Assembly: GCA_027493055.1 (NCBI GenBank)
Contig: JAPUDO010000109.1
Coordinates: 1-45,251, forward strand
Direction: 5' to 3'
DNA length: 45,251 nucleotides
Source: Niabella sp.
GTDB lineage: Bacteria; Bacteroidota; Bacteroidia; Chitinophagales; Chitinophagaceae
This document shows positions 1-45,251 of the stretch, one piece after another (position 1 is the stretch's first letter; every line of letters begins with the position of its first letter). The position numbers and the translations under genes were made by a program. A model generated the notes under the pieces. It was given only the letters and a program-made list of their open reading frames with translations. It made no database searches and was not told the origin of the DNA.

Positions 1-973
1 CCTTGCCATGCCCTTCATGACGCTTATGAGCTTTTCCATTATCCCCATGGTTTTATTTATGACCTTAAAGCAATTTGCCGACGGATTACAATATACCAAA
101 ACAGCCATGGCATTGTCTGTAGCAGCTATACCGCTGAATGTATTCTTAAACTGGCTGCTGATTTATGGCAACTGGGGATTTCCGCGGCTGGAGCTGATAG
201 GTGCAGGCTATGCCACGCTTATTACACGCATCCTCATTTTCCTGGCTTTGGGCTATGTGATACTCAACCATAAAATATTTAAAAAATACATGGCAGTGGC
301 CAAAAATCAGTGGGTTCTTAAAAAAAGCACCATTTCACAGTTACTGAAAATAGGCATACCCAGCAGCTTACAAATTGGTATGGAGGCTGGGGCGTTTGCT
401 GTATCGGGTATCTTAGTAGGTACAATTGGCGCGGCGCAGCAAGCAGCGCATCAGATTGCCCTGAGCTGCGCTTCTTTTGCTTTCATGGTTTCGTTAGGCC
501 TGTCGCAGGCCGGTTCAATACGTGTAAGCCATGCGTTTGGCAGCACTAACTGGAAAAGGATATCAGTGATCGGGAAAAGCACTATGGTCCTGGCTTTAGC
601 TTATGGCACTATATGTTGCCTGCTTTTTATCCTATTCAGGCAATATTTACCCCTGCTTTTTAACCACGAAGTGAAGGTAGTGAGCATTGCAGCAGCTTTA
701 TTACTTTTTGCAGCGGCTTTCCAGATACCCGATGCCCTGCAGGCCACCAGCGCCGGGCTATGCCGTGGCATTAAAGATGTGAATATTCCTACGGTGTTCA
801 TTTTTATTGCTTACTGGGTATTAGGTATTCCATCGGGATATTTAATGGCCTTTCATTTTGGAATGGCAGAAAAAGGCATCTGGATCGGTTTTATATGCGG
901 GCTGAGCCTTTCAGCGATCTTTTTAACAGCGAGGTTCCTGAAGAAAACCAACGTGGAGCGTATTAAAACATAA
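1..973 (+). CDS. MATE family efflux transporter, C-terminal part (cut by window edge)
   Basis: A multidrug and toxin extrusion transporter of the inner membrane, which expels small molecules in exchange for Na+ or H+. The reading frame is open to the first base of the window, so the 5' end lies outside; the ATG at 8 is internal. About 323 residues remain of the roughly 450 usual for the family. They show eight or so hydrophobic segments, a family-typical stretch near GIPSSLQIGMEAGAF, and then AAHQIALSCASFAFMVSLGLSQAGSIRVSHAFG (given here in pieces: AAHQIALS, then GLSQAGSIRVS), which matches the start of the second MATE repeat. Substrate cannot be read from sequence. It is not linked to the glycan genes further right. 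Confidence 0.9.
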   Translation, partial: LAMPFMTLMSFSIIPMVLFMTLKQFADGLQYTKTAMALSVAAIPLNVFLNWLLIYGNWGFPRLELIGAGYATLITRILIFLALGYVILNHKIFKKYMAVAKNQWVLKKSTISQLLKIGIPSSLQIGMEAGAFAVSGILVGTIGAAQQAAHQIALSCASFAFMVSLGLSQAGSIRVSHAFGSTNWKRISVIGKSTMVLALAYGTICCLLFILFRQYLPLLFNHEVKVVSIAAALLLFAAAFQIPDALQATSAGLCRGIKDVNIPTVFIFIAYWVLGIPSGYLMAFHFGMAEKGIWIGFICGLSLSAIFLTARFLKKTNVERIKT

Positions 974-1015
974 CCCTTATGCTTATCATTCAGCATTTCT
1001 TCAAAATTCAAATGA

Positions 1016-1023
1016 TACATTTG
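1016..1023 (+). promoter_or_regulatory. Candidate Bacteroidota -7 box (TACATTTG)
   Basis: TACATTTG matches the TAnnTTTG -7 consensus of Bacteroidota sigma factors. It ends five bases before the ATG of the response-regulator remnant, so a transcript from it would start at or next to the start codon and would be nearly leaderless. No convincing -33 TTTG is visible 19-21 bases upstream. Weak, pattern-based call. Confidence 0.3.
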
Positions 1024-1027
1024 TAAA

Positions 1028-1180
1028 ATGAAGATCCTGATAATAGAAGATGAGGAAGAGCTTGCCAAAAGTATTGCTGAATACCTTCCGGAAGAAATTA
1101 TTATTTCTGCAAAAACGGCGGTCGCCGGGGTTGATATTATCACCAACACCTTAAGTAACAATATCGATTTTAGAATGGAT
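1028..1180 (+). pseudogene. Truncated response regulator (N-terminal receiver fragment)
   Basis: The first 20 residues (MKILIIEDEEELAKSIAEYL) are the classic start of an OmpR-type receiver domain, with the first beta strand and the acidic pair (E-D) that binds Mg2+. After them the sequence no longer resembles a receiver: the phospho-acceptor Asp, the conserved Thr/Ser and Lys, and the whole winged-helix DNA-binding domain are missing. The frame runs on to 1339 but there overlaps the real DUF1697 gene in another frame. A full OmpR-type regulator has about 225 residues. I read this as the 5' stump left after a deletion; no partner histidine kinase is nearby. A tiny independent protein is possible but less likely. 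Confidence 0.55.
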
Positions 1181-1232
1181 CATACAGTTAATAAAAAAAA
1201 TTATTTTGCATTTTTAAACAAAGCGGTCCAAA

Positions 1233-1784
1233 ATGAAAGAAGCAACCCATGCCCGGCTTACCAGGTTCTGCGCTTTTCTGCGTGGCGTAAACGTAAAAGG
1301 AACTGCTATGAAAATGGCGGAAGTATGTTCTGTGTTTGAAAAAGCAGGAATGAAAAATGTGTCATCAGTTCTGGCCTCTGGGAATATCCTGTTTTCATCC
1401 GGTAAAAATAAAAAGGAATTAAAAGAGCTGCTTGAAAAAATGATGTCGGAGCACTTTGGCTACGAGGCCTTTCTTTTTGTAAAAGACAAAAATGAGGTTG
1501 AAGCAATTTTCAGCAATAATCCTTTTGAGGCCGGCCCTGGATTTCACATATACTGTTTTGCAGGAGTAGAAGGAGTAGAAAAAATATTGATGGAAACATT
1601 TCAAAAATCGGAGAAAGCAGCGGGAGAAAGCGCTCAAATCAGGGAAAGTAATTTCTATTGGAAAGTACCTAAAGGAAATACCCTGGATTCTGACTTCGGG
1701 AAAATATTAGGGAAAAAGCACCTTAAGGATTCTTTCACTTCCCGGAACCTGAATACTTTTGAGAAAACTTTGAAAAAGATGTAA
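1233..1784 (+). CDS. DUF1697 domain protein
   Basis: A protein of 183 residues whose length fits the DUF1697 family. The family signature is plain: FLRGVNVKG at residues 14-22, MAEVCSVFEKAGMKNV at about 28-43, and VLASGNILFSS at about 46-56. The C-terminal part ends in SRNLNTFEKTLK, corresponding to the R-N-xT motif of the family. Biochemical function is unknown for the family and none can be assigned here. The ATG at 1233 gives an N-terminus slightly longer than usual (the motif normally begins near residue 5), but no later ATG precedes the motif. It is soluble, with no signal peptide, and stands alone between the regulator stump and the sulfatase-fold gene. Confidence 0.85.
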   Translation: MKEATHARLTRFCAFLRGVNVKGTAMKMAEVCSVFEKAGMKNVSSVLASGNILFSSGKNKKELKELLEKMMSEHFGYEAFLFVKDKNEVEAIFSNNPFEAGPGFHIYCFAGVEGVEKILMETFQKSEKAAGESAQIRESNFYWKVPKGNTLDSDFGKILGKKHLKDSFTSRNLNTFEKTLKKM

Positions 1785-1888
1785 TTTTTTATCCCTGAAA
1801 ACAGGAAACCGTATTTCATTTGCTACTAATAATATTCATTTTCTTTACACCTGATCCTGTAACTTCGCCCGTTTCTAACAAATAAAAT

Positions 1889-3871
1889 ATGAACATCAGG
1901 AAGAGCTGGGCACAATCATTTGGAAAGCTGGTAAATGGCAGGTTCTCTGCATTATTTTCGGTTTTAGGATTATATATCGTTCTTTCATTTCTAACAAGAA
2001 TCATTTTTCTGATATGGTCAGCAAAAGATGCCGGTTTCAATTTACCTTATCTTTTAAGAGCCTTTCTTACAGGATTTATCTTTGACCTGGCTGCAGGGCT
2101 ATCCTTCCTGCTGCTATATGCGGTGTACCTGCTGCTGTTTCCCAAAAAATGGATCGGCTCACTGGCAGATAAGATCTTTACGTACGGTTATCTTTCCCTA
2201 ATCCTTGTCATTACCTTTTTTAGTTTAATGGCCGAGTTCCCTTTCTGGGATGAGTTTGGTGTAAGGTTCAATTTTATTGCAGTAGATTACCTAATCTACA
2301 CTTATGAAGTTGTTTCCAACATCAACCAGTCGTACCCTTTACCATTAATCATTACCGTTTTAATGACTTTGATAATCGGCACGCTTATACTGCTGCATAA
2401 AACAGGAACTTTCAGGAATACGTTTTCAGACAAGCGATCTATCCGTACCAGGGCAGCTTATGCGCTCCCTGTATTGTTAACCGCATTTTTGCTATTAACA
2501 GTAATGAAGAACAAGCAGGCCGACTTCAGTAATAACCTTGTGATCAATGAAGTGGGGAAGAACGGCGTTTTTTCTTTTTTTGCAGCCTTCAGGTCTAATG
2601 AACTGGACTATGACACCTTCTATCCAAAGCTCGAAGAAAAAGAAGCGTACCGTTTACTGAAGAAAACACTTTTACAGGAAAACCAGCACTACCTCTCAGA
2701 GCAAGGGGACGATATCAGCAGAATTACAAAAGGAGCGAATGAAATCCACCCCAATATCATTCTTGTTGCAATAGAAAGCTTTAGCGGTGATTTTTTAAAA
2801 GCATTTGGCAATGAGGATAACCTTACGCCTAATTATGACAGCCTTGCCAGCCAAAGCATTTTCTTTACTAATTTATATGCAACCGGCACAAGAACCGTGA
2901 GAGGTATGGAAGCGCTCACGCTGTGTGTTCCTCCAACACCCGGCAATAGTATTGTAAGAAGGCCCGGCAATCAGGGTATCTTTTCTATTGCTACCATCCT
3001 CAGAGAAAAAAACTACCACCCGTATTTCATTTATGGTGGCGATGGTTACTTTGATAACATGAACAACTTCTTTGGAGGGCAGGGTTTTGATATTGTAGAC
3101 AGGGACAGGGGCAATCCTTTATCTGATAAAATTGAAACACACCGCTATAATATTGCAGACGATGAAGTAAGCTTTGAAAATGCCTGGGGCATTTGTGATG
3201 AAGATATATACAAACAGGCCATCAGGTATGCTGATAAGAGCAGCACTGACAATACACCTTTCTTCCAGTTTGTAATGACAACATCTAATCACAAACCTTA
3301 TACTTTTCCTGAGGGCAAAATTGACCTGCCGCAGGGCAACAGGAATGCGGCCGTAAAATATACAGATTATGCACTGGGAAAATTCATTATGGAAGCACAA
3401 AAGAAGCCCTGGTTTAAGAATACAGTATTTGTTATTGTTGCTGATCACTGCGCCAGCAGTGCCGGTAAATGGGAAATTAATATTGATAAGCATCATATCC
3501 CTGCAATCATTTATAACCTGTCGCACGAACCAAAAAGGATAGACAGGCTGACCTCGCAAATAGACTTAATGCCTACCTTATTAGGCTACCTGGGATGGAG
3601 CTACAATACCGCCTTATTTGGTAAAGATATTAACCAGACAAAACAAGGAGAAGAAAGGGCTTTTATAGGCAACTACAGGACCTTAGGAATGTTGAAAGGC
3701 AATCTGTTTACCCAAATTGATGACCGCAAAAGAGTGACGCAATTCAGGGTATCGGCAAAGGACCAATCCTTTTCTGAACAAAAAAACCTAAACAAAGAAT
3801 TGGTGAATGAAACCATTTCCTATTATCAAACAGCCAGCGAACGGTTTAAGAACGGCAAGATGAAGGAGTGA
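1889..3871 (+). CDS. LTA synthase-like membrane sulfatase-fold protein
   Basis: A 660-residue inner-membrane enzyme with about five transmembrane helices in the first 200 residues, followed by a periplasmic alkaline-phosphatase/sulfatase-fold domain (about 270-600). The layout is that of the LtaS/MdoB family, which transfers phosphoglycerol-type head groups to cell-envelope polymers. Metal and catalytic motifs are visible: NIILVAIESFSGDF with the metal-binding Glu, GTRTVRGMEALTL with the putative nucleophilic Thr, and VIVADHCASSAG with Asp-His near residue 515. Bacteroidota lack teichoic acids, so the real acceptor is unknown; hydrolysis or transfer of phospholipid head groups is an inference. 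The gene stands alone, with a weak box (TAACTTCG) near 1859 upstream. Confidence 0.85.
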   Translation: MNIRKSWAQSFGKLVNGRFSALFSVLGLYIVLSFLTRIIFLIWSAKDAGFNLPYLLRAFLTGFIFDLAAGLSFLLLYAVYLLLFPKKWIGSLADKIFTYGYLSLILVITFFSLMAEFPFWDEFGVRFNFIAVDYLIYTYEVVSNINQSYPLPLIITVLMTLIIGTLILLHKTGTFRNTFSDKRSIRTRAAYALPVLLTAFLLLTVMKNKQADFSNNLVINEVGKNGVFSFFAAFRSNELDYDTFYPKLEEKEAYRLLKKTLLQENQHYLSEQGDDISRITKGANEIHPNIILVAIESFSGDFLKAFGNEDNLTPNYDSLASQSIFFTNLYATGTRTVRGMEALTLCVPPTPGNSIVRRPGNQGIFSIATILREKNYHPYFIYGGDGYFDNMNNFFGGQGFDIVDRDRGNPLSDKIETHRYNIADDEVSFENAWGICDEDIYKQAIRYADKSSTDNTPFFQFVMTTSNHKPYTFPEGKIDLPQGNRNAAVKYTDYALGKFIMEAQKKPWFKNTVFVIVADHCASSAGKWEINIDKHHIPAIIYNLSHEPKRIDRLTSQIDLMPTLLGYLGWSYNTALFGKDINQTKQGEERAFIGNYRTLGMLKGNLFTQIDDRKRVTQFRVSAKDQSFSEQKNLNKELVNETISYYQTASERFKNGKMKE

Positions 3872-4122
3872 TTGGCTGATAACCTAAGAAAGGTACCGGG
3901 GAAACTTTCAAAATGCCAGGCAACACCTTAAATTTCTTGTCTTATGGAAAGTTGTGCCGTTAAAAATCTTTATAATTTGGTATTTTAAAAATCTCAACCA
4001 GCAGGCTGGGTGATCTTATAGTAAAATATCCGGCAAAACAAATCAAAGTGATAAAAGACTGGCCGGTTGAATTGAAACAACAAGATATTTCTGATAATCG
4101 AAAATCAGGCAAAAGCATTCCA

Positions 4123-4602
4123 ATGAAAAAAATGGCAACTACCCTGCTCAAAGCCGGTTTCATAGCGGGAAGCCTAGATATCCTGTTGGCATTTGTCAAC
4201 GCGTGGTTGAGTTCAGGCGTTTCGCCGGAGCATATTCTGCGGTTTATAGCAAGCGGATTGATAGGCACAAAAGCATTTCAGGATCCGAACGGTATGGCTT
4301 TACTGGGTCTGGCAATACATTTTTTTATTGCTTTTTTCTGGACGGCTGTTTTCTTTTTCTGCTACCCAATATTTAAAGGTATAGTTCGTTCGAAGTTTAT
4401 GCAGGGAGTGCTTTACGGTATCTTTGTCTGGTTAATAATGAATGTAGTAGTACTGCCTGTAACCAATACACCAAAATCAGGGTTTCAATGGTCAGATGCA
4501 ATTAAAGGAACAGGCATACTTATTATTGCCATTGGATTTCCGGTGGCACATTTTACCCGCATATATTATCAGGAAAAAGAGATCATATTGAATAAAAAAT
4601 AA
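4123..4602 (+). CDS. Small four-helix membrane protein (YagU/DUF1440-like)
   Basis: A 159-residue integral membrane protein with four predicted helices, around residues 8-28, 60-85, 95-115 and 130-150. The reading frame is open further upstream to an ATG at 4048, but the extra 25 residues are polar and unlike the family, so the MKKMATTLL start at 4123 is preferred. The body resembles Bacteroidota proteins related to YagU/DUF1440, including the stretch GVLYGIFVWLIMN. Function is unknown. Six bases separate its stop from the next gene, the RibD-C-like reductase, so the two are very likely co-transcribed. Confidence 0.65.
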   Translation: MKKMATTLLKAGFIAGSLDILLAFVNAWLSSGVSPEHILRFIASGLIGTKAFQDPNGMALLGLAIHFFIAFFWTAVFFFCYPIFKGIVRSKFMQGVLYGIFVWLIMNVVVLPVTNTPKSGFQWSDAIKGTGILIIAIGFPVAHFTRIYYQEKEIILNKK

Positions 4603-4608
4603 TTAACG

Positions 4609-5154
4609 ATGAGAAAAGTAGTTTTAGATTTAGCAGTAACCTTAGACGGGTTCATTGAAGGCCCGAACGGTGAAACTGACTGGTGCATCATGGACGATGA
4701 TATGGATTTTAATGGTTTTTTGTCAACCATTGACACTATATTTTACGGCAGGGTAAGTTATGAAGCCTGGGGAAATTTTCAACCGGATGAAAAAGAGCAT
4801 GAAGCAACAATTCAATTTTGGCAGAACATCCATGCCAAGAAAAAGTATGTTTTTTCAAGTAAAAGCAGGGCTGATGATAAAGCTATATTTATAAATGCGG
4901 ATCTAACAGGCAAGGTATCTGAAATAAAAAAACAGGAGGGAAAAGACATCTGGCTATATGGCGGAGCAAGCCTTGTGAAGACCTTTATCCATCTGGGATT
5001 GATTGACATTTACAGGATATCGGTGCACCCCATAGCTTTAGGAAATGGGAAGCCGTTATTTGAAGAGCTGAAAGAGCGGTTAGAGTTGAAACTAATCAAA
5101 ACCAATATTTTTAAATCAGGCGTAGTGCAGCTTATTTATGAACCTGACAGATAG
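4609..5154 (+). CDS. Dihydrofolate reductase family protein (RibD C-terminal fold)
   Basis: A soluble 181-residue protein of the RibD C-terminal/DHFR-like family (COG0262 type). It starts with MRKVVLDLAVTLDGFIEGPNGETDW, in which the LDGFI and NGETDW blocks are typical. FYGRVSYEAW (about 45-54) and DIWLYGGASLVKTFIHLGLID (about 107-127) form the nucleotide-binding core, with the family GG motif. Such proteins are usually annotated as NADPH-dependent reductases or deaminase-reductases, but most lack a proven substrate. It is neither the folate enzyme nor RibD itself, because the deaminase half is missing. It follows the small membrane protein after a six-base gap. Confidence 0.85.
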   Translation: MRKVVLDLAVTLDGFIEGPNGETDWCIMDDDMDFNGFLSTIDTIFYGRVSYEAWGNFQPDEKEHEATIQFWQNIHAKKKYVFSSKSRADDKAIFINADLTGKVSEIKKQEGKDIWLYGGASLVKTFIHLGLIDIYRISVHPIALGNGKPLFEELKERLELKLIKTNIFKSGVVQLIYEPDR

Positions 5155-5524
5155 CGCCTTTAAATGTATATCATAAAATTCAGCGTGTTTTCAATATGCT
5201 ATCCGGCAAAACAGTCCACTATCTTTGCGAAGTAGAACAAGTCTGCGAACCGGCATACCGAGTTTTTTCATTCCGGGTGGACTTGAAAGGAATATGCCAT
5301 CCATCGTAAAAAGGTTTGAAGAAAATCCAGGTTCAAAATAAGATGAACCTGTTTAAACCGTAAAGTATCCGAAAAATAATGTTGTGCAGTTGCAACTTCG
5401 CATCCATTAAAAGAATAGCCTGAAAAACTATAACTTTGTGATCATTCAAAAAGGCTGTATCTACCCGATGCAGCTTTTTTAATAAGCTGGTAAACATTCA
5501 TACTCCAATAGCGTACGATATAAA
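5155..5524 (+). other. Intergenic region before rlmH, no gene seen
   Basis: No convincing reading frame, RNA gene or repeat is seen in these 370 bases. The one possible signal is TAACTTTG at 5431-5438, a match to the TAnnTTTG -7 box, 87 bases before rlmH. No TTTG -33 element lies at the proper distance, so the promoter call is weak. Confidence 0.4.
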
Positions 5525-5998
5525 ATGAAAATTGCATTCTGGTCCATTGGCAAAGTACACGAAGCCTATGTAAAAAGCGGTGTGGAAGACTTCTCCAAAC
5601 GCATCAACAATTACTTTAAACTGGAATGGGAAATCATTGCCCCGCTTAAAAATGCGGCTAAAATGACTGTTCATGATATTAAAAAAAGTGAGGCGGACAT
5701 TATACTTTCCAAAATTCAAAAGGATGATTTTTTAATTGCGCTTGATGAAAGAGGCGTTCAGTTGAGCTCAGAGGCGCTGGCACAGCAAATACAACAGTGC
5801 GCTAACAGTTCCGCCAAAAGGATCGTTTTTCTTATAGGAGGTGCTTTTGGTATTCATGAAACCCTTTTAAAAAGGGCCAATTTTCAATGGAGCCTTTCGA
5901 AGCTGGTATTTCCGCACCAGCTGGTAAGGTTAATACTGGCAGAGCAGGTGTACAGAGCCTGCACGATCCTGAAAAATGAAAAATATCACCATCAATAA
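5525..5998 (+). CDS. rlmH: 23S rRNA (pseudouridine-1915-N3)-methyltransferase RlmH
   Basis: A SPOUT-class methyltransferase that uses S-adenosylmethionine to methylate N3 of pseudouridine 1915 in helix 69 of 23S rRNA, acting on assembled ribosomes. The length of 157 residues is exactly that of the family. Signature parts are present: MKIAFWSIGKVHE at the start, LDERGVQLSSEALA (about 74-87), the knot-forming FLIGGAFGIHE (about 100-110) and the C-terminal SKLVFPHQLVRLILAEQVYRA with the family HQ-R-E-Q-YRA pattern. The final KYHHQ resembles the usual YHR/YHH tail. It converges with the short secreted gene to its right, 53 bases apart. Confidence 0.97.
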   Translation: MKIAFWSIGKVHEAYVKSGVEDFSKRINNYFKLEWEIIAPLKNAAKMTVHDIKKSEADIILSKIQKDDFLIALDERGVQLSSEALAQQIQQCANSSAKRIVFLIGGAFGIHETLLKRANFQWSLSKLVFPHQLVRLILAEQVYRACTILKNEKYHHQ

Positions 5999-6051
5999 AC
6001 TATAAAACTCCGTCATAATATTTTGGCACCAGTTTCTTCCATGCAGACGCG

Positions 6052-6498
6052 TCATTCGTCCTTTTTCGCCAGCAGACCCCTTGGTAACAGGCGACCCGTT
6101 GGTTCCGCTTCAACCTTTTTAATGATTCTATCAGCATAAGCTGCATATTCGCTTTCCATTAAAGTATGCACTCCTGCAGATTTATTAATGAGTTTAGTTT
6201 CACTCTTTTCTTCAAGAACAACCCGTAAATAATAGGCGCTATCGCTAAATTTACTTGAATCAGTATAAAAAAAATACAGCCCTGGTTTAATAAGCCCCCC
6301 GCTAATAACAGACTTTGGCTTATGAGTTAAAGATTCAAAAAAGTGCAATAAAGTCTTACCCTTAAAAGACGGTGCATTATCAACAATCCACTCTTGCTGT
6401 TTCTTTAGTTCTGACTGTGACTGTCCATGACTAATACTACTTATCAATACAAAAAAAATCAAGAGAGAAAATAACTGACGGAATTTCAAAGCTGACAT
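6052..6498 (-). CDS. Secreted protein of unknown function
   Basis: A 148-residue protein with a clear signal peptide: a basic start, hydrophobic core LFSLLIFFVLISS and a likely cleavage after SHG-Q near residue 25. The mature part is small and charged, with no cysteines and no domain I recognise. A short stretch LIKPGLYFFYTDSSKF suggests a beta-rich fold, but this is a guess. It is downstream of the PNGase F-type gene on the same strand, 84 bases away, so it may be the last gene of that transcript, or it may be an independent neighbour. Confidence 0.6.
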   Translation of the reverse strand: MSALKFRQLFSLLIFFVLISSISHGQSQSELKKQQEWIVDNAPSFKGKTLLHFFESLTHKPKSVISGGLIKPGLYFFYTDSSKFSDSAYYLRVVLEEKSETKLINKSAGVHTLMESEYAAYADRIIKKVEAEPTGRLLPRGLLAKKDE

Positions 6499-6582
6499 AC
6501 AGTTTTTTTTATTGACATAAAATTATAAAAATCAGATATCAATTCAAAGTAATTCTTATTTCACACTACGAATTTTGATTAA

Positions 6583-8508
6583 CTATTCCCGCTTTCTTTT
6601 ATTGATCCTTCCTTTAAATTGACTTACACCATCCATGAACGCCTCCACCACAATCCTGCCTTCAGGGAGATGCGTAAGATCATAATTAAATACAGCATTT
6701 TTGATACCTTTATATTCATGCTTTTGCCAGATAACGCCATCTACTGTAATCTGTACTGTCATGTTGCTTAGCCTGTTAGATACAACGCTTAGCTGCGTTT
6801 GGTCCACAACCGACCTGGGGTACAGGGAAAATGCATACCGGGCTACTGTTGTATCCCTCACAAAACCCGGAACGGCTTTAAAGCTGAGCATTTCACCATT
6901 GCCGCAATCGCTCTCAAAAGCATGGATAAGGGTTCCGCTCATATCAAACATACGCAGGTAGCCGTCACCATTCCTGGGCTGAGCCCAAAACTGCAGCCCA
7001 TCACCGGAAGTATCTATTAAATTCAGGGTGTATTTACCTGCCGCCAGCCGGATGGTATCGGTGTAGAGTGTAACAGCTTCCAGTTGCTTAGGTATTTTGT
7101 GAAAAATAGTATCCAGCCTGTCATTCACAAGAAAAATACTGTTGTCCTTTGGTTTGTTATTGGTAAGCAGTTGCAATACAAATTCCGAGGGAAATTTTTC
7201 AGGAGCTGTAAACGAAGCTTTCATTTCATTGTCGCCCGACCAGGCATCTGTTTTCCCGTTAGGTTTGCTAAGCACCACGCTAAATGTATTGACGCCATCC
7301 TTTTCCTGGATCTCACCAGGCAGTGCTATCTTGGCGGTCTTATTAAAGGGCAGCTCCCCTTTCCAGTGAAATATTTTTTTAGCAAACCCTTCCGTTCCAT
7401 ACACTATGGTAAGTGAACGAAGCGGATCCGATCCAAGATTCCTGATAGCTATGCGCGGGATAAAGCTTGCAGGGTTCAGCCTGAAAAAGCGCTGCTCATC
7501 GCTGGGCACCATGATAGCTTCAACTGCCACGTCTGTTTTCTGTTTAGGCGCTGTATATTGAAATAAATAGGCTGAAATATTTTCAATCGCCTGTATATTA
7601 CCGGTAGCTGTATAAGGCTCCATTTGCAGCGACACCTTATGGCTACCTGGTTTTGTGAATACATCTATCACATCCGGCTGCTGCAGATCGCCGGGGCACC
7701 AGTAAGCACGATCATATATCCAGGTACCTCCCTGCGGATACAGGGGATTATCACCACAGTCTTTCCACATATCACGCTGGTCAACAGATCTTCCGTCCAG
7801 TTTTATTTCTCTCCAACGACGGCAAAACTCACTGCACCCGCGCGGCCTGTCCATTCCATGCCCCGTATGCTGAATGCGTATGCGACTAAGGGCGGCACCA
7901 GTTACAGATTCATAATCAACCGGTAAAAGATACTCTTCAATCTTTGCATCAGGATCGCCATACTTATACCCCTTATTCCAAAGCGGCACCATGCCAAGCG
8001 GCGTAACAACAGGTGGTCCGGACAAAATTTCAAAATCTATGGTGAGCGCCCAGCCTACCGTATTATCCTCGTAACCGGAATGTATATAAACAACCTCCAC
8101 GCTGTCGCGCAGGTAAGGTGCAAAATCAGTAACATCTACCTGCCATTTCCAGTTCCAGCCTTTATTATAAATGCTGCCATAGGGAGTAAGCATCCGGCCT
8201 AACTCATAATCAAGCACGGTGCCATTTGATCCGCCTTTGCGGCGCAATACAATATGATCCAGGTAGTCCCAATGCGCAGTATTCAGGTTATCAGGACTTC
8301 CCAATGTAACGTTCATGGTTATTTTACGTACCGGGTAACTATTTCGTGGGAAAACGCCCCAGGCCGGGTATGGGTTTTCTCCTTTGGAAGGATCGCATAT
8401 AATGGTAGCACGGTTGTGTGTAACCACATGACTTGTTACAGGTTTTTGTGCAGCTGCGCCTGCAAAGGAACAGATCAATAGCAGGGGAAATACTGGCTTC
8501 AATTTCAT
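6583..8508 (-). CDS. PNGase F-type peptide-N-glycosidase, secreted, with C-terminal extension
   Basis: Cleaves the amide bond between asparagine and the first GlcNAc of N-glycans, releasing whole glycans from glycoproteins. The start at 8508 (MKLKPVFPLLL) gives a signal peptide ending near AGAAAQ; the longer frame to 8586 adds an unlikely 26-residue leader. In the 641-residue protein, HWDYLDHIVLRRKG holds Asp81, equivalent to catalytic Asp60 of Flavobacterium PNGase F. GCSEFCRRWREIKL holds Glu227, equivalent to Glu206, between two cysteines as in the known enzyme. The second disulfide pair is also kept (CGDNP and YWCPGD, Cys251 and Cys271). The third active-site glutamate aligns with Gly in HSGYED, although a Glu lies two residues on. 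The known enzyme has about 314 mature residues; here some 300 more follow, beta-rich and unassigned. Confidence 0.88.
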   Translation of the reverse strand: MKLKPVFPLLLICSFAGAAAQKPVTSHVVTHNRATIICDPSKGENPYPAWGVFPRNSYPVRKITMNVTLGSPDNLNTAHWDYLDHIVLRRKGGSNGTVLDYELGRMLTPYGSIYNKGWNWKWQVDVTDFAPYLRDSVEVVYIHSGYEDNTVGWALTIDFEILSGPPVVTPLGMVPLWNKGYKYGDPDAKIEEYLLPVDYESVTGAALSRIRIQHTGHGMDRPRGCSEFCRRWREIKLDGRSVDQRDMWKDCGDNPLYPQGGTWIYDRAYWCPGDLQQPDVIDVFTKPGSHKVSLQMEPYTATGNIQAIENISAYLFQYTAPKQKTDVAVEAIMVPSDEQRFFRLNPASFIPRIAIRNLGSDPLRSLTIVYGTEGFAKKIFHWKGELPFNKTAKIALPGEIQEKDGVNTFSVVLSKPNGKTDAWSGDNEMKASFTAPEKFPSEFVLQLLTNNKPKDNSIFLVNDRLDTIFHKIPKQLEAVTLYTDTIRLAAGKYTLNLIDTSGDGLQFWAQPRNGDGYLRMFDMSGTLIHAFESDCGNGEMLSFKAVPGFVRDTTVARYAFSLYPRSVVDQTQLSVVSNRLSNMTVQITVDGVIWQKHEYKGIKNAVFNYDLTHLPEGRIVVEAFMDGVSQFKGRINKRKRE

Positions 8509-8586
8509 CATACAGAAAGAAGCTTTTAACAGGTTATAAAAGGATCGTTTGAGAAGGCCCATAGATACAAGTTTGAAAGTAATCAC

Positions 8587-8901
8587 AGTGATTTAATCTG
8601 TAAACTCCTATCAAAAATAGGTACATCTCTCAATAATAAGAATCCGGGATTGAAGTTTTAATAAGTAGGAACAGGCATGCGGAATAATTTATTATTTCTG
8701 CTGTTCTAAAAATTTGATGCCACATCTGACAACAAATTTCCCTTTGTTCGTTCATCCATTACCAGGAGGTAATACAATAAGTGTGCGAGGCGCCCAGGCC
8801 TCGCACAGCAAAGATAAAGCTTATTGTACGAGCACGCCCGCCCACCAAAGTCATCCTGGCAGAAACGGGCCTCACACAGCGCAGTATGCAGCTATTTCAA
8901 G
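8587..8901 (-). other. Intergenic region with a nested inverted repeat, no gene
   Basis: This stretch between the DUF1080 gene and the PNGase F-type gene holds no convincing reading frame. Its main content is the two-level inverted repeat at 8773-8828 listed separately. The part nearer the PNGase gene (8590-8720) is AT-rich and could carry a promoter, but no clean -33/-7 pair was found. Confidence 0.5.
8773..8828. repeat. Nested inverted repeat / stem-loop
   Basis: The inner arms GTGCGAGGC (8783-8791) and GCCTCGCAC (8798-8806) are perfect complements around the six-base loop GCCCAG. Outside them, TACAATAAG (8773-8781) pairs perfectly with CTTATTGTA (8820-8828), leaving a 13-base bulge on one side. 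The inner stem is very GC-rich in an AT-rich surrounding. It lies about 75 bases past the stop of the DUF1080 gene. It may be an attenuating terminator or mRNA-stabilising stem that sets the level of PNGase expression; a mobile repeat is the alternative. Confidence 0.65.
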
Positions 8902-10251
8902 CTATTCCAATTCTTTTATCTTAATATTCTTAAACCATACTTCATCACCATGGTCCTGCAAAAGAATATTTCCCGATGCAGCATTTCCAAAATCCGGCCA
9001 GCTCTTATACTTACTATAGGCAACCAATGCATTCCACATTTGATTATTACGGCTGTACGTTACAATTTTTGTATTGTTTAACCAATGCTCTACATCATTA
9101 CCCCTCACTATTACCATTGCTGTATTAAAATCATTTTTCCGGAAAGGCTTATCAGAAGGCGCAGCAATAAGGTCATATAATGATCCTAAAGTTCTGTTGC
9201 CCTTTACTCCCAACTTAGCATCGGGGTGCTTCTCATCATCCAGGATTTGAAATTCACAACCAATAGCCGAGCCCTCTCCTTTATTCATGTCTGGATTTAC
9301 AAAATATTTTATTCCGCTATTGGCGCCCTCTGTAATTTTAAAGTCGGCTTTAAGAATAAAGTTTTTATATTTTTTTGTAGTAACAATATCACCGCCATTT
9401 GTAGATTCGCCGCCCCCGCTTTTTAATACTTTAAGAATTCCTCCATCTATAACCCATCCTTTTTCAGGAAAGCTGTTGAGCTTTGCGCCTCTCCAGCCTT
9501 CAGTTGTAGTGCCGTCCCACAGCAGCTTCCAGCCATCTTTTACTTCCCTGTCGGAAAGTGAATTGGGTATTACATTAACTTCAGGGGCCCCGTTTTTCTC
9601 ACGCTTTATATACTTTGCCGGATCGGTGGTACAGATCCTTATACTTCTCCAGCTTACTGTTTTGCCTTCTTCTTCAGTTTTACCAATAGAATGTACCTGC
9701 AAAGCAATAAATCCTTTTAATGTTTTATCATCCCAAAGATTGGCGCAGGGGATACCATTAACCCAGGTACGAATTGATTTTCCTATGGCTTCGATCCTGG
9801 CTGTATTCCAGGCATTACTTTTAAATGCAGTACGGGCTTTGGGATTTTCTGTAAGAGGATATAACCATCCGCGGCGGGCTTCATCATAGATGCCTCCGGA
9901 CCAGGCGCGGGGTGCAGGATCAATCTCAAACTGGTAACCATGTACACGGCCGTTATTGTAGTCTTTTTCCGACAGGCTTCTGAACTGAACACCCGAGTTC
10001 AGGCCATTATCTATTTTAAATTCAAATTCTAAAATAAAATCACCATACTCTTTTTCTGTGGCCAGAAATGTATTGGGCGTTTTAAGTCTGGAAATGCCAA
10101 CGATTGTATTACCCACTATTTTGTATTCCGCTGTTCCGTTAAGCTTCTTCCAGCCGTTAAAATTTTTTCCATTAAATAATGGTTCCCATTTTTGTGCAAC
10201 GGCTGTCAAAGCAAAAAGACATAACAGCGATAGTAAAACATTTCTTTTCAT
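8902..10251 (-). CDS. Secreted protein with two DUF1080 (3-keto-disaccharide hydrolase) domains
   Basis: The start at 10251 ([20 protein letters not shown]) gives a neat signal peptide; the frame to 10320 adds an unlikely leader. Two concanavalin-like DUF1080/PF06439 domains follow in 449 residues. The first begins [17 protein letters not shown] (about 20) and contains NSGVQFRS and GYQFEID. The second begins [14 protein letters not shown] (about 245) and contains NSGIKYFV and GCEFQILDD. Members of the family cleave 3-keto-glycosides after a Gfo/Idh/MocA enzyme has oxidised the sugar at C3, and just such an enzyme is encoded immediately upstream. The reaction here is therefore probable from family and context, with the true glycoside unknown. 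It acts in the periplasm or at the surface. Confidence 0.85.
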
Positions 10252-10373
10252 GCGTTTATTTTTTATTGTTTTTTGCCACATGGAATTCGCCAAGATAATC
10301 TCAGAGAGTCCATTAAACATCCCTTTGGGTATGTAAAACTCTTTGGGCTCATTTCATATTCAGATATATTATT

Positions 10374-11792
10374 TTATAGCTTGTAAAAATCTTCCCAGCC
10401 TTTGCTTGGCGGCAATCCTGCAAGCATAGCATTTGCAAATGCATGATTCGTTATTTGTTTCAGCCGGCTGTCAAAAAATAATTGTGTATTTAAACGTTGG
10501 GCTATTACACCCAGCGAGAATACCTGGCTCAACGGGCCATGTATTTCAAATGGCGACCGTGTTTTTTCCATGCCATTACATGCCAGCAGGAAATTTTTAA
10601 AATGATTGGAAGAACTGGGCGGTACTTGCGGCAGGCGGCCAGCCATCTCTTTTGCTTTACTTTCGGGTATAATAGTTAAAGTACTTCCATGGCTGGCCCC
10701 TTTAAAAATAAGGTCTTTACTGTAAATAATTTTCCCGGGGTTCAATGCAGATTTAGGTGCATTACCCTGATTGGTAACGGGTATGCTGGGGTCAAGCCCC
10801 GAAACACCATAGCCGGGAGGAATAGGCGGCAGATTATCAAGGCCATCGTACCACGTTATATCTAACGGCGGCATACCAGCCCGTTGCGGAAAGCGGAATA
10901 ATATAGTAGAAGAATAAGGGAAAAAATAATCGTTATGCCCTTTTTCTTTAACCAGCGTAACCTCATAGGGCAAACCAAGCTCCAGGAACTCATGAGCAGT
11001 GTCCAGTATATGTGCGCCCCAATCTCCAAGCGCACCCATGCCAAAGTCATACCAGCAGCGCCATTCCCCCTGATGATATCTTTCATTATAATCATGGTAT
11101 GGAACTGCGCTCAGCCAGGTCATCCAGTCCATATCTGTTGGGATGGGTTGCTTCTCAGGAAGCTTATAGATATTACTATCCAGGTTATGCCACCGGCGCG
11201 GATTATTCATGTGCGCTGTAATTGCAGTAACATCTTTTATGATACCTGCTTCTTTCCATGCCTTAAACTGAAAATAATTTGCTTCCGAATGTCCCTGGTT
11301 TCCCACCTGGGTTACAACGTTAGGATACTTTTTTGCAGCCTGCATCATCAGCTCTGCTTCATAAAATGTTCTTGCCATGGGTTTTTCTACGTACACATGC
11401 TTTCCGTAAGCCATTGCCATCATGCAAATGGGAAAATGAGAATGATCGGGAGTAGCCACTACTACCGCATCAAACTGCTTACCTGCTTTATCAAACATTT
11501 CGCGGAAATCCCTGAACCTTTTAGCCCTGGGATACAATCCTATTGCTTCCTGTGTATGCTTAGCTCCCATATCCACATCGCAAAGCGCTACCACATTCAC
11601 CATTCCTGTAGCTGCAAATTCCTGAACAATCTGCAGGCCCCTGTTACCAATACCAATATGGGCAATATTCACTTTTTTATCAGCCCCTATTACCTGTTTA
11701 TAACTACGGGCATTGAGCAGCGTATGTGAACCTGCAGCAACTGAGGCCGAGGTTAATGCCATTGTTTTTAAAAAATTCCTGCGCTTAACCAT
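10374..11792 (-). CDS. Tat-exported Gfo/Idh/MocA family oxidoreductase
   Basis: A 472-residue NAD(P)-dependent sugar oxidoreductase. It begins MVKRRNFLKTMALTSASVAAG, a textbook twin-arginine signal (RRNFLK), so it is exported folded, with its cofactor, to the periplasm. The Rossmann motif is IGIGNRGLQ (about 46-54), and the family VEKPMARTFYEA (about 135) carries the catalytic-lysine EKP motif. The C-terminal half holds DITWYDGLDNLPPIPPGYG, typical of the bacterial Gfo/Idh/MocA C-terminal domain. It lies upstream of the double DUF1080 gene, and together they fit a two-step oxidation then eliminative cleavage of a glycoside. A substrate cannot be named. 63 bases separate it from the PhyH gene before it. 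Confidence 0.9.
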   Translation of the reverse strand: MVKRRNFLKTMALTSASVAAGSHTLLNARSYKQVIGADKKVNIAHIGIGNRGLQIVQEFAATGMVNVVALCDVDMGAKHTQEAIGLYPRAKRFRDFREMFDKAGKQFDAVVVATPDHSHFPICMMAMAYGKHVYVEKPMARTFYEAELMMQAAKKYPNVVTQVGNQGHSEANYFQFKAWKEAGIIKDVTAITAHMNNPRRWHNLDSNIYKLPEKQPIPTDMDWMTWLSAVPYHDYNERYHQGEWRCWYDFGMGALGDWGAHILDTAHEFLELGLPYEVTLVKEKGHNDYFFPYSSTILFRFPQRAGMPPLDITWYDGLDNLPPIPPGYGVSGLDPSIPVTNQGNAPKSALNPGKIIYSKDLIFKGASHGSTLTIIPESKAKEMAGRLPQVPPSSSNHFKNFLLACNGMEKTRSPFEIHGPLSQVFSLGVIAQRLNTQLFFDSRLKQITNHAFANAMLAGLPPSKGWEDFYKL

Positions 11793-11855
11793 AACATTGA
11801 GTTTCTGTTTTTTAATACTTTAGGTGGAAAAGTAGTGATTATTTTTAAAACTTCT

Positions 11856-12692
11856 TTAATCAAATGCTGTATTCTGGTTTCTGTGATAAATTAAAGGGTT
11901 GTGAACATCATTATCCAGTATATCTCCTACTGATAAATCCTTTAAATAGATTTCGGGAAGAATATTGGGCTCACCATTGTACACATTTCCCTCAGGCATA
12001 TAAGCACAGGTCATTGCCCGCCTGTAACCATTTGTCATATTGGCCCCTGCGCCATGAATAGTTAGCCCATTATGGAATGAGCAACTCCCTGCTTTCATCT
12101 TCCCGCAAAAGGAAGGCACTTTGGAAAACTGCGGATAAACGGAAAAAATACCATCCATATTCTTTCCGATCCCTTTGTTTTCAAAAGTAGTTTCTTTAAA
12201 CGAGCCAGGTATAAAATACAGGCATCCGTTTTCTGGTGTTGCATCATCCAGTGCAACCCAGATAGACAGTGCCCGCCTATCTGAAAAAGACCAGAAAGGA
12301 GTGTCAAGATGCCAGGAGGTTGGATTGGCCCATGGTCGCTTTATCAGGGCCTGGTCATGCCATATACGTATGCCCTCAACTCCTGAAAGCTCCGCTGCCA
12401 TTTTCCCGATCCGCGGATCTGACATTAATTTCTTCACGGCCTCATTGGTCTGCCACAGATTGAGAAGCTGATCGAAGACTTTTGAAAAATAGCCGGCATC
12501 CTCATTTATGCCGTCATCCATACCTACCTGTATATTTTTCCCAGGTATTTTTATGCCATTCCGTTCATCAATTGCGTTTGCAACTGCGTTCCGCCAGTCT
12601 TCAAGCTCGTTTACACCTAAAAAATCTTCTATAACAAGAAAGCCATTTTCTCTATAAAACGAAACCTGTTCTTTAGTCAATTTATGATTCAT
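11856..12692 (-). CDS. Phytanoyl-CoA dioxygenase (PhyH) family protein 1
   Basis: A soluble Fe(II)/2-oxoglutarate oxygenase of 278 residues. The facial triad is visible: TSWHLD gives His128 and Asp130, and IHGAGANMTNGYRR gives His213 with Arg224 or Arg225 for 2-oxoglutarate. QVSFYRENGFLVIEDFL at the start is the standard N-terminus of the family. No signal peptide is seen, so it is cytoplasmic. Its place inside a sus operon, between a rhamnosidase and a Gfo/Idh enzyme, suggests it hydroxylates or demethylates a small molecule that comes from the imported glycan or its aglycone. This is inference only. A second, diverged paralogue is encoded at 33027-33851. Confidence 0.88.
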   Translation of the reverse strand: MNHKLTKEQVSFYRENGFLVIEDFLGVNELEDWRNAVANAIDERNGIKIPGKNIQVGMDDGINEDAGYFSKVFDQLLNLWQTNEAVKKLMSDPRIGKMAAELSGVEGIRIWHDQALIKRPWANPTSWHLDTPFWSFSDRRALSIWVALDDATPENGCLYFIPGSFKETTFENKGIGKNMDGIFSVYPQFSKVPSFCGKMKAGSCSFHNGLTIHGAGANMTNGYRRAMTCAYMPEGNVYNGEPNILPEIYLKDLSVGDILDNDVHNPLIYHRNQNTAFD

Positions 12693-12907
12693 ATTTTAAA
12701 ATTTTCGAGCTGGATCATCTCAAACGTACCGGATAGTAAAGCATTTAAAAACGCTTATACAGGCCAGTATCTCATCTTTTTTCAAGTGCGAAGCCAGTAC
12801 ACCTCATACCAGTGGCTGTGAGGATACCTCAGCGATGATGAAGACGCCTCATACAACCGCTGCAGGAACACTCCGCATAGTTTTTTTCTATACTAACATT
12901 TTATTTA

Positions 12908-15900
12908 CTAACGGAAACTTACATTATGAACACTTGTTCCGTAAATGACAACCGGCCCTAACAAGCCGGACCGGCGAAGGTATTTGTCGGCATCGGGATC
13001 ATCGAACTTAACAATATTTGTTTTGGTGAGCCGCCTATCCACCGGAAGCCTGCCATCTCCTATCAGCCTGTTGGCCCATAAATTGGTAATTACTATTTCT
13101 ACCTGGTTCTTACCGGGCTTGATATAATCTGTTATATCTGTAACAAACGGGGCGGCCCATATTGTGCCCAGACTTTTACCATTGATGATAACCGTTGCCA
13201 TATCCTGCACATTGCCAAGATTGAGCTCGTATTTCCGTTTTTCCAATTTATCTATATAAAAATCATTGACGTAAGTAGCCGAACCGGAATAGTATTTTAT
13301 ATCAGGATTTTCAAATTCAGTCCAGGATTGAAGCTGCTGCAGGATTATTGCGGCAGGTGCATTCCAGGCTGTATCAAATTTCACTGTCCACGGGCTATCT
13401 AATTTTTTAATAAAAACAGGCTGCTTTGCCATAACAACAGCACGTTTCCCATCTGCCCGCTGCAGCTCATACCTGCCCGGCTGGTTTACAATTGCCTGAA
13501 CAGCGCCTGCCCGCTCACGCAGCTCAACAAAGGGCTTTGCATGAGGAAGCAGTGCAGTGCCGGTACCAGTGATCTTTGAAACAGGCAGTTGTTTCTTTAG
13601 AGGATTTGTGAAAACAATGAATTTCGAAGCACCTGGTCCAAAATACAGGGGAATAACGGTTTGCCCGTTTTCCACCCTGTAATTCACAATATCTTCTATC
13701 TTTCCTGTAACAGGATCCCAAAGCTGGGGGGCTTTTCCTGTAACGCGAAAACGGCATTCAACCGATGCATACCTGTCAGGTTCTGATGGCAGATACCTGT
13801 AAACAAAATCACTGAATTCTTTCCATAAGAACCGGTTGGAAACAAAATAAATATCCGCTTCGGCGGTTTGCCGGTGTATATATTCAAGCGCGGCAGTTGT
13901 ATCGCTGCCTGTAAATTCAAAATCGGGAATAGCCTGCATGGATCTAAGCACAGCATTGATATCGCGGCCCCATATTACCCGGCCTTTTCCGTACTTATTT
14001 TCAAGTACCTGTTTCCCGTCAATATTGCCCCAAAGCCGGCGGGATATTGCATTCAGCTCTGTATCGCTGAGCGGATAACTTTTCAGGCCTGTAGCCCTTT
14101 GAGGCCGCGGTGCCAGAATAGTAGCACCGTTCCTTACCAGCTCTTCCACTTTTTTTAATACATCGAGGTTAATGGTTTGCTCTTGAGGAAGTACCAGCAG
14201 GCGATAGCTCATCCCATCGGGCAGCACCAGCTTCCCATTTTTTACTGTAACTTTGTATAATACATCGGCTGCACATTTGTCCCAGTCATACCCGTATGCT
14301 AATTGGGGAAACTCTTCTTTTAAGAAAACAAAATTGGGAACATCATCACCATAATAATATAATACATCTGCAACAAAAAGCCCCTGCTGTAACATGAAGC
14401 TGCTGCGGTTCAAATAACCGGTAAAATCGCCTGCCTGCTGCCACCAGGTTACATTAGGATTCATGTGCGTTCCGGCAAAGTATTCATTTCCCGGCAAACC
14501 AAATTCGCGGGGGGAGGAAGTAAATGTATGCCAGACAATGCGGTTTACACCCGAACAGAAAACCCTGTCAAGATTTGTTTTCAGCTCTGCTGGCGACCGC
14601 TCCCACTGCGGGCCGATGCTGGTGGGGCCTTCAGCAGCTACAAACCGTTTCCCGTTGGTATGGGCTACACAAGCTGACTGTTTTACAGCGAGACGCGCCG
14701 CATCGGAAACCCGGTGCGTGTTGGCCATTGCCCAAAATTCGCCTTGTGGAAAATCGCTGATAGCCATTGTTTTCAGCGCATCTACGGGTGCTGAATGCGG
14801 ACCTCCTGATTCGGGATGAATACCCATTCCATATTGATGCGCCAGATCAGCAAAAAGCTGGTAATGGTTTTTAGCCACGCATGCGCCGATGGTTTTCCTG
14901 AAATCGTACAGGAACCGGTTGGAGACTTCCTGGCTCTCTACTACCCTTCCGGCGAGGATGGGCATATACATCATTATATCATAGCCGCTGTTGTTTCTAA
15001 ATTCAGCGGGAAAGTTTTGTGTCCAGTTCACCGCCCCCATTTCCCAGCTATCTGTTTGTAAAAACTTCACACTGTTGCCCACAGACTGAGCGGTATGAAT
15101 CAGCGGTTCTATCACTGTTTTACTGAAATGCCTGAAAGCATCGGGATTCAGATGGTCCATCGACAGTCCGTTCCATCCATCACTGGTAGTGGATGTTTCC
15201 ACTCCCGTACAGGTCCAGCCATACCGTATAATAGTCCAGTCGCCCGCGGGCGCATCCCATTTCAGTACTTTTCCGTCAAAAAAAGATGTAACATCAATAA
15301 TATCTTTCTGCTTTACTATATTAACATTTGTTGTATTAAAGAATCCCTCTCTTAGTTCATAAAGTGGATAAATACCGCTTGACCCCATTGACCGGTTTAA
15401 TGTTTTTTTTGACCAGTTGGCGATGGCTTCATCCCTGAGCGGTGCTATTTTATCAGGCTTAGGGATTGCCTGTATCATAACATCCTGGTATAACAAGCGT
15501 GTTTCAGGTTGTGGAAGGGGTACGGTAATCAGCCTGCCGCCAGTAATATCTGTTTCTGCAGTAACAATTTTTTTAAGGGCCAGTTCAGGCGTAATGGAGG
15601 GACCGCCGGGATTCCAGCCACTTTGAATATTTACGCTCAGTTCTATCCCTACCCTATCGGCCTCTCTTACTGCATGCCGGTATAACTCCATCCATTCGGG
15701 GCTCATGAATACCGGGCCCGCCTTCGTTTTTTTTGCAACATTATAACTGGAGCTTCCTGCATCTACAATGGATGCGCCACCGTATCCTTTCGCTTTCATT
15801 TCTTCCAGGTCTCTCGTTATAGATTCTTTGGTAGCCATACTGTTCAGCCACCACCAGTAACACCTGAGCTTTGATTCAGGAGGGGGATTTAAAAACCCAT

Positions 15901-16015
15901 TTTTCAAAACGGCATTACCTGTATTCCATTGGGTTTGTAACGGATAAGAAAGTTGCTGGCCAAACAATTGAAGACGGAGCACGATCCAACCTGTCATTAG
16001 AAAATATTTCAACAT
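12908..16015 (-). CDS. GH106-type alpha-L-rhamnosidase-like glycoside hydrolase
   Basis: A large secreted enzyme of 1035 residues, of the size usual for GH106. It has a short signal-like N-terminus ending near LFGQ, and then the family hallmark GFLNPPPESK, YWWWLNSMATKESITRDLEEMK (quoted in parts: YWWWLN, then RDLEEMKAKGYGGA). The core TIM-barrel region contains LQTDSWEMGAVNW, HPESGGPHSAP and VAAEGPTSIGPQWERSP, with several acidic residues that could serve in catalysis. The C-terminal third is beta-rich, with a galactose-binding-like domain (YVNDFYIDKLEKRKYELNLGNVQDMA in pieces: NLGNVQDMATVIING). GH106 enzymes remove alpha-L-rhamnose from plant pectins, flavonoids or bacterial glycans. Which linkage this one cuts is unknown. 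It follows susD1 by 137 bases. Confidence 0.8.
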   Translation of the reverse strand: MLKYFLMTGWIVLRLQLFGQQLSYPLQTQWNTGNAVLKNGFLNPPPESKLRCYWWWLNSMATKESITRDLEEMKAKGYGGASIVDAGSSSYNVAKKTKAGPVFMSPEWMELYRHAVREADRVGIELSVNIQSGWNPGGPSITPELALKKIVTAETDITGGRLITVPLPQPETRLLYQDVMIQAIPKPDKIAPLRDEAIANWSKKTLNRSMGSSGIYPLYELREGFFNTTNVNIVKQKDIIDVTSFFDGKVLKWDAPAGDWTIIRYGWTCTGVETSTTSDGWNGLSMDHLNPDAFRHFSKTVIEPLIHTAQSVGNSVKFLQTDSWEMGAVNWTQNFPAEFRNNSGYDIMMYMPILAGRVVESQEVSNRFLYDFRKTIGACVAKNHYQLFADLAHQYGMGIHPESGGPHSAPVDALKTMAISDFPQGEFWAMANTHRVSDAARLAVKQSACVAHTNGKRFVAAEGPTSIGPQWERSPAELKTNLDRVFCSGVNRIVWHTFTSSPREFGLPGNEYFAGTHMNPNVTWWQQAGDFTGYLNRSSFMLQQGLFVADVLYYYGDDVPNFVFLKEEFPQLAYGYDWDKCAADVLYKVTVKNGKLVLPDGMSYRLLVLPQEQTINLDVLKKVEELVRNGATILAPRPQRATGLKSYPLSDTELNAISRRLWGNIDGKQVLENKYGKGRVIWGRDINAVLRSMQAIPDFEFTGSDTTAALEYIHRQTAEADIYFVSNRFLWKEFSDFVYRYLPSEPDRYASVECRFRVTGKAPQLWDPVTGKIEDIVNYRVENGQTVIPLYFGPGASKFIVFTNPLKKQLPVSKITGTGTALLPHAKPFVELRERAGAVQAIVNQPGRYELQRADGKRAVVMAKQPVFIKKLDSPWTVKFDTAWNAPAAIILQQLQSWTEFENPDIKYYSGSATYVNDFYIDKLEKRKYELNLGNVQDMATVIINGKSLGTIWAAPFVTDITDYIKPGKNQVEIVITNLWANRLIGDGRLPVDRRLTKTNIVKFDDPDADKYLRRSGLLGPVVIYGTSVHNVSFR

Positions 16016-16152
16016 ACTACTAAGATAGTTTACAAAAGGTTCAGATTATTTCAAGAAGCACGACAAATTAATCTTTTTGTTTTTATTAGTTGCCGGAAGT
16101 GGCTCTGCATACGGGCGGGGCAGGAAGAATAAACAGAACGAAAGCCTGCGCA

Positions 16153-17943
16153 TTACCGGTTTGTCCATCCGGGGTTCTGTTTTATCACTACATCCTTATT
16201 AGTTTCTATTACTTTTTGTGGTATAGGCCATAAATTATATTGAAACGTAAGCGTAGCCTGGGCTTCGGGCCAGAAGGCATATTTCCTTATTCTGTCAACA
16301 GCAATATTTGCGCCCATCCGTAATAATGTGTTCCAGCGAAATTCTTCATAGATCAATTCCCTTGCCCGTTCATCAAGTATGGTATTGAACGCGTCGTCCA
16401 TATCTGCCGCGGTTACTTTATAGCTGCATTGAGCCCTGTCTCTTAATAAATTAATATCAGCAGCGGCACCAGCTTTATCACCGTTGCGTTGTTTGGCTTC
16501 AGCCCTTAATAAAATAGTTTCCGGTAAGCGGATGATATAATCATCACGGAACAGATTGCTCCTGTTTTCGCCATCGGCGATGCCTGTAAATTTATCAGTT
16601 GCAATTTTACAGGAAACCGGGTAGCAAAGGCTTCTGTTATTCGTATTGGTGGTGGCATCCGGCCCGCCATTGTACATAACATCCCAGGGAACGTCCTTTT
16701 TAAAGTAAGGAGAGCTGGCTACATTACCTTTGAATCTTCTTCTGAATACCGCATCGCTGTTACGCATATCAGCAGCCCATTTATCGGCATAAATACCATC
16801 TCTTACATACATAGTGGGGATAATCTGAACAATACCCCGTCCACCAACATCTTCAAGCGTTCCGGTAAGATGATCTTTTGCACCATCCCTTAAATCAGCG
16901 CTGTAATACCGGGTATAGCCGAGTTTTGATTTGCTATCTCCCGCCCTGTAAGCTGCGTAATCAATTTGTGTAGCCCATATACACTCCGTATTGCCCTCCT
17001 GGTAGTTCACATTACCTTCCTGAAAAAGGTCCCAATAATAATTAGTGGGCTGAAGCAATGTATCTACCACTGCACTGGCGTTGAAAACCCCGCCCTGGTA
17101 CACCGGGAATGAAACTGCCGCCTCATTCCGCCTTGAACCGTAACGGGCTTTAACCAGTGAATATTTGCCGCCATCAATAACCTTGCTTGCAGCGCTGATT
17201 GCTTTTGTAAGCGCAGCGGTGGCCTCTGCATCTTTTCCATCTGCTTTCAGCTGAATACCCATTGCCAGGTAGAGCTCACATAAATTATGGTGCGCAGCAG
17301 CCCTTACCAGCCTTCCGCCGGCGGTGGTTGTTTCCGGCAGATCATTTTCAACAGCTTCCAGGTCATCTATAGCAAATTGATAGGTCTCAACCCTGCCGGG
17401 ACGTTCAAAATCAAATTGGGGAACGGTACTTATTTTGGTAACAATAGGCACGCCTCCAAAAAGCTCACCCAGGTTTCGGTAAGCAAACGCCCTGAAGAAC
17501 CTGGCCTGCGCTACCGCATATTTTTTCTCTGCATCGGAGCCCCATTGTATTTGCGGCAGCTCAGCGGCATGCAAAGCCAGGTTAGCACGGCTAATTACAT
17601 AATACCAGGTACTGTAAATTTCATAAAAGGTACCGTTATCAGCATTGATACTGCCGTAATTATTAAAAGTGCTGCCTCGCCTGATGCTGGCCACATCAAA
17701 AAGATCAGTTCCATTACCACGCATGTTAAATATCCAGCCTGTTTCGCTGGGGTTAGTCCATAAATCTCTTATATGGCTGTATATGGAAACCAGCACCTGG
17801 TCTACCTGCTGCGATGTAGAAAAGGCATTATCTACCGTATAAAACGATTCTGGAACTTCTGTAAGAAAGTCTTTGTCTTTTTTGCAACCTGTACTCACCA
17901 GTAAATAAAGAGCTACAGGAATGATATATATAAGCTTTTTCAT
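16153..17943 (-). CDS. SusD/RagB family surface glycan-binding lipoprotein 1
   Basis: The lid lipoprotein of a SusCD glycan importer, held on the outer leaflet of the outer membrane. A 596-residue protein with lipoprotein signal LYLLVSTGCKK, cysteine near residue 20. Tetratricopeptide-like helices of the SusD fold are recognisable: KKYAVAQARFFRAFAYRNLGELFGGVPIV (in parts: ARFFRAFAYRNL) and the C-terminal ETILLRAEAKQRNGDKAGAAADINLLRDRA (in parts: LLRAEAKQRNGDK). DERARELIYEEFRWNTLLRMG followed by the closing YNLWPIPQKVIETN and QNPGW are standard family endings. It begins 21 bases after susC1 and certainly shares its transcript. Confidence 0.96.
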   Translation of the reverse strand: MKKLIYIIPVALYLLVSTGCKKDKDFLTEVPESFYTVDNAFSTSQQVDQVLVSIYSHIRDLWTNPSETGWIFNMRGNGTDLFDVASIRRGSTFNNYGSINADNGTFYEIYSTWYYVISRANLALHAAELPQIQWGSDAEKKYAVAQARFFRAFAYRNLGELFGGVPIVTKISTVPQFDFERPGRVETYQFAIDDLEAVENDLPETTTAGGRLVRAAAHHNLCELYLAMGIQLKADGKDAEATAALTKAISAASKVIDGGKYSLVKARYGSRRNEAAVSFPVYQGGVFNASAVVDTLLQPTNYYWDLFQEGNVNYQEGNTECIWATQIDYAAYRAGDSKSKLGYTRYYSADLRDGAKDHLTGTLEDVGGRGIVQIIPTMYVRDGIYADKWAADMRNSDAVFRRRFKGNVASSPYFKKDVPWDVMYNGGPDATTNTNNRSLCYPVSCKIATDKFTGIADGENRSNLFRDDYIIRLPETILLRAEAKQRNGDKAGAAADINLLRDRAQCSYKVTAADMDDAFNTILDERARELIYEEFRWNTLLRMGANIAVDRIRKYAFWPEAQATLTFQYNLWPIPQKVIETNKDVVIKQNPGWTNR

Positions 17944-17964
17944 AATAAAAGTAGATTGATTTTA

Positions 17965-20900
17965 TTAAAACCTGATGGAAACACCTGCCGAATAAATAGA
18001 AGGTACTGGAAATGTATTTTCTCTTACAGTAGTGCCTGTTTCAGGATCGCCGCCTTCCCATTTGGTAAAAGTGGCCACGTTCTTTGCGCTCAGGAATAAT
18101 CTTAATGAGCTAATGTGCCGGTTGCTGATCCAGGGCTGGGTAAATGAGTAAGACAGGGAAATATCCTGTATCCTCACAAATCCCCGGGACTGTAATCCCA
18201 GGAACCTTCCGTCTGCTGAGTAATAAGCTGAAGGGTAAACGCTACTTTTGTTCTCCGGTGTCCAGTATGGCTTTGAGCTCATATTGTCATTAAAACGGTC
18301 GGTTCTTGTCAAATACGCTGCAGTATTAGGTTTCTGGTAAAAGCCATTGCCACCGAAGATGCCGGTTACCAGGGCGTATAATTCAAAATTCCTATAGGTA
18401 AATGTATTGCCCAGGTTCAGCCTGAAATTCTCTTTTCCAAAACCCAGTATCTTCCGGTCAGCTGCACTGATACCGGCAACATTGTCCAGGTCTTTATACA
18501 TAGGGCTGCCCGGTTCTGCACCTGTAAGCCGCATATAAGCAGTATCAGATTCCTGAACAATACCAATTTGTTCATAACCATATATGGCGCTTAACGATTT
18601 TCCTATAAACAAGCTATTCGCTATATCGTCATCTTCCTTGCCATCGCCGTCCTTATCCTCTCCGTACAACCGTACCAGCTTATTTCGGTTTTGCCAGAAG
18701 GTAAGCATACTGCTCCAGCTAAAATCCCTTTTTTGTATGTTAACGCTTCTTAAAGTCAACTCAATTCCTTTGTTATCAACCTGCCCCATTGAAGCACGAA
18801 TTGTTTTGAAACCGGTCATAACGGGAATTTCACGAACAAATATCTGGTCGGTAGTTTTAGAAGTGTACACATCAAGATCAATAAACAGCCTGCTCTTTAG
18901 CAAGGCCGCTTCAAATCCTGCGTTCCAGGATTCGGTTGTTTCCCAGCCCAGATTGGCATTGCCCAGTGCTGATTGTATAAGCCCGTAAAATATTCTTCCC
19001 GGTGTGTTTGAAAATTCATACCGTAGCCCACCTGAAAGGCCATTGGCAACAGCAGATAAAGTACCATAGGGCTCTATGCCCTGGTTGCCATTCTGCCCCC
19101 AGGAAACTTTAAGCTTCAGGTTATTGATGTATTCATTACCTTTTAAAAAGTTTTCATTTGAAACAGCCCAGGCAAGACCTACGGCTCCAAAATCACCCCA
19201 TTTTGTATTGGCGCCGAAAACGGAAGCGCCATCCCTCCTGTATGATGCTGATAAAAAATACTTGTTTCCAAATATGTAATTGATACGGCCCAGGTACCCA
19301 ATATTGGCCCGTCTTGAATTGTTCAGATCAATTCTTTGCGTGGTTGCTTTGTGAAGTCCCCTTACGCCCAGTATCGTATTTCCATTCAAGGCAAAGTCGG
19401 AACCAGTAATATTTTCCTGCTGGTAACGTAAAAGGTCCCGGGTAGCCACCGCCGTAGCATTGATGCTGTGTTTGCCAAAAGCATTCTTATAGTTAAGGAT
19501 ATTGTCAACCACATAGCTAAAGGTGGCATTGTTATCAATATTGCCGTTGGCGCTTGTTAAAAAACCCTGCACCACTGTGGGGCTGTAGCGGGCAATCCCT
19601 TCTCCTTCTGCAACAAAATAGGTTTCATAATTAAAGTTGCCCGATTGGTTTTTATCCTGGTTAATTAAGTAGTTCAGCCGGTAGCTTAACCCTTCAATAA
19701 AAGGTACATTTACCATCAGATAGCTGTTCAGCCTGAAATTATTTCTGAGGTCTTTGTTATATCTTGTACCATCATCCACACCCCATAATGGGTTCATTAA
19801 CGATTGTGTGTAGGGCCATTTTTCAAGGTTGCCCAAAGAATCTCTGAACATGACCCCATACGGAGACATTAACTGGGCTGCACCAATATTAGCCGGCAGG
19901 CCGGAATAATCCCGCTTTGAAAAACCCCCATCCAGGCCAATCTCCAGCCATTTGGTGATTTTTGTATTTATTTTTCCCAGCAGGGAAATACGGTCAAAAT
20001 CATCTCCCTTGACAATGCCGTTATTTTTATTGTACGAAGAGGAAAGGTAGTAGTTTACATTATCCCCGGCGCCCGAAACAGCTACCTGGAAGTCCTGCAT
20101 GATCCCGGTTCGGGTAGTTTCATCCAACCAGACAGTTTCTTTGCCTTTAGACAGGTTATCCAATTCACCCGGCTTCATCCAATCCGTTGAACCTTCTTTA
20201 AACTTGTTCCTGTCATTTACTGTTTTAATCCATTCCTCACCTTTCATCATCACCGGTTTATTTTGCCAGCGCTGAAATGCAGAGGAAGCGTTTAATTCAA
20301 TAACCGGCTTCCCACTCTTTCCTTTCTTTGTGGTTATCGCAATAACGCCATTGGCAGACCTTGAGCCGTAAACCGCTGCAGAAACGGCGTCCTTCAAAAT
20401 ATCGAAGCTGGCTATATCATTGGGGTTAATATCATTTAAACTTCCCATGTAGATCACACCGTCCAGAACGATCAGCGGATTATTATTACCGCTTATCGAA
20501 TTTTGCCCCCTTATAATCATAGAGGGCTCGCCGCCGGCTGTATTGGTGGCACCAATATTTAAGCCCGATACATTCCCCTTTAGCAACTCAAGAGGGTTCA
20601 TGTTGGGCAGGTTAGCTATTGGCGCATCCTCCACCCTTACCGAGCTTACAGCTCCGGTAAATTCTTTGCGGTTTGATGTGCCATATCCTATCACCACCAC
20701 TTCATCTAATGCGGCAGGGCTCTCTTCCAGTACAATAACCAGTTCTTTACCTGTAACCTGCACTTCTTTTGTGAGATATCCCGTATGACTGATCCGGAGA
20801 ATGGCGGACCGGGGCACATTTCGTAAAATAAATTCGCCTTTGTCATTGGTGGTAGTACCTGTACTGGTTCCGGCAACCATTACGGTGGCCCCTTTAATAA

Positions 20901-21054
20901 GCACCGCATTCTGATTTGCCGAAATCACTTTACCGCTAATTTCAACAGGACCTGAGCCCTCCTGGCCAAAAACATTGGTAAAAGCAATAAAAAAGACTGT
21001 TGCCAAACAACAATACCTAAAAACAAACAGCTTTCGGAGAAAAAGTTTAATCAT
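17965..21054 (-). CDS. SusC/RagA TonB-dependent transporter 1
   Basis: The outer-membrane channel of the first SusCD pair; it brings oligosaccharides into the periplasm using energy from TonB. A 1029-residue protein with signal peptide (residues 1-31), a carboxypeptidase-regulatory-like beta domain (about 37-112), the TonB-box-like DEVVVIGYG (117-125), a plug domain (about 130-240, with MIIRGQNSISGNNNPLIVLDG in parts: IVLDGVIYMG), and then the 22-strand barrel that ends in SAGVSIRF with the terminal Phe expected for outer-membrane insertion. Its first 31 residues and leader DNA are closely related to those of SusC2. The operator at 21221-21237 lies in its promoter region. Confidence 0.97.
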   Translation of the reverse strand: MIKLFLRKLFVFRYCCLATVFFIAFTNVFGQEGSGPVEISGKVISANQNAVLIKGATVMVAGTSTGTTTNDKGEFILRNVPRSAILRISHTGYLTKEVQVTGKELVIVLEESPAALDEVVVIGYGTSNRKEFTGAVSSVRVEDAPIANLPNMNPLELLKGNVSGLNIGATNTAGGEPSMIIRGQNSISGNNNPLIVLDGVIYMGSLNDINPNDIASFDILKDAVSAAVYGSRSANGVIAITTKKGKSGKPVIELNASSAFQRWQNKPVMMKGEEWIKTVNDRNKFKEGSTDWMKPGELDNLSKGKETVWLDETTRTGIMQDFQVAVSGAGDNVNYYLSSSYNKNNGIVKGDDFDRISLLGKINTKITKWLEIGLDGGFSKRDYSGLPANIGAAQLMSPYGVMFRDSLGNLEKWPYTQSLMNPLWGVDDGTRYNKDLRNNFRLNSYLMVNVPFIEGLSYRLNYLINQDKNQSGNFNYETYFVAEGEGIARYSPTVVQGFLTSANGNIDNNATFSYVVDNILNYKNAFGKHSINATAVATRDLLRYQQENITGSDFALNGNTILGVRGLHKATTQRIDLNNSRRANIGYLGRINYIFGNKYFLSASYRRDGASVFGANTKWGDFGAVGLAWAVSNENFLKGNEYINNLKLKVSWGQNGNQGIEPYGTLSAVANGLSGGLRYEFSNTPGRIFYGLIQSALGNANLGWETTESWNAGFEAALLKSRLFIDLDVYTSKTTDQIFVREIPVMTGFKTIRASMGQVDNKGIELTLRSVNIQKRDFSWSSMLTFWQNRNKLVRLYGEDKDGDGKEDDDIANSLFIGKSLSAIYGYEQIGIVQESDTAYMRLTGAEPGSPMYKDLDNVAGISAADRKILGFGKENFRLNLGNTFTYRNFELYALVTGIFGGNGFYQKPNTAAYLTRTDRFNDNMSSKPYWTPENKSSVYPSAYYSADGRFLGLQSRGFVRIQDISLSYSFTQPWISNRHISSLRLFLSAKNVATFTKWEGGDPETGTTVRENTFPVPSIYSAGVSIRF

Positions 21055-21060
21055 ATTCAG
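20999..21060 (-). repeat. SusC1 leader/signal-peptide segment shared with SusC2
   Basis: The DNA coding the first residues of SusC1 (MIKLF-RKLFVFR) and the bases just before its ATG are nearly the same as at 32397-32458 in SusC2. Shared blocks include ACAAACAGCTTTCGG and AAAAGTTTAATCAT on the plus strand, and a further AAACAAGCAATAAAA-like tract about 35 bases upstream. The rest of the two proteins differs strongly. Confidence 0.7.
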
Positions 21061-21652
21061 TGGTTTTAATTTTCATTGTGAATCAAAAAACAAGCAATTA
21101 AAAATGCTATTGAAGCACCGGGCATCATCCGTCCGGCTTAACTTTGCCTGAAATAAAAGTAATCTTACTAACCTGTTAAAATGAACCAATCATTTACGTA
21201 TTAGATACAGGAATTTTTTAAACATGTATATACAAGTTTTTTTGAAAAAAAAATTTAATTCAATATGATTACAGCGCTACCATCAGTGACAAACCAGGTA
21301 TGCGTACGATAGTGTAAGATTTTTGTCTTGATTTGCTTAAGCATAAATAAAAAATTATGTACCCAGATTATTGGTTTCGGATAAGTATATTTCTTTAATC
21401 TTTGTACTTATTGAGCAATTAAAGATTTATTATTTACAATCGTCTCAGTAAAATTAGCAGTTTACGTTATGAGCAGCAATAGACAAAATGACCAATAAAT
21501 GTACTTTTTGATTTATATTGAATTTATAAAAATATTCTTATTCTAACATCTGAGCTATAGAAAAGCTGTATGTATAAAAATGATTCTAATAAGATTTCAT
21601 AAAATGACACCTAAGAATATTTCCTATACGTGCGAACATAAATAACAAGTAT
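21055..21652. promoter_or_regulatory. Divergent control region of susC1 and the AraC gene
   Basis: A 598-base AT-rich region without genes. It holds the GntR-type operator (21221-21237) about 170 bases upstream of susC1. Before the AraC ATG are a box AGAATATTTCCTATA at 21614-21628, identical over 15 bases to a stretch beside the operator of the Gfo/Idh operon, and a degenerate operator-like AACATAAATAACAAGT at 21635-21650. The rest shows no gene and no clear structure. Confidence 0.65.
21221..21237. promoter_or_regulatory. GntR-type operator upstream of susC1
   Basis: AACATGTATATACAAGT, a near-perfect palindrome around TGTATATACA, identical to the copies at 32845-32861 and 40900-40916. On the minus strand it reads ACTTGTATATACATGTT and is followed 11 bases later by TGTATCTA, which may be a weak -7 element. 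This would place the operator over the -33 region, fitting repression. The TTGTATATACAA-like core is known for operators of the HutC/TreR class of GntR regulators; one such gene lies at 22667-23377. Confidence 0.72.
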
Positions 21653-22528
21653 ATGAAAGATTTTATTAAATACCTGGCAACAGGTTCAAAGGAAGAAAAC
21701 TGGGGATTTTATGTCAGCACCGTTGGTTATACAAGAACCGACCCCAACCAGCGTTATCCCTCTGTAAAAAACCATCCTAAAAACCATGTATTCAACTGGA
21801 ACAATGGCAGGATATTAAATGATTATTATATTATTTTCATCTCCCGTGGAGAAGGGCTTTTTGAATCAGCGCTTGCAGGCACTCAAAAAGTCACAGCAGG
21901 AACGTGCTTCTTTTTGTTCCCCGGTGTATGGCACCGTTATAAACCAAACCCAAGATCGGGTTGGGAAGAATACTGGGTTGGATTTAATGGTTCTTTTCCC
22001 AGGCAACTGATGGGAATGAACAATTTTCAACCTCAAAATCCATTTATAAATGTAGGCTACAACAGGGAACTGTTATATAATTTTCAGAAGCTGGTGGAAA
22101 CAGTGCGGATGGCTTCTATTGGTTATCAACAAGTGATTCCCGGTTTGGTCTACCAGATATTAGGAATGCTGAACTGCTTCTCATACTATAAAGAACAAAA
22201 CACTCAGATTGACAAGATTGTAGCTGAAGCTAAGTTCCTGATGCAGGAAGCAATTGATAAAGCAACCGATATCCAGGATATCATAAAGGGCCTTCCTGTA
22301 AGTTATTCTAAATTCCGAAAAACGTTCGCTGAGAAAACAGGCGCATCTCCTAATCAATATTTGCTGGAGCTACGGCTTCAGCGTGCAAAGGAACTGCTGA
22401 AAACAACAACTTTACAAATAAAAGAAATTGCAACACAAACAGGATTTGATTCTGCGTATTACTTTTCAAAATTTTTTAAAAAAAGAAATGGAACCTCTCC
22501 TAAATCGTACCGTTCGGGCACTGCCTGA
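21653..22528 (+). CDS. AraC family transcriptional regulator 1
   Basis: A 291-residue cytoplasmic regulator with a sugar-binding cupin-like domain at residues 1-150 (FISRGEGLFESALAGTQKVTAGTCFFLFPGVWHRYKPNP in parts: GTCFFLFPGVWHRYKP) and a double helix-turn-helix at about 185-285. The second helix unit is clear: LQIKEIATQTGFDSAYYFSKFFKKRNGTSPKSYR in parts, IKEIATQTGFDS and YFSKFFKKRNGTSP. Such RhaS-type proteins usually activate sugar genes when a sugar binds. It is divergent from susC1 and likely activates it, perhaps together with the GntR repressor encoded next. The target site cannot be seen with certainty. Confidence 0.92.
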   Translation: MKDFIKYLATGSKEENWGFYVSTVGYTRTDPNQRYPSVKNHPKNHVFNWNNGRILNDYYIIFISRGEGLFESALAGTQKVTAGTCFFLFPGVWHRYKPNPRSGWEEYWVGFNGSFPRQLMGMNNFQPQNPFINVGYNRELLYNFQKLVETVRMASIGYQQVIPGLVYQILGMLNCFSYYKEQNTQIDKIVAEAKFLMQEAIDKATDIQDIIKGLPVSYSKFRKTFAEKTGASPNQYLLELRLQRAKELLKTTTLQIKEIATQTGFDSAYYFSKFFKKRNGTSPKSYRSGTA

Positions 22529-22561
22529 ATTTTATTTCTTTTTATTTAGTTAACACAGGCA

Positions 22562-22577
22562 CTTGTATAAATATCAC
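22562..22577 (+). promoter_or_regulatory. Half-conserved operator upstream of the GntR gene
   Basis: ACTTGTATAAATATCA keeps the complete left half ACTTGTATA of the operator (compare ACTTGTATATACATGT) but has lost the right half. It lies about 90 bases before the GntR start codon, a place suited to weak self-control. Low confidence, since a nine-base match in AT-rich DNA can be chance. Confidence 0.3.
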
Positions 22578-22666
22578 TTATTACTTAACAACAATAAAGA
22601 TTAAAATCAGCGGTATTCCAAATATTAAAAAAATATGTTTCTTTTGCAATGGGAGTCATTTAAAGC

Positions 22667-23377
22667 ATGAAAAAAGAATTACCTATTTACCGCCGCATGT
22701 ATGTAGACCTGAAAAAGGGGATAGACAACGGCAAGTATAAAACCGGAGATCTGCTGCCATCAGAGAATGAGCTTTGCGAAGCTTATTCAACAACCAGGCT
22801 TACAGTACGCCTGGCGTTAAAAGAACTAAAAATGCGCGGGTACATTACCAGTCAGCATGGCAGAGGGAGCTTTGTGCAGGAACCCAAAAAATCCCTCGGC
22901 ATTCTGTCTATAGGCGGTGTATCTGCAGCCCTGGGGCATAAAAATTTATTTACGGAAATCATCAGAAAACCCAAAGCCGGACAATGGGATAACGACTTCT
23001 TTTATGAGCTTAGCGCCGAGGAAAAAAAAGCAGGCGCTATTTCCTTTATAAGAGTGCGCTATGTTGACCAGATACCTATTGTTTACGAAGAAACCTTTAT
23101 GGCAAACCTGCATATCAGTAATTTCACCAGGCTCAATCTTGAAAATACCTCCTTATTTAATACACTGCATAACAAATACCAGATTGAAGTTAAAAGCGGC
23201 GAACAAAAAATATGGGCAGTTAGTTCAGACAAAGAACTAAGTAAATATCTTAAAATAAAACAGAACAGCCCCGTAGTACACATGAAGCGCAAACTAACAA
23301 CCTCTGCACCGGGCTTAAATATTTATTCTTCTCTTTATTGTAATACAGAAGAATTTTACCTGCACGATTACTTCTAA
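22667..23377 (+). CDS. GntR family transcriptional regulator with UTRA domain (HutC type)
   Basis: A 236-residue repressor. The winged helix-turn-helix covers residues 1-72: LPIYRRMYVDLKKGIDNGKY, then GDLLPSENELCEAYSTTRLTVRLALKELKMRGYI in parts (LLPSENELCEAYSTTR, VRLALKELKMRGY) and the wing SQHGRGSFV. The UTRA ligand-binding domain occupies about 95-232, with IRVRYVDQIPIVYEETFM and the C-terminal LKIKQNSPVVHMKRKLTT, SSLYCNTEEFYLHDYF. Members bind sugar phosphates or similar metabolites and then leave the DNA. The three identical operators in this window are of the kind bound by this class, so it is proposed as the master repressor of both sus operons and the Gfo/Idh operon. It is 138 bases downstream of the AraC gene. 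Confidence 0.93.
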   Translation: MKKELPIYRRMYVDLKKGIDNGKYKTGDLLPSENELCEAYSTTRLTVRLALKELKMRGYITSQHGRGSFVQEPKKSLGILSIGGVSAALGHKNLFTEIIRKPKAGQWDNDFFYELSAEEKKAGAISFIRVRYVDQIPIVYEETFMANLHISNFTRLNLENTSLFNTLHNKYQIEVKSGEQKIWAVSSDKELSKYLKIKQNSPVVHMKRKLTTSAPGLNIYSSLYCNTEEFYLHDYF

Positions 23378-23399
23378 AAGACCTGTCATCAGCCAGCTG

Positions 23400-23828
23400 T
23401 TAATCTGCTTCTCTGAGTGAGAGAATATATATAACCATAGCTTCCGCATCTTTATCAGAAATATTCGGATGGGGCGGCATCACCACATTTCCCCACATCC
23501 CTTTGGTGCCTAATATGATGCGCTGGGAGAGTATATAAATATAACTGCTGTTCATAGGATAACGGGCAGCAATATCGCTGAATGCAGGTCCCAGCTTCTT
23601 GTCTGATTCTTTATGACATATAAAACAGTCTGAATAGGACATCACTACACGACCTCTCTCTAAAACTTCGGCTGAAGGCATCACATTTACTTCACCCTCA
23701 AGTTTCAGGGTAACGGCTTCCTTACCACGATTTTCATGCGGCTGGCCTTTTCCCTCCTGTTATTGCGATGTACATCCGGTCATAAGCAAAAGGAAAAAAA
23801 TTATACCTATTTTACATCTTTCATACAT
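23400..23828 (-). pseudogene. c-type cytochrome lipoprotein interrupted by an in-frame stop
   Basis: Read from the ATG at 23828 the frame gives a lipoprotein signal (FFLLLMTGC-TSQ), but codon 23 is TAA (23760-23762). The same frame then continues without a break for 119 codons into a class I cytochrome c. This shows heme motif CFICH, LGPAFSDIAARY, and the axial-Met region VVMPPHPNISDKDAEAMVIYILSL in parts (VVMPPHPNISDKDA). Restart at the GTG at 23684 would give 94 residues with the heme motif but no export signal, so no heme could be attached in the periplasm. The gene begins eight bases after the ancestral stop of the broken DUF2231-type gene. Either a true nonsense mutation (for example CAA to TAA) or a sequencing error explains it. 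Confidence 0.75.
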
Positions 23829-23835
23829 CGGTTTA

Positions 23836-24527
23836 TTACTTCAAAATAATTTCATCAACATACATCCAGGCGCTCCCGCCAGCGCCGGGAAACCACCCGG
23901 AATCTTCAGATAGAGTTGTGCTGTCACTTTCAGGTAACCCAGATTAGCTGCTTTAACCGGGCAATAGATCAGCCGCCGCCGTGCCAGGTTTTCCAGCTTA
24001 TCTAGGGAAGGCGATAACCTGGTCAGCAGCCTTGCATTAGCCGAATCTGCCCCACCCCATATTTCAATGGACTCCGGCGCATAAACCAGCAACAAACACA
24101 GGTTTGTAAAACCGGTAAACAAGAAACGATAGCGCGACAATTGAAGCCCCTGCATCAATACTAATACCAAAGACAAAAAACAGATGGCTACGCCCGTCCA
24201 TTTATGCCACAGAAAACTGCTTCCCTCATAACCATCTTCCTTTGCCAGAAACAGTCCCATGATTACGGTAACCGCAGCAGTGAATGCTGCAATAAACAGC
24301 GATTCCTGAATCAACCGTGCTACAGGGAACGCTCCTTCCAGCTTTTTACGGAAATTGATCAGCACACCGGCCAGCACAATATGAAAGTGCAGTATCATAG
24401 GGTGCATTCTGCCTACAGGCTGCACCCACGCCGGGATGCGAACAAGGTGCTCAAACAGCAGAAAAAAAAGGATAAAGCAATTAAGGCCGATCAACAGATT
24501 CAGCCGCGAGGTAGATATTTTCATCAT
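23836..24527 (-). pseudogene. DUF2231-type membrane protein, internally deleted and frameshifted
   Basis: The first 148 residues are a four-helix DUF2231-like membrane domain with the family block MHPMILHFHIVLAG. Directly after the last helix (near residue 150, base 24080) the sequence jumps to PESIEIWGGADSANARLLTRL, which resembles a C-terminal discoidin-like domain, so the middle (usually a cytochrome or FN3-associated part) appears lost. Near 23892-23900 the frame shifts: the present frame ends GFPALAGAPGCM at 23841, while the neighbouring frame gives WFPGAGGSAWMYVDEIILK and a stop at 23836-23838, which is the family-like ending. The start overlaps the stop of the NHL gene (ATGATGA). Family comparison is from memory, the frameshift is seen in the sequence. 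Confidence 0.65.
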
Positions 24528-25564
24528 CGGCTCTTCGCTACACGTTCAAATTTATAGGGATATACTTTACCAGATGCCCATTGTGCCACATACAGGTTTT
24601 CATCACGATCAACGCATACATCGTGCGGATGCCTGAATAACGGCAGTTTCTGGTGCATTGCCTGCAGGTTACCGTTCTGATACACGGGCGCTGATCCGCC
24701 AATGTTGGTCACTACCCGATTTTCTTTATCTAATATAGTTACAAATCCGGTATTTTCCAGGTTGATCTCGGGGGAGCGGAGCACCGCTGCATAGATCCTG
24801 TCTCCCTGTATAACCGGGCGGCATACGCAGGCTCCCGGCAATTTGATGATTTCAAGGAGTTCACCTGCAAGGCTGAACCGTTTGAAACAATGCCGCGTAC
24901 GGTCGGTTACAAGTAAAGTTGGGTTGCCATTGCGCTGATCAATGGTAATGCCATGTGCATTATCCAGGAACTGGTCACCTTCACCGCGGCCGCCAAACCA
25001 TCCCTTCAGTTTTCCGTTCGCATCATAATGTAAAATATATTGCTGGCCATATCCATCAGCCACATAAATATCTCCATTGGGCGCTACTGTTGTTTCGGTA
25101 GGAATGTAGGCTTCCTTATTTTTATAGAGCGCTGTTTCTTTGGGATAATCCAATGTCATCAGCACTTTCCCATCGAGGGTGGTTTTAAAAATCTGATGCC
25201 GTTCAGTATCTGTAATCAACAGGAACTGGTCGGCTCCATTGCCTGCTATGGATAACCCGTGCGCACCGGGGTATTCCGTTCCCCAGCTTGCTTTCAGTTT
25301 TCCGCTGGTGTTATATATAAGTACGTTATTCCGCGTTTCATTTGTCAGCAGAAAAATACTTCCCTTGTGATCCTGAACCATTTCATGACAATCATTAACA
25401 GGGTGACGGGTAGTGTTCAATACGCCCCAGTTCTTTACCTGGCGGTAGAATAATCCATTATGCCCATAAACCGGTTCGCGTTTGGTCTTACCTAATGCCG
25501 TACGTGGGGATGTAACCATAGCTATTCCTGTAGCAGCACTCCCTGTAATTTTTTTTCTATTCAT
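24524..25564 (-). CDS. NHL-repeat six-bladed beta-propeller protein
   Basis: A 346-residue protein of NHL-type beta-propeller repeats, with blades recognisable by VAPNGDIYVADGYGQQYILHYD (in parts: APNGDIYVADGYGQQYI), AHGITIDQRNGNPTLLVTDR, PHDVCVDRDENLYVAQWASGKV. The N-terminus MNRKKITGSAATGIAMVTSP looks like a Tat signal that lacks the twin arginine and the following hydrophobic FLK; it is coded through a run of eight A bases, a slippage site, so export may be impaired. It is first in a small operon with the broken DUF2231 and cytochrome genes. Function may be sugar or redox-cofactor binding; not known. Confidence 0.8.
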   Translation of the reverse strand: MNRKKITGSAATGIAMVTSPRTALGKTKREPVYGHNGLFYRQVKNWGVLNTTRHPVNDCHEMVQDHKGSIFLLTNETRNNVLIYNTSGKLKASWGTEYPGAHGLSIAGNGADQFLLITDTERHQIFKTTLDGKVLMTLDYPKETALYKNKEAYIPTETTVAPNGDIYVADGYGQQYILHYDANGKLKGWFGGRGEGDQFLDNAHGITIDQRNGNPTLLVTDRTRHCFKRFSLAGELLEIIKLPGACVCRPVIQGDRIYAAVLRSPEINLENTGFVTILDKENRVVTNIGGSAPVYQNGNLQAMHQKLPLFRHPHDVCVDRDENLYVAQWASGKVYPYKFERVAKSR

Positions 25565-25698
25565 ATCTAATGTATAAAAACAAATGATATACTAATTTAA
25601 TACTGTCTGTTGTCCTTCCTGATAAAAAAACAGATCGGCAAGCTGTTAATAACAAGTAGTTAAAATAAATGAAAAATAATGTCGCCCTGTTTCGATAG

Positions 25699-25714
25699 CC
25701 CCGATCTATCGGGG
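25699..25714. repeat. Short perfect palindrome
   Basis: CCCCGATCTATCGGGG, seven-base complementary arms around CT. Possibly part of a hairpin terminator for the upstream operon, although no T-run follows directly on the minus strand. Confidence 0.45.
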
Positions 25715-25775
25715 GAAGACGAAGGACATTAACAATTCATCGCTCGAGGCTTCGTCAGCAGTTCGACAGGCTGTT

Positions 25776-25826
25776 AATGACGAGTATCATAATAGAGTGT
25801 AAATATGATTGCTAATTATCGTCATT
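25776..25826. repeat. Inverted repeat, possible interspersed-repeat remnant
   Basis: AATGACGA and TCGTCATT are perfect eight-base complements 35 bases apart. The latter begins a TCGTCATTTC-type sequence typical, to my knowledge, of Bacteroidota intergenic repeats; no second copy exists in this window. Confidence 0.35.
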
Positions 25827-25917
25827 TCCTCTGTAAAGAGAAATCTTCTCCACTTTGGGAGATTCCTCTTTTCTCCGGCTTAGGTGGGATCCAATCGGCT
25901 ATGCAATAGTCTTTCTA

Positions 25918-26784
25918 TTATTTTTTTATCAACACCTCCCTCATTTCCCGGGTAGAATAAGTGTTACCGGCGGGAATAACGTAATAATAATTCAACACCA
26001 GCTTTTTCTCTCCTGGAACAAAATAGCTAGGCTCGTTTGGTATTTGCAAAAACGAAAAGCCACCGTATGTTCCCGTAACTGTAACCGAGTTATCATCCAG
26101 TATCTCTATTTTGAAGACCTGCGTTGCCTGTACAGCCAGGTTAGAAACCTTACTGATGGAATACGTATTCCTTTCTACCCGTGTAATCGTTTTGTCGTTA
26201 GCGGACGGTTCATACACCTGTTCCAAGAAAACAGTACCATCAGCCTGCAATGCTTTCCTGGAGCCGGAAGCAGCAAAATTGCCGGTATAATCGGGACGAT
26301 TAAGCCTGTACAATACCGTTCCGTAATTTTTATCGATAGGTACCGATTTGGCATCCCGGATCGACACCGGGATTACATAGTCCCGGGGATCGCCGGTGAG
26401 ACCAGCTATGTTTACGCTTAACGGAACATTAATAGTGCTTACACCGCCCGGTATGGTCACCGAAGTAGCCAACTGTACGGCACCTGCGGGGATCATTTTG
26501 TATTCAGTAAGATAGCGTGTATTATATTCCGTTAAGGCAGCTTCGTCAAGGCCAATTGTTATAGCCAGATCTTTTTTAAGCTCCTTAGCCATTGAAACTG
26601 TAACTGCAAGAGGTATTTCCTGGAAGCCTGCTATATCATTTACCGTGGCAAGCTCTAATCCACCCTTTGAAAGCATAGCGTAAGCTGATTCTTTCTCGCT
26701 TCTTGGAATATACTCGTTTTTTGAACAGGCCGTTAAAAATACAACGGCAAATGCCCAGAATAAAATTGTTATAAAGAATTTCAT
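25918..26784 (-). CDS. DUF1735 (BT_3987-like) surface lipoprotein
   Basis: A 288-residue lipoprotein with signal AVVFLTACSKN (Cys about 20). The DUF1735 domain at about 40-150 is recognisable from the pattern of VSMAKELKKDLAITIGLDEAAL, TEYNTRYLTEYKMIPAGAV and SVTIPGGVSTINVPLSVNI (all in parts), ending DYVIPVSIRDAKSVPI. The C-terminal half (about 165-288) is beta-rich and lipocalin-like, with YTGNFAASG and repeated strands to REVLIKK. Proteins of this build are often the last surface glycan-binding members of sus operons, or are chitinase-like partners; the catalytic glycosidase domain is absent here. It is 93 bases downstream of the preceding lipoprotein gene. Confidence 0.85.
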   Translation of the reverse strand: MKFFITILFWAFAVVFLTACSKNEYIPRSEKESAYAMLSKGGLELATVNDIAGFQEIPLAVTVSMAKELKKDLAITIGLDEAALTEYNTRYLTEYKMIPAGAVQLATSVTIPGGVSTINVPLSVNIAGLTGDPRDYVIPVSIRDAKSVPIDKNYGTVLYRLNRPDYTGNFAASGSRKALQADGTVFLEQVYEPSANDKTITRVERNTYSISKVSNLAVQATQVFKIEILDDNSVTVTGTYGGFSFLQIPNEPSYFVPGEKKLVLNYYYVIPAGNTYSTREMREVLIKK

Positions 26785-26877
26785 TTTTTATTTTTTATAA
26801 ATGTGTTGCCTTTTATTGCTTGCCAACATTTAATTATTAAATTCTAATCAATCAATGAACAACGCACCGGACCATCT

Positions 26878-27705
26878 TTATTGTTGCCCGTGGTATACCT
26901 TAAAATCATCAAACCCCACCGTGATCGTTCCGCTCGGGAATATATAGCACCGGAAAAAATTGATTTTAGTAAGATCGGCTACGCCGCCGGTTGCTTCAGC
27001 ATCTATCAGCCTTAAGGTAACCTCATTCCAGCCCGCCTGTAGCTGAACTGCTCCCGGAAGATGCCAGGTCAGCTCATTTTTATCGGGCCCGCCCCCGCTG
27101 GTCAGCTCAAACTGTCCGTTTGTAATGGCTGTAGGATTGGAGATGTAAAACCAGAACTTCAAAAGACCCATATCCTTAGTAGTTTCTATATCAATTGCAG
27201 GATTGAGATCAAACTGGGTTATAACCAGTCCGCTACCCGTATTTTTTATGCTGGCGGTGCCTTCTTTCTTATCCTCTGTGTCCAATTTTGCTGTACCACC
27301 AAAATTCCATCCTGTCATATTGTCTGCAGTATTCAGAATTACCGGGGGTTTGGGCCTGTCCAATATAGTAACATACCCCAATGCAATACGGTTGCCGCAA
27401 GCAGGATTATCGATCATTATTTTTCTGATTGTGTAGTTACCCGGCAGGCTGTTTTCTACATTTATTTCCCCTGTGCTGGCATTAATAACCAACCCGGCAC
27501 GGGTTGCTTTAAATACGCCGGGTATATCCTCGCCTTCGTTGTAGGAAGGAGCAACACTTTTAATAGTATCCATACGGTATACACCTCCTCCATAAAAGAA
27601 CTCCGAAACACAAGGTATGGGTTGAGTTTCGTTTTTTTTGCAGGATATTGCTAAAACAGCTACGGTTATAAAAAGCGTTAGAAGATTTATTTTATATGGT
27701 TTCAT
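26878..27705 (-). CDS. Surface lipoprotein with C-terminal carbohydrate-binding-like domain
   Basis: A 275-residue lipoprotein: signal FITVAVLAISCKK (Cys about 22). Residues 30-115 form a cadherin-like domain in which GVFKATRAGLVINASTGEINVENSLPGNYTI (in parts: GLVINASTGEINV, SLPGNYTI) is the standard Bacteroidota module. Residues 120-275 form a jelly-roll like a carbohydrate-binding module: DNMTGWNFGGTAKLDTEDKKEG, FWFYISNPTAI, ELTSGGGPD and a closing VGFDDFKVYHG, with aromatic residues that could touch sugar. It very likely acts as the surface glycan-binding protein of the second sus operon, in the place where SusE/SusF-like proteins stand. No enzyme motif is seen. It is 34 bases after susD2. 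Confidence 0.75.
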   Translation of the reverse strand: MKPYKINLLTLFITVAVLAISCKKNETQPIPCVSEFFYGGGVYRMDTIKSVAPSYNEGEDIPGVFKATRAGLVINASTGEINVENSLPGNYTIRKIMIDNPACGNRIALGYVTILDRPKPPVILNTADNMTGWNFGGTAKLDTEDKKEGTASIKNTGSGLVITQFDLNPAIDIETTKDMGLLKFWFYISNPTAITNGQFELTSGGGPDKNELTWHLPGAVQLQAGWNEVTLRLIDAEATGGVADLTKINFFRCYIFPSGTITVGFDDFKVYHGQQ

Positions 27706-27739
27706 CTTTTAAGAATTTTGATTTAACTTAATGTACACT

Positions 27740-29359
27740 TTACCAACCGGGATTTTGGTCCATGTTTGGATTCCGGTTCAGCTCTGACTGGGGTATCGGG
27801 AAAAAGTATCTTTTCTCATCAAATACCCGGGTTCTCACGTTCACCACCTGGTAGTTAAGTGTACTGCCGGTTTGTGTAATCCGCATTCCTTTGATTGTGG
27901 TATTGAATACATTCGTTCCTATTTTCCACCTTCTTACATCCCAGAAGCGGTTGTCTTCAAATGCCATTTCAATTCTTCTTTCGTGGCGGATGCGTTCGCG
28001 CATCTGATCTTTAGACAAGCCAGCGGGTAATGCGGGAAGACCCGCCCTGGCCCTGATAGCATTTACATTGGCATAAACTATATTATCTGGCCCTGTAGCT
28101 TCATTCCGTGCTTCTGCATAATCCAGCTTAAGTGTTCCCAACCTGAATAGGACCCAGGTAGCTGCCCTGTTCTGCGTCTGATTCAGTACAATGGATTCAT
28201 CTAAGAATTTCCGGAGAAAATAGCCGGTTTGCGAACGGTTGTGTGATCCGATCTCGATCGCATCCAGGCCACCAACACGGGATTCTATATTGCGATGCTG
28301 CCATTTGGCACCGTTATATAATACAGTTGCATAAAAACGCGGTTCCCTGTTTGCATAAGGCTGTGCAGGGTTATAGCCAGAGGCAACATTAACAGAACCA
28401 TCTGCATTGAAAGGATCGAGACCGTTCGCCATCTGGTAGGCATCCACTATTTGCTGTGAAGGATTTATACCTGCCCATCCACCATAGCCGGATGGAGCAA
28501 GGTCGTTTTCCATTATTCTTACAGCGCCACCAGCATTGTAAGCAAAGATGATTTCCGAATTCCAGTTGTCTAAAAACAATTTTGAATAATCGTTGTACAA
28601 CGAGAATTTATTTTGCGGATCGTTCAAAACACTTTCGGCTGCCGCAGCGGCTGCTGCCCACCGGTCTGTATTGTTGGTGGGGTTGTGCAGCGGGCTGGCA
28701 TAAAACAAAAGTGTTTCTGCCTTTAAGGCCCTCGCCGCTGCGCGGGTAGCTCTTCCAAGATCGGAGGTACGGTGCTCAACCGGTAAGGATACTGCTGCTT
28801 CTTCCGCCATATTAACAATATAATTTACACATTCTTCGAGCGAAGCGCGGGGACGCTTCAGCTCATCCGATATGTTCAACACCTCATCGATGATCACAAA
28901 CCGGCCAAAATTTTTGAACAGTTGCTGATACATCATTGCTTTCAGAAATTTAGCTTCACCAATACGCTGCCGTTTCAGATTGACATCTTCTTCCGGAACA
29001 CTCTGAATATTCCGGAGGTAAATATTGGCACGCCGTACGTAATCGTAAAGTGTTACCCACCTGTTTCCCAGGGGGTAATCTGAGGGACTTTGCAACCCGG
29101 TATTAAACCGGTATCCCCCGCCTGTCATATTTGCGCTTTCGCCTTCATCGGTAGTACCACTCAGCAGGTAATATTGCGTACCGTTGTAAATGCTTCCCCA
29201 CAAAGTAGCGTAAAGATTGGCCAGTGAACGATCGGCAATCAGCATATTTTCGTACGCATCCTCCTCACGCATCAGATCGTTTGGTTCCTGGAAAAATTTC
29301 TGGCAACCAATACCAGACAGCATTACCACTATGATGATTAAATATTTAAGCCCTTTCAT
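27740..29359 (-). CDS. SusD/RagB family surface glycan-binding lipoprotein 2
   Basis: Lid lipoprotein of the second SusCD importer. The start at 29359 (MKGLKYLIIIVVMLSGIGC) is preferred because it puts a lipoprotein signal at the N-terminus; the frame to 29398 adds 13 polar residues. In the 539-residue protein, RIGEAKFLKAMMYQQLFKNFG, RATRAAARALKAETLLFYASPLHN (both in parts) and the C-terminal LRIRHERRIEMAFEDNRFWDVRRW-like stretch (in parts: RRIEMAFEDNRFWDVRRWK) are typical of the SusD family, as are YFFPIPQSELNRNP and QNPGW at the end. 41 bases separate it from susC2. Its substrate differs from that of SusD1, judged by low similarity outside the family motifs. Confidence 0.96.
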   Translation of the reverse strand: MKGLKYLIIIVVMLSGIGCQKFFQEPNDLMREEDAYENMLIADRSLANLYATLWGSIYNGTQYYLLSGTTDEGESANMTGGGYRFNTGLQSPSDYPLGNRWVTLYDYVRRANIYLRNIQSVPEEDVNLKRQRIGEAKFLKAMMYQQLFKNFGRFVIIDEVLNISDELKRPRASLEECVNYIVNMAEEAAVSLPVEHRTSDLGRATRAAARALKAETLLFYASPLHNPTNNTDRWAAAAAAAESVLNDPQNKFSLYNDYSKLFLDNWNSEIIFAYNAGGAVRIMENDLAPSGYGGWAGINPSQQIVDAYQMANGLDPFNADGSVNVASGYNPAQPYANREPRFYATVLYNGAKWQHRNIESRVGGLDAIEIGSHNRSQTGYFLRKFLDESIVLNQTQNRAATWVLFRLGTLKLDYAEARNEATGPDNIVYANVNAIRARAGLPALPAGLSKDQMRERIRHERRIEMAFEDNRFWDVRRWKIGTNVFNTTIKGMRITQTGSTLNYQVVNVRTRVFDEKRYFFPIPQSELNRNPNMDQNPGW

Positions 29360-29400
29360 ATTGATCGTTTTCGATTTATATATTTTTTGATGTCTCATTA

Positions 29401-32400
29401 TCAGAAATTAACATTTATTCCAAAGTTGTACACCTTTTGTATGGGATAAGTAGTGGTACCCAACGCTTCTCCCATGGAAGGATTTTCCGGATCGGTCAGC
29501 TTTACTTTACTAAAGGTCAGCAGGTTCATACCATTGGCATACACCCGAATACCGTTAATGCCAATTCTTTTGGTATTGATCGTATATCCTACCTCCAGGT
29601 TTTTCAGCCGCAGGTAATCCCTGGGACGCATCCAATACGTACTACCCCGATGATTATTTACACTTTCACCCATGTGCAGCGCCGGGTAAGTAGCCGTAGC
29701 CGCTGTTTCAGGTGTCCACCTGTCCAGGTGCCATTCTATTATTTTTCCGTTTCCTCCTCTAAATTCCCAAAACATGAAATTGTCCATAAAAAAACTTGAA
29801 TTTCCGGCTCCCTGTATCAGGAAGCTTAGGTCGGCGCCTTTATAACTCAATCTCGATGAAAGACCGTACATAATTTCCGGAATGGTAATATTATGTCCGA
29901 TAGCCACCTCATCCCTGCTATCTATAATACCATCTCCATTCACATCTTTGTATTTAATATCGCCGGGTATAAGAGCTGATTTTGGCATCCATGCCACATC
30001 CGGCGCATTGTCAATTTCTTCCTGCGACTGGTAGAGGCCCAGCGCAACCAGGCCAAAAGGCTGGCCGACTCTTTTTCCCGTGCGCGACTGGTAGGCATAC
30101 TCTCTCGCCTCTTCATCCATGTTTAAAATACGGTTTCTTGCGAACGAGAAATTACCGCTAATCATCCATTGAAATTCACGGGAAGAAGCACTTTTGCAGG
30201 TTAGCTCTGTCTCAAATCCTTTGTTCTCAATAACGCCCATGTTCACAGGGGGTAAGCCGGAAGATTTTCCAAGGATATAAGGAATATTACCGCTGGTGGC
30301 CAGGATATTACTTCTCTTTTCGTAAAAAAAATCTGTAGTGAGAGACAGTCTGCTGTTCAAGGCGTTTGCTTCTATCCCCAAATTGGCCTTATTTGCCCGC
30401 TCCCACGTTACAGCAGGATTGGCCAGGTTGCCTTCTGCAATACCACCATAGCCGGTCATATTAGGACCAAAATAATACCCCGTGGTATTACCATAAGTAG
30501 GTATATACAGGTATCTTCTTGCTCCCATCTGGTCGTTACCTACCTGTCCGTAAGAAGCTCTCACTTTTAAGAAATTAATGATCCTATCATTATCTCCATA
30601 AAATTTTTCATTAGAAATAACCCAACTGGCGGAAAAGGAAGGGAACAGCCCGTAGCGCTTCCCTTCGGGAAACTGCTCTGACCCGTTATAGCCCAGGTTC
30701 AGCTCAGCAAAGTACCTTTCGTCGAAATTATAGGTAAATCTTCCCACGTATCCCTTGTAATCAAAAGGGAGGTCGAAGGGTGCATTATAAGTTACACGGC
30801 GGTTTTGATTGTACAATAATAAACCTGTTACATTGTGCAACCCAAAGCTCCTGGCGTAATTCAATCCTCCCTCCAGGTTCACGGTGCGATTATAGGCATA
30901 GGACTTGCCTGTAGCCAGGTCTGTTTCATTACCAAACTTATTGTATGTTCCGCCATAGGCTAACTGGTATACCGCATAGTTTTTCGTTCTGCTAAAGTTG
31001 TAGGCAAAACCGGCATCAAATGCAAATGCCACCCTGGCTGAAAGTCCCCGGGTAATGAACCCCAGCTTGTGGGACATTCGGTAAGTGCCCTGCAGATTGT
31101 TCCCGTAAAGATTCCGGTACCCGGTGTTGGCTATCATGCCGAGCGGGTTTGCCGGATTCAGCCCATCTCCTGCAAGGCTTCCGTCTGCATTTTTGATGGG
31201 ATAGGTTGGCGGGATCCTGTTCAGGATGGTAAAAGTCTGCCACGTGTCGCTTCCCGGGTAGTTCCGGTTTTCAACACGACCGGCAAGATCCAATCCTACT
31301 TCAAAATCTTTGGTAACGTTGATATCAATATTCGACCTGAAATTATAACGGTTAAACTTAGCATTCGTGTTGTACTCGTTCAAATCGGTAAAATTATACA
31401 TACCCTCCTGGGTAAGCGCACTTCCCGATATAAAATACCGCACCCGCTCCCCGCCGCCGGAAATATTGAGGTTAGCCCTGTACATAGGTGAGCGTTCTCT
31501 TAAAAAAGTACCTATCCAGTCTGTATTCGGATACAGATAAGGGTCGGCTCCTATGCGGTAGTATTCCAGGTCCTCTTCGCTATAAGGAAGGTCTGATATG
31601 CCATCGTTCTGAAGCGCCTCGTTATACAACCTGGCATAATCGTAAGAACTGGCATACTTCGGTAATACCATAGCACCCTGAACGCCATATTCCGATGTAA
31701 AGGAAATACTCGGCCTCCCGCTCTTTCCACGCCTTGTTGTTACAAGGATGACCCCATTAGCACCCCTTACCCCGTAAACAGCGGTAGCAGAAGCATCTTT
31801 GAGAATGGTCAGCGATTCTACTTCATTGGGATCTAACTGAGCAAAATCCCTCCCCAGCACACCGTCTACTACTACCAGTGGGGACATACTGTTAAGTGTT
31901 GACGTACCCCTGATAAACAACCGGGAGAGGTCATTACCCGGTTCACCGCTCGGTTGAAAAGTAACTAAGCCCGGTAAACGTCCGGCCAACGCATTAGAGA
32001 GGTTAGCCACAGGGCTTTGGCGCAACTCTCTTGTAGTAATAGTGGACATAGCGCCGGTGAGACTCACTCTTTTTTGTTGACCGTAAGCCACTATCACCAC
32101 ATCATCCAAAATACTTTCTGCCTCGCTGATGGTTACATCAATCACTGTTCTTCCATCTACGGGAACTTTCAATTCTTTAAGGCCTACTGCTGAAAAAATA
32201 AGTGTATCATTAGAATACGCAACTATTGAATAGTTACCATCAGCATCAGTGGAGGTACCGGCACCGGCGGATAGTACCGATAAAACCGATACACCAAACA
32301 TGGGCTCCTGGTTTGCAGAAGTTACTTTACCGCTGACTTCAAGAGGGTTAGTCCCCCCCTGGCTGAAAGCACCGGTAAAAGAAATACAAAAAGCTGCCAG

Positions 32401-32451
32401 CAAAAAACAATGCCTGAAGACAAACAGCTTTCGGGGGAAAAGTTTAATCAT
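29401..32451 (-). CDS. SusC/RagA TonB-dependent transporter 2
   Basis: Outer-membrane glycan channel of the second SusCD pair, 1016 residues. Signal peptide 1-30 (MIKLFPRKLFVFRHCFLLAA), carboxypeptidase-regulatory-like domain (about 37-110), TonB-box-like DDVVIVAYG (116-124), plug domain with LFIRGTSTLNSMSPLVVVDGV in parts (LFIRGTSTLNS, LVVVDGVLGRD), SITILKDASATAVYGVRGANGVI in parts (ILKDASATAVYGVRGANG), and a barrel that ends in NFGINVNF. The stretch GVSVLSVLSAGAGTSTDADG has a few additional residues compared with the usual GVxVxxKGTxxGTxTDxxG motif. The likely promoter is about 370 bases upstream, a long leader for a sus gene. Confidence 0.97.
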   Translation of the reverse strand: MIKLFPRKLFVFRHCFLLAAFCISFTGAFSQGGTNPLEVSGKVTSANQEPMFGVSVLSVLSAGAGTSTDADGNYSIVAYSNDTLIFSAVGLKELKVPVDGRTVIDVTISEAESILDDVVIVAYGQQKRVSLTGAMSTITTRELRQSPVANLSNALAGRLPGLVTFQPSGEPGNDLSRLFIRGTSTLNSMSPLVVVDGVLGRDFAQLDPNEVESLTILKDASATAVYGVRGANGVILVTTRRGKSGRPSISFTSEYGVQGAMVLPKYASSYDYARLYNEALQNDGISDLPYSEEDLEYYRIGADPYLYPNTDWIGTFLRERSPMYRANLNISGGGERVRYFISGSALTQEGMYNFTDLNEYNTNAKFNRYNFRSNIDINVTKDFEVGLDLAGRVENRNYPGSDTWQTFTILNRIPPTYPIKNADGSLAGDGLNPANPLGMIANTGYRNLYGNNLQGTYRMSHKLGFITRGLSARVAFAFDAGFAYNFSRTKNYAVYQLAYGGTYNKFGNETDLATGKSYAYNRTVNLEGGLNYARSFGLHNVTGLLLYNQNRRVTYNAPFDLPFDYKGYVGRFTYNFDERYFAELNLGYNGSEQFPEGKRYGLFPSFSASWVISNEKFYGDNDRIINFLKVRASYGQVGNDQMGARRYLYIPTYGNTTGYYFGPNMTGYGGIAEGNLANPAVTWERANKANLGIEANALNSRLSLTTDFFYEKRSNILATSGNIPYILGKSSGLPPVNMGVIENKGFETELTCKSASSREFQWMISGNFSFARNRILNMDEEAREYAYQSRTGKRVGQPFGLVALGLYQSQEEIDNAPDVAWMPKSALIPGDIKYKDVNGDGIIDSRDEVAIGHNITIPEIMYGLSSRLSYKGADLSFLIQGAGNSSFFMDNFMFWEFRGGNGKIIEWHLDRWTPETAATATYPALHMGESVNNHRGSTYWMRPRDYLRLKNLEVGYTINTKRIGINGIRVYANGMNLLTFSKVKLTDPENPSMGEALGTTTYPIQKVYNFGINVNF

Positions 32452-32458
32452 ACTCAGT
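32397..32458 (-). repeat. SusC2 leader/signal-peptide segment shared with SusC1
   Basis: Partner of the segment at 20999-21060. The bases coding the signal peptide and the seven or so bases before the ATG are close to identical, while the mature proteins are strongly diverged. See the separate finding. Confidence 0.7.
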
Positions 32459-32531
32459 TGTTTAAATTTTTATGAATTAGAAACAAGCAATAAAAGGACC
32501 GTTAATAAGAGTTTGTAGCAAATGAATAGTA

Positions 32532-32548
32532 AATATGTTTATACAAAT
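32532..32548. promoter_or_regulatory. Degenerate operator-like site in the susC2 leader
   Basis: AATATGTTTATACAAAT shares 13 of 17 bases with AACATGTATATACAAGT, in the same orientation. It lies about 80 bases before the susC2 start. A possible second binding site for looping or for weaker repression, but AT-rich DNA makes chance likeness possible. Confidence 0.3.
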
Positions 32549-32720
32549 TTAAATATTTTGAACATACAAAAAACGTTTTTGCAAATAAAAAATAAAATTC
32601 CATCATAGTATTGATAATAAATATATTATGTAGGTATTATTCTTTACTATATCTGCATATTTAGGTAAAAAGCCTCTCTTCCAACTATATTCAGCCTGAT
32701 AGAAATTCACTTAACAGATA

Positions 32721-32737
32721 AATATGTTTGTACATAA
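32721..32737. promoter_or_regulatory. Second degenerate operator-like site in the susC2 leader
   Basis: AATATGTTTGTACATAA, with the internal palindrome ATGTttgtACAT-like arms. It is weaker than the site at 32845, in the same orientation and about 110 bases away. Confidence 0.25.
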
Positions 32738-32822
32738 TAAGAGCACACAGCAAATCCTGTTTTTCTTTCTTTTTAAGGACAGGCATTTTTTTTCAAATCG
32801 CCATTTCAATCGTTTGATATTT

Positions 32823-32830
32823 CAAATATA
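32823..32830 (-). promoter_or_regulatory. Candidate -7 promoter box for susC2
   Basis: TATATTTG on the minus strand is a perfect TAnnTTTG match, 14 bases downstream of the operator. The corresponding box at the Gfo/Idh operon is TATATTCG, 12 bases from its operator, which supports a common promoter design where the operator covers the -33 region. Confidence 0.55.
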
Positions 32831-32844
32831 GGAATTTCTTCTCA

Positions 32845-32861
32845 AACATGTATATACAAGT
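32845..32861. promoter_or_regulatory. GntR-type operator upstream of susC2
   Basis: AACATGTATATACAAGT, identical over 17 bases to the copies upstream of susC1 and the Gfo/Idh operon. The flanking GGAATTT-rich stretch on the plus strand is also alike in all three. Probable target of the GntR/UTRA regulator at 22667-23377. Confidence 0.75.
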
Positions 32862-33026
32862 TACTTATTTTTAATAATTCCAGAACCAGAGAATATAAAC
32901 GTGCGCGGCAAGCCTGCCTGACGGCAGTGAGGGAACTAAAACCCGCTGCCAGAAATGGTTTTAAAGAAAGCTGACAGGTTGTAACCAGATCATACTATAC
33001 CTTTTTAACGAAGGCCTGCTTTCTGC

Positions 33027-33851
33027 TTATGGACAAACAACAGGGTTCAGCGGCGTATTAATAATTTCCCCTACCGCTGCGCCGGGGCACCAGGTATTCC
33101 GGTCCCATACCTGGTTCTCATTTTCGGGGTTCTTCAGGTGCATATCCTTATCCATATAAATAATGGTCATTACTTTACGCATGGTATCCGTTTTATTAGC
33201 ACCAGCCCTGTGAAATATCCATCCTGAGTGGAAGCTCACCTCACCTGCATCAAACGGCTCTGCTATCCGTTTGAAATCGGTAACCCTTAGCTTTTGTTCA
33301 ATCTGCTGCTCGCTTTCATCACTAATGGCCAGTTCCCTGCCCTCTACAATTACATGACTTCCTGCGCTAAATTCCAGCGGGCCCATTTCTAAAGGGGTGG
33401 CCTGAAGAGGTATCCATGCTGTAACCGTCTTTTCTGTTTCAAGCGGCCAGTAATACTGGTCGGCATGCCAGGGTGTAATGCCACCTCCCGCTTCTTTAAA
33501 CAAAGCCTGGTCGTGATAAATCCGGCTGCCATTTGTCTGCATTAAATCACTCGCAATTTTTCCCAGCCGTTTGCTAAGAACAAGTGCCCTGATCAGTTCA
33601 TTTTCCCGCCACAAATTGTGCAGCTGCAGAAATGCCTTGCCATAGGTATCCCTTTTATCCAGTTCAGTGGTGATGGTATTCATACGGGCTACCTGCTTTG
33701 AAATCACTTCATTGTAAAAATCCAGTGTTTCCCTGTTCAGAACATCTTTGAGTTTTATATACCGGTGGGTATTATAAAAGCTGATCTGTTCTGGAGTCAG
33801 CTCATAATTGCTGTTTAAAAACGCGGCTATGCCGGAAGGAATTTGTGTCAT
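33027..33851 (-). CDS. Phytanoyl-CoA dioxygenase (PhyH) family protein 2
   Basis: A cytoplasmic Fe(II)/2-oxoglutarate oxygenase of 274 residues. TPWHADQYYW gives His129 and Asp131; VSFHSGWIFHRAGANKTDTMRK gives the third iron ligand His214 and Arg225 for 2-oxoglutarate (quoted in parts: WIFHRAGANKTDTMRK). ELTPEQISFYNTHRYIKLKD is the normal family start. It is only distantly similar to the first PhyH protein, and differs in the segment between the iron ligands, which suggests another substrate. It is divergent from the second AraC gene, 132 bases away, and upstream of susC2. Substrate unknown. Confidence 0.88.
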   Translation of the reverse strand: MTQIPSGIAAFLNSNYELTPEQISFYNTHRYIKLKDVLNRETLDFYNEVISKQVARMNTITTELDKRDTYGKAFLQLHNLWRENELIRALVLSKRLGKIASDLMQTNGSRIYHDQALFKEAGGGITPWHADQYYWPLETEKTVTAWIPLQATPLEMGPLEFSAGSHVIVEGRELAISDESEQQIEQKLRVTDFKRIAEPFDAGEVSFHSGWIFHRAGANKTDTMRKVMTIIYMDKDMHLKNPENENQVWDRNTWCPGAAVGEIINTPLNPVVCP

Positions 33852-33876
33852 ATACTTGCAATGTTTTATGTAGCAA

Positions 33877-33884
33877 CAAATATA
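33877..33884 (-). promoter_or_regulatory. Candidate -7 promoter box for the second PhyH gene
   Basis: TATATTTG on the minus strand, a perfect TAnnTTTG match, 26 bases before the PhyH start codon. No copy of the GntR operator is nearby, so this gene is probably controlled by the divergent AraC regulator instead. Confidence 0.4.
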
Positions 33885-33983
33885 AATTTCCTAAACAGGG
33901 ACGAACGACACTAAAAGTCAAAAAACACACACTATATTGACAGGATTGTGTTGAAAATAAAAGTAAATTAGCAATATTATATT

Positions 33984-34847
33984 ATGAGACCTGCTTTAGA
34001 AGATGTAGCATTACGGAAAGGAAATTATTCTTTCGTGGTGTACCCGTACTCAACGCCTGCTTTTGAATTTAAATGGCATTATCATCCGGAGTATGAGCTT
34101 ACGCTTATAGTACAGGGAGCAGGAAGCAGGATTGTGGGGGACAGCCACCTGCCATTCCAGGAAAACGACCTGGTACTGCTGGGGCCTTGGCTTCCGCATA
34201 CCTGGTTTAGCCATTCGGAGTATAACGGGGAGTGTAAGGCTGTGGTTATCCAGTTCTCAGAGTCTTTCCTGAAGCCTTTTTACTCCTTTACTGAATTTGA
34301 AGCTATTGCAGAACTCTTAAAGGATGCCGGCCGGGGATTATGTTTTGAGCAGGACGCAAATATTATAAAAGAAATCACCGGTATTGCTGAAACAAAAGAA
34401 ATGCATAGAGTGGCCAGTCTATTCAATATACTGCAATTGCTGCTCACAAAAAAAAGGAATTACTTATCTCAAAAATTCTTTGTCTTAAAGCAGAGCGAAA
34501 AATCTCAAAGCCGCATAAATGAAGTTTGCAAATTTGTACATGACCATGCCGGAGACAGCATCACACTGGAAGAAGTGGCCCGTAAGATACACTTATCAAA
34601 AAGTGCCTTTTGTAAATTCTTTAAAAGGACTATGAAGGTTACTTTTTCTGCGTATATAAATGATATACGTATTGCCAATGCATGCAGGCTGCTTACCTTC
34701 TCTGACCATACTATCAGGGAAATAGCTGTTGAAACGGGGTTTGATAACATTACCTATTTTAACAGGGTATTCTTCAAAAAGAAAAACTGTACACCAACAG
34801 CATTCAGGAAAGCTGTTGCGGATAACTATGCAGGGCATGCTGAATAA
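33984..34847 (+). CDS. AraC family transcriptional regulator 2
   Basis: A 287-residue regulator. The N-terminal cupin-like domain is clear: FEFKWHYHPEYELTLIVQGAGSRIVGD in parts (WHYHPEYELTLIVQG), then FQENDLVLLGPWLPHTW. The double helix-turn-helix spans about 180-282: ITLEEVARKIHLSKSAFCKFFKRTMKVTFSAYIND in parts (LEEVARKIHLSKSAFCKFFK) and REIAVETGFDNITYFNRVFFKKKNCTPTAFRK in parts (EIAVETGFDNITYFNRVF). WHYHPE is the usual start of regulators that sense sugars. It probably controls the divergent PhyH gene and perhaps susC2. Distinct from AraC 1, which lacks the WHxHxE motif. Confidence 0.92.
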   Translation: MRPALEDVALRKGNYSFVVYPYSTPAFEFKWHYHPEYELTLIVQGAGSRIVGDSHLPFQENDLVLLGPWLPHTWFSHSEYNGECKAVVIQFSESFLKPFYSFTEFEAIAELLKDAGRGLCFEQDANIIKEITGIAETKEMHRVASLFNILQLLLTKKRNYLSQKFFVLKQSEKSQSRINEVCKFVHDHAGDSITLEEVARKIHLSKSAFCKFFKRTMKVTFSAYINDIRIANACRLLTFSDHTIREIAVETGFDNITYFNRVFFKKKNCTPTAFRKAVADNYAGHAE

Positions 34848-34949
34848 CTGTTACACATTTTAGAATATACATCCATCACTGCATTGACAATACATGATTT
34901 GTAAACACGTGTAGTACCAGCGGAGGATATTGGTATGATCACCAAAAAA

Positions 34950-37790
34950 TTAATCGCTTACCTCATCCACCAAATATAAAAGTGACTCGTAATTAGCGCC
35001 TGTTGCCTCTGATAGTGCTATCTCGCAAGTTTTGGTAGTAGCGTAGTATCCCTCATATTTATGAGCACAAACCTCTTCGGCTTCCTCTTTAGTTGCTGAA
35101 TGCGTTAACTCCGGAAAAAGGAAACCCCTGTCACCTGCCATTCCGCAGCAGCCGGCATGTACAGGCACGGTTACTTTGTTGGACAGCTTTTTGGCTACCT
35201 GTACAAATTTCTCTGAAGTACCCAGTTTTTCAACAGCACACACAGGATGCAGCACAATATCATCTTTTTTCTTATGGATAGCTATAGCCGGCAATACATA
35301 ATCATGTAAATAATCTACACTATCTAAAAAAACAAGCTGATCGTATTGCTGCTGTCTTTCGGCAGACAAAGCGGGCCTTATATTTTTCAATGTGTACACG
35401 CAGGAGCTTACGTCCATTACAACCGGCAACCGGCCCTCATCCGTAGTGATCCACAGTTTTTGAACAATATCATTAGCGGTGTACTCATAAGCTTTTGAAA
35501 AACCTTTTGAAGAAAAGATCTGCCCGCAACAGGCGCCTGGCTCCATCATGAGCTTTACAGCAATACCAGCTTTTCCAGATACGCTCATAAATACTTCAAG
35601 GCTGTTTTTCTTTTTACCGGGAGTGGTACCCATAACACGGGAAATACAGGCCGGGAAGTAAACAATAGCAGGTTGCGATGTATTGTTACTATAAGAAGGA
35701 TGGCGCAGCACACGAAGCGATGGTGGTGCAGGCATTTCTTTGGACCATAAAGGAAGGGAAGGAAAAATGCGCCTCAATCCTTTAGTGAGATAGGTCATAG
35801 CGCCGGCGCCAAACAGTTTATTCACCATAGTTCCGGTACTCAGGCCTGTACGTACTGCTTTTTCAACCAGCGGGAAGCTTTTGGCAACCTTTAACGCAAG
35901 AGCATTCTGGCGCTGGCTATGGCTTTCCCGTCTCAGGCGTTTTACCAGGTCTCCGGTATTGATATACACCGGGCATGCGCCTGCACAAAGCCCATCCACA
36001 GCGCAGGTATCCAGGCCATCGTATTGATATTCGTCTAAAAGCTCCGTATAGGTCTCTTTACTCTTTGTTTCCTGTAAATACTTTAATTCACGGCGAACCA
36101 CAATTCTTCTCCTGGGTGTTAAGGTGAGGTTCCTGCTGGGACAAACAGGCTCACAATAACCACATTCAATACAGCGGTCTACTTCTTCTTCTACAGAAGG
36201 AAGCGATTTAAGGTCTTTGATATGGGCGTTTTTATCTGCATTGATGATCACACCCGGGTTCAATAACCCTTCCGGATCGGCCAGCTCCTTTATCTGCTTC
36301 ATGATGTTGTACGCAGCGCCGCCCCACTCTGTTTCAACAAAGGGCGCCATGTTGCGGCCGGTACCATGCTCCGCTTTTAAAGTGCCATCGTACTTTTTAA
36401 CTACCAGCTCTACCACATCTTTCAGGAAACGATCATAATGCTCAATTTCAGCCGGAGTATTAAAGGACTGTGTAACTACAAAGTGGATATTACCATCCTT
36501 TGCATGCCCGAAGATGATGGCATTATGATAGCCAAACTTCTGAAACAAATTTTGCAGATCCAGTATGGCATCTCCCAGATGCTGTAAGGGAAACGCTATA
36601 TCTTCCAACACCACCGTGGTACCACTTTTACGAATAGCACCAACAGCAGGGAAAAGCCCTTTCCGTATCTTCCAGAAAAAAGCTCTTTCTTTTGCATCGG
36701 TGGTAAATACCGGTACGTTGTAAACTTCAAGAGCCTGTATGCCTGTAAGGAAACTATTAACCTGCCGTTCCAGCAATTCCATATTTTCTTCCTGAAATTC
36801 AATCAACAGCGCGCTTGCTGTTTCCGGGAGCAATTTTATTTCATGCGATATACCCGGCAGGTCTTCAATAGCGCGTAAGGAGGCCCTGTCCATCAGCTCC
36901 ACCATTGCAGCACCTGCATTAATCAATGGCTGAATGGCTTTGCAGGCTTTATAGATGTCCTCAAAGTATAACAGTGAAGTAGCTTTAAAAGCAGGCTCGG
37001 GAATGGTTTTTAATACAGCTTCGGATATAAATGCAAGCGTACCCTCGGCGCCAATCAGCAGATGGGCAAATATATCCAGCGGATGTTCAAAGTCTATCAG
37101 TGCATTGAGCGAATAGCCCACTGTATTTTTAGTGGTGTATTTTTTCCTGATCTTTTCATACAGGGCCTCATCACTCAATACCTGGTTACGCAGGCTGATC
37201 AGGGTGCCGCTTAGCTCCGGACATTCGTTAAGAAAGCGATGATAATCTTCAGGAACTTCAGTGGAGAATGTTTTCCCATCAGGCAAAATAAACCTGATAA
37301 ATAAAGTAGTATGGTAAGAGTTGAAAGCAACGCCGCAACACATACCGCTTGAATTGTTAGAAAGTATGCCACCCATCATTGCAGCAGAAATGCTGGACGG
37401 ATCGGGACCTATTTTACGTTGATATTTTTGCAGGTAGATATTCACCATAGCTCCCGTGATGCCCGGCTGCACCCTTACTTTATCACCATTTTCTTCCACC
37501 TGTATTTTATTCCAGAACTGGCTTAGATCCACCAGTATCCCATCAGTTATAGACTGGCCCGAAAGGCTGGTACCGCCGGTACGGAATACAACCGGGACTT
37601 TTTGCTGATGTGAAAACCTGAACAGGTGAATAATCTCCTCATTGGATACCGGCTGTACTACTGCTTTAGGTATCAGCCTGTAAAAACCCGCATCTGATGC
37701 ATAAGCCACAAGATCTATTAAGCGTGATTTGATACGTTTGGCTGGTAAAATCGTTTCGAGCTGGCGTGCTATACTGTTTTCCTGTTCCAT
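34950..37790 (-). CDS. FAD-linked oxidase fused to Fe-S/CCG domain protein (GlcD-GlcF type)
   Basis: A 946-residue cytoplasmic flavoprotein of the D-lactate/2-hydroxy-acid dehydrogenase kind, in which the GlcD-like and GlcF-like halves are fused. The ATG at 37790 is preferred over a TTG at 37808. FAD-binding: VVFRTGGTSLSGQS and IGPDPSSISAAMMGGILSNNSSG in parts (IGPDPSSISAAMMGG) at about 65-150. The FAD-oxidase C domain at 240-510 has GHAKDGNIHF and AEHGTGRNM. A 4Fe-4S set follows: CIECGYCEPVCP (Cys540, 543, 546, 550), CAVDGLCAGACP (596, 602, 606). Two CCG modules come last: EPGACCGQIF and HAGCCGMAGDRGF. It would oxidise a 2-hydroxy acid and pass electrons to quinone. It follows a FucP-type permease gene, so a sugar-derived acid is plausible. 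Confidence 0.92.
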   Translation of the reverse strand: MEQENSIARQLETILPAKRIKSRLIDLVAYASDAGFYRLIPKAVVQPVSNEEIIHLFRFSHQQKVPVVFRTGGTSLSGQSITDGILVDLSQFWNKIQVEENGDKVRVQPGITGAMVNIYLQKYQRKIGPDPSSISAAMMGGILSNNSSGMCCGVAFNSYHTTLFIRFILPDGKTFSTEVPEDYHRFLNECPELSGTLISLRNQVLSDEALYEKIRKKYTTKNTVGYSLNALIDFEHPLDIFAHLLIGAEGTLAFISEAVLKTIPEPAFKATSLLYFEDIYKACKAIQPLINAGAAMVELMDRASLRAIEDLPGISHEIKLLPETASALLIEFQEENMELLERQVNSFLTGIQALEVYNVPVFTTDAKERAFFWKIRKGLFPAVGAIRKSGTTVVLEDIAFPLQHLGDAILDLQNLFQKFGYHNAIIFGHAKDGNIHFVVTQSFNTPAEIEHYDRFLKDVVELVVKKYDGTLKAEHGTGRNMAPFVETEWGGAAYNIMKQIKELADPEGLLNPGVIINADKNAHIKDLKSLPSVEEEVDRCIECGYCEPVCPSRNLTLTPRRRIVVRRELKYLQETKSKETYTELLDEYQYDGLDTCAVDGLCAGACPVYINTGDLVKRLRRESHSQRQNALALKVAKSFPLVEKAVRTGLSTGTMVNKLFGAGAMTYLTKGLRRIFPSLPLWSKEMPAPPSLRVLRHPSYSNNTSQPAIVYFPACISRVMGTTPGKKKNSLEVFMSVSGKAGIAVKLMMEPGACCGQIFSSKGFSKAYEYTANDIVQKLWITTDEGRLPVVMDVSSCVYTLKNIRPALSAERQQQYDQLVFLDSVDYLHDYVLPAIAIHKKKDDIVLHPVCAVEKLGTSEKFVQVAKKLSNKVTVPVHAGCCGMAGDRGFLFPELTHSATKEEAEEVCAHKYEGYYATTKTCEIALSEATGANYESLLYLVDEVSD

Positions 37791-37986
37791 CTTTTGCAAA
37801 GAAAGCAAAATACTGCTATTTTTATTTACTTAGTGATAAGATTGCCTAACATTTTTTGGAAGTTTGACCAATCCTAATAAATTCGGGAAATAACCGGATA
37901 TGATTTTTAATTTTCAACATTCTATTTTTCCCCTGTTAAATAACGAAAGGATTACACGCTTATAGAAAACATTATTGCACACACCA

Positions 37987-38007
37987 TTCGGCCCCTCCAG
38001 GGCCGAA
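37987..38007. terminator. Perfect hairpin (possible terminator)
   Basis: TTCGGCCC and GGGCCGAA are perfect eight-base arms around the five-base loop CTCCA. On neither strand does a T-run follow directly, so factor-independent termination is uncertain. Confidence 0.45.
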
Positions 38008-38043
38008 CAACCTTTGTGTATATTTTTTCTATAAATATTTAAC

Positions 38044-38071
38044 CCTCTCAGAGCCTTTACCCTCTGTGAGG
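38044..38071 (-). terminator. Second hairpin, possible terminator of the permease gene
   Basis: CCTCTCAGAG and CTCTGTGAGG pair over nine of ten positions around an eight-base loop. On the minus strand the hairpin is followed by AT-rich DNA, 68 bases after the stop codon of the FucP-type permease gene. Confidence 0.45.
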
Positions 38072-38138
38072 TGATATGTATTATGCGATCTTTTTGCTAT
38101 AGATATGCAACTTTTGCGGGTTCCTGAACAAAAAAATA

Positions 38139-39566
38139 TTATGCATCCGGTGAGCTGTTACGCATGCAATACATACCAAAAACAGCGATGTATAAATAAC
38201 ATAAAACTGGTAGTATGTAGGAGTATTGTATGCCTATCCAGTCAGCTAATCCGCCTTGTATTAGCGGGATCAGGGCACCACCAAGTATGGCCATGATCAA
38301 TAAGGATGAGCCCTGGTTCGTGTATTTTTTTAAACCGCTTATGGACAAAGTGAAAATATTGGACCACATGATGGAGTTAAATAATCCAACACTCAGGATA
38401 GTCCACATGGCTATATTACCGGAAGTAAACATGGTAATAGTTACCAGTAAGATATTGATGGCGGCAAAAATGAATAAAGTTCGTGCAGCAGCCCAGCGCC
38501 CCCAGATAAATGCAGCAAGATTCAGCAAAAGGAATAGGATAAAGTAAGATACCTGTTCAAATGTCAGATCAACCAGCGCCAGGATAACGCCAAACACAAC
38601 AGCTGAAGTAAGCGCCATAAATATAATACGTTTGAAAGAGCTTAAATGCTGACTTAATGAAATAGAACCTAAAAACCGGCCAATCATGGCACCGCCCCAG
38701 TACACAGCCAGGTAATTTTTACCAACATTTTCCGGCAGGCCCATTATATTTTCCTGCTGCAGAAAATTAATCATAAAGCTGCCGATGGCAACTTCTGCTC
38801 CTACATAACAAAAGATGGCAAATACGCCCAAACGCAGGTGGGGAAAGCCCCAGGCGCCCAACCCTTTTTTGGTTTCTTCAGCAGATGTAAACAACGGTAG
38901 CTTTACAGTATAGATCAAAACAGAAGCCACTATAAAAATCATCGCAAAGATGATATAAGGTGTTTTAGTTGCTTCGGCAGATATATGTGCAGACTCACCG
39001 GCGCTGCCAAAAATAATAGCGCCACCTATAACAGGAGCAATTGTAGTACCAAATGAATTAAATGCCTGTGCCAGGTTTAAACGGCTGGAAGCCCCTTCCG
39101 GAGCACCAAGCAACGATACATAAACATTGGAAGTTATCTGCAGCAGGGTAAATCCCAGCCCTAAAATAAAGAGTGCTGAAAGAAACATCCAGTACTGACC
39201 GAAACTTGCCGCAGGATAGAACAATAAGCAGCCTAATGCAGAGATAAAGAGACCGATCATAATACCTTTTTTATAACCGATCTTATTAATAGCATCGCCC
39301 TTATGATAAGACAACAAAAAGTAAATCACCGAGCCCAAAAAATAGGCCCCGAAAAAACAAAACTGAACCAGCATCGACTCCAGGTAGTTAAGCCGGAACA
39401 GCTCTTTCAAATGAGGTATCAAAATATCGTTCATGCAGGTAATAAATCCCCACATAAAAAAGAGCGTGGTTAAAGTAAACAATGGCATGCGGTAAGCACC
39501 CTTTGCCGCTTTATCAGGTACAGACGCGTTATCCACAGGTATATTTGTTTCCTGGCTTATATTCAT
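38139..39566 (-). CDS. FucP-family MFS sugar permease
   Basis: A 475-residue, 12-helix inner-membrane H+/sugar symporter of the FHS (L-fucose permease) family. The start ATG at 39566 is preferred over a TTG at 39575. FFMWGFITCMNDILIPHLKELF (in parts: FMWGFITCMNDILIPHLK) is the family first-helix motif. QFCFFGAYFLGSVIYF, GYKKGIMIGLFISALGCLLFYPAA (in parts: GYKKGIMIGLFISALG) and SRLNLAQAFNSFGTTIAPVIGG (in parts: LNLAQAFNSFGTTIAP) are also typical. A usual ANPYV becomes SNVYV. FHS members carry fucose, glucose/galactose or GlcNAc; the exact sugar cannot be read. It follows the cytoplasmic Gfo/Idh gene by 104 bases, and both sit under the GntR-type operator. Confidence 0.92.
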   Translation of the reverse strand: MNISQETNIPVDNASVPDKAAKGAYRMPLFTLTTLFFMWGFITCMNDILIPHLKELFRLNYLESMLVQFCFFGAYFLGSVIYFLLSYHKGDAINKIGYKKGIMIGLFISALGCLLFYPAASFGQYWMFLSALFILGLGFTLLQITSNVYVSLLGAPEGASSRLNLAQAFNSFGTTIAPVIGGAIIFGSAGESAHISAEATKTPYIIFAMIFIVASVLIYTVKLPLFTSAEETKKGLGAWGFPHLRLGVFAIFCYVGAEVAIGSFMINFLQQENIMGLPENVGKNYLAVYWGGAMIGRFLGSISLSQHLSSFKRIIFMALTSAVVFGVILALVDLTFEQVSYFILFLLLNLAAFIWGRWAAARTLFIFAAINILLVTITMFTSGNIAMWTILSVGLFNSIMWSNIFTLSISGLKKYTNQGSSLLIMAILGGALIPLIQGGLADWIGIQYSYILPVLCYLYIAVFGMYCMRNSSPDA

Positions 39567-39670
39567 TGATGGCAAGTTTATAATAAAAGAAATTGTATAA
39601 AAAGCGTAATTACGATGATCTTTAATGTAATCAGAAATAAGTTAATACATATAGTTTTAATCCATACAGC

Positions 39671-40822
39671 TTATATAACGGTAACAGGAACATCTGCATA
39701 GCTCACTTCTACTACAGATTGCGTAAGATGCGACTGAAGCGCCGCTTCAAATATCCTGTGGCTGTCTACAGCTTCTTCGGGTGTTACGCAACCAAATTTA
39801 CCGTCAAGTCTCCTCCCCCGCTCTACTATATAAGCTGCCAGCATCTGCAAAAAGCAATCTGCAAAACCTGCTTCAAATATGCCACCCGTTGTAACAGGGA
39901 ACTGGGTTTGAAAACCAAGATCCACCCGTTGCCATAGCTGCTCTTTACCATTTTTAAAAGTCCAGAAGACCTTTGTATCTTTTGTACTATACCTGGCTCC
40001 GCCCCCGGTTCCCAGCACCTCTATGTACCAGGTGTTTGTTTCTCCGGGCGCCAGGCGCTTCATCTCAAGCGTCATAGGGATGGGCTCTTCATCAATCGTC
40101 AGCTTACAGTTTATAATTGCATTGTTCCAGGTATCGCAGGGCACTATTTGGCCTCTTCCATTTGGCCTTTCATGAACAATTTTTTGTAGTTGCCCAAATA
40201 CAGCAGAAGGCTTCCAGCCAAGTCTTAGGGGTATGTGCAACACATGCATGCCCAGATCAGCCATTACGCCTAATTCACCACAATATTGTGACTGCCGCTT
40301 CCAGTTAATAGGTTTATTGAGATCCATATCGCTGGAGTGCAGGAAACCCGCTTTTATTTCTATAATTTTTCCAAGCCTGCCCGAAAGCACTTCCTGTATA
40401 ACACGCTGCGCTCCCGGCATAAAAGGCATTTCAGAACTGCATCTTACAAAACGGCCTAACCGGTCTGCTTCCTGCTGTATAGCTAAAGCATCCTCCAGGC
40501 TGATGCCAAAAGGTTTTTCGGCCAGCAGGTCTTTGCCTGACTGCAACACTGCTGTATAAATTTCTTTATGCATGGAATGGGGCACAGCCACATATACTAC
40601 ATCTATGCTTTTATCAGCCAGCAACTCGGTATAATCAGTAGTTTTTAATACAACCGGGGATATTTTATTGTACCATGACAAAACATGTTCGTTAAGGTCG
40701 CAAACAGCGGTTAGCTGCGGGCAGAAAGGAACATCATTCAGTGTAAACCATCTGCCAAAAGCGCTTGCAGCCTCTTTTCCCATTAGTCCGCCACCTATTA
40801 TGCCGATATTTATTTTTTCCAT
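39671..40822 (-). CDS. Cytoplasmic Gfo/Idh/MocA family oxidoreductase
   Basis: A 383-residue NAD(P)-dependent dehydrogenase without any signal sequence. Rossmann fold: INIGIIGGGLMGKEAASAF (about 4-22). LLAEKPFGISLEDALA has the catalytic EKP motif (about 98), and GVMADLGMHVLHIPLRLG is the typical substrate-side DxGxH motif. It is only remotely related to the Tat-exported enzyme at 10374-11792. It probably oxidises the sugar that is brought in by the FucP-type permease gene next to it; myo-inositol- or 1,5-anhydro-sugar-type reactions are also known for the family. The operator lies 78 bases upstream of the start codon. Confidence 0.92.
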   Translation of the reverse strand: MEKINIGIIGGGLMGKEAASAFGRWFTLNDVPFCPQLTAVCDLNEHVLSWYNKISPVVLKTTDYTELLADKSIDVVYVAVPHSMHKEIYTAVLQSGKDLLAEKPFGISLEDALAIQQEADRLGRFVRCSSEMPFMPGAQRVIQEVLSGRLGKIIEIKAGFLHSSDMDLNKPINWKRQSQYCGELGVMADLGMHVLHIPLRLGWKPSAVFGQLQKIVHERPNGRGQIVPCDTWNNAIINCKLTIDEEPIPMTLEMKRLAPGETNTWYIEVLGTGGGARYSTKDTKVFWTFKNGKEQLWQRVDLGFQTQFPVTTGGIFEAGFADCFLQMLAAYIVERGRRLDGKFGCVTPEEAVDSHRIFEAALQSHLTQSVVEVSYADVPVTVI

Positions 40823-40899
40823 ATACTAAAATGTACTATTTAAATGTTAAGCAGGTCAATACCGTTATATTTTAAAGATCGAATATAGGAAATATTCTA

Positions 40900-40916
40900 A
40901 ACATGTATATACAAGT
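40900..40916. promoter_or_regulatory. GntR-type operator upstream of the cytoplasmic Gfo/Idh operon
   Basis: AACATGTATATACAAGT, identical to the copies at 21221-21237 and 32845-32861. The neighbour TATAGGAAATATTCT (40884-40898) also resembles the flanks of the other copies. It would put the Gfo/Idh, FucP and dehydrogenase genes under the same GntR regulator as the two sus operons. Confidence 0.75.
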
Positions 40917-40978
40917 ATTAAAATAATAGTACCATTTTTAAAGAATATGCTTTTTGTTTACTGTTGACGCTTAGTAAC

Positions 40979-41044
40979 TCATGGCACAGCTATTATAGCC
41001 TGCTGAGCTGCCAGCAGCACTGCTAACCATGCCATTCGTTTCAT
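40979..41044 (-). pseudogene. Orphan signal-peptide reading frame (gene remnant)
   Basis: A 21-codon frame, MKRMAWLAVLLAAQQAIIAVP, that looks just like a secretion signal (basic start, hydrophobic core) and then meets TGA at 40979-40981. No further coding frame follows in any phase before the operator. It is 66 bases downstream of GH92 on the same strand. Best read as the 5' stump of a lost secreted-protein gene; a small membrane peptide is less likely. Confidence 0.4.
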
Positions 41045-41110
41045 AATTACTACCGTTTTGTCTTTTCGAAATGTACAGAACGCCTTGTCCTGATCCCGGG
41101 TTATAAAAAA

Positions 41111-43327
41111 TTATTTCAGCGCAAACGCGTCAAGGTCTTTTCCTGAAGGAGGAAAGTATGCAGGATCAGCGCCCCACTGCCGGTTGGCGGTGGCTCCCAT
41201 TTCCAGCTTTAAAACACCGCCATCTGCAAGTTCTTTGTGTGTGAACCATGATCTGTTCAAGGGTGCTCCGTTCAATTCTGCTTTCTGAATATACTTATTC
41301 TCTTTGCTGCTGTTTTGCGCAATAATGCTGAACTTTTTACCATTCGGAAGATCGATGACCACCTCTTCAAACACCGGGCTGCCAATTGAATATACCGGTA
41401 CTCCCTGCGTTACCTGGAAGAACCCCATCATAGAAAACACTACAAAAGCACTCATACCTCCGCCATCTTCATCGCCCGGCATTCCAAAAAGATTATCAGT
41501 AAACCAGGTATCCAGCAACATCCTGATCCTCTTTTGTGTTTTCCAAGGAGCACCTAAATAGTTATATATATAAGGGATATGCAGGGAGGGCTCATTACCC
41601 ATCACAAACTGTCCTACCAAGCCCGATGCATCGGGCAATACAGCCCAATACCGGAATTTAGACGTTCCAAGATCTTCCCTGAATAACTGGTCCAGCTTTT
41701 CCTCTGCCGCTTTTTTGCCACCCATAAGACCAAAAAGACCGGGCCAGTCGTGCTTTGCTGCCCAGTTAAATGTGTAACCGTTCAGCTCTGTAAAATACTC
41801 CCGGCCACTCAGGCTGGGATTCACCGGCTCTATCCAGTTGCCATCTTTATCCTTGGGCCATACCATGCCTTTGTCAGTACGAAATACATTTTTATAATAG
41901 TCTGATCTTTTTAAGAACAGGTCCCGCTCCTGCTTTTTTCCTGCCTGCGGTGCTAACTGGGCAATGCACCAATCACTATAACTATTATCAATGGTTACAG
42001 ATACGGCCTGCCTTTTTTCCCAAACCGTATCTACTTCCTTAACCGTTTCTTTTTCACCAGGCGCCAGTGCCGGCATATATCCATGCTGGTTGAAGAATGA
42101 GTCCAGCGCCGTAGCAGGACCATTATTCCAGGGTAATAAAGTGGCGTTAAGGGAACCTTTTCTCATTCCTTCATAAGCCTTTTTCACATCAAATTTCCTA
42201 AGCCCTTTTACCCATGCATCCGTCATCCAGATGGCGGCATTATTTCCCGTCATTGCAGGCCAGTCGCCAAATACCGTAGAGAACGAGGGCATCCACCCGG
42301 TTTGATCATACATGGTAAGGTAAGAACGTATTTTTGCCATTTCCATTTCAGGATCCAGTATCATGTGCAATGGCTCCAGCGCTATATAATTATCCCAAAG
42401 CCAGTTGTCTACATAAAACGGTTCTTTGCTATTATGTATTTTATGATCATAGCTGCTGTAATATTTACCATATTCGTTAATATTTACCATGCGCTCATAA
42501 CAACGGTACAGAGAGGTATAGAACACCCGTTTTTCAGCCAGTGTGCCGCCCGATACTTTAATTTTAGACAGCGTCCTATCCCAGATAATGCTGGCTCTTT
42601 GTTTTAAAGCATCAAAGTTCCAGCTCACAATTTCGCGCTGCAGATTGTATTTTGCCTGCTCCACACTTATATAGGAAATACCATACCTGACGCTAAGGGT
42701 GCCCGGTGCGCTGGCAACTTTAAGCAACGCCAGTTTTCTTCCGTTCTGTTCTTTATATTGAGTGCTTATGATATCAGTATTCAGCTCTGCGTAGAAATAG
42801 GCTTTCATACCAAAAAAAGTTTCCGTACCGCTTATGGTTCTTTTTCCTGAAACTTCCACACTGCCTTTGTCGTTAAGCGTACCGAAGCGCAGATAATGCT
42901 CTTCAGTATTATTAAATTTTACACGGAAAAAGCCGCTCCGTTCAGCTGTAGTGTATTCCACTTCCTGTGTGGCATCTTCCGACTCCACTTTATAATAGTA
43001 TGGCCTTGTGATCTCCTTTTCAATGGTTAACTTTTTATTCCACAGCTGATCCGCAACCGGACCGCTTACCGGTAAAAATGCAAAGTTCCAGGCAATACGA
43101 TGCGAAGCCACATTTAAAGGAAAATAGTGCACCTGGTCATCAAGCTGATCTTTTTTCATAGGATATACACGCAACAGGCTGTTAGGCAACTGCACTGTTG
43201 GCCGTATGGGCTCCAATATTAACCCTACACCGCCGATAGTAGGATCTACGTATTGAAGATTAGAAACCGGGGATTGCGCAAAAACCTGCGCATTTAATAA
43301 AGTAAAAAAAAGTAATAAATGCTTCAT
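41111..43327 (-). CDS. GH92 family exo-alpha-mannosidase-like protein, secreted
   Basis: Start at 43327 (MKHLLLFFTLLNAQVFAQ) gives a signal peptide; the frame to 43351 adds eight residues. The GH92 core is clear over 738 residues: NAAIWMTDAWVKGLRKFD, then QFVMGNEPSLHIPYIYN (putative acid Glu near 579), and FGMPGDEDGGGMSAFVVFSMMGFF (in parts: MPGDEDGGGMSAFVVFS) with the Asp pair of the base near 619-621. The closing SIGSPVFEEVVIDLPNGKKF is typical too. GH92 enzymes are Ca2+-dependent alpha-mannosidases acting on N-glycans and yeast mannan. The N-terminus is unusual: the common IGTGGxGHxxPGAxxPFGM segment is replaced by VDPTIGGVGLILEPIRPTVQ, suggesting a subgroup with a changed substrate pocket. 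Confidence 0.88.
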   Translation of the reverse strand: MKHLLLFFTLLNAQVFAQSPVSNLQYVDPTIGGVGLILEPIRPTVQLPNSLLRVYPMKKDQLDDQVHYFPLNVASHRIAWNFAFLPVSGPVADQLWNKKLTIEKEITRPYYYKVESEDATQEVEYTTAERSGFFRVKFNNTEEHYLRFGTLNDKGSVEVSGKRTISGTETFFGMKAYFYAELNTDIISTQYKEQNGRKLALLKVASAPGTLSVRYGISYISVEQAKYNLQREIVSWNFDALKQRASIIWDRTLSKIKVSGGTLAEKRVFYTSLYRCYERMVNINEYGKYYSSYDHKIHNSKEPFYVDNWLWDNYIALEPLHMILDPEMEMAKIRSYLTMYDQTGWMPSFSTVFGDWPAMTGNNAAIWMTDAWVKGLRKFDVKKAYEGMRKGSLNATLLPWNNGPATALDSFFNQHGYMPALAPGEKETVKEVDTVWEKRQAVSVTIDNSYSDWCIAQLAPQAGKKQERDLFLKRSDYYKNVFRTDKGMVWPKDKDGNWIEPVNPSLSGREYFTELNGYTFNWAAKHDWPGLFGLMGGKKAAEEKLDQLFREDLGTSKFRYWAVLPDASGLVGQFVMGNEPSLHIPYIYNYLGAPWKTQKRIRMLLDTWFTDNLFGMPGDEDGGGMSAFVVFSMMGFFQVTQGVPVYSIGSPVFEEVVIDLPNGKKFSIIAQNSSKENKYIQKAELNGAPLNRSWFTHKELADGGVLKLEMGATANRQWGADPAYFPPSGKDLDAFALK

Positions 43328-43437
43328 GCTATATCTTATATCTGATTTCAAACAATCTGTTTTAATGTAACGCGGCTTATAAGCTGTTGCTTTTTTACCA
43401 TCACTATGGTATCAGTAAAGGCATTAAAAGGCGGGGA

Positions 43438-45251
43438 CTATTTTTTATAAACACCTGCCAGGTAATTATCCAGGTACTGCTTATATAATTTGAAGAAAGT
43501 GTACGGGTCAACTACTTCAAAATTATAGTTAGGATATTTGCGCTGCAACGTTTCTATTCCTTCAACAATTTGTGTTGGAGTGGCCAAAACCGGCCGTATA
43601 ATATTAAACTGGGGCCTTTGCGTTTTTGAAACATCGTCAGATTGAGATATCACACTCAGTTGATGTATTTGCTGTCCCTCAATTACAAAATTTTGGTTGC
43701 CTGATTGAACAACAGGGTGCCTCCCCGGGTGGAAGGGGTCTTTTGCCATAAATACTGTTCCCGCTTCCGGATTATAATAATCAGTTGTACTTTTCACAAC
43801 TCTTCCTATTGAAGTAACTACTCCATACGGGCTCAGCCTCGAAAACTGAGTGTACATTCTTTTGAAATCAGCCTCTTCGGCGCTGGCAGCATCCCAGGAG
43901 CCAAAGTACATACCCATGATGTCCAGGTCATATTTATCATACGCCTTTTTTGTTCTGGTGATATAGTTTTCCAGTGTCCCATTGATGCCGGTCCTGTTTT
44001 TGTCCAGGAAAACATCTAGGTAATTATATCCGTACCCGTTGTTGCCGCCAACAAAAATATCGTTCTCTGTAGCGTTCTCGTACATATAGTCATAGGCATG
44101 TTTTATCCTGCCCTCATTTACCGCGCATATTGGCCACATAAGCGGCAGCTTCCCAAGGTTGGGGTCGTTAAACATGGAAGGGATCATCCTGTTGATCCAT
44201 GAAGCGCCATCATAATCGCCCATATAAATTAAAAGGTAATTCTTGTTTTCAAGCCTTGCTTTAGCGGCTTTTTCCAGCATTTTTTTCTGTGTCTTATCCT
44301 GGTTGTATTGCTGTTTCGCAGGATAAAATGTATAAATAGATCCGTTTGCCATAGCAGAAAGAGAATGCGCATCCGCCTGCATGGTTACATTGTATTTTGT
44401 GAGCAGCTTTACAAAAGCCGGTTCCAGTGCGCCCTCATCAACAGTGGCACGTTCCTTTACAGAATTGGAATATTTTAATTGCCAGTTGGTGAATCCGCCG
44501 GACTCCACTACTGTATTGCCCGCATTTTTATTATTCTCCCTTAATATCATTTCAAAGGTCCGGGTATCCAATCCCAGATCCTGGTTTAGATCATCAATAG
44601 GTGTATCATCTTTAACAGCCGACAGATCGTAGAAAAAGGCCTTCCTGGCAATGAAATAATCCCTGGGCATGATATCGGTATGAAGAAAACGCTTTTTCCA
44701 AACGGGAACACCACCTATACCAACATGTAAACCGCCATTCTCATTATAATACACTTTTTGTGTTACGCCGTTTTCGCCAATCCAGCCATCAAGGTACCCA
44801 CTCAGTACATACGGGTTTGTTTTCTTTGCTTTTATATATTCCTGAACCGCCCAGATATAAACATCATTTTTCTTTGAGCCGGTAGATGGCTGATTGGTCT
44901 GCCATACAGTAGTACCCTTTTTACCATCAAATTTCCCGTACAGATCCAGCTTAATTTTAAAGCCCAGCTTTTGGGTAAGTATTTTATACATGCTGTTCAC
45001 CTCATCTGAATATTTCACCAGCAAGCGGTTGTTCACGCCGCAATCTGTTAACCCCGCGTTATAGGTTGCAGGGGCAAAAACATCCCAAACCGTAAGCCCT
45101 TCATAGTATTGCGAAAATATCCTGAGCAATGTGCCCACGCTCTTTACTTTTACTATATTTTCTCCCTGCGGCAGCCATCCCTTTTCTTTGCTTAAATAGT
45201 TGAGCCAGAACTCATCCTGCTTTCCCTGCGTGGTATTGCCGGTTTTATCAT
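43438..45251 (-). CDS. GxGYxYP-family putative glycoside hydrolase, partial
   Basis: The reading frame runs off the right edge of the window, so the N-terminus is missing; at least 603 residues are present. A GTG at 45138 is internal. The sequence fits the family named for the GxGYxYP motif, here GGNNGYGYNYLDVF (Leu in place of the final Pro). Other conserved-looking parts are YDGASWINRMIPSMFND, LPLMWPICAVNEGRIKHAYDYMY (in parts: LPLMWPICAVNE) and MGMYFGSWDAASAEEADF. The family is grouped with putative glycoside hydrolases of the cell surface without a proven reaction. It is 110 bases upstream of the GH92 gene and likely shares its transcript. Exact function not known. Confidence 0.7.
   Translation of the reverse strand, partial: DKTGNTTQGKQDEFWLNYLSKEKGWLPQGENIVKVKSVGTLLRIFSQYYEGLTVWDVFAPATYNAGLTDCGVNNRLLVKYSDEVNSMYKILTQKLGFKIKLDLYGKFDGKKGTTVWQTNQPSTGSKKNDVYIWAVQEYIKAKKTNPYVLSGYLDGWIGENGVTQKVYYNENGGLHVGIGGVPVWKKRFLHTDIMPRDYFIARKAFFYDLSAVKDDTPIDDLNQDLGLDTRTFEMILRENNKNAGNTVVESGGFTNWQLKYSNSVKERATVDEGALEPAFVKLLTKYNVTMQADAHSLSAMANGSIYTFYPAKQQYNQDKTQKKMLEKAAKARLENKNYLLIYMGDYDGASWINRMIPSMFNDPNLGKLPLMWPICAVNEGRIKHAYDYMYENATENDIFVGGNNGYGYNYLDVFLDKNRTGINGTLENYITRTKKAYDKYDLDIMGMYFGSWDAASAEEADFKRMYTQFSRLSPYGVVTSIGRVVKSTTDYYNPEAGTVFMAKDPFHPGRHPVVQSGNQNFVIEGQQIHQLSVISQSDDVSKTQRPQFNIIRPVLATPTQIVEGIETLQRKYPNYNFEVVDPYTFFKLYKQYLDNYLAGVYKK

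Follow-up and report, generated by a model that had tools for sequence, protein, structure and literature searches.

Three identical HutC-type operators before two SusCD operons and a Gfo/Idh-FucP operon of Niabella sp. suggest a common GntR regulon

The window analysed here, a stretch of 45,251 nt from Niabella sp., contains exactly three copies of the 17-mer AACATGTATATACAAGT, each in front of a different operon. To judge from the sequence and its foreign counterparts, a single GntR protein very likely controls the three operons through this common operator. Operator 1 (21221..21237) precedes the susC1 operon, 167 bases from the annotated start, and reads ACTTGTATATACATGTT on the gene strand; operator 2 (32845..32861) precedes the susC2 operon at 394 bases; and operator 3 (40900..40916) precedes the Gfo/Idh-fucP operon at 78 bases. 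The initial annotation had noted three mismatch-free copies, always in the same orientation to the gene. The copies are exact as described, and AACATGTATATACAAGT is the plus strand at all three, each upstream of a minus-strand gene, but since the operator is an imperfect palindrome its orientation depends on one broken base pair. The core, GT-A-TA-T-AC, had also been likened to the operators of HutC-class GntR proteins, and GTATATAC does fit the HutC consensus NyGTMTAKACNy as given in PMC4494728.

The genome-wide motif search proposed with the original observation has now been run, and the exact 17-mer has no copy outside the window in the assembly (5,747,285 bases, 131 contigs). Allowing up to two mismatches adds a single place (C103:7300, with two), and a reversed-pattern control over the whole assembly at the same threshold gave 0 matches. 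Within the window, seven matches with up to three mismatches were found against 0.10 expected by chance: the three sites, counted on both strands, plus 32532-32548. The 13-base core at one mismatch is near background in the genome: the control gave 23 matches and the core itself 30, six of these being the three sites read on either strand. Neither additional place was retained as an operator. C103:7300 reaches a score of 10.2, yet it forms one half of a longer inverted repeat within the intergenic region where it lies; 32532-32548 scores -1.7 against the foreign-site matrix. In one loose matrix of foreign palindromes the latter reaches 9.9, below two other chance places.

The candidate regulator is encoded at 22667..23377 (plus strand), between the targets as first reported, and is of HutC type, with a GntR winged HTH at N-terminal residues 8-70 (PF00392, 4.2e-16) and a UTRA effector domain at C-terminal residues 124-230 (PF07702, 9.7e-17). 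It falls below the cut-off of the named HutC-type NCBIfam equivalogs (LSA1692, TreR, HutC, PhnR, PhnF), the best reaching 102.7 bits against 275. The best match among solved structures is 2wv0 (E 1.1e-11), NagR/YvoA of Bacillus subtilis, which like DasR is described with the same HTH and UTRA layout (PMC4333415; PMC4918961), although the target genes of both differ from those in the window. The NagR residues reported to contact phosphate (Arg133, Arg135, Ser165) and sugar (Glu145; PMC4333415) align with R129, R131, S162 and E141 of the window protein, the phosphate-contact arginines thus being conserved. Two UTRA proteins were found in the genome, this one and one on C84, which differs in its recognition helix and lacks such an operator in its own 3.4 kb locus. 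The window has no operator before gntR itself, a position at which many foreign relatives do carry one; a half-site upstream of the gene, at 22561, was considered as a decayed operator for autoregulation and rejected (-1.3 against the foreign-site matrix).

A scan of the genome contigs with the GntR protein turned up no relatives, and in the 148 other genomes covered by a search for relatives the best-scoring match (39%) covered the HTH only, with full-length matches at 23-29%. Relatives at E <= 1e-18, with 32-45% identity and mostly near full length, were found in 70 of 222 genomes from one family of another order. Of these 70 genomes, 20 carry the exact operator, ACTTGTMTAKACAAGT, as against none of the 152 genomes without a relative (Fisher p = 1.1e-11, which overstates independence because the genomes share descent); the remaining 50 have a relative but not the exact operator. 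Of the 74 GntR matches in this family, 63 loci were fetched. At up to two mismatches these hold 31 sites, of which 30 fall between -1400 and +1100 relative to the start of gntR and 17 between -60 and -28, while 50 scrambled palindromes gave a mean of 1.34 and a maximum of 10. Sites occur at 23 of 36 loci with an R-type recognition helix and 0 of 27 with a TQP-type helix, although the TQP-type relatives form one clade, so that the Fisher value for this comparison again overstates independence. In one of the 23 (L144) the only site is 5.1 kb away. Among the 13 R-type loci without a site at up to two mismatches in the fetched stretch, five (L119, L120, L122, L123, L125) carry exact sites at other places in their genomes; an exact genome search found none for the other eight, with weaker candidates at L110 and L112.

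The foreign-site matrix used above, of 22 sites, has a partly circular basis, as likeness to the window palindrome was the criterion by which its sites were gathered. The non-circular test took the best palindromes of any sequence (at least 7 of 8 pairs, from -300 to +15) upstream of the foreign R-type gntR genes, chosen without use of the window motif. Such palindromes were found in 20 of the 36 R-type loci, and the resulting matrix gives the three window sites the top three ranks with 15.3, ahead of 11.7 for the next place. Requiring a GT-N4-AC core limits the palindromes to 11 of 36 R-type and 0 of 27 TQP-type loci, and the window sites are again first to third, at 20.4 (next 5.2). The co-occurrence and these rankings support the single GntR regulon over three operons put forward in the initial annotation; less firm are the inclusion of the gene at 34950-37808, considered below, and the exclusive role of the GntR protein at susC1, given the adjacent AraC-family regulator, AraC1.

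AraC1 (21653..22528, plus strand) is divergent from susC1, is a possible second input there, and may be the main regulator of susC1. That AraC1 itself binds the motif and the GntR protein is a bystander is nevertheless highly unlikely. Operator 1 does sit in the AraC1-susC1 intergenic region, and AraC1 relatives in the genus also adjoin SusC genes, but the symmetry of the site is that of a HutC-type palindrome, and in another order its occurrence follows that of GntR relatives. Matches to AraC1 at E <= 1e-20 occur in 32 of 149 genomes (own included), with eleven other genomes at 48-55% identity, yet outside its own genome the exact motif ACWTGTATATACAAGT is found in only two of the same 149, each time within a long ORF. 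None of 13 AraC1 loci fetched (one of them a second copy in its own genome) has a site at up to two mismatches. The susC1 upstream region of a congener (G014, locus L247) has only a short, chance-like match to that of the window, and not at the operator.

The operators also bear a relation to putative promoters. A -7-like box read from the sequence, TATATTTG (32823..32830, minus strand), lies 14 bases downstream of operator 2, and another, TATATTCG (40880..40887, minus strand), one base off, lies 12 bases downstream of operator 3; the reported consensus is TAnnTTTG (PMC7366714, PMC9723704). The gene-strand flank, TTCCTATATTTG at site 2 and TTCCTATATTCG at site 3, runs into this box, and is degenerate at site 1, where no clear -7 box is seen. 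The GGAA flank on the plus strand, earlier described as similar among the sites, lies at variable spacing from the 17-mer (7, 10 and 8 bases). Relative to start sites inferred from the boxes, operators 2 and 3 would lie at about -43 to -25 and cover the -33 region, so that bound GntR would most likely block RNA polymerase. The lack of a clear box at site 1 and the 394-base distance at susC2, which requires a long leader, count against the GntR-operator explanation.

As proposed, a dimer of the HutC-type GntR would bind the three near-palindromic operators, ACTTGTATATACATGT, and repress; a catabolic intermediate, probably a sugar phosphate, would occupy the UTRA domain and release the protein; and release would open the two SusCD import operons at the same time as the Gfo/Idh-FucP operon. 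This course of events is considered probable, with good confidence. It is unlikely that the protein acts at these operators as an activator or dual regulator; NagR of B. thuringiensis is described as a dual regulator (PMC6141813). The sites occupy a position, near -43 to -25 and ahead of the -7 box, that some activators also use, and inspection by eye showed no TTTG with the spacing usual for -33; however, the site-to-box distance varies, and is unclear at site 1, unlike in fixed-geometry activation, and the HutC-type NagR (PMC4333415) and DasR (PMC4918961) are described as repressors.

The susC1 and susC2 leaders have a 166-base block in common (78% identity), which could suggest that the three sites are not operators but left over from a dispersed repeat or from recent duplication. 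This is exceedingly improbable. Gaps of 145 and 372 bases separate the block from the operators, which puts the identical sites outside it; beyond the promoter box the three sites have different flanks; the genome has no other copies; and the same site recurs beside GntR relatives in another order.

The first of the target operons comprises susC1 (17965..21054) and susD1 (16153..17943), with a GH106 alpha-L-rhamnosidase-type enzyme (12908..16015) on the same minus strand, and the second susC2 (29401..32451) and susD2 (27740..29398), also on the minus strand. The third, likewise on the minus strand, may consist only of a Gfo/Idh/MocA dehydrogenase (39671..40822) and a FucP/GluP-type MFS sugar transporter (38139..39575; TIGR01272, 286.8 bits, cut-off 202.55). 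Between fucP and the next gene, for a FAD-linked oxidase/Fe-S dehydrogenase (34950..37808, minus strand), are 330 bases with a strong stem-loop, which makes the membership of the latter uncertain. No hybrid two-component, SusR or ECF/anti-sigma regulator was found beside the SusCD operons among 20 window proteins scanned with Pfam. Two outer-membrane importers and one cytoplasmic sugar route under one sensor would form a compact regulon, and since both importers would answer to that sensor, knowledge of its ligand would give a lead to the substrate of the two.

GntR control of SusCD together with cytoplasmic genes had been regarded as unusual, but similar GntR regulons, those of ManR and AusR, are already known in the Bacteroidetes. 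AusR belongs to the FadR subfamily of GntR, not to HutC. The ManR (BT2103) regulon of Bacteroides thetaiotaomicron is predicted to cover cytoplasmic sugar genes and a SusCD operon with mannosidases (PMC3878776); the arrangement of sites in the window would fit such a regulon, although mannosides are predicted there and a single SusCD operon is named, against two here. AusR of Zobellia galactanivorans is reported as a repressor of alginate loci released by breakdown products (PMC8286568), and resembles the present proposal in placing polysaccharide utilization genes under one GntR repressor, but acts on alginate genes. The probable circuit is solid but fairly conventional, with a DNA code common to a distant bacterial family.

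In that family the operator core and palindrome are the same as in the window, but the targets differ, with deoC-type aldolase, ketohexokinase-like (ketose) kinase, Gfo/Idh and, in four genomes, inositol operon genes in place of two SusCD importers. The set amounts to a natural experiment in which a regulator retains its DNA code and changes its targets. It is possible, if rather doubtful, that this lineage acquired a HutC-type regulator from a source beyond its family and that the regulator was superimposed on loci linked to AraC in congeners, with hardly a letter of the operator changed and the targets replaced; if true, this would be an example of an operator code conserved between orders while the regulons were rewired. 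Inositol was rejected as a general ligand: iolB is found in 54 of the 222 genomes but in only four of the 70 with the GntR gene (G631, G635, G637, G638), and although all four have the operator some 100 bases ahead of the iolB match, the confinement of the link to these genomes indicates a local arrangement and is little guide to the ligand in the window. SusCD genes divergent from gntR occur at just two of the 63 foreign loci (L112 and L115).

The 17-base sequence that the initial annotation placed upstream of three operons is present without a mismatch in front of susC1 (operator 1, 21221-21237), susC2 (operator 2, 32845-32861) and the Gfo/Idh-fucP genes (operator 3, 40900-40916), each time ahead of a minus-strand gene. 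It is a near-palindrome, ACTTGTATATACATGT around GTATATAC, with a chance expectation of 0.10 matches in the window at up to three mismatches. In the genome-wide motif search proposed there, with up to two mismatches allowed in the 5.75 Mb assembly, the three window sites were accompanied by a single place with two mismatches, on another contig; the reversed 17-mer, used as a control, had no matches in the assembly at the same threshold. For the 13-base core with one mismatch, there were 30 matches in the assembly versus 23 for the control, six of the 30 being strand readings of the three sites. By these searches of window and assembly against the reversed control, the three sites are a genuine set that is restricted to the window locus. 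Between genes on contig C103 there is a longer inverted repeat (1503-1532 of fetched locus L004), made up of CATTTATATACAA and TTGTATATAAATG with 4 bases between. It lies upstream of a gene whose start resembles, by eye, an HTH protein, and is probably the operator of another regulator.

The regulator at 22667-23377 (plus strand) consists of GntR HTH and UTRA domains (Pfam, NCBIfam), and does not reach the cut-off for any of the named NCBIfam equivalogs it matched. Nearby, by the same databases, are two SusC/SusD pairs, a GH106 enzyme, a 3-keto-disaccharide hydrolase domain protein, a Gfo/Idh dehydrogenase, a GluP/FucP-type transporter and an FAD/Fe-S dehydrogenase; AraC2 is at 33984-34847. 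Because fucP is separated from the FAD/Fe-S gene by 330 bases containing a stem-loop (about 37975-38015; -23.5 kcal/mol for a 71-base stretch, z -4.0 against shuffles), possibly a terminator, operon 3 may end there, before the FAD/Fe-S gene. At 8902-11792 the 3-keto-disaccharide hydrolase domain protein adjoins a glycoside 3-dehydrogenase-type Gfo/Idh protein, which scores 281.9 bits where the NF058561 cut-off is 750. The pair is a hint that a 3-keto-glycoside route operates behind susC1D1.

Similar "GGAA" bases had also been remarked on beside the operators. This flank is present on the plus strand, and is reinterpreted here as the entry to a -7 promoter box. On the gene strand, operator 2 is followed by TTCCTATATTTG, with a -7-like box read at 32823-32830, and operator 3 by TTCCTATATTCG, with one at 40880-40887; operator 1 has no clear box. 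Sections of PMC7366714 and PMC9723704 give the Bacteroidetes -7 box as TAnnTTTG and, for one flavobacterium, place it at -12 to -5; on this footing operator 2 would lie at about -43 to -27 and operator 3 at about -41 to -25. The susC1 and susC2 leaders have 166 bases in common at 78% identity; this block stops short of both operators, so the exact operators are not part of it. It covers 20911-21076 and 32308-32473, spanning the signal-peptide coding sequence and start-proximal leader, despite only 27% identity overall between the SusC1 and SusC2 proteins.

Two UTRA proteins were found in the genome, the window GntR protein and one on contig C84, whose helix reads SRSTLRHVL versus TRLTVRLAL and whose 3.4 kb locus has no operator site. 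A search of 148 further genomes from the same family and order found no close relative of the window protein. When 395 genomes were drawn from across the class, two apart from its own had a match at E ≤ 1e-15, and in the family of those two, in another order, 70 of 222 genomes have a GntR relative (E ≤ 1e-18), 32-45% identical and mostly matching over nearly the whole protein. Loci of up to 20 kb around each, several shortened by contig ends, were fetched for 63 of the 74 matches.

Gene and operator occur together in this foreign family. The pattern ACTTGTMTAKACAAGT is present without mismatch in 20 of the 222 genomes, and its reversed control in none of the 222. All 20 are among the 70 genomes with the GntR gene and none among the 152 without it, the lists being matched by hand (Fisher p 1.1e-11, related genomes treated as independent). 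At up to two mismatches the 63 loci have 31 sites. All but one fall within -1400 to +1100 of the gntR start, and 17 are at -60 to -28; for 50 scrambled palindromes the mean in these loci was 1.34 sites and the maximum 10.

When the 63 relatives were aligned with the window protein and placed on a tree, 27 of them had a recognition helix with TQP, and the other 36 had R there, as the window protein does (mostly in the form RMTVRQAL or RMTVRRAL). In FadR and AraR a helix arginine of this kind contacts a G base, which section 5 of PMC4494728 suggests is general. Sites at up to two mismatches occur in 23 of the 36 R-type loci versus none of the 27 TQP-type (p 2.7e-8), an association amounting to few independent events because the TQP proteins are one clade. 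For L144, which is among these 23, the sole site is 5.1 kb away. Among the 13 R-type loci without a nearby site, five (L119, L120, L122, L123, L125) are from genomes with exact sites elsewhere, and an exact search found none in the genomes of the other eight. The TQP clade (e.g., L118, L128, L130-L133, L152-L162) is a sister clade without such an operator; upstream of gntR, 15 of its loci carry a perfect 16-base palindrome of one sequence or another.

A matrix from 22 foreign sites puts the three window sites on top at about 20 bits, with the next at 2.9; on 20 Markov-random windows its best single scores were 17.0, 16.1 and 12.4. This matrix is partly circular, its sites having been chosen for resembling the window palindrome. 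The test was therefore redone without window information, using the best palindrome of any sequence (at least 7 of 8 pairs) upstream of R-type gntR genes. Twenty of the 36 loci contributed, 11 with the operator or a close form and nine with unrelated or differently framed palindromes. The three window sites again take the top three places, scoring 15.3 against 11.7 for the next, which offsets the circularity. When a GT-N4-AC core was required, palindromes were found in 11 of 36 R-type and 0 of 27 TQP-type loci, and the resulting matrix scores the window sites at 20.4 and the next at 5.2.

AraC1 (21653-22528, plus strand), divergent from susC1, could be the motif's binder instead of GntR. Its relatives are common, however: 32 of the 149 genomes searched, its own among them, have a match at E ≤ 1e-20, and eleven besides its own have one at 48-55% identity. 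None of 13 AraC1 loci fetched has the operator at up to two mismatches. The congener G014 has AraC1 without a GntR ortholog or the motif; there AraC1 (48%), susC1 (63%), susD1 (72%), GH106 (71%) and PhyH1 (76%) are found together, in a locus (L247) orthologous to the window's first SusCD locus. Across the loci compared, the motif thus tracks GntR rather than AraC1, and GntR control seems to have been added to this locus. A role of AraC1 at susC1 may nevertheless exist.

HutC-type repressors with such a consensus are well known. The initial annotation took this form of control to be unlike that usual for SusCD loci, a view that gives way to precedents: GntR control of such loci is reported for AusR (in part of the review PMC8286568) and predicted for ManR (in part of PMC3878776). 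No description of this particular regulon was found in the portions of literature searched, which does not prove its absence.

For the ligand, the best guess from alignment is a phosphorylated sugar. According to part of PMC4333415, NagR holds the phosphate of its sugar-phosphate through Arg133, Arg135 and Ser165, among others, and contacts the sugar partly through Glu145. At the aligned positions the window protein has R129, R131, S162 and E141; of 64 aligned proteins, 59 retain R129 and R131, 63 retain S162 and all 64 retain E141.

Genes near or under the foreign sites include a deoC-type aldolase (L108; 195.5 bits versus a TIGR00126 cut-off of 117.3), ketohexokinase-like kinases, a xylose-isomerase-like protein and Gfo/Idh genes adjoining gntR. 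The Gfo/Idh genes are Pfam-confirmed in L105 only, the others being assigned by weak similarity. In L112, TCTTGTGTATACAAGA lies between gntR and a divergently oriented susCD; L115 is arranged alike, but no site was recognised there. Four genomes of the other order (G631, G635, G637 and G638) have exact sites about 100 bases before an iolB match, suggesting a putative GntR-controlled inositol regulon there. In these (loci L191, L194, L197 and L201) the operator precedes an inositol operon with iolB first; in L191, from G631, the operon scan gave IolB, IolC, an aldehyde dehydrogenase, IolG and an SSF transporter. Inositol is not the general signal, because iolB is mostly (50 of 54) in genomes without the GntR gene. 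Further sites in the four genomes with an iolB-linked site are by an amino-acid permease/threonine-dehydrogenase-like pair and by a DUF7133-cytochrome gene.
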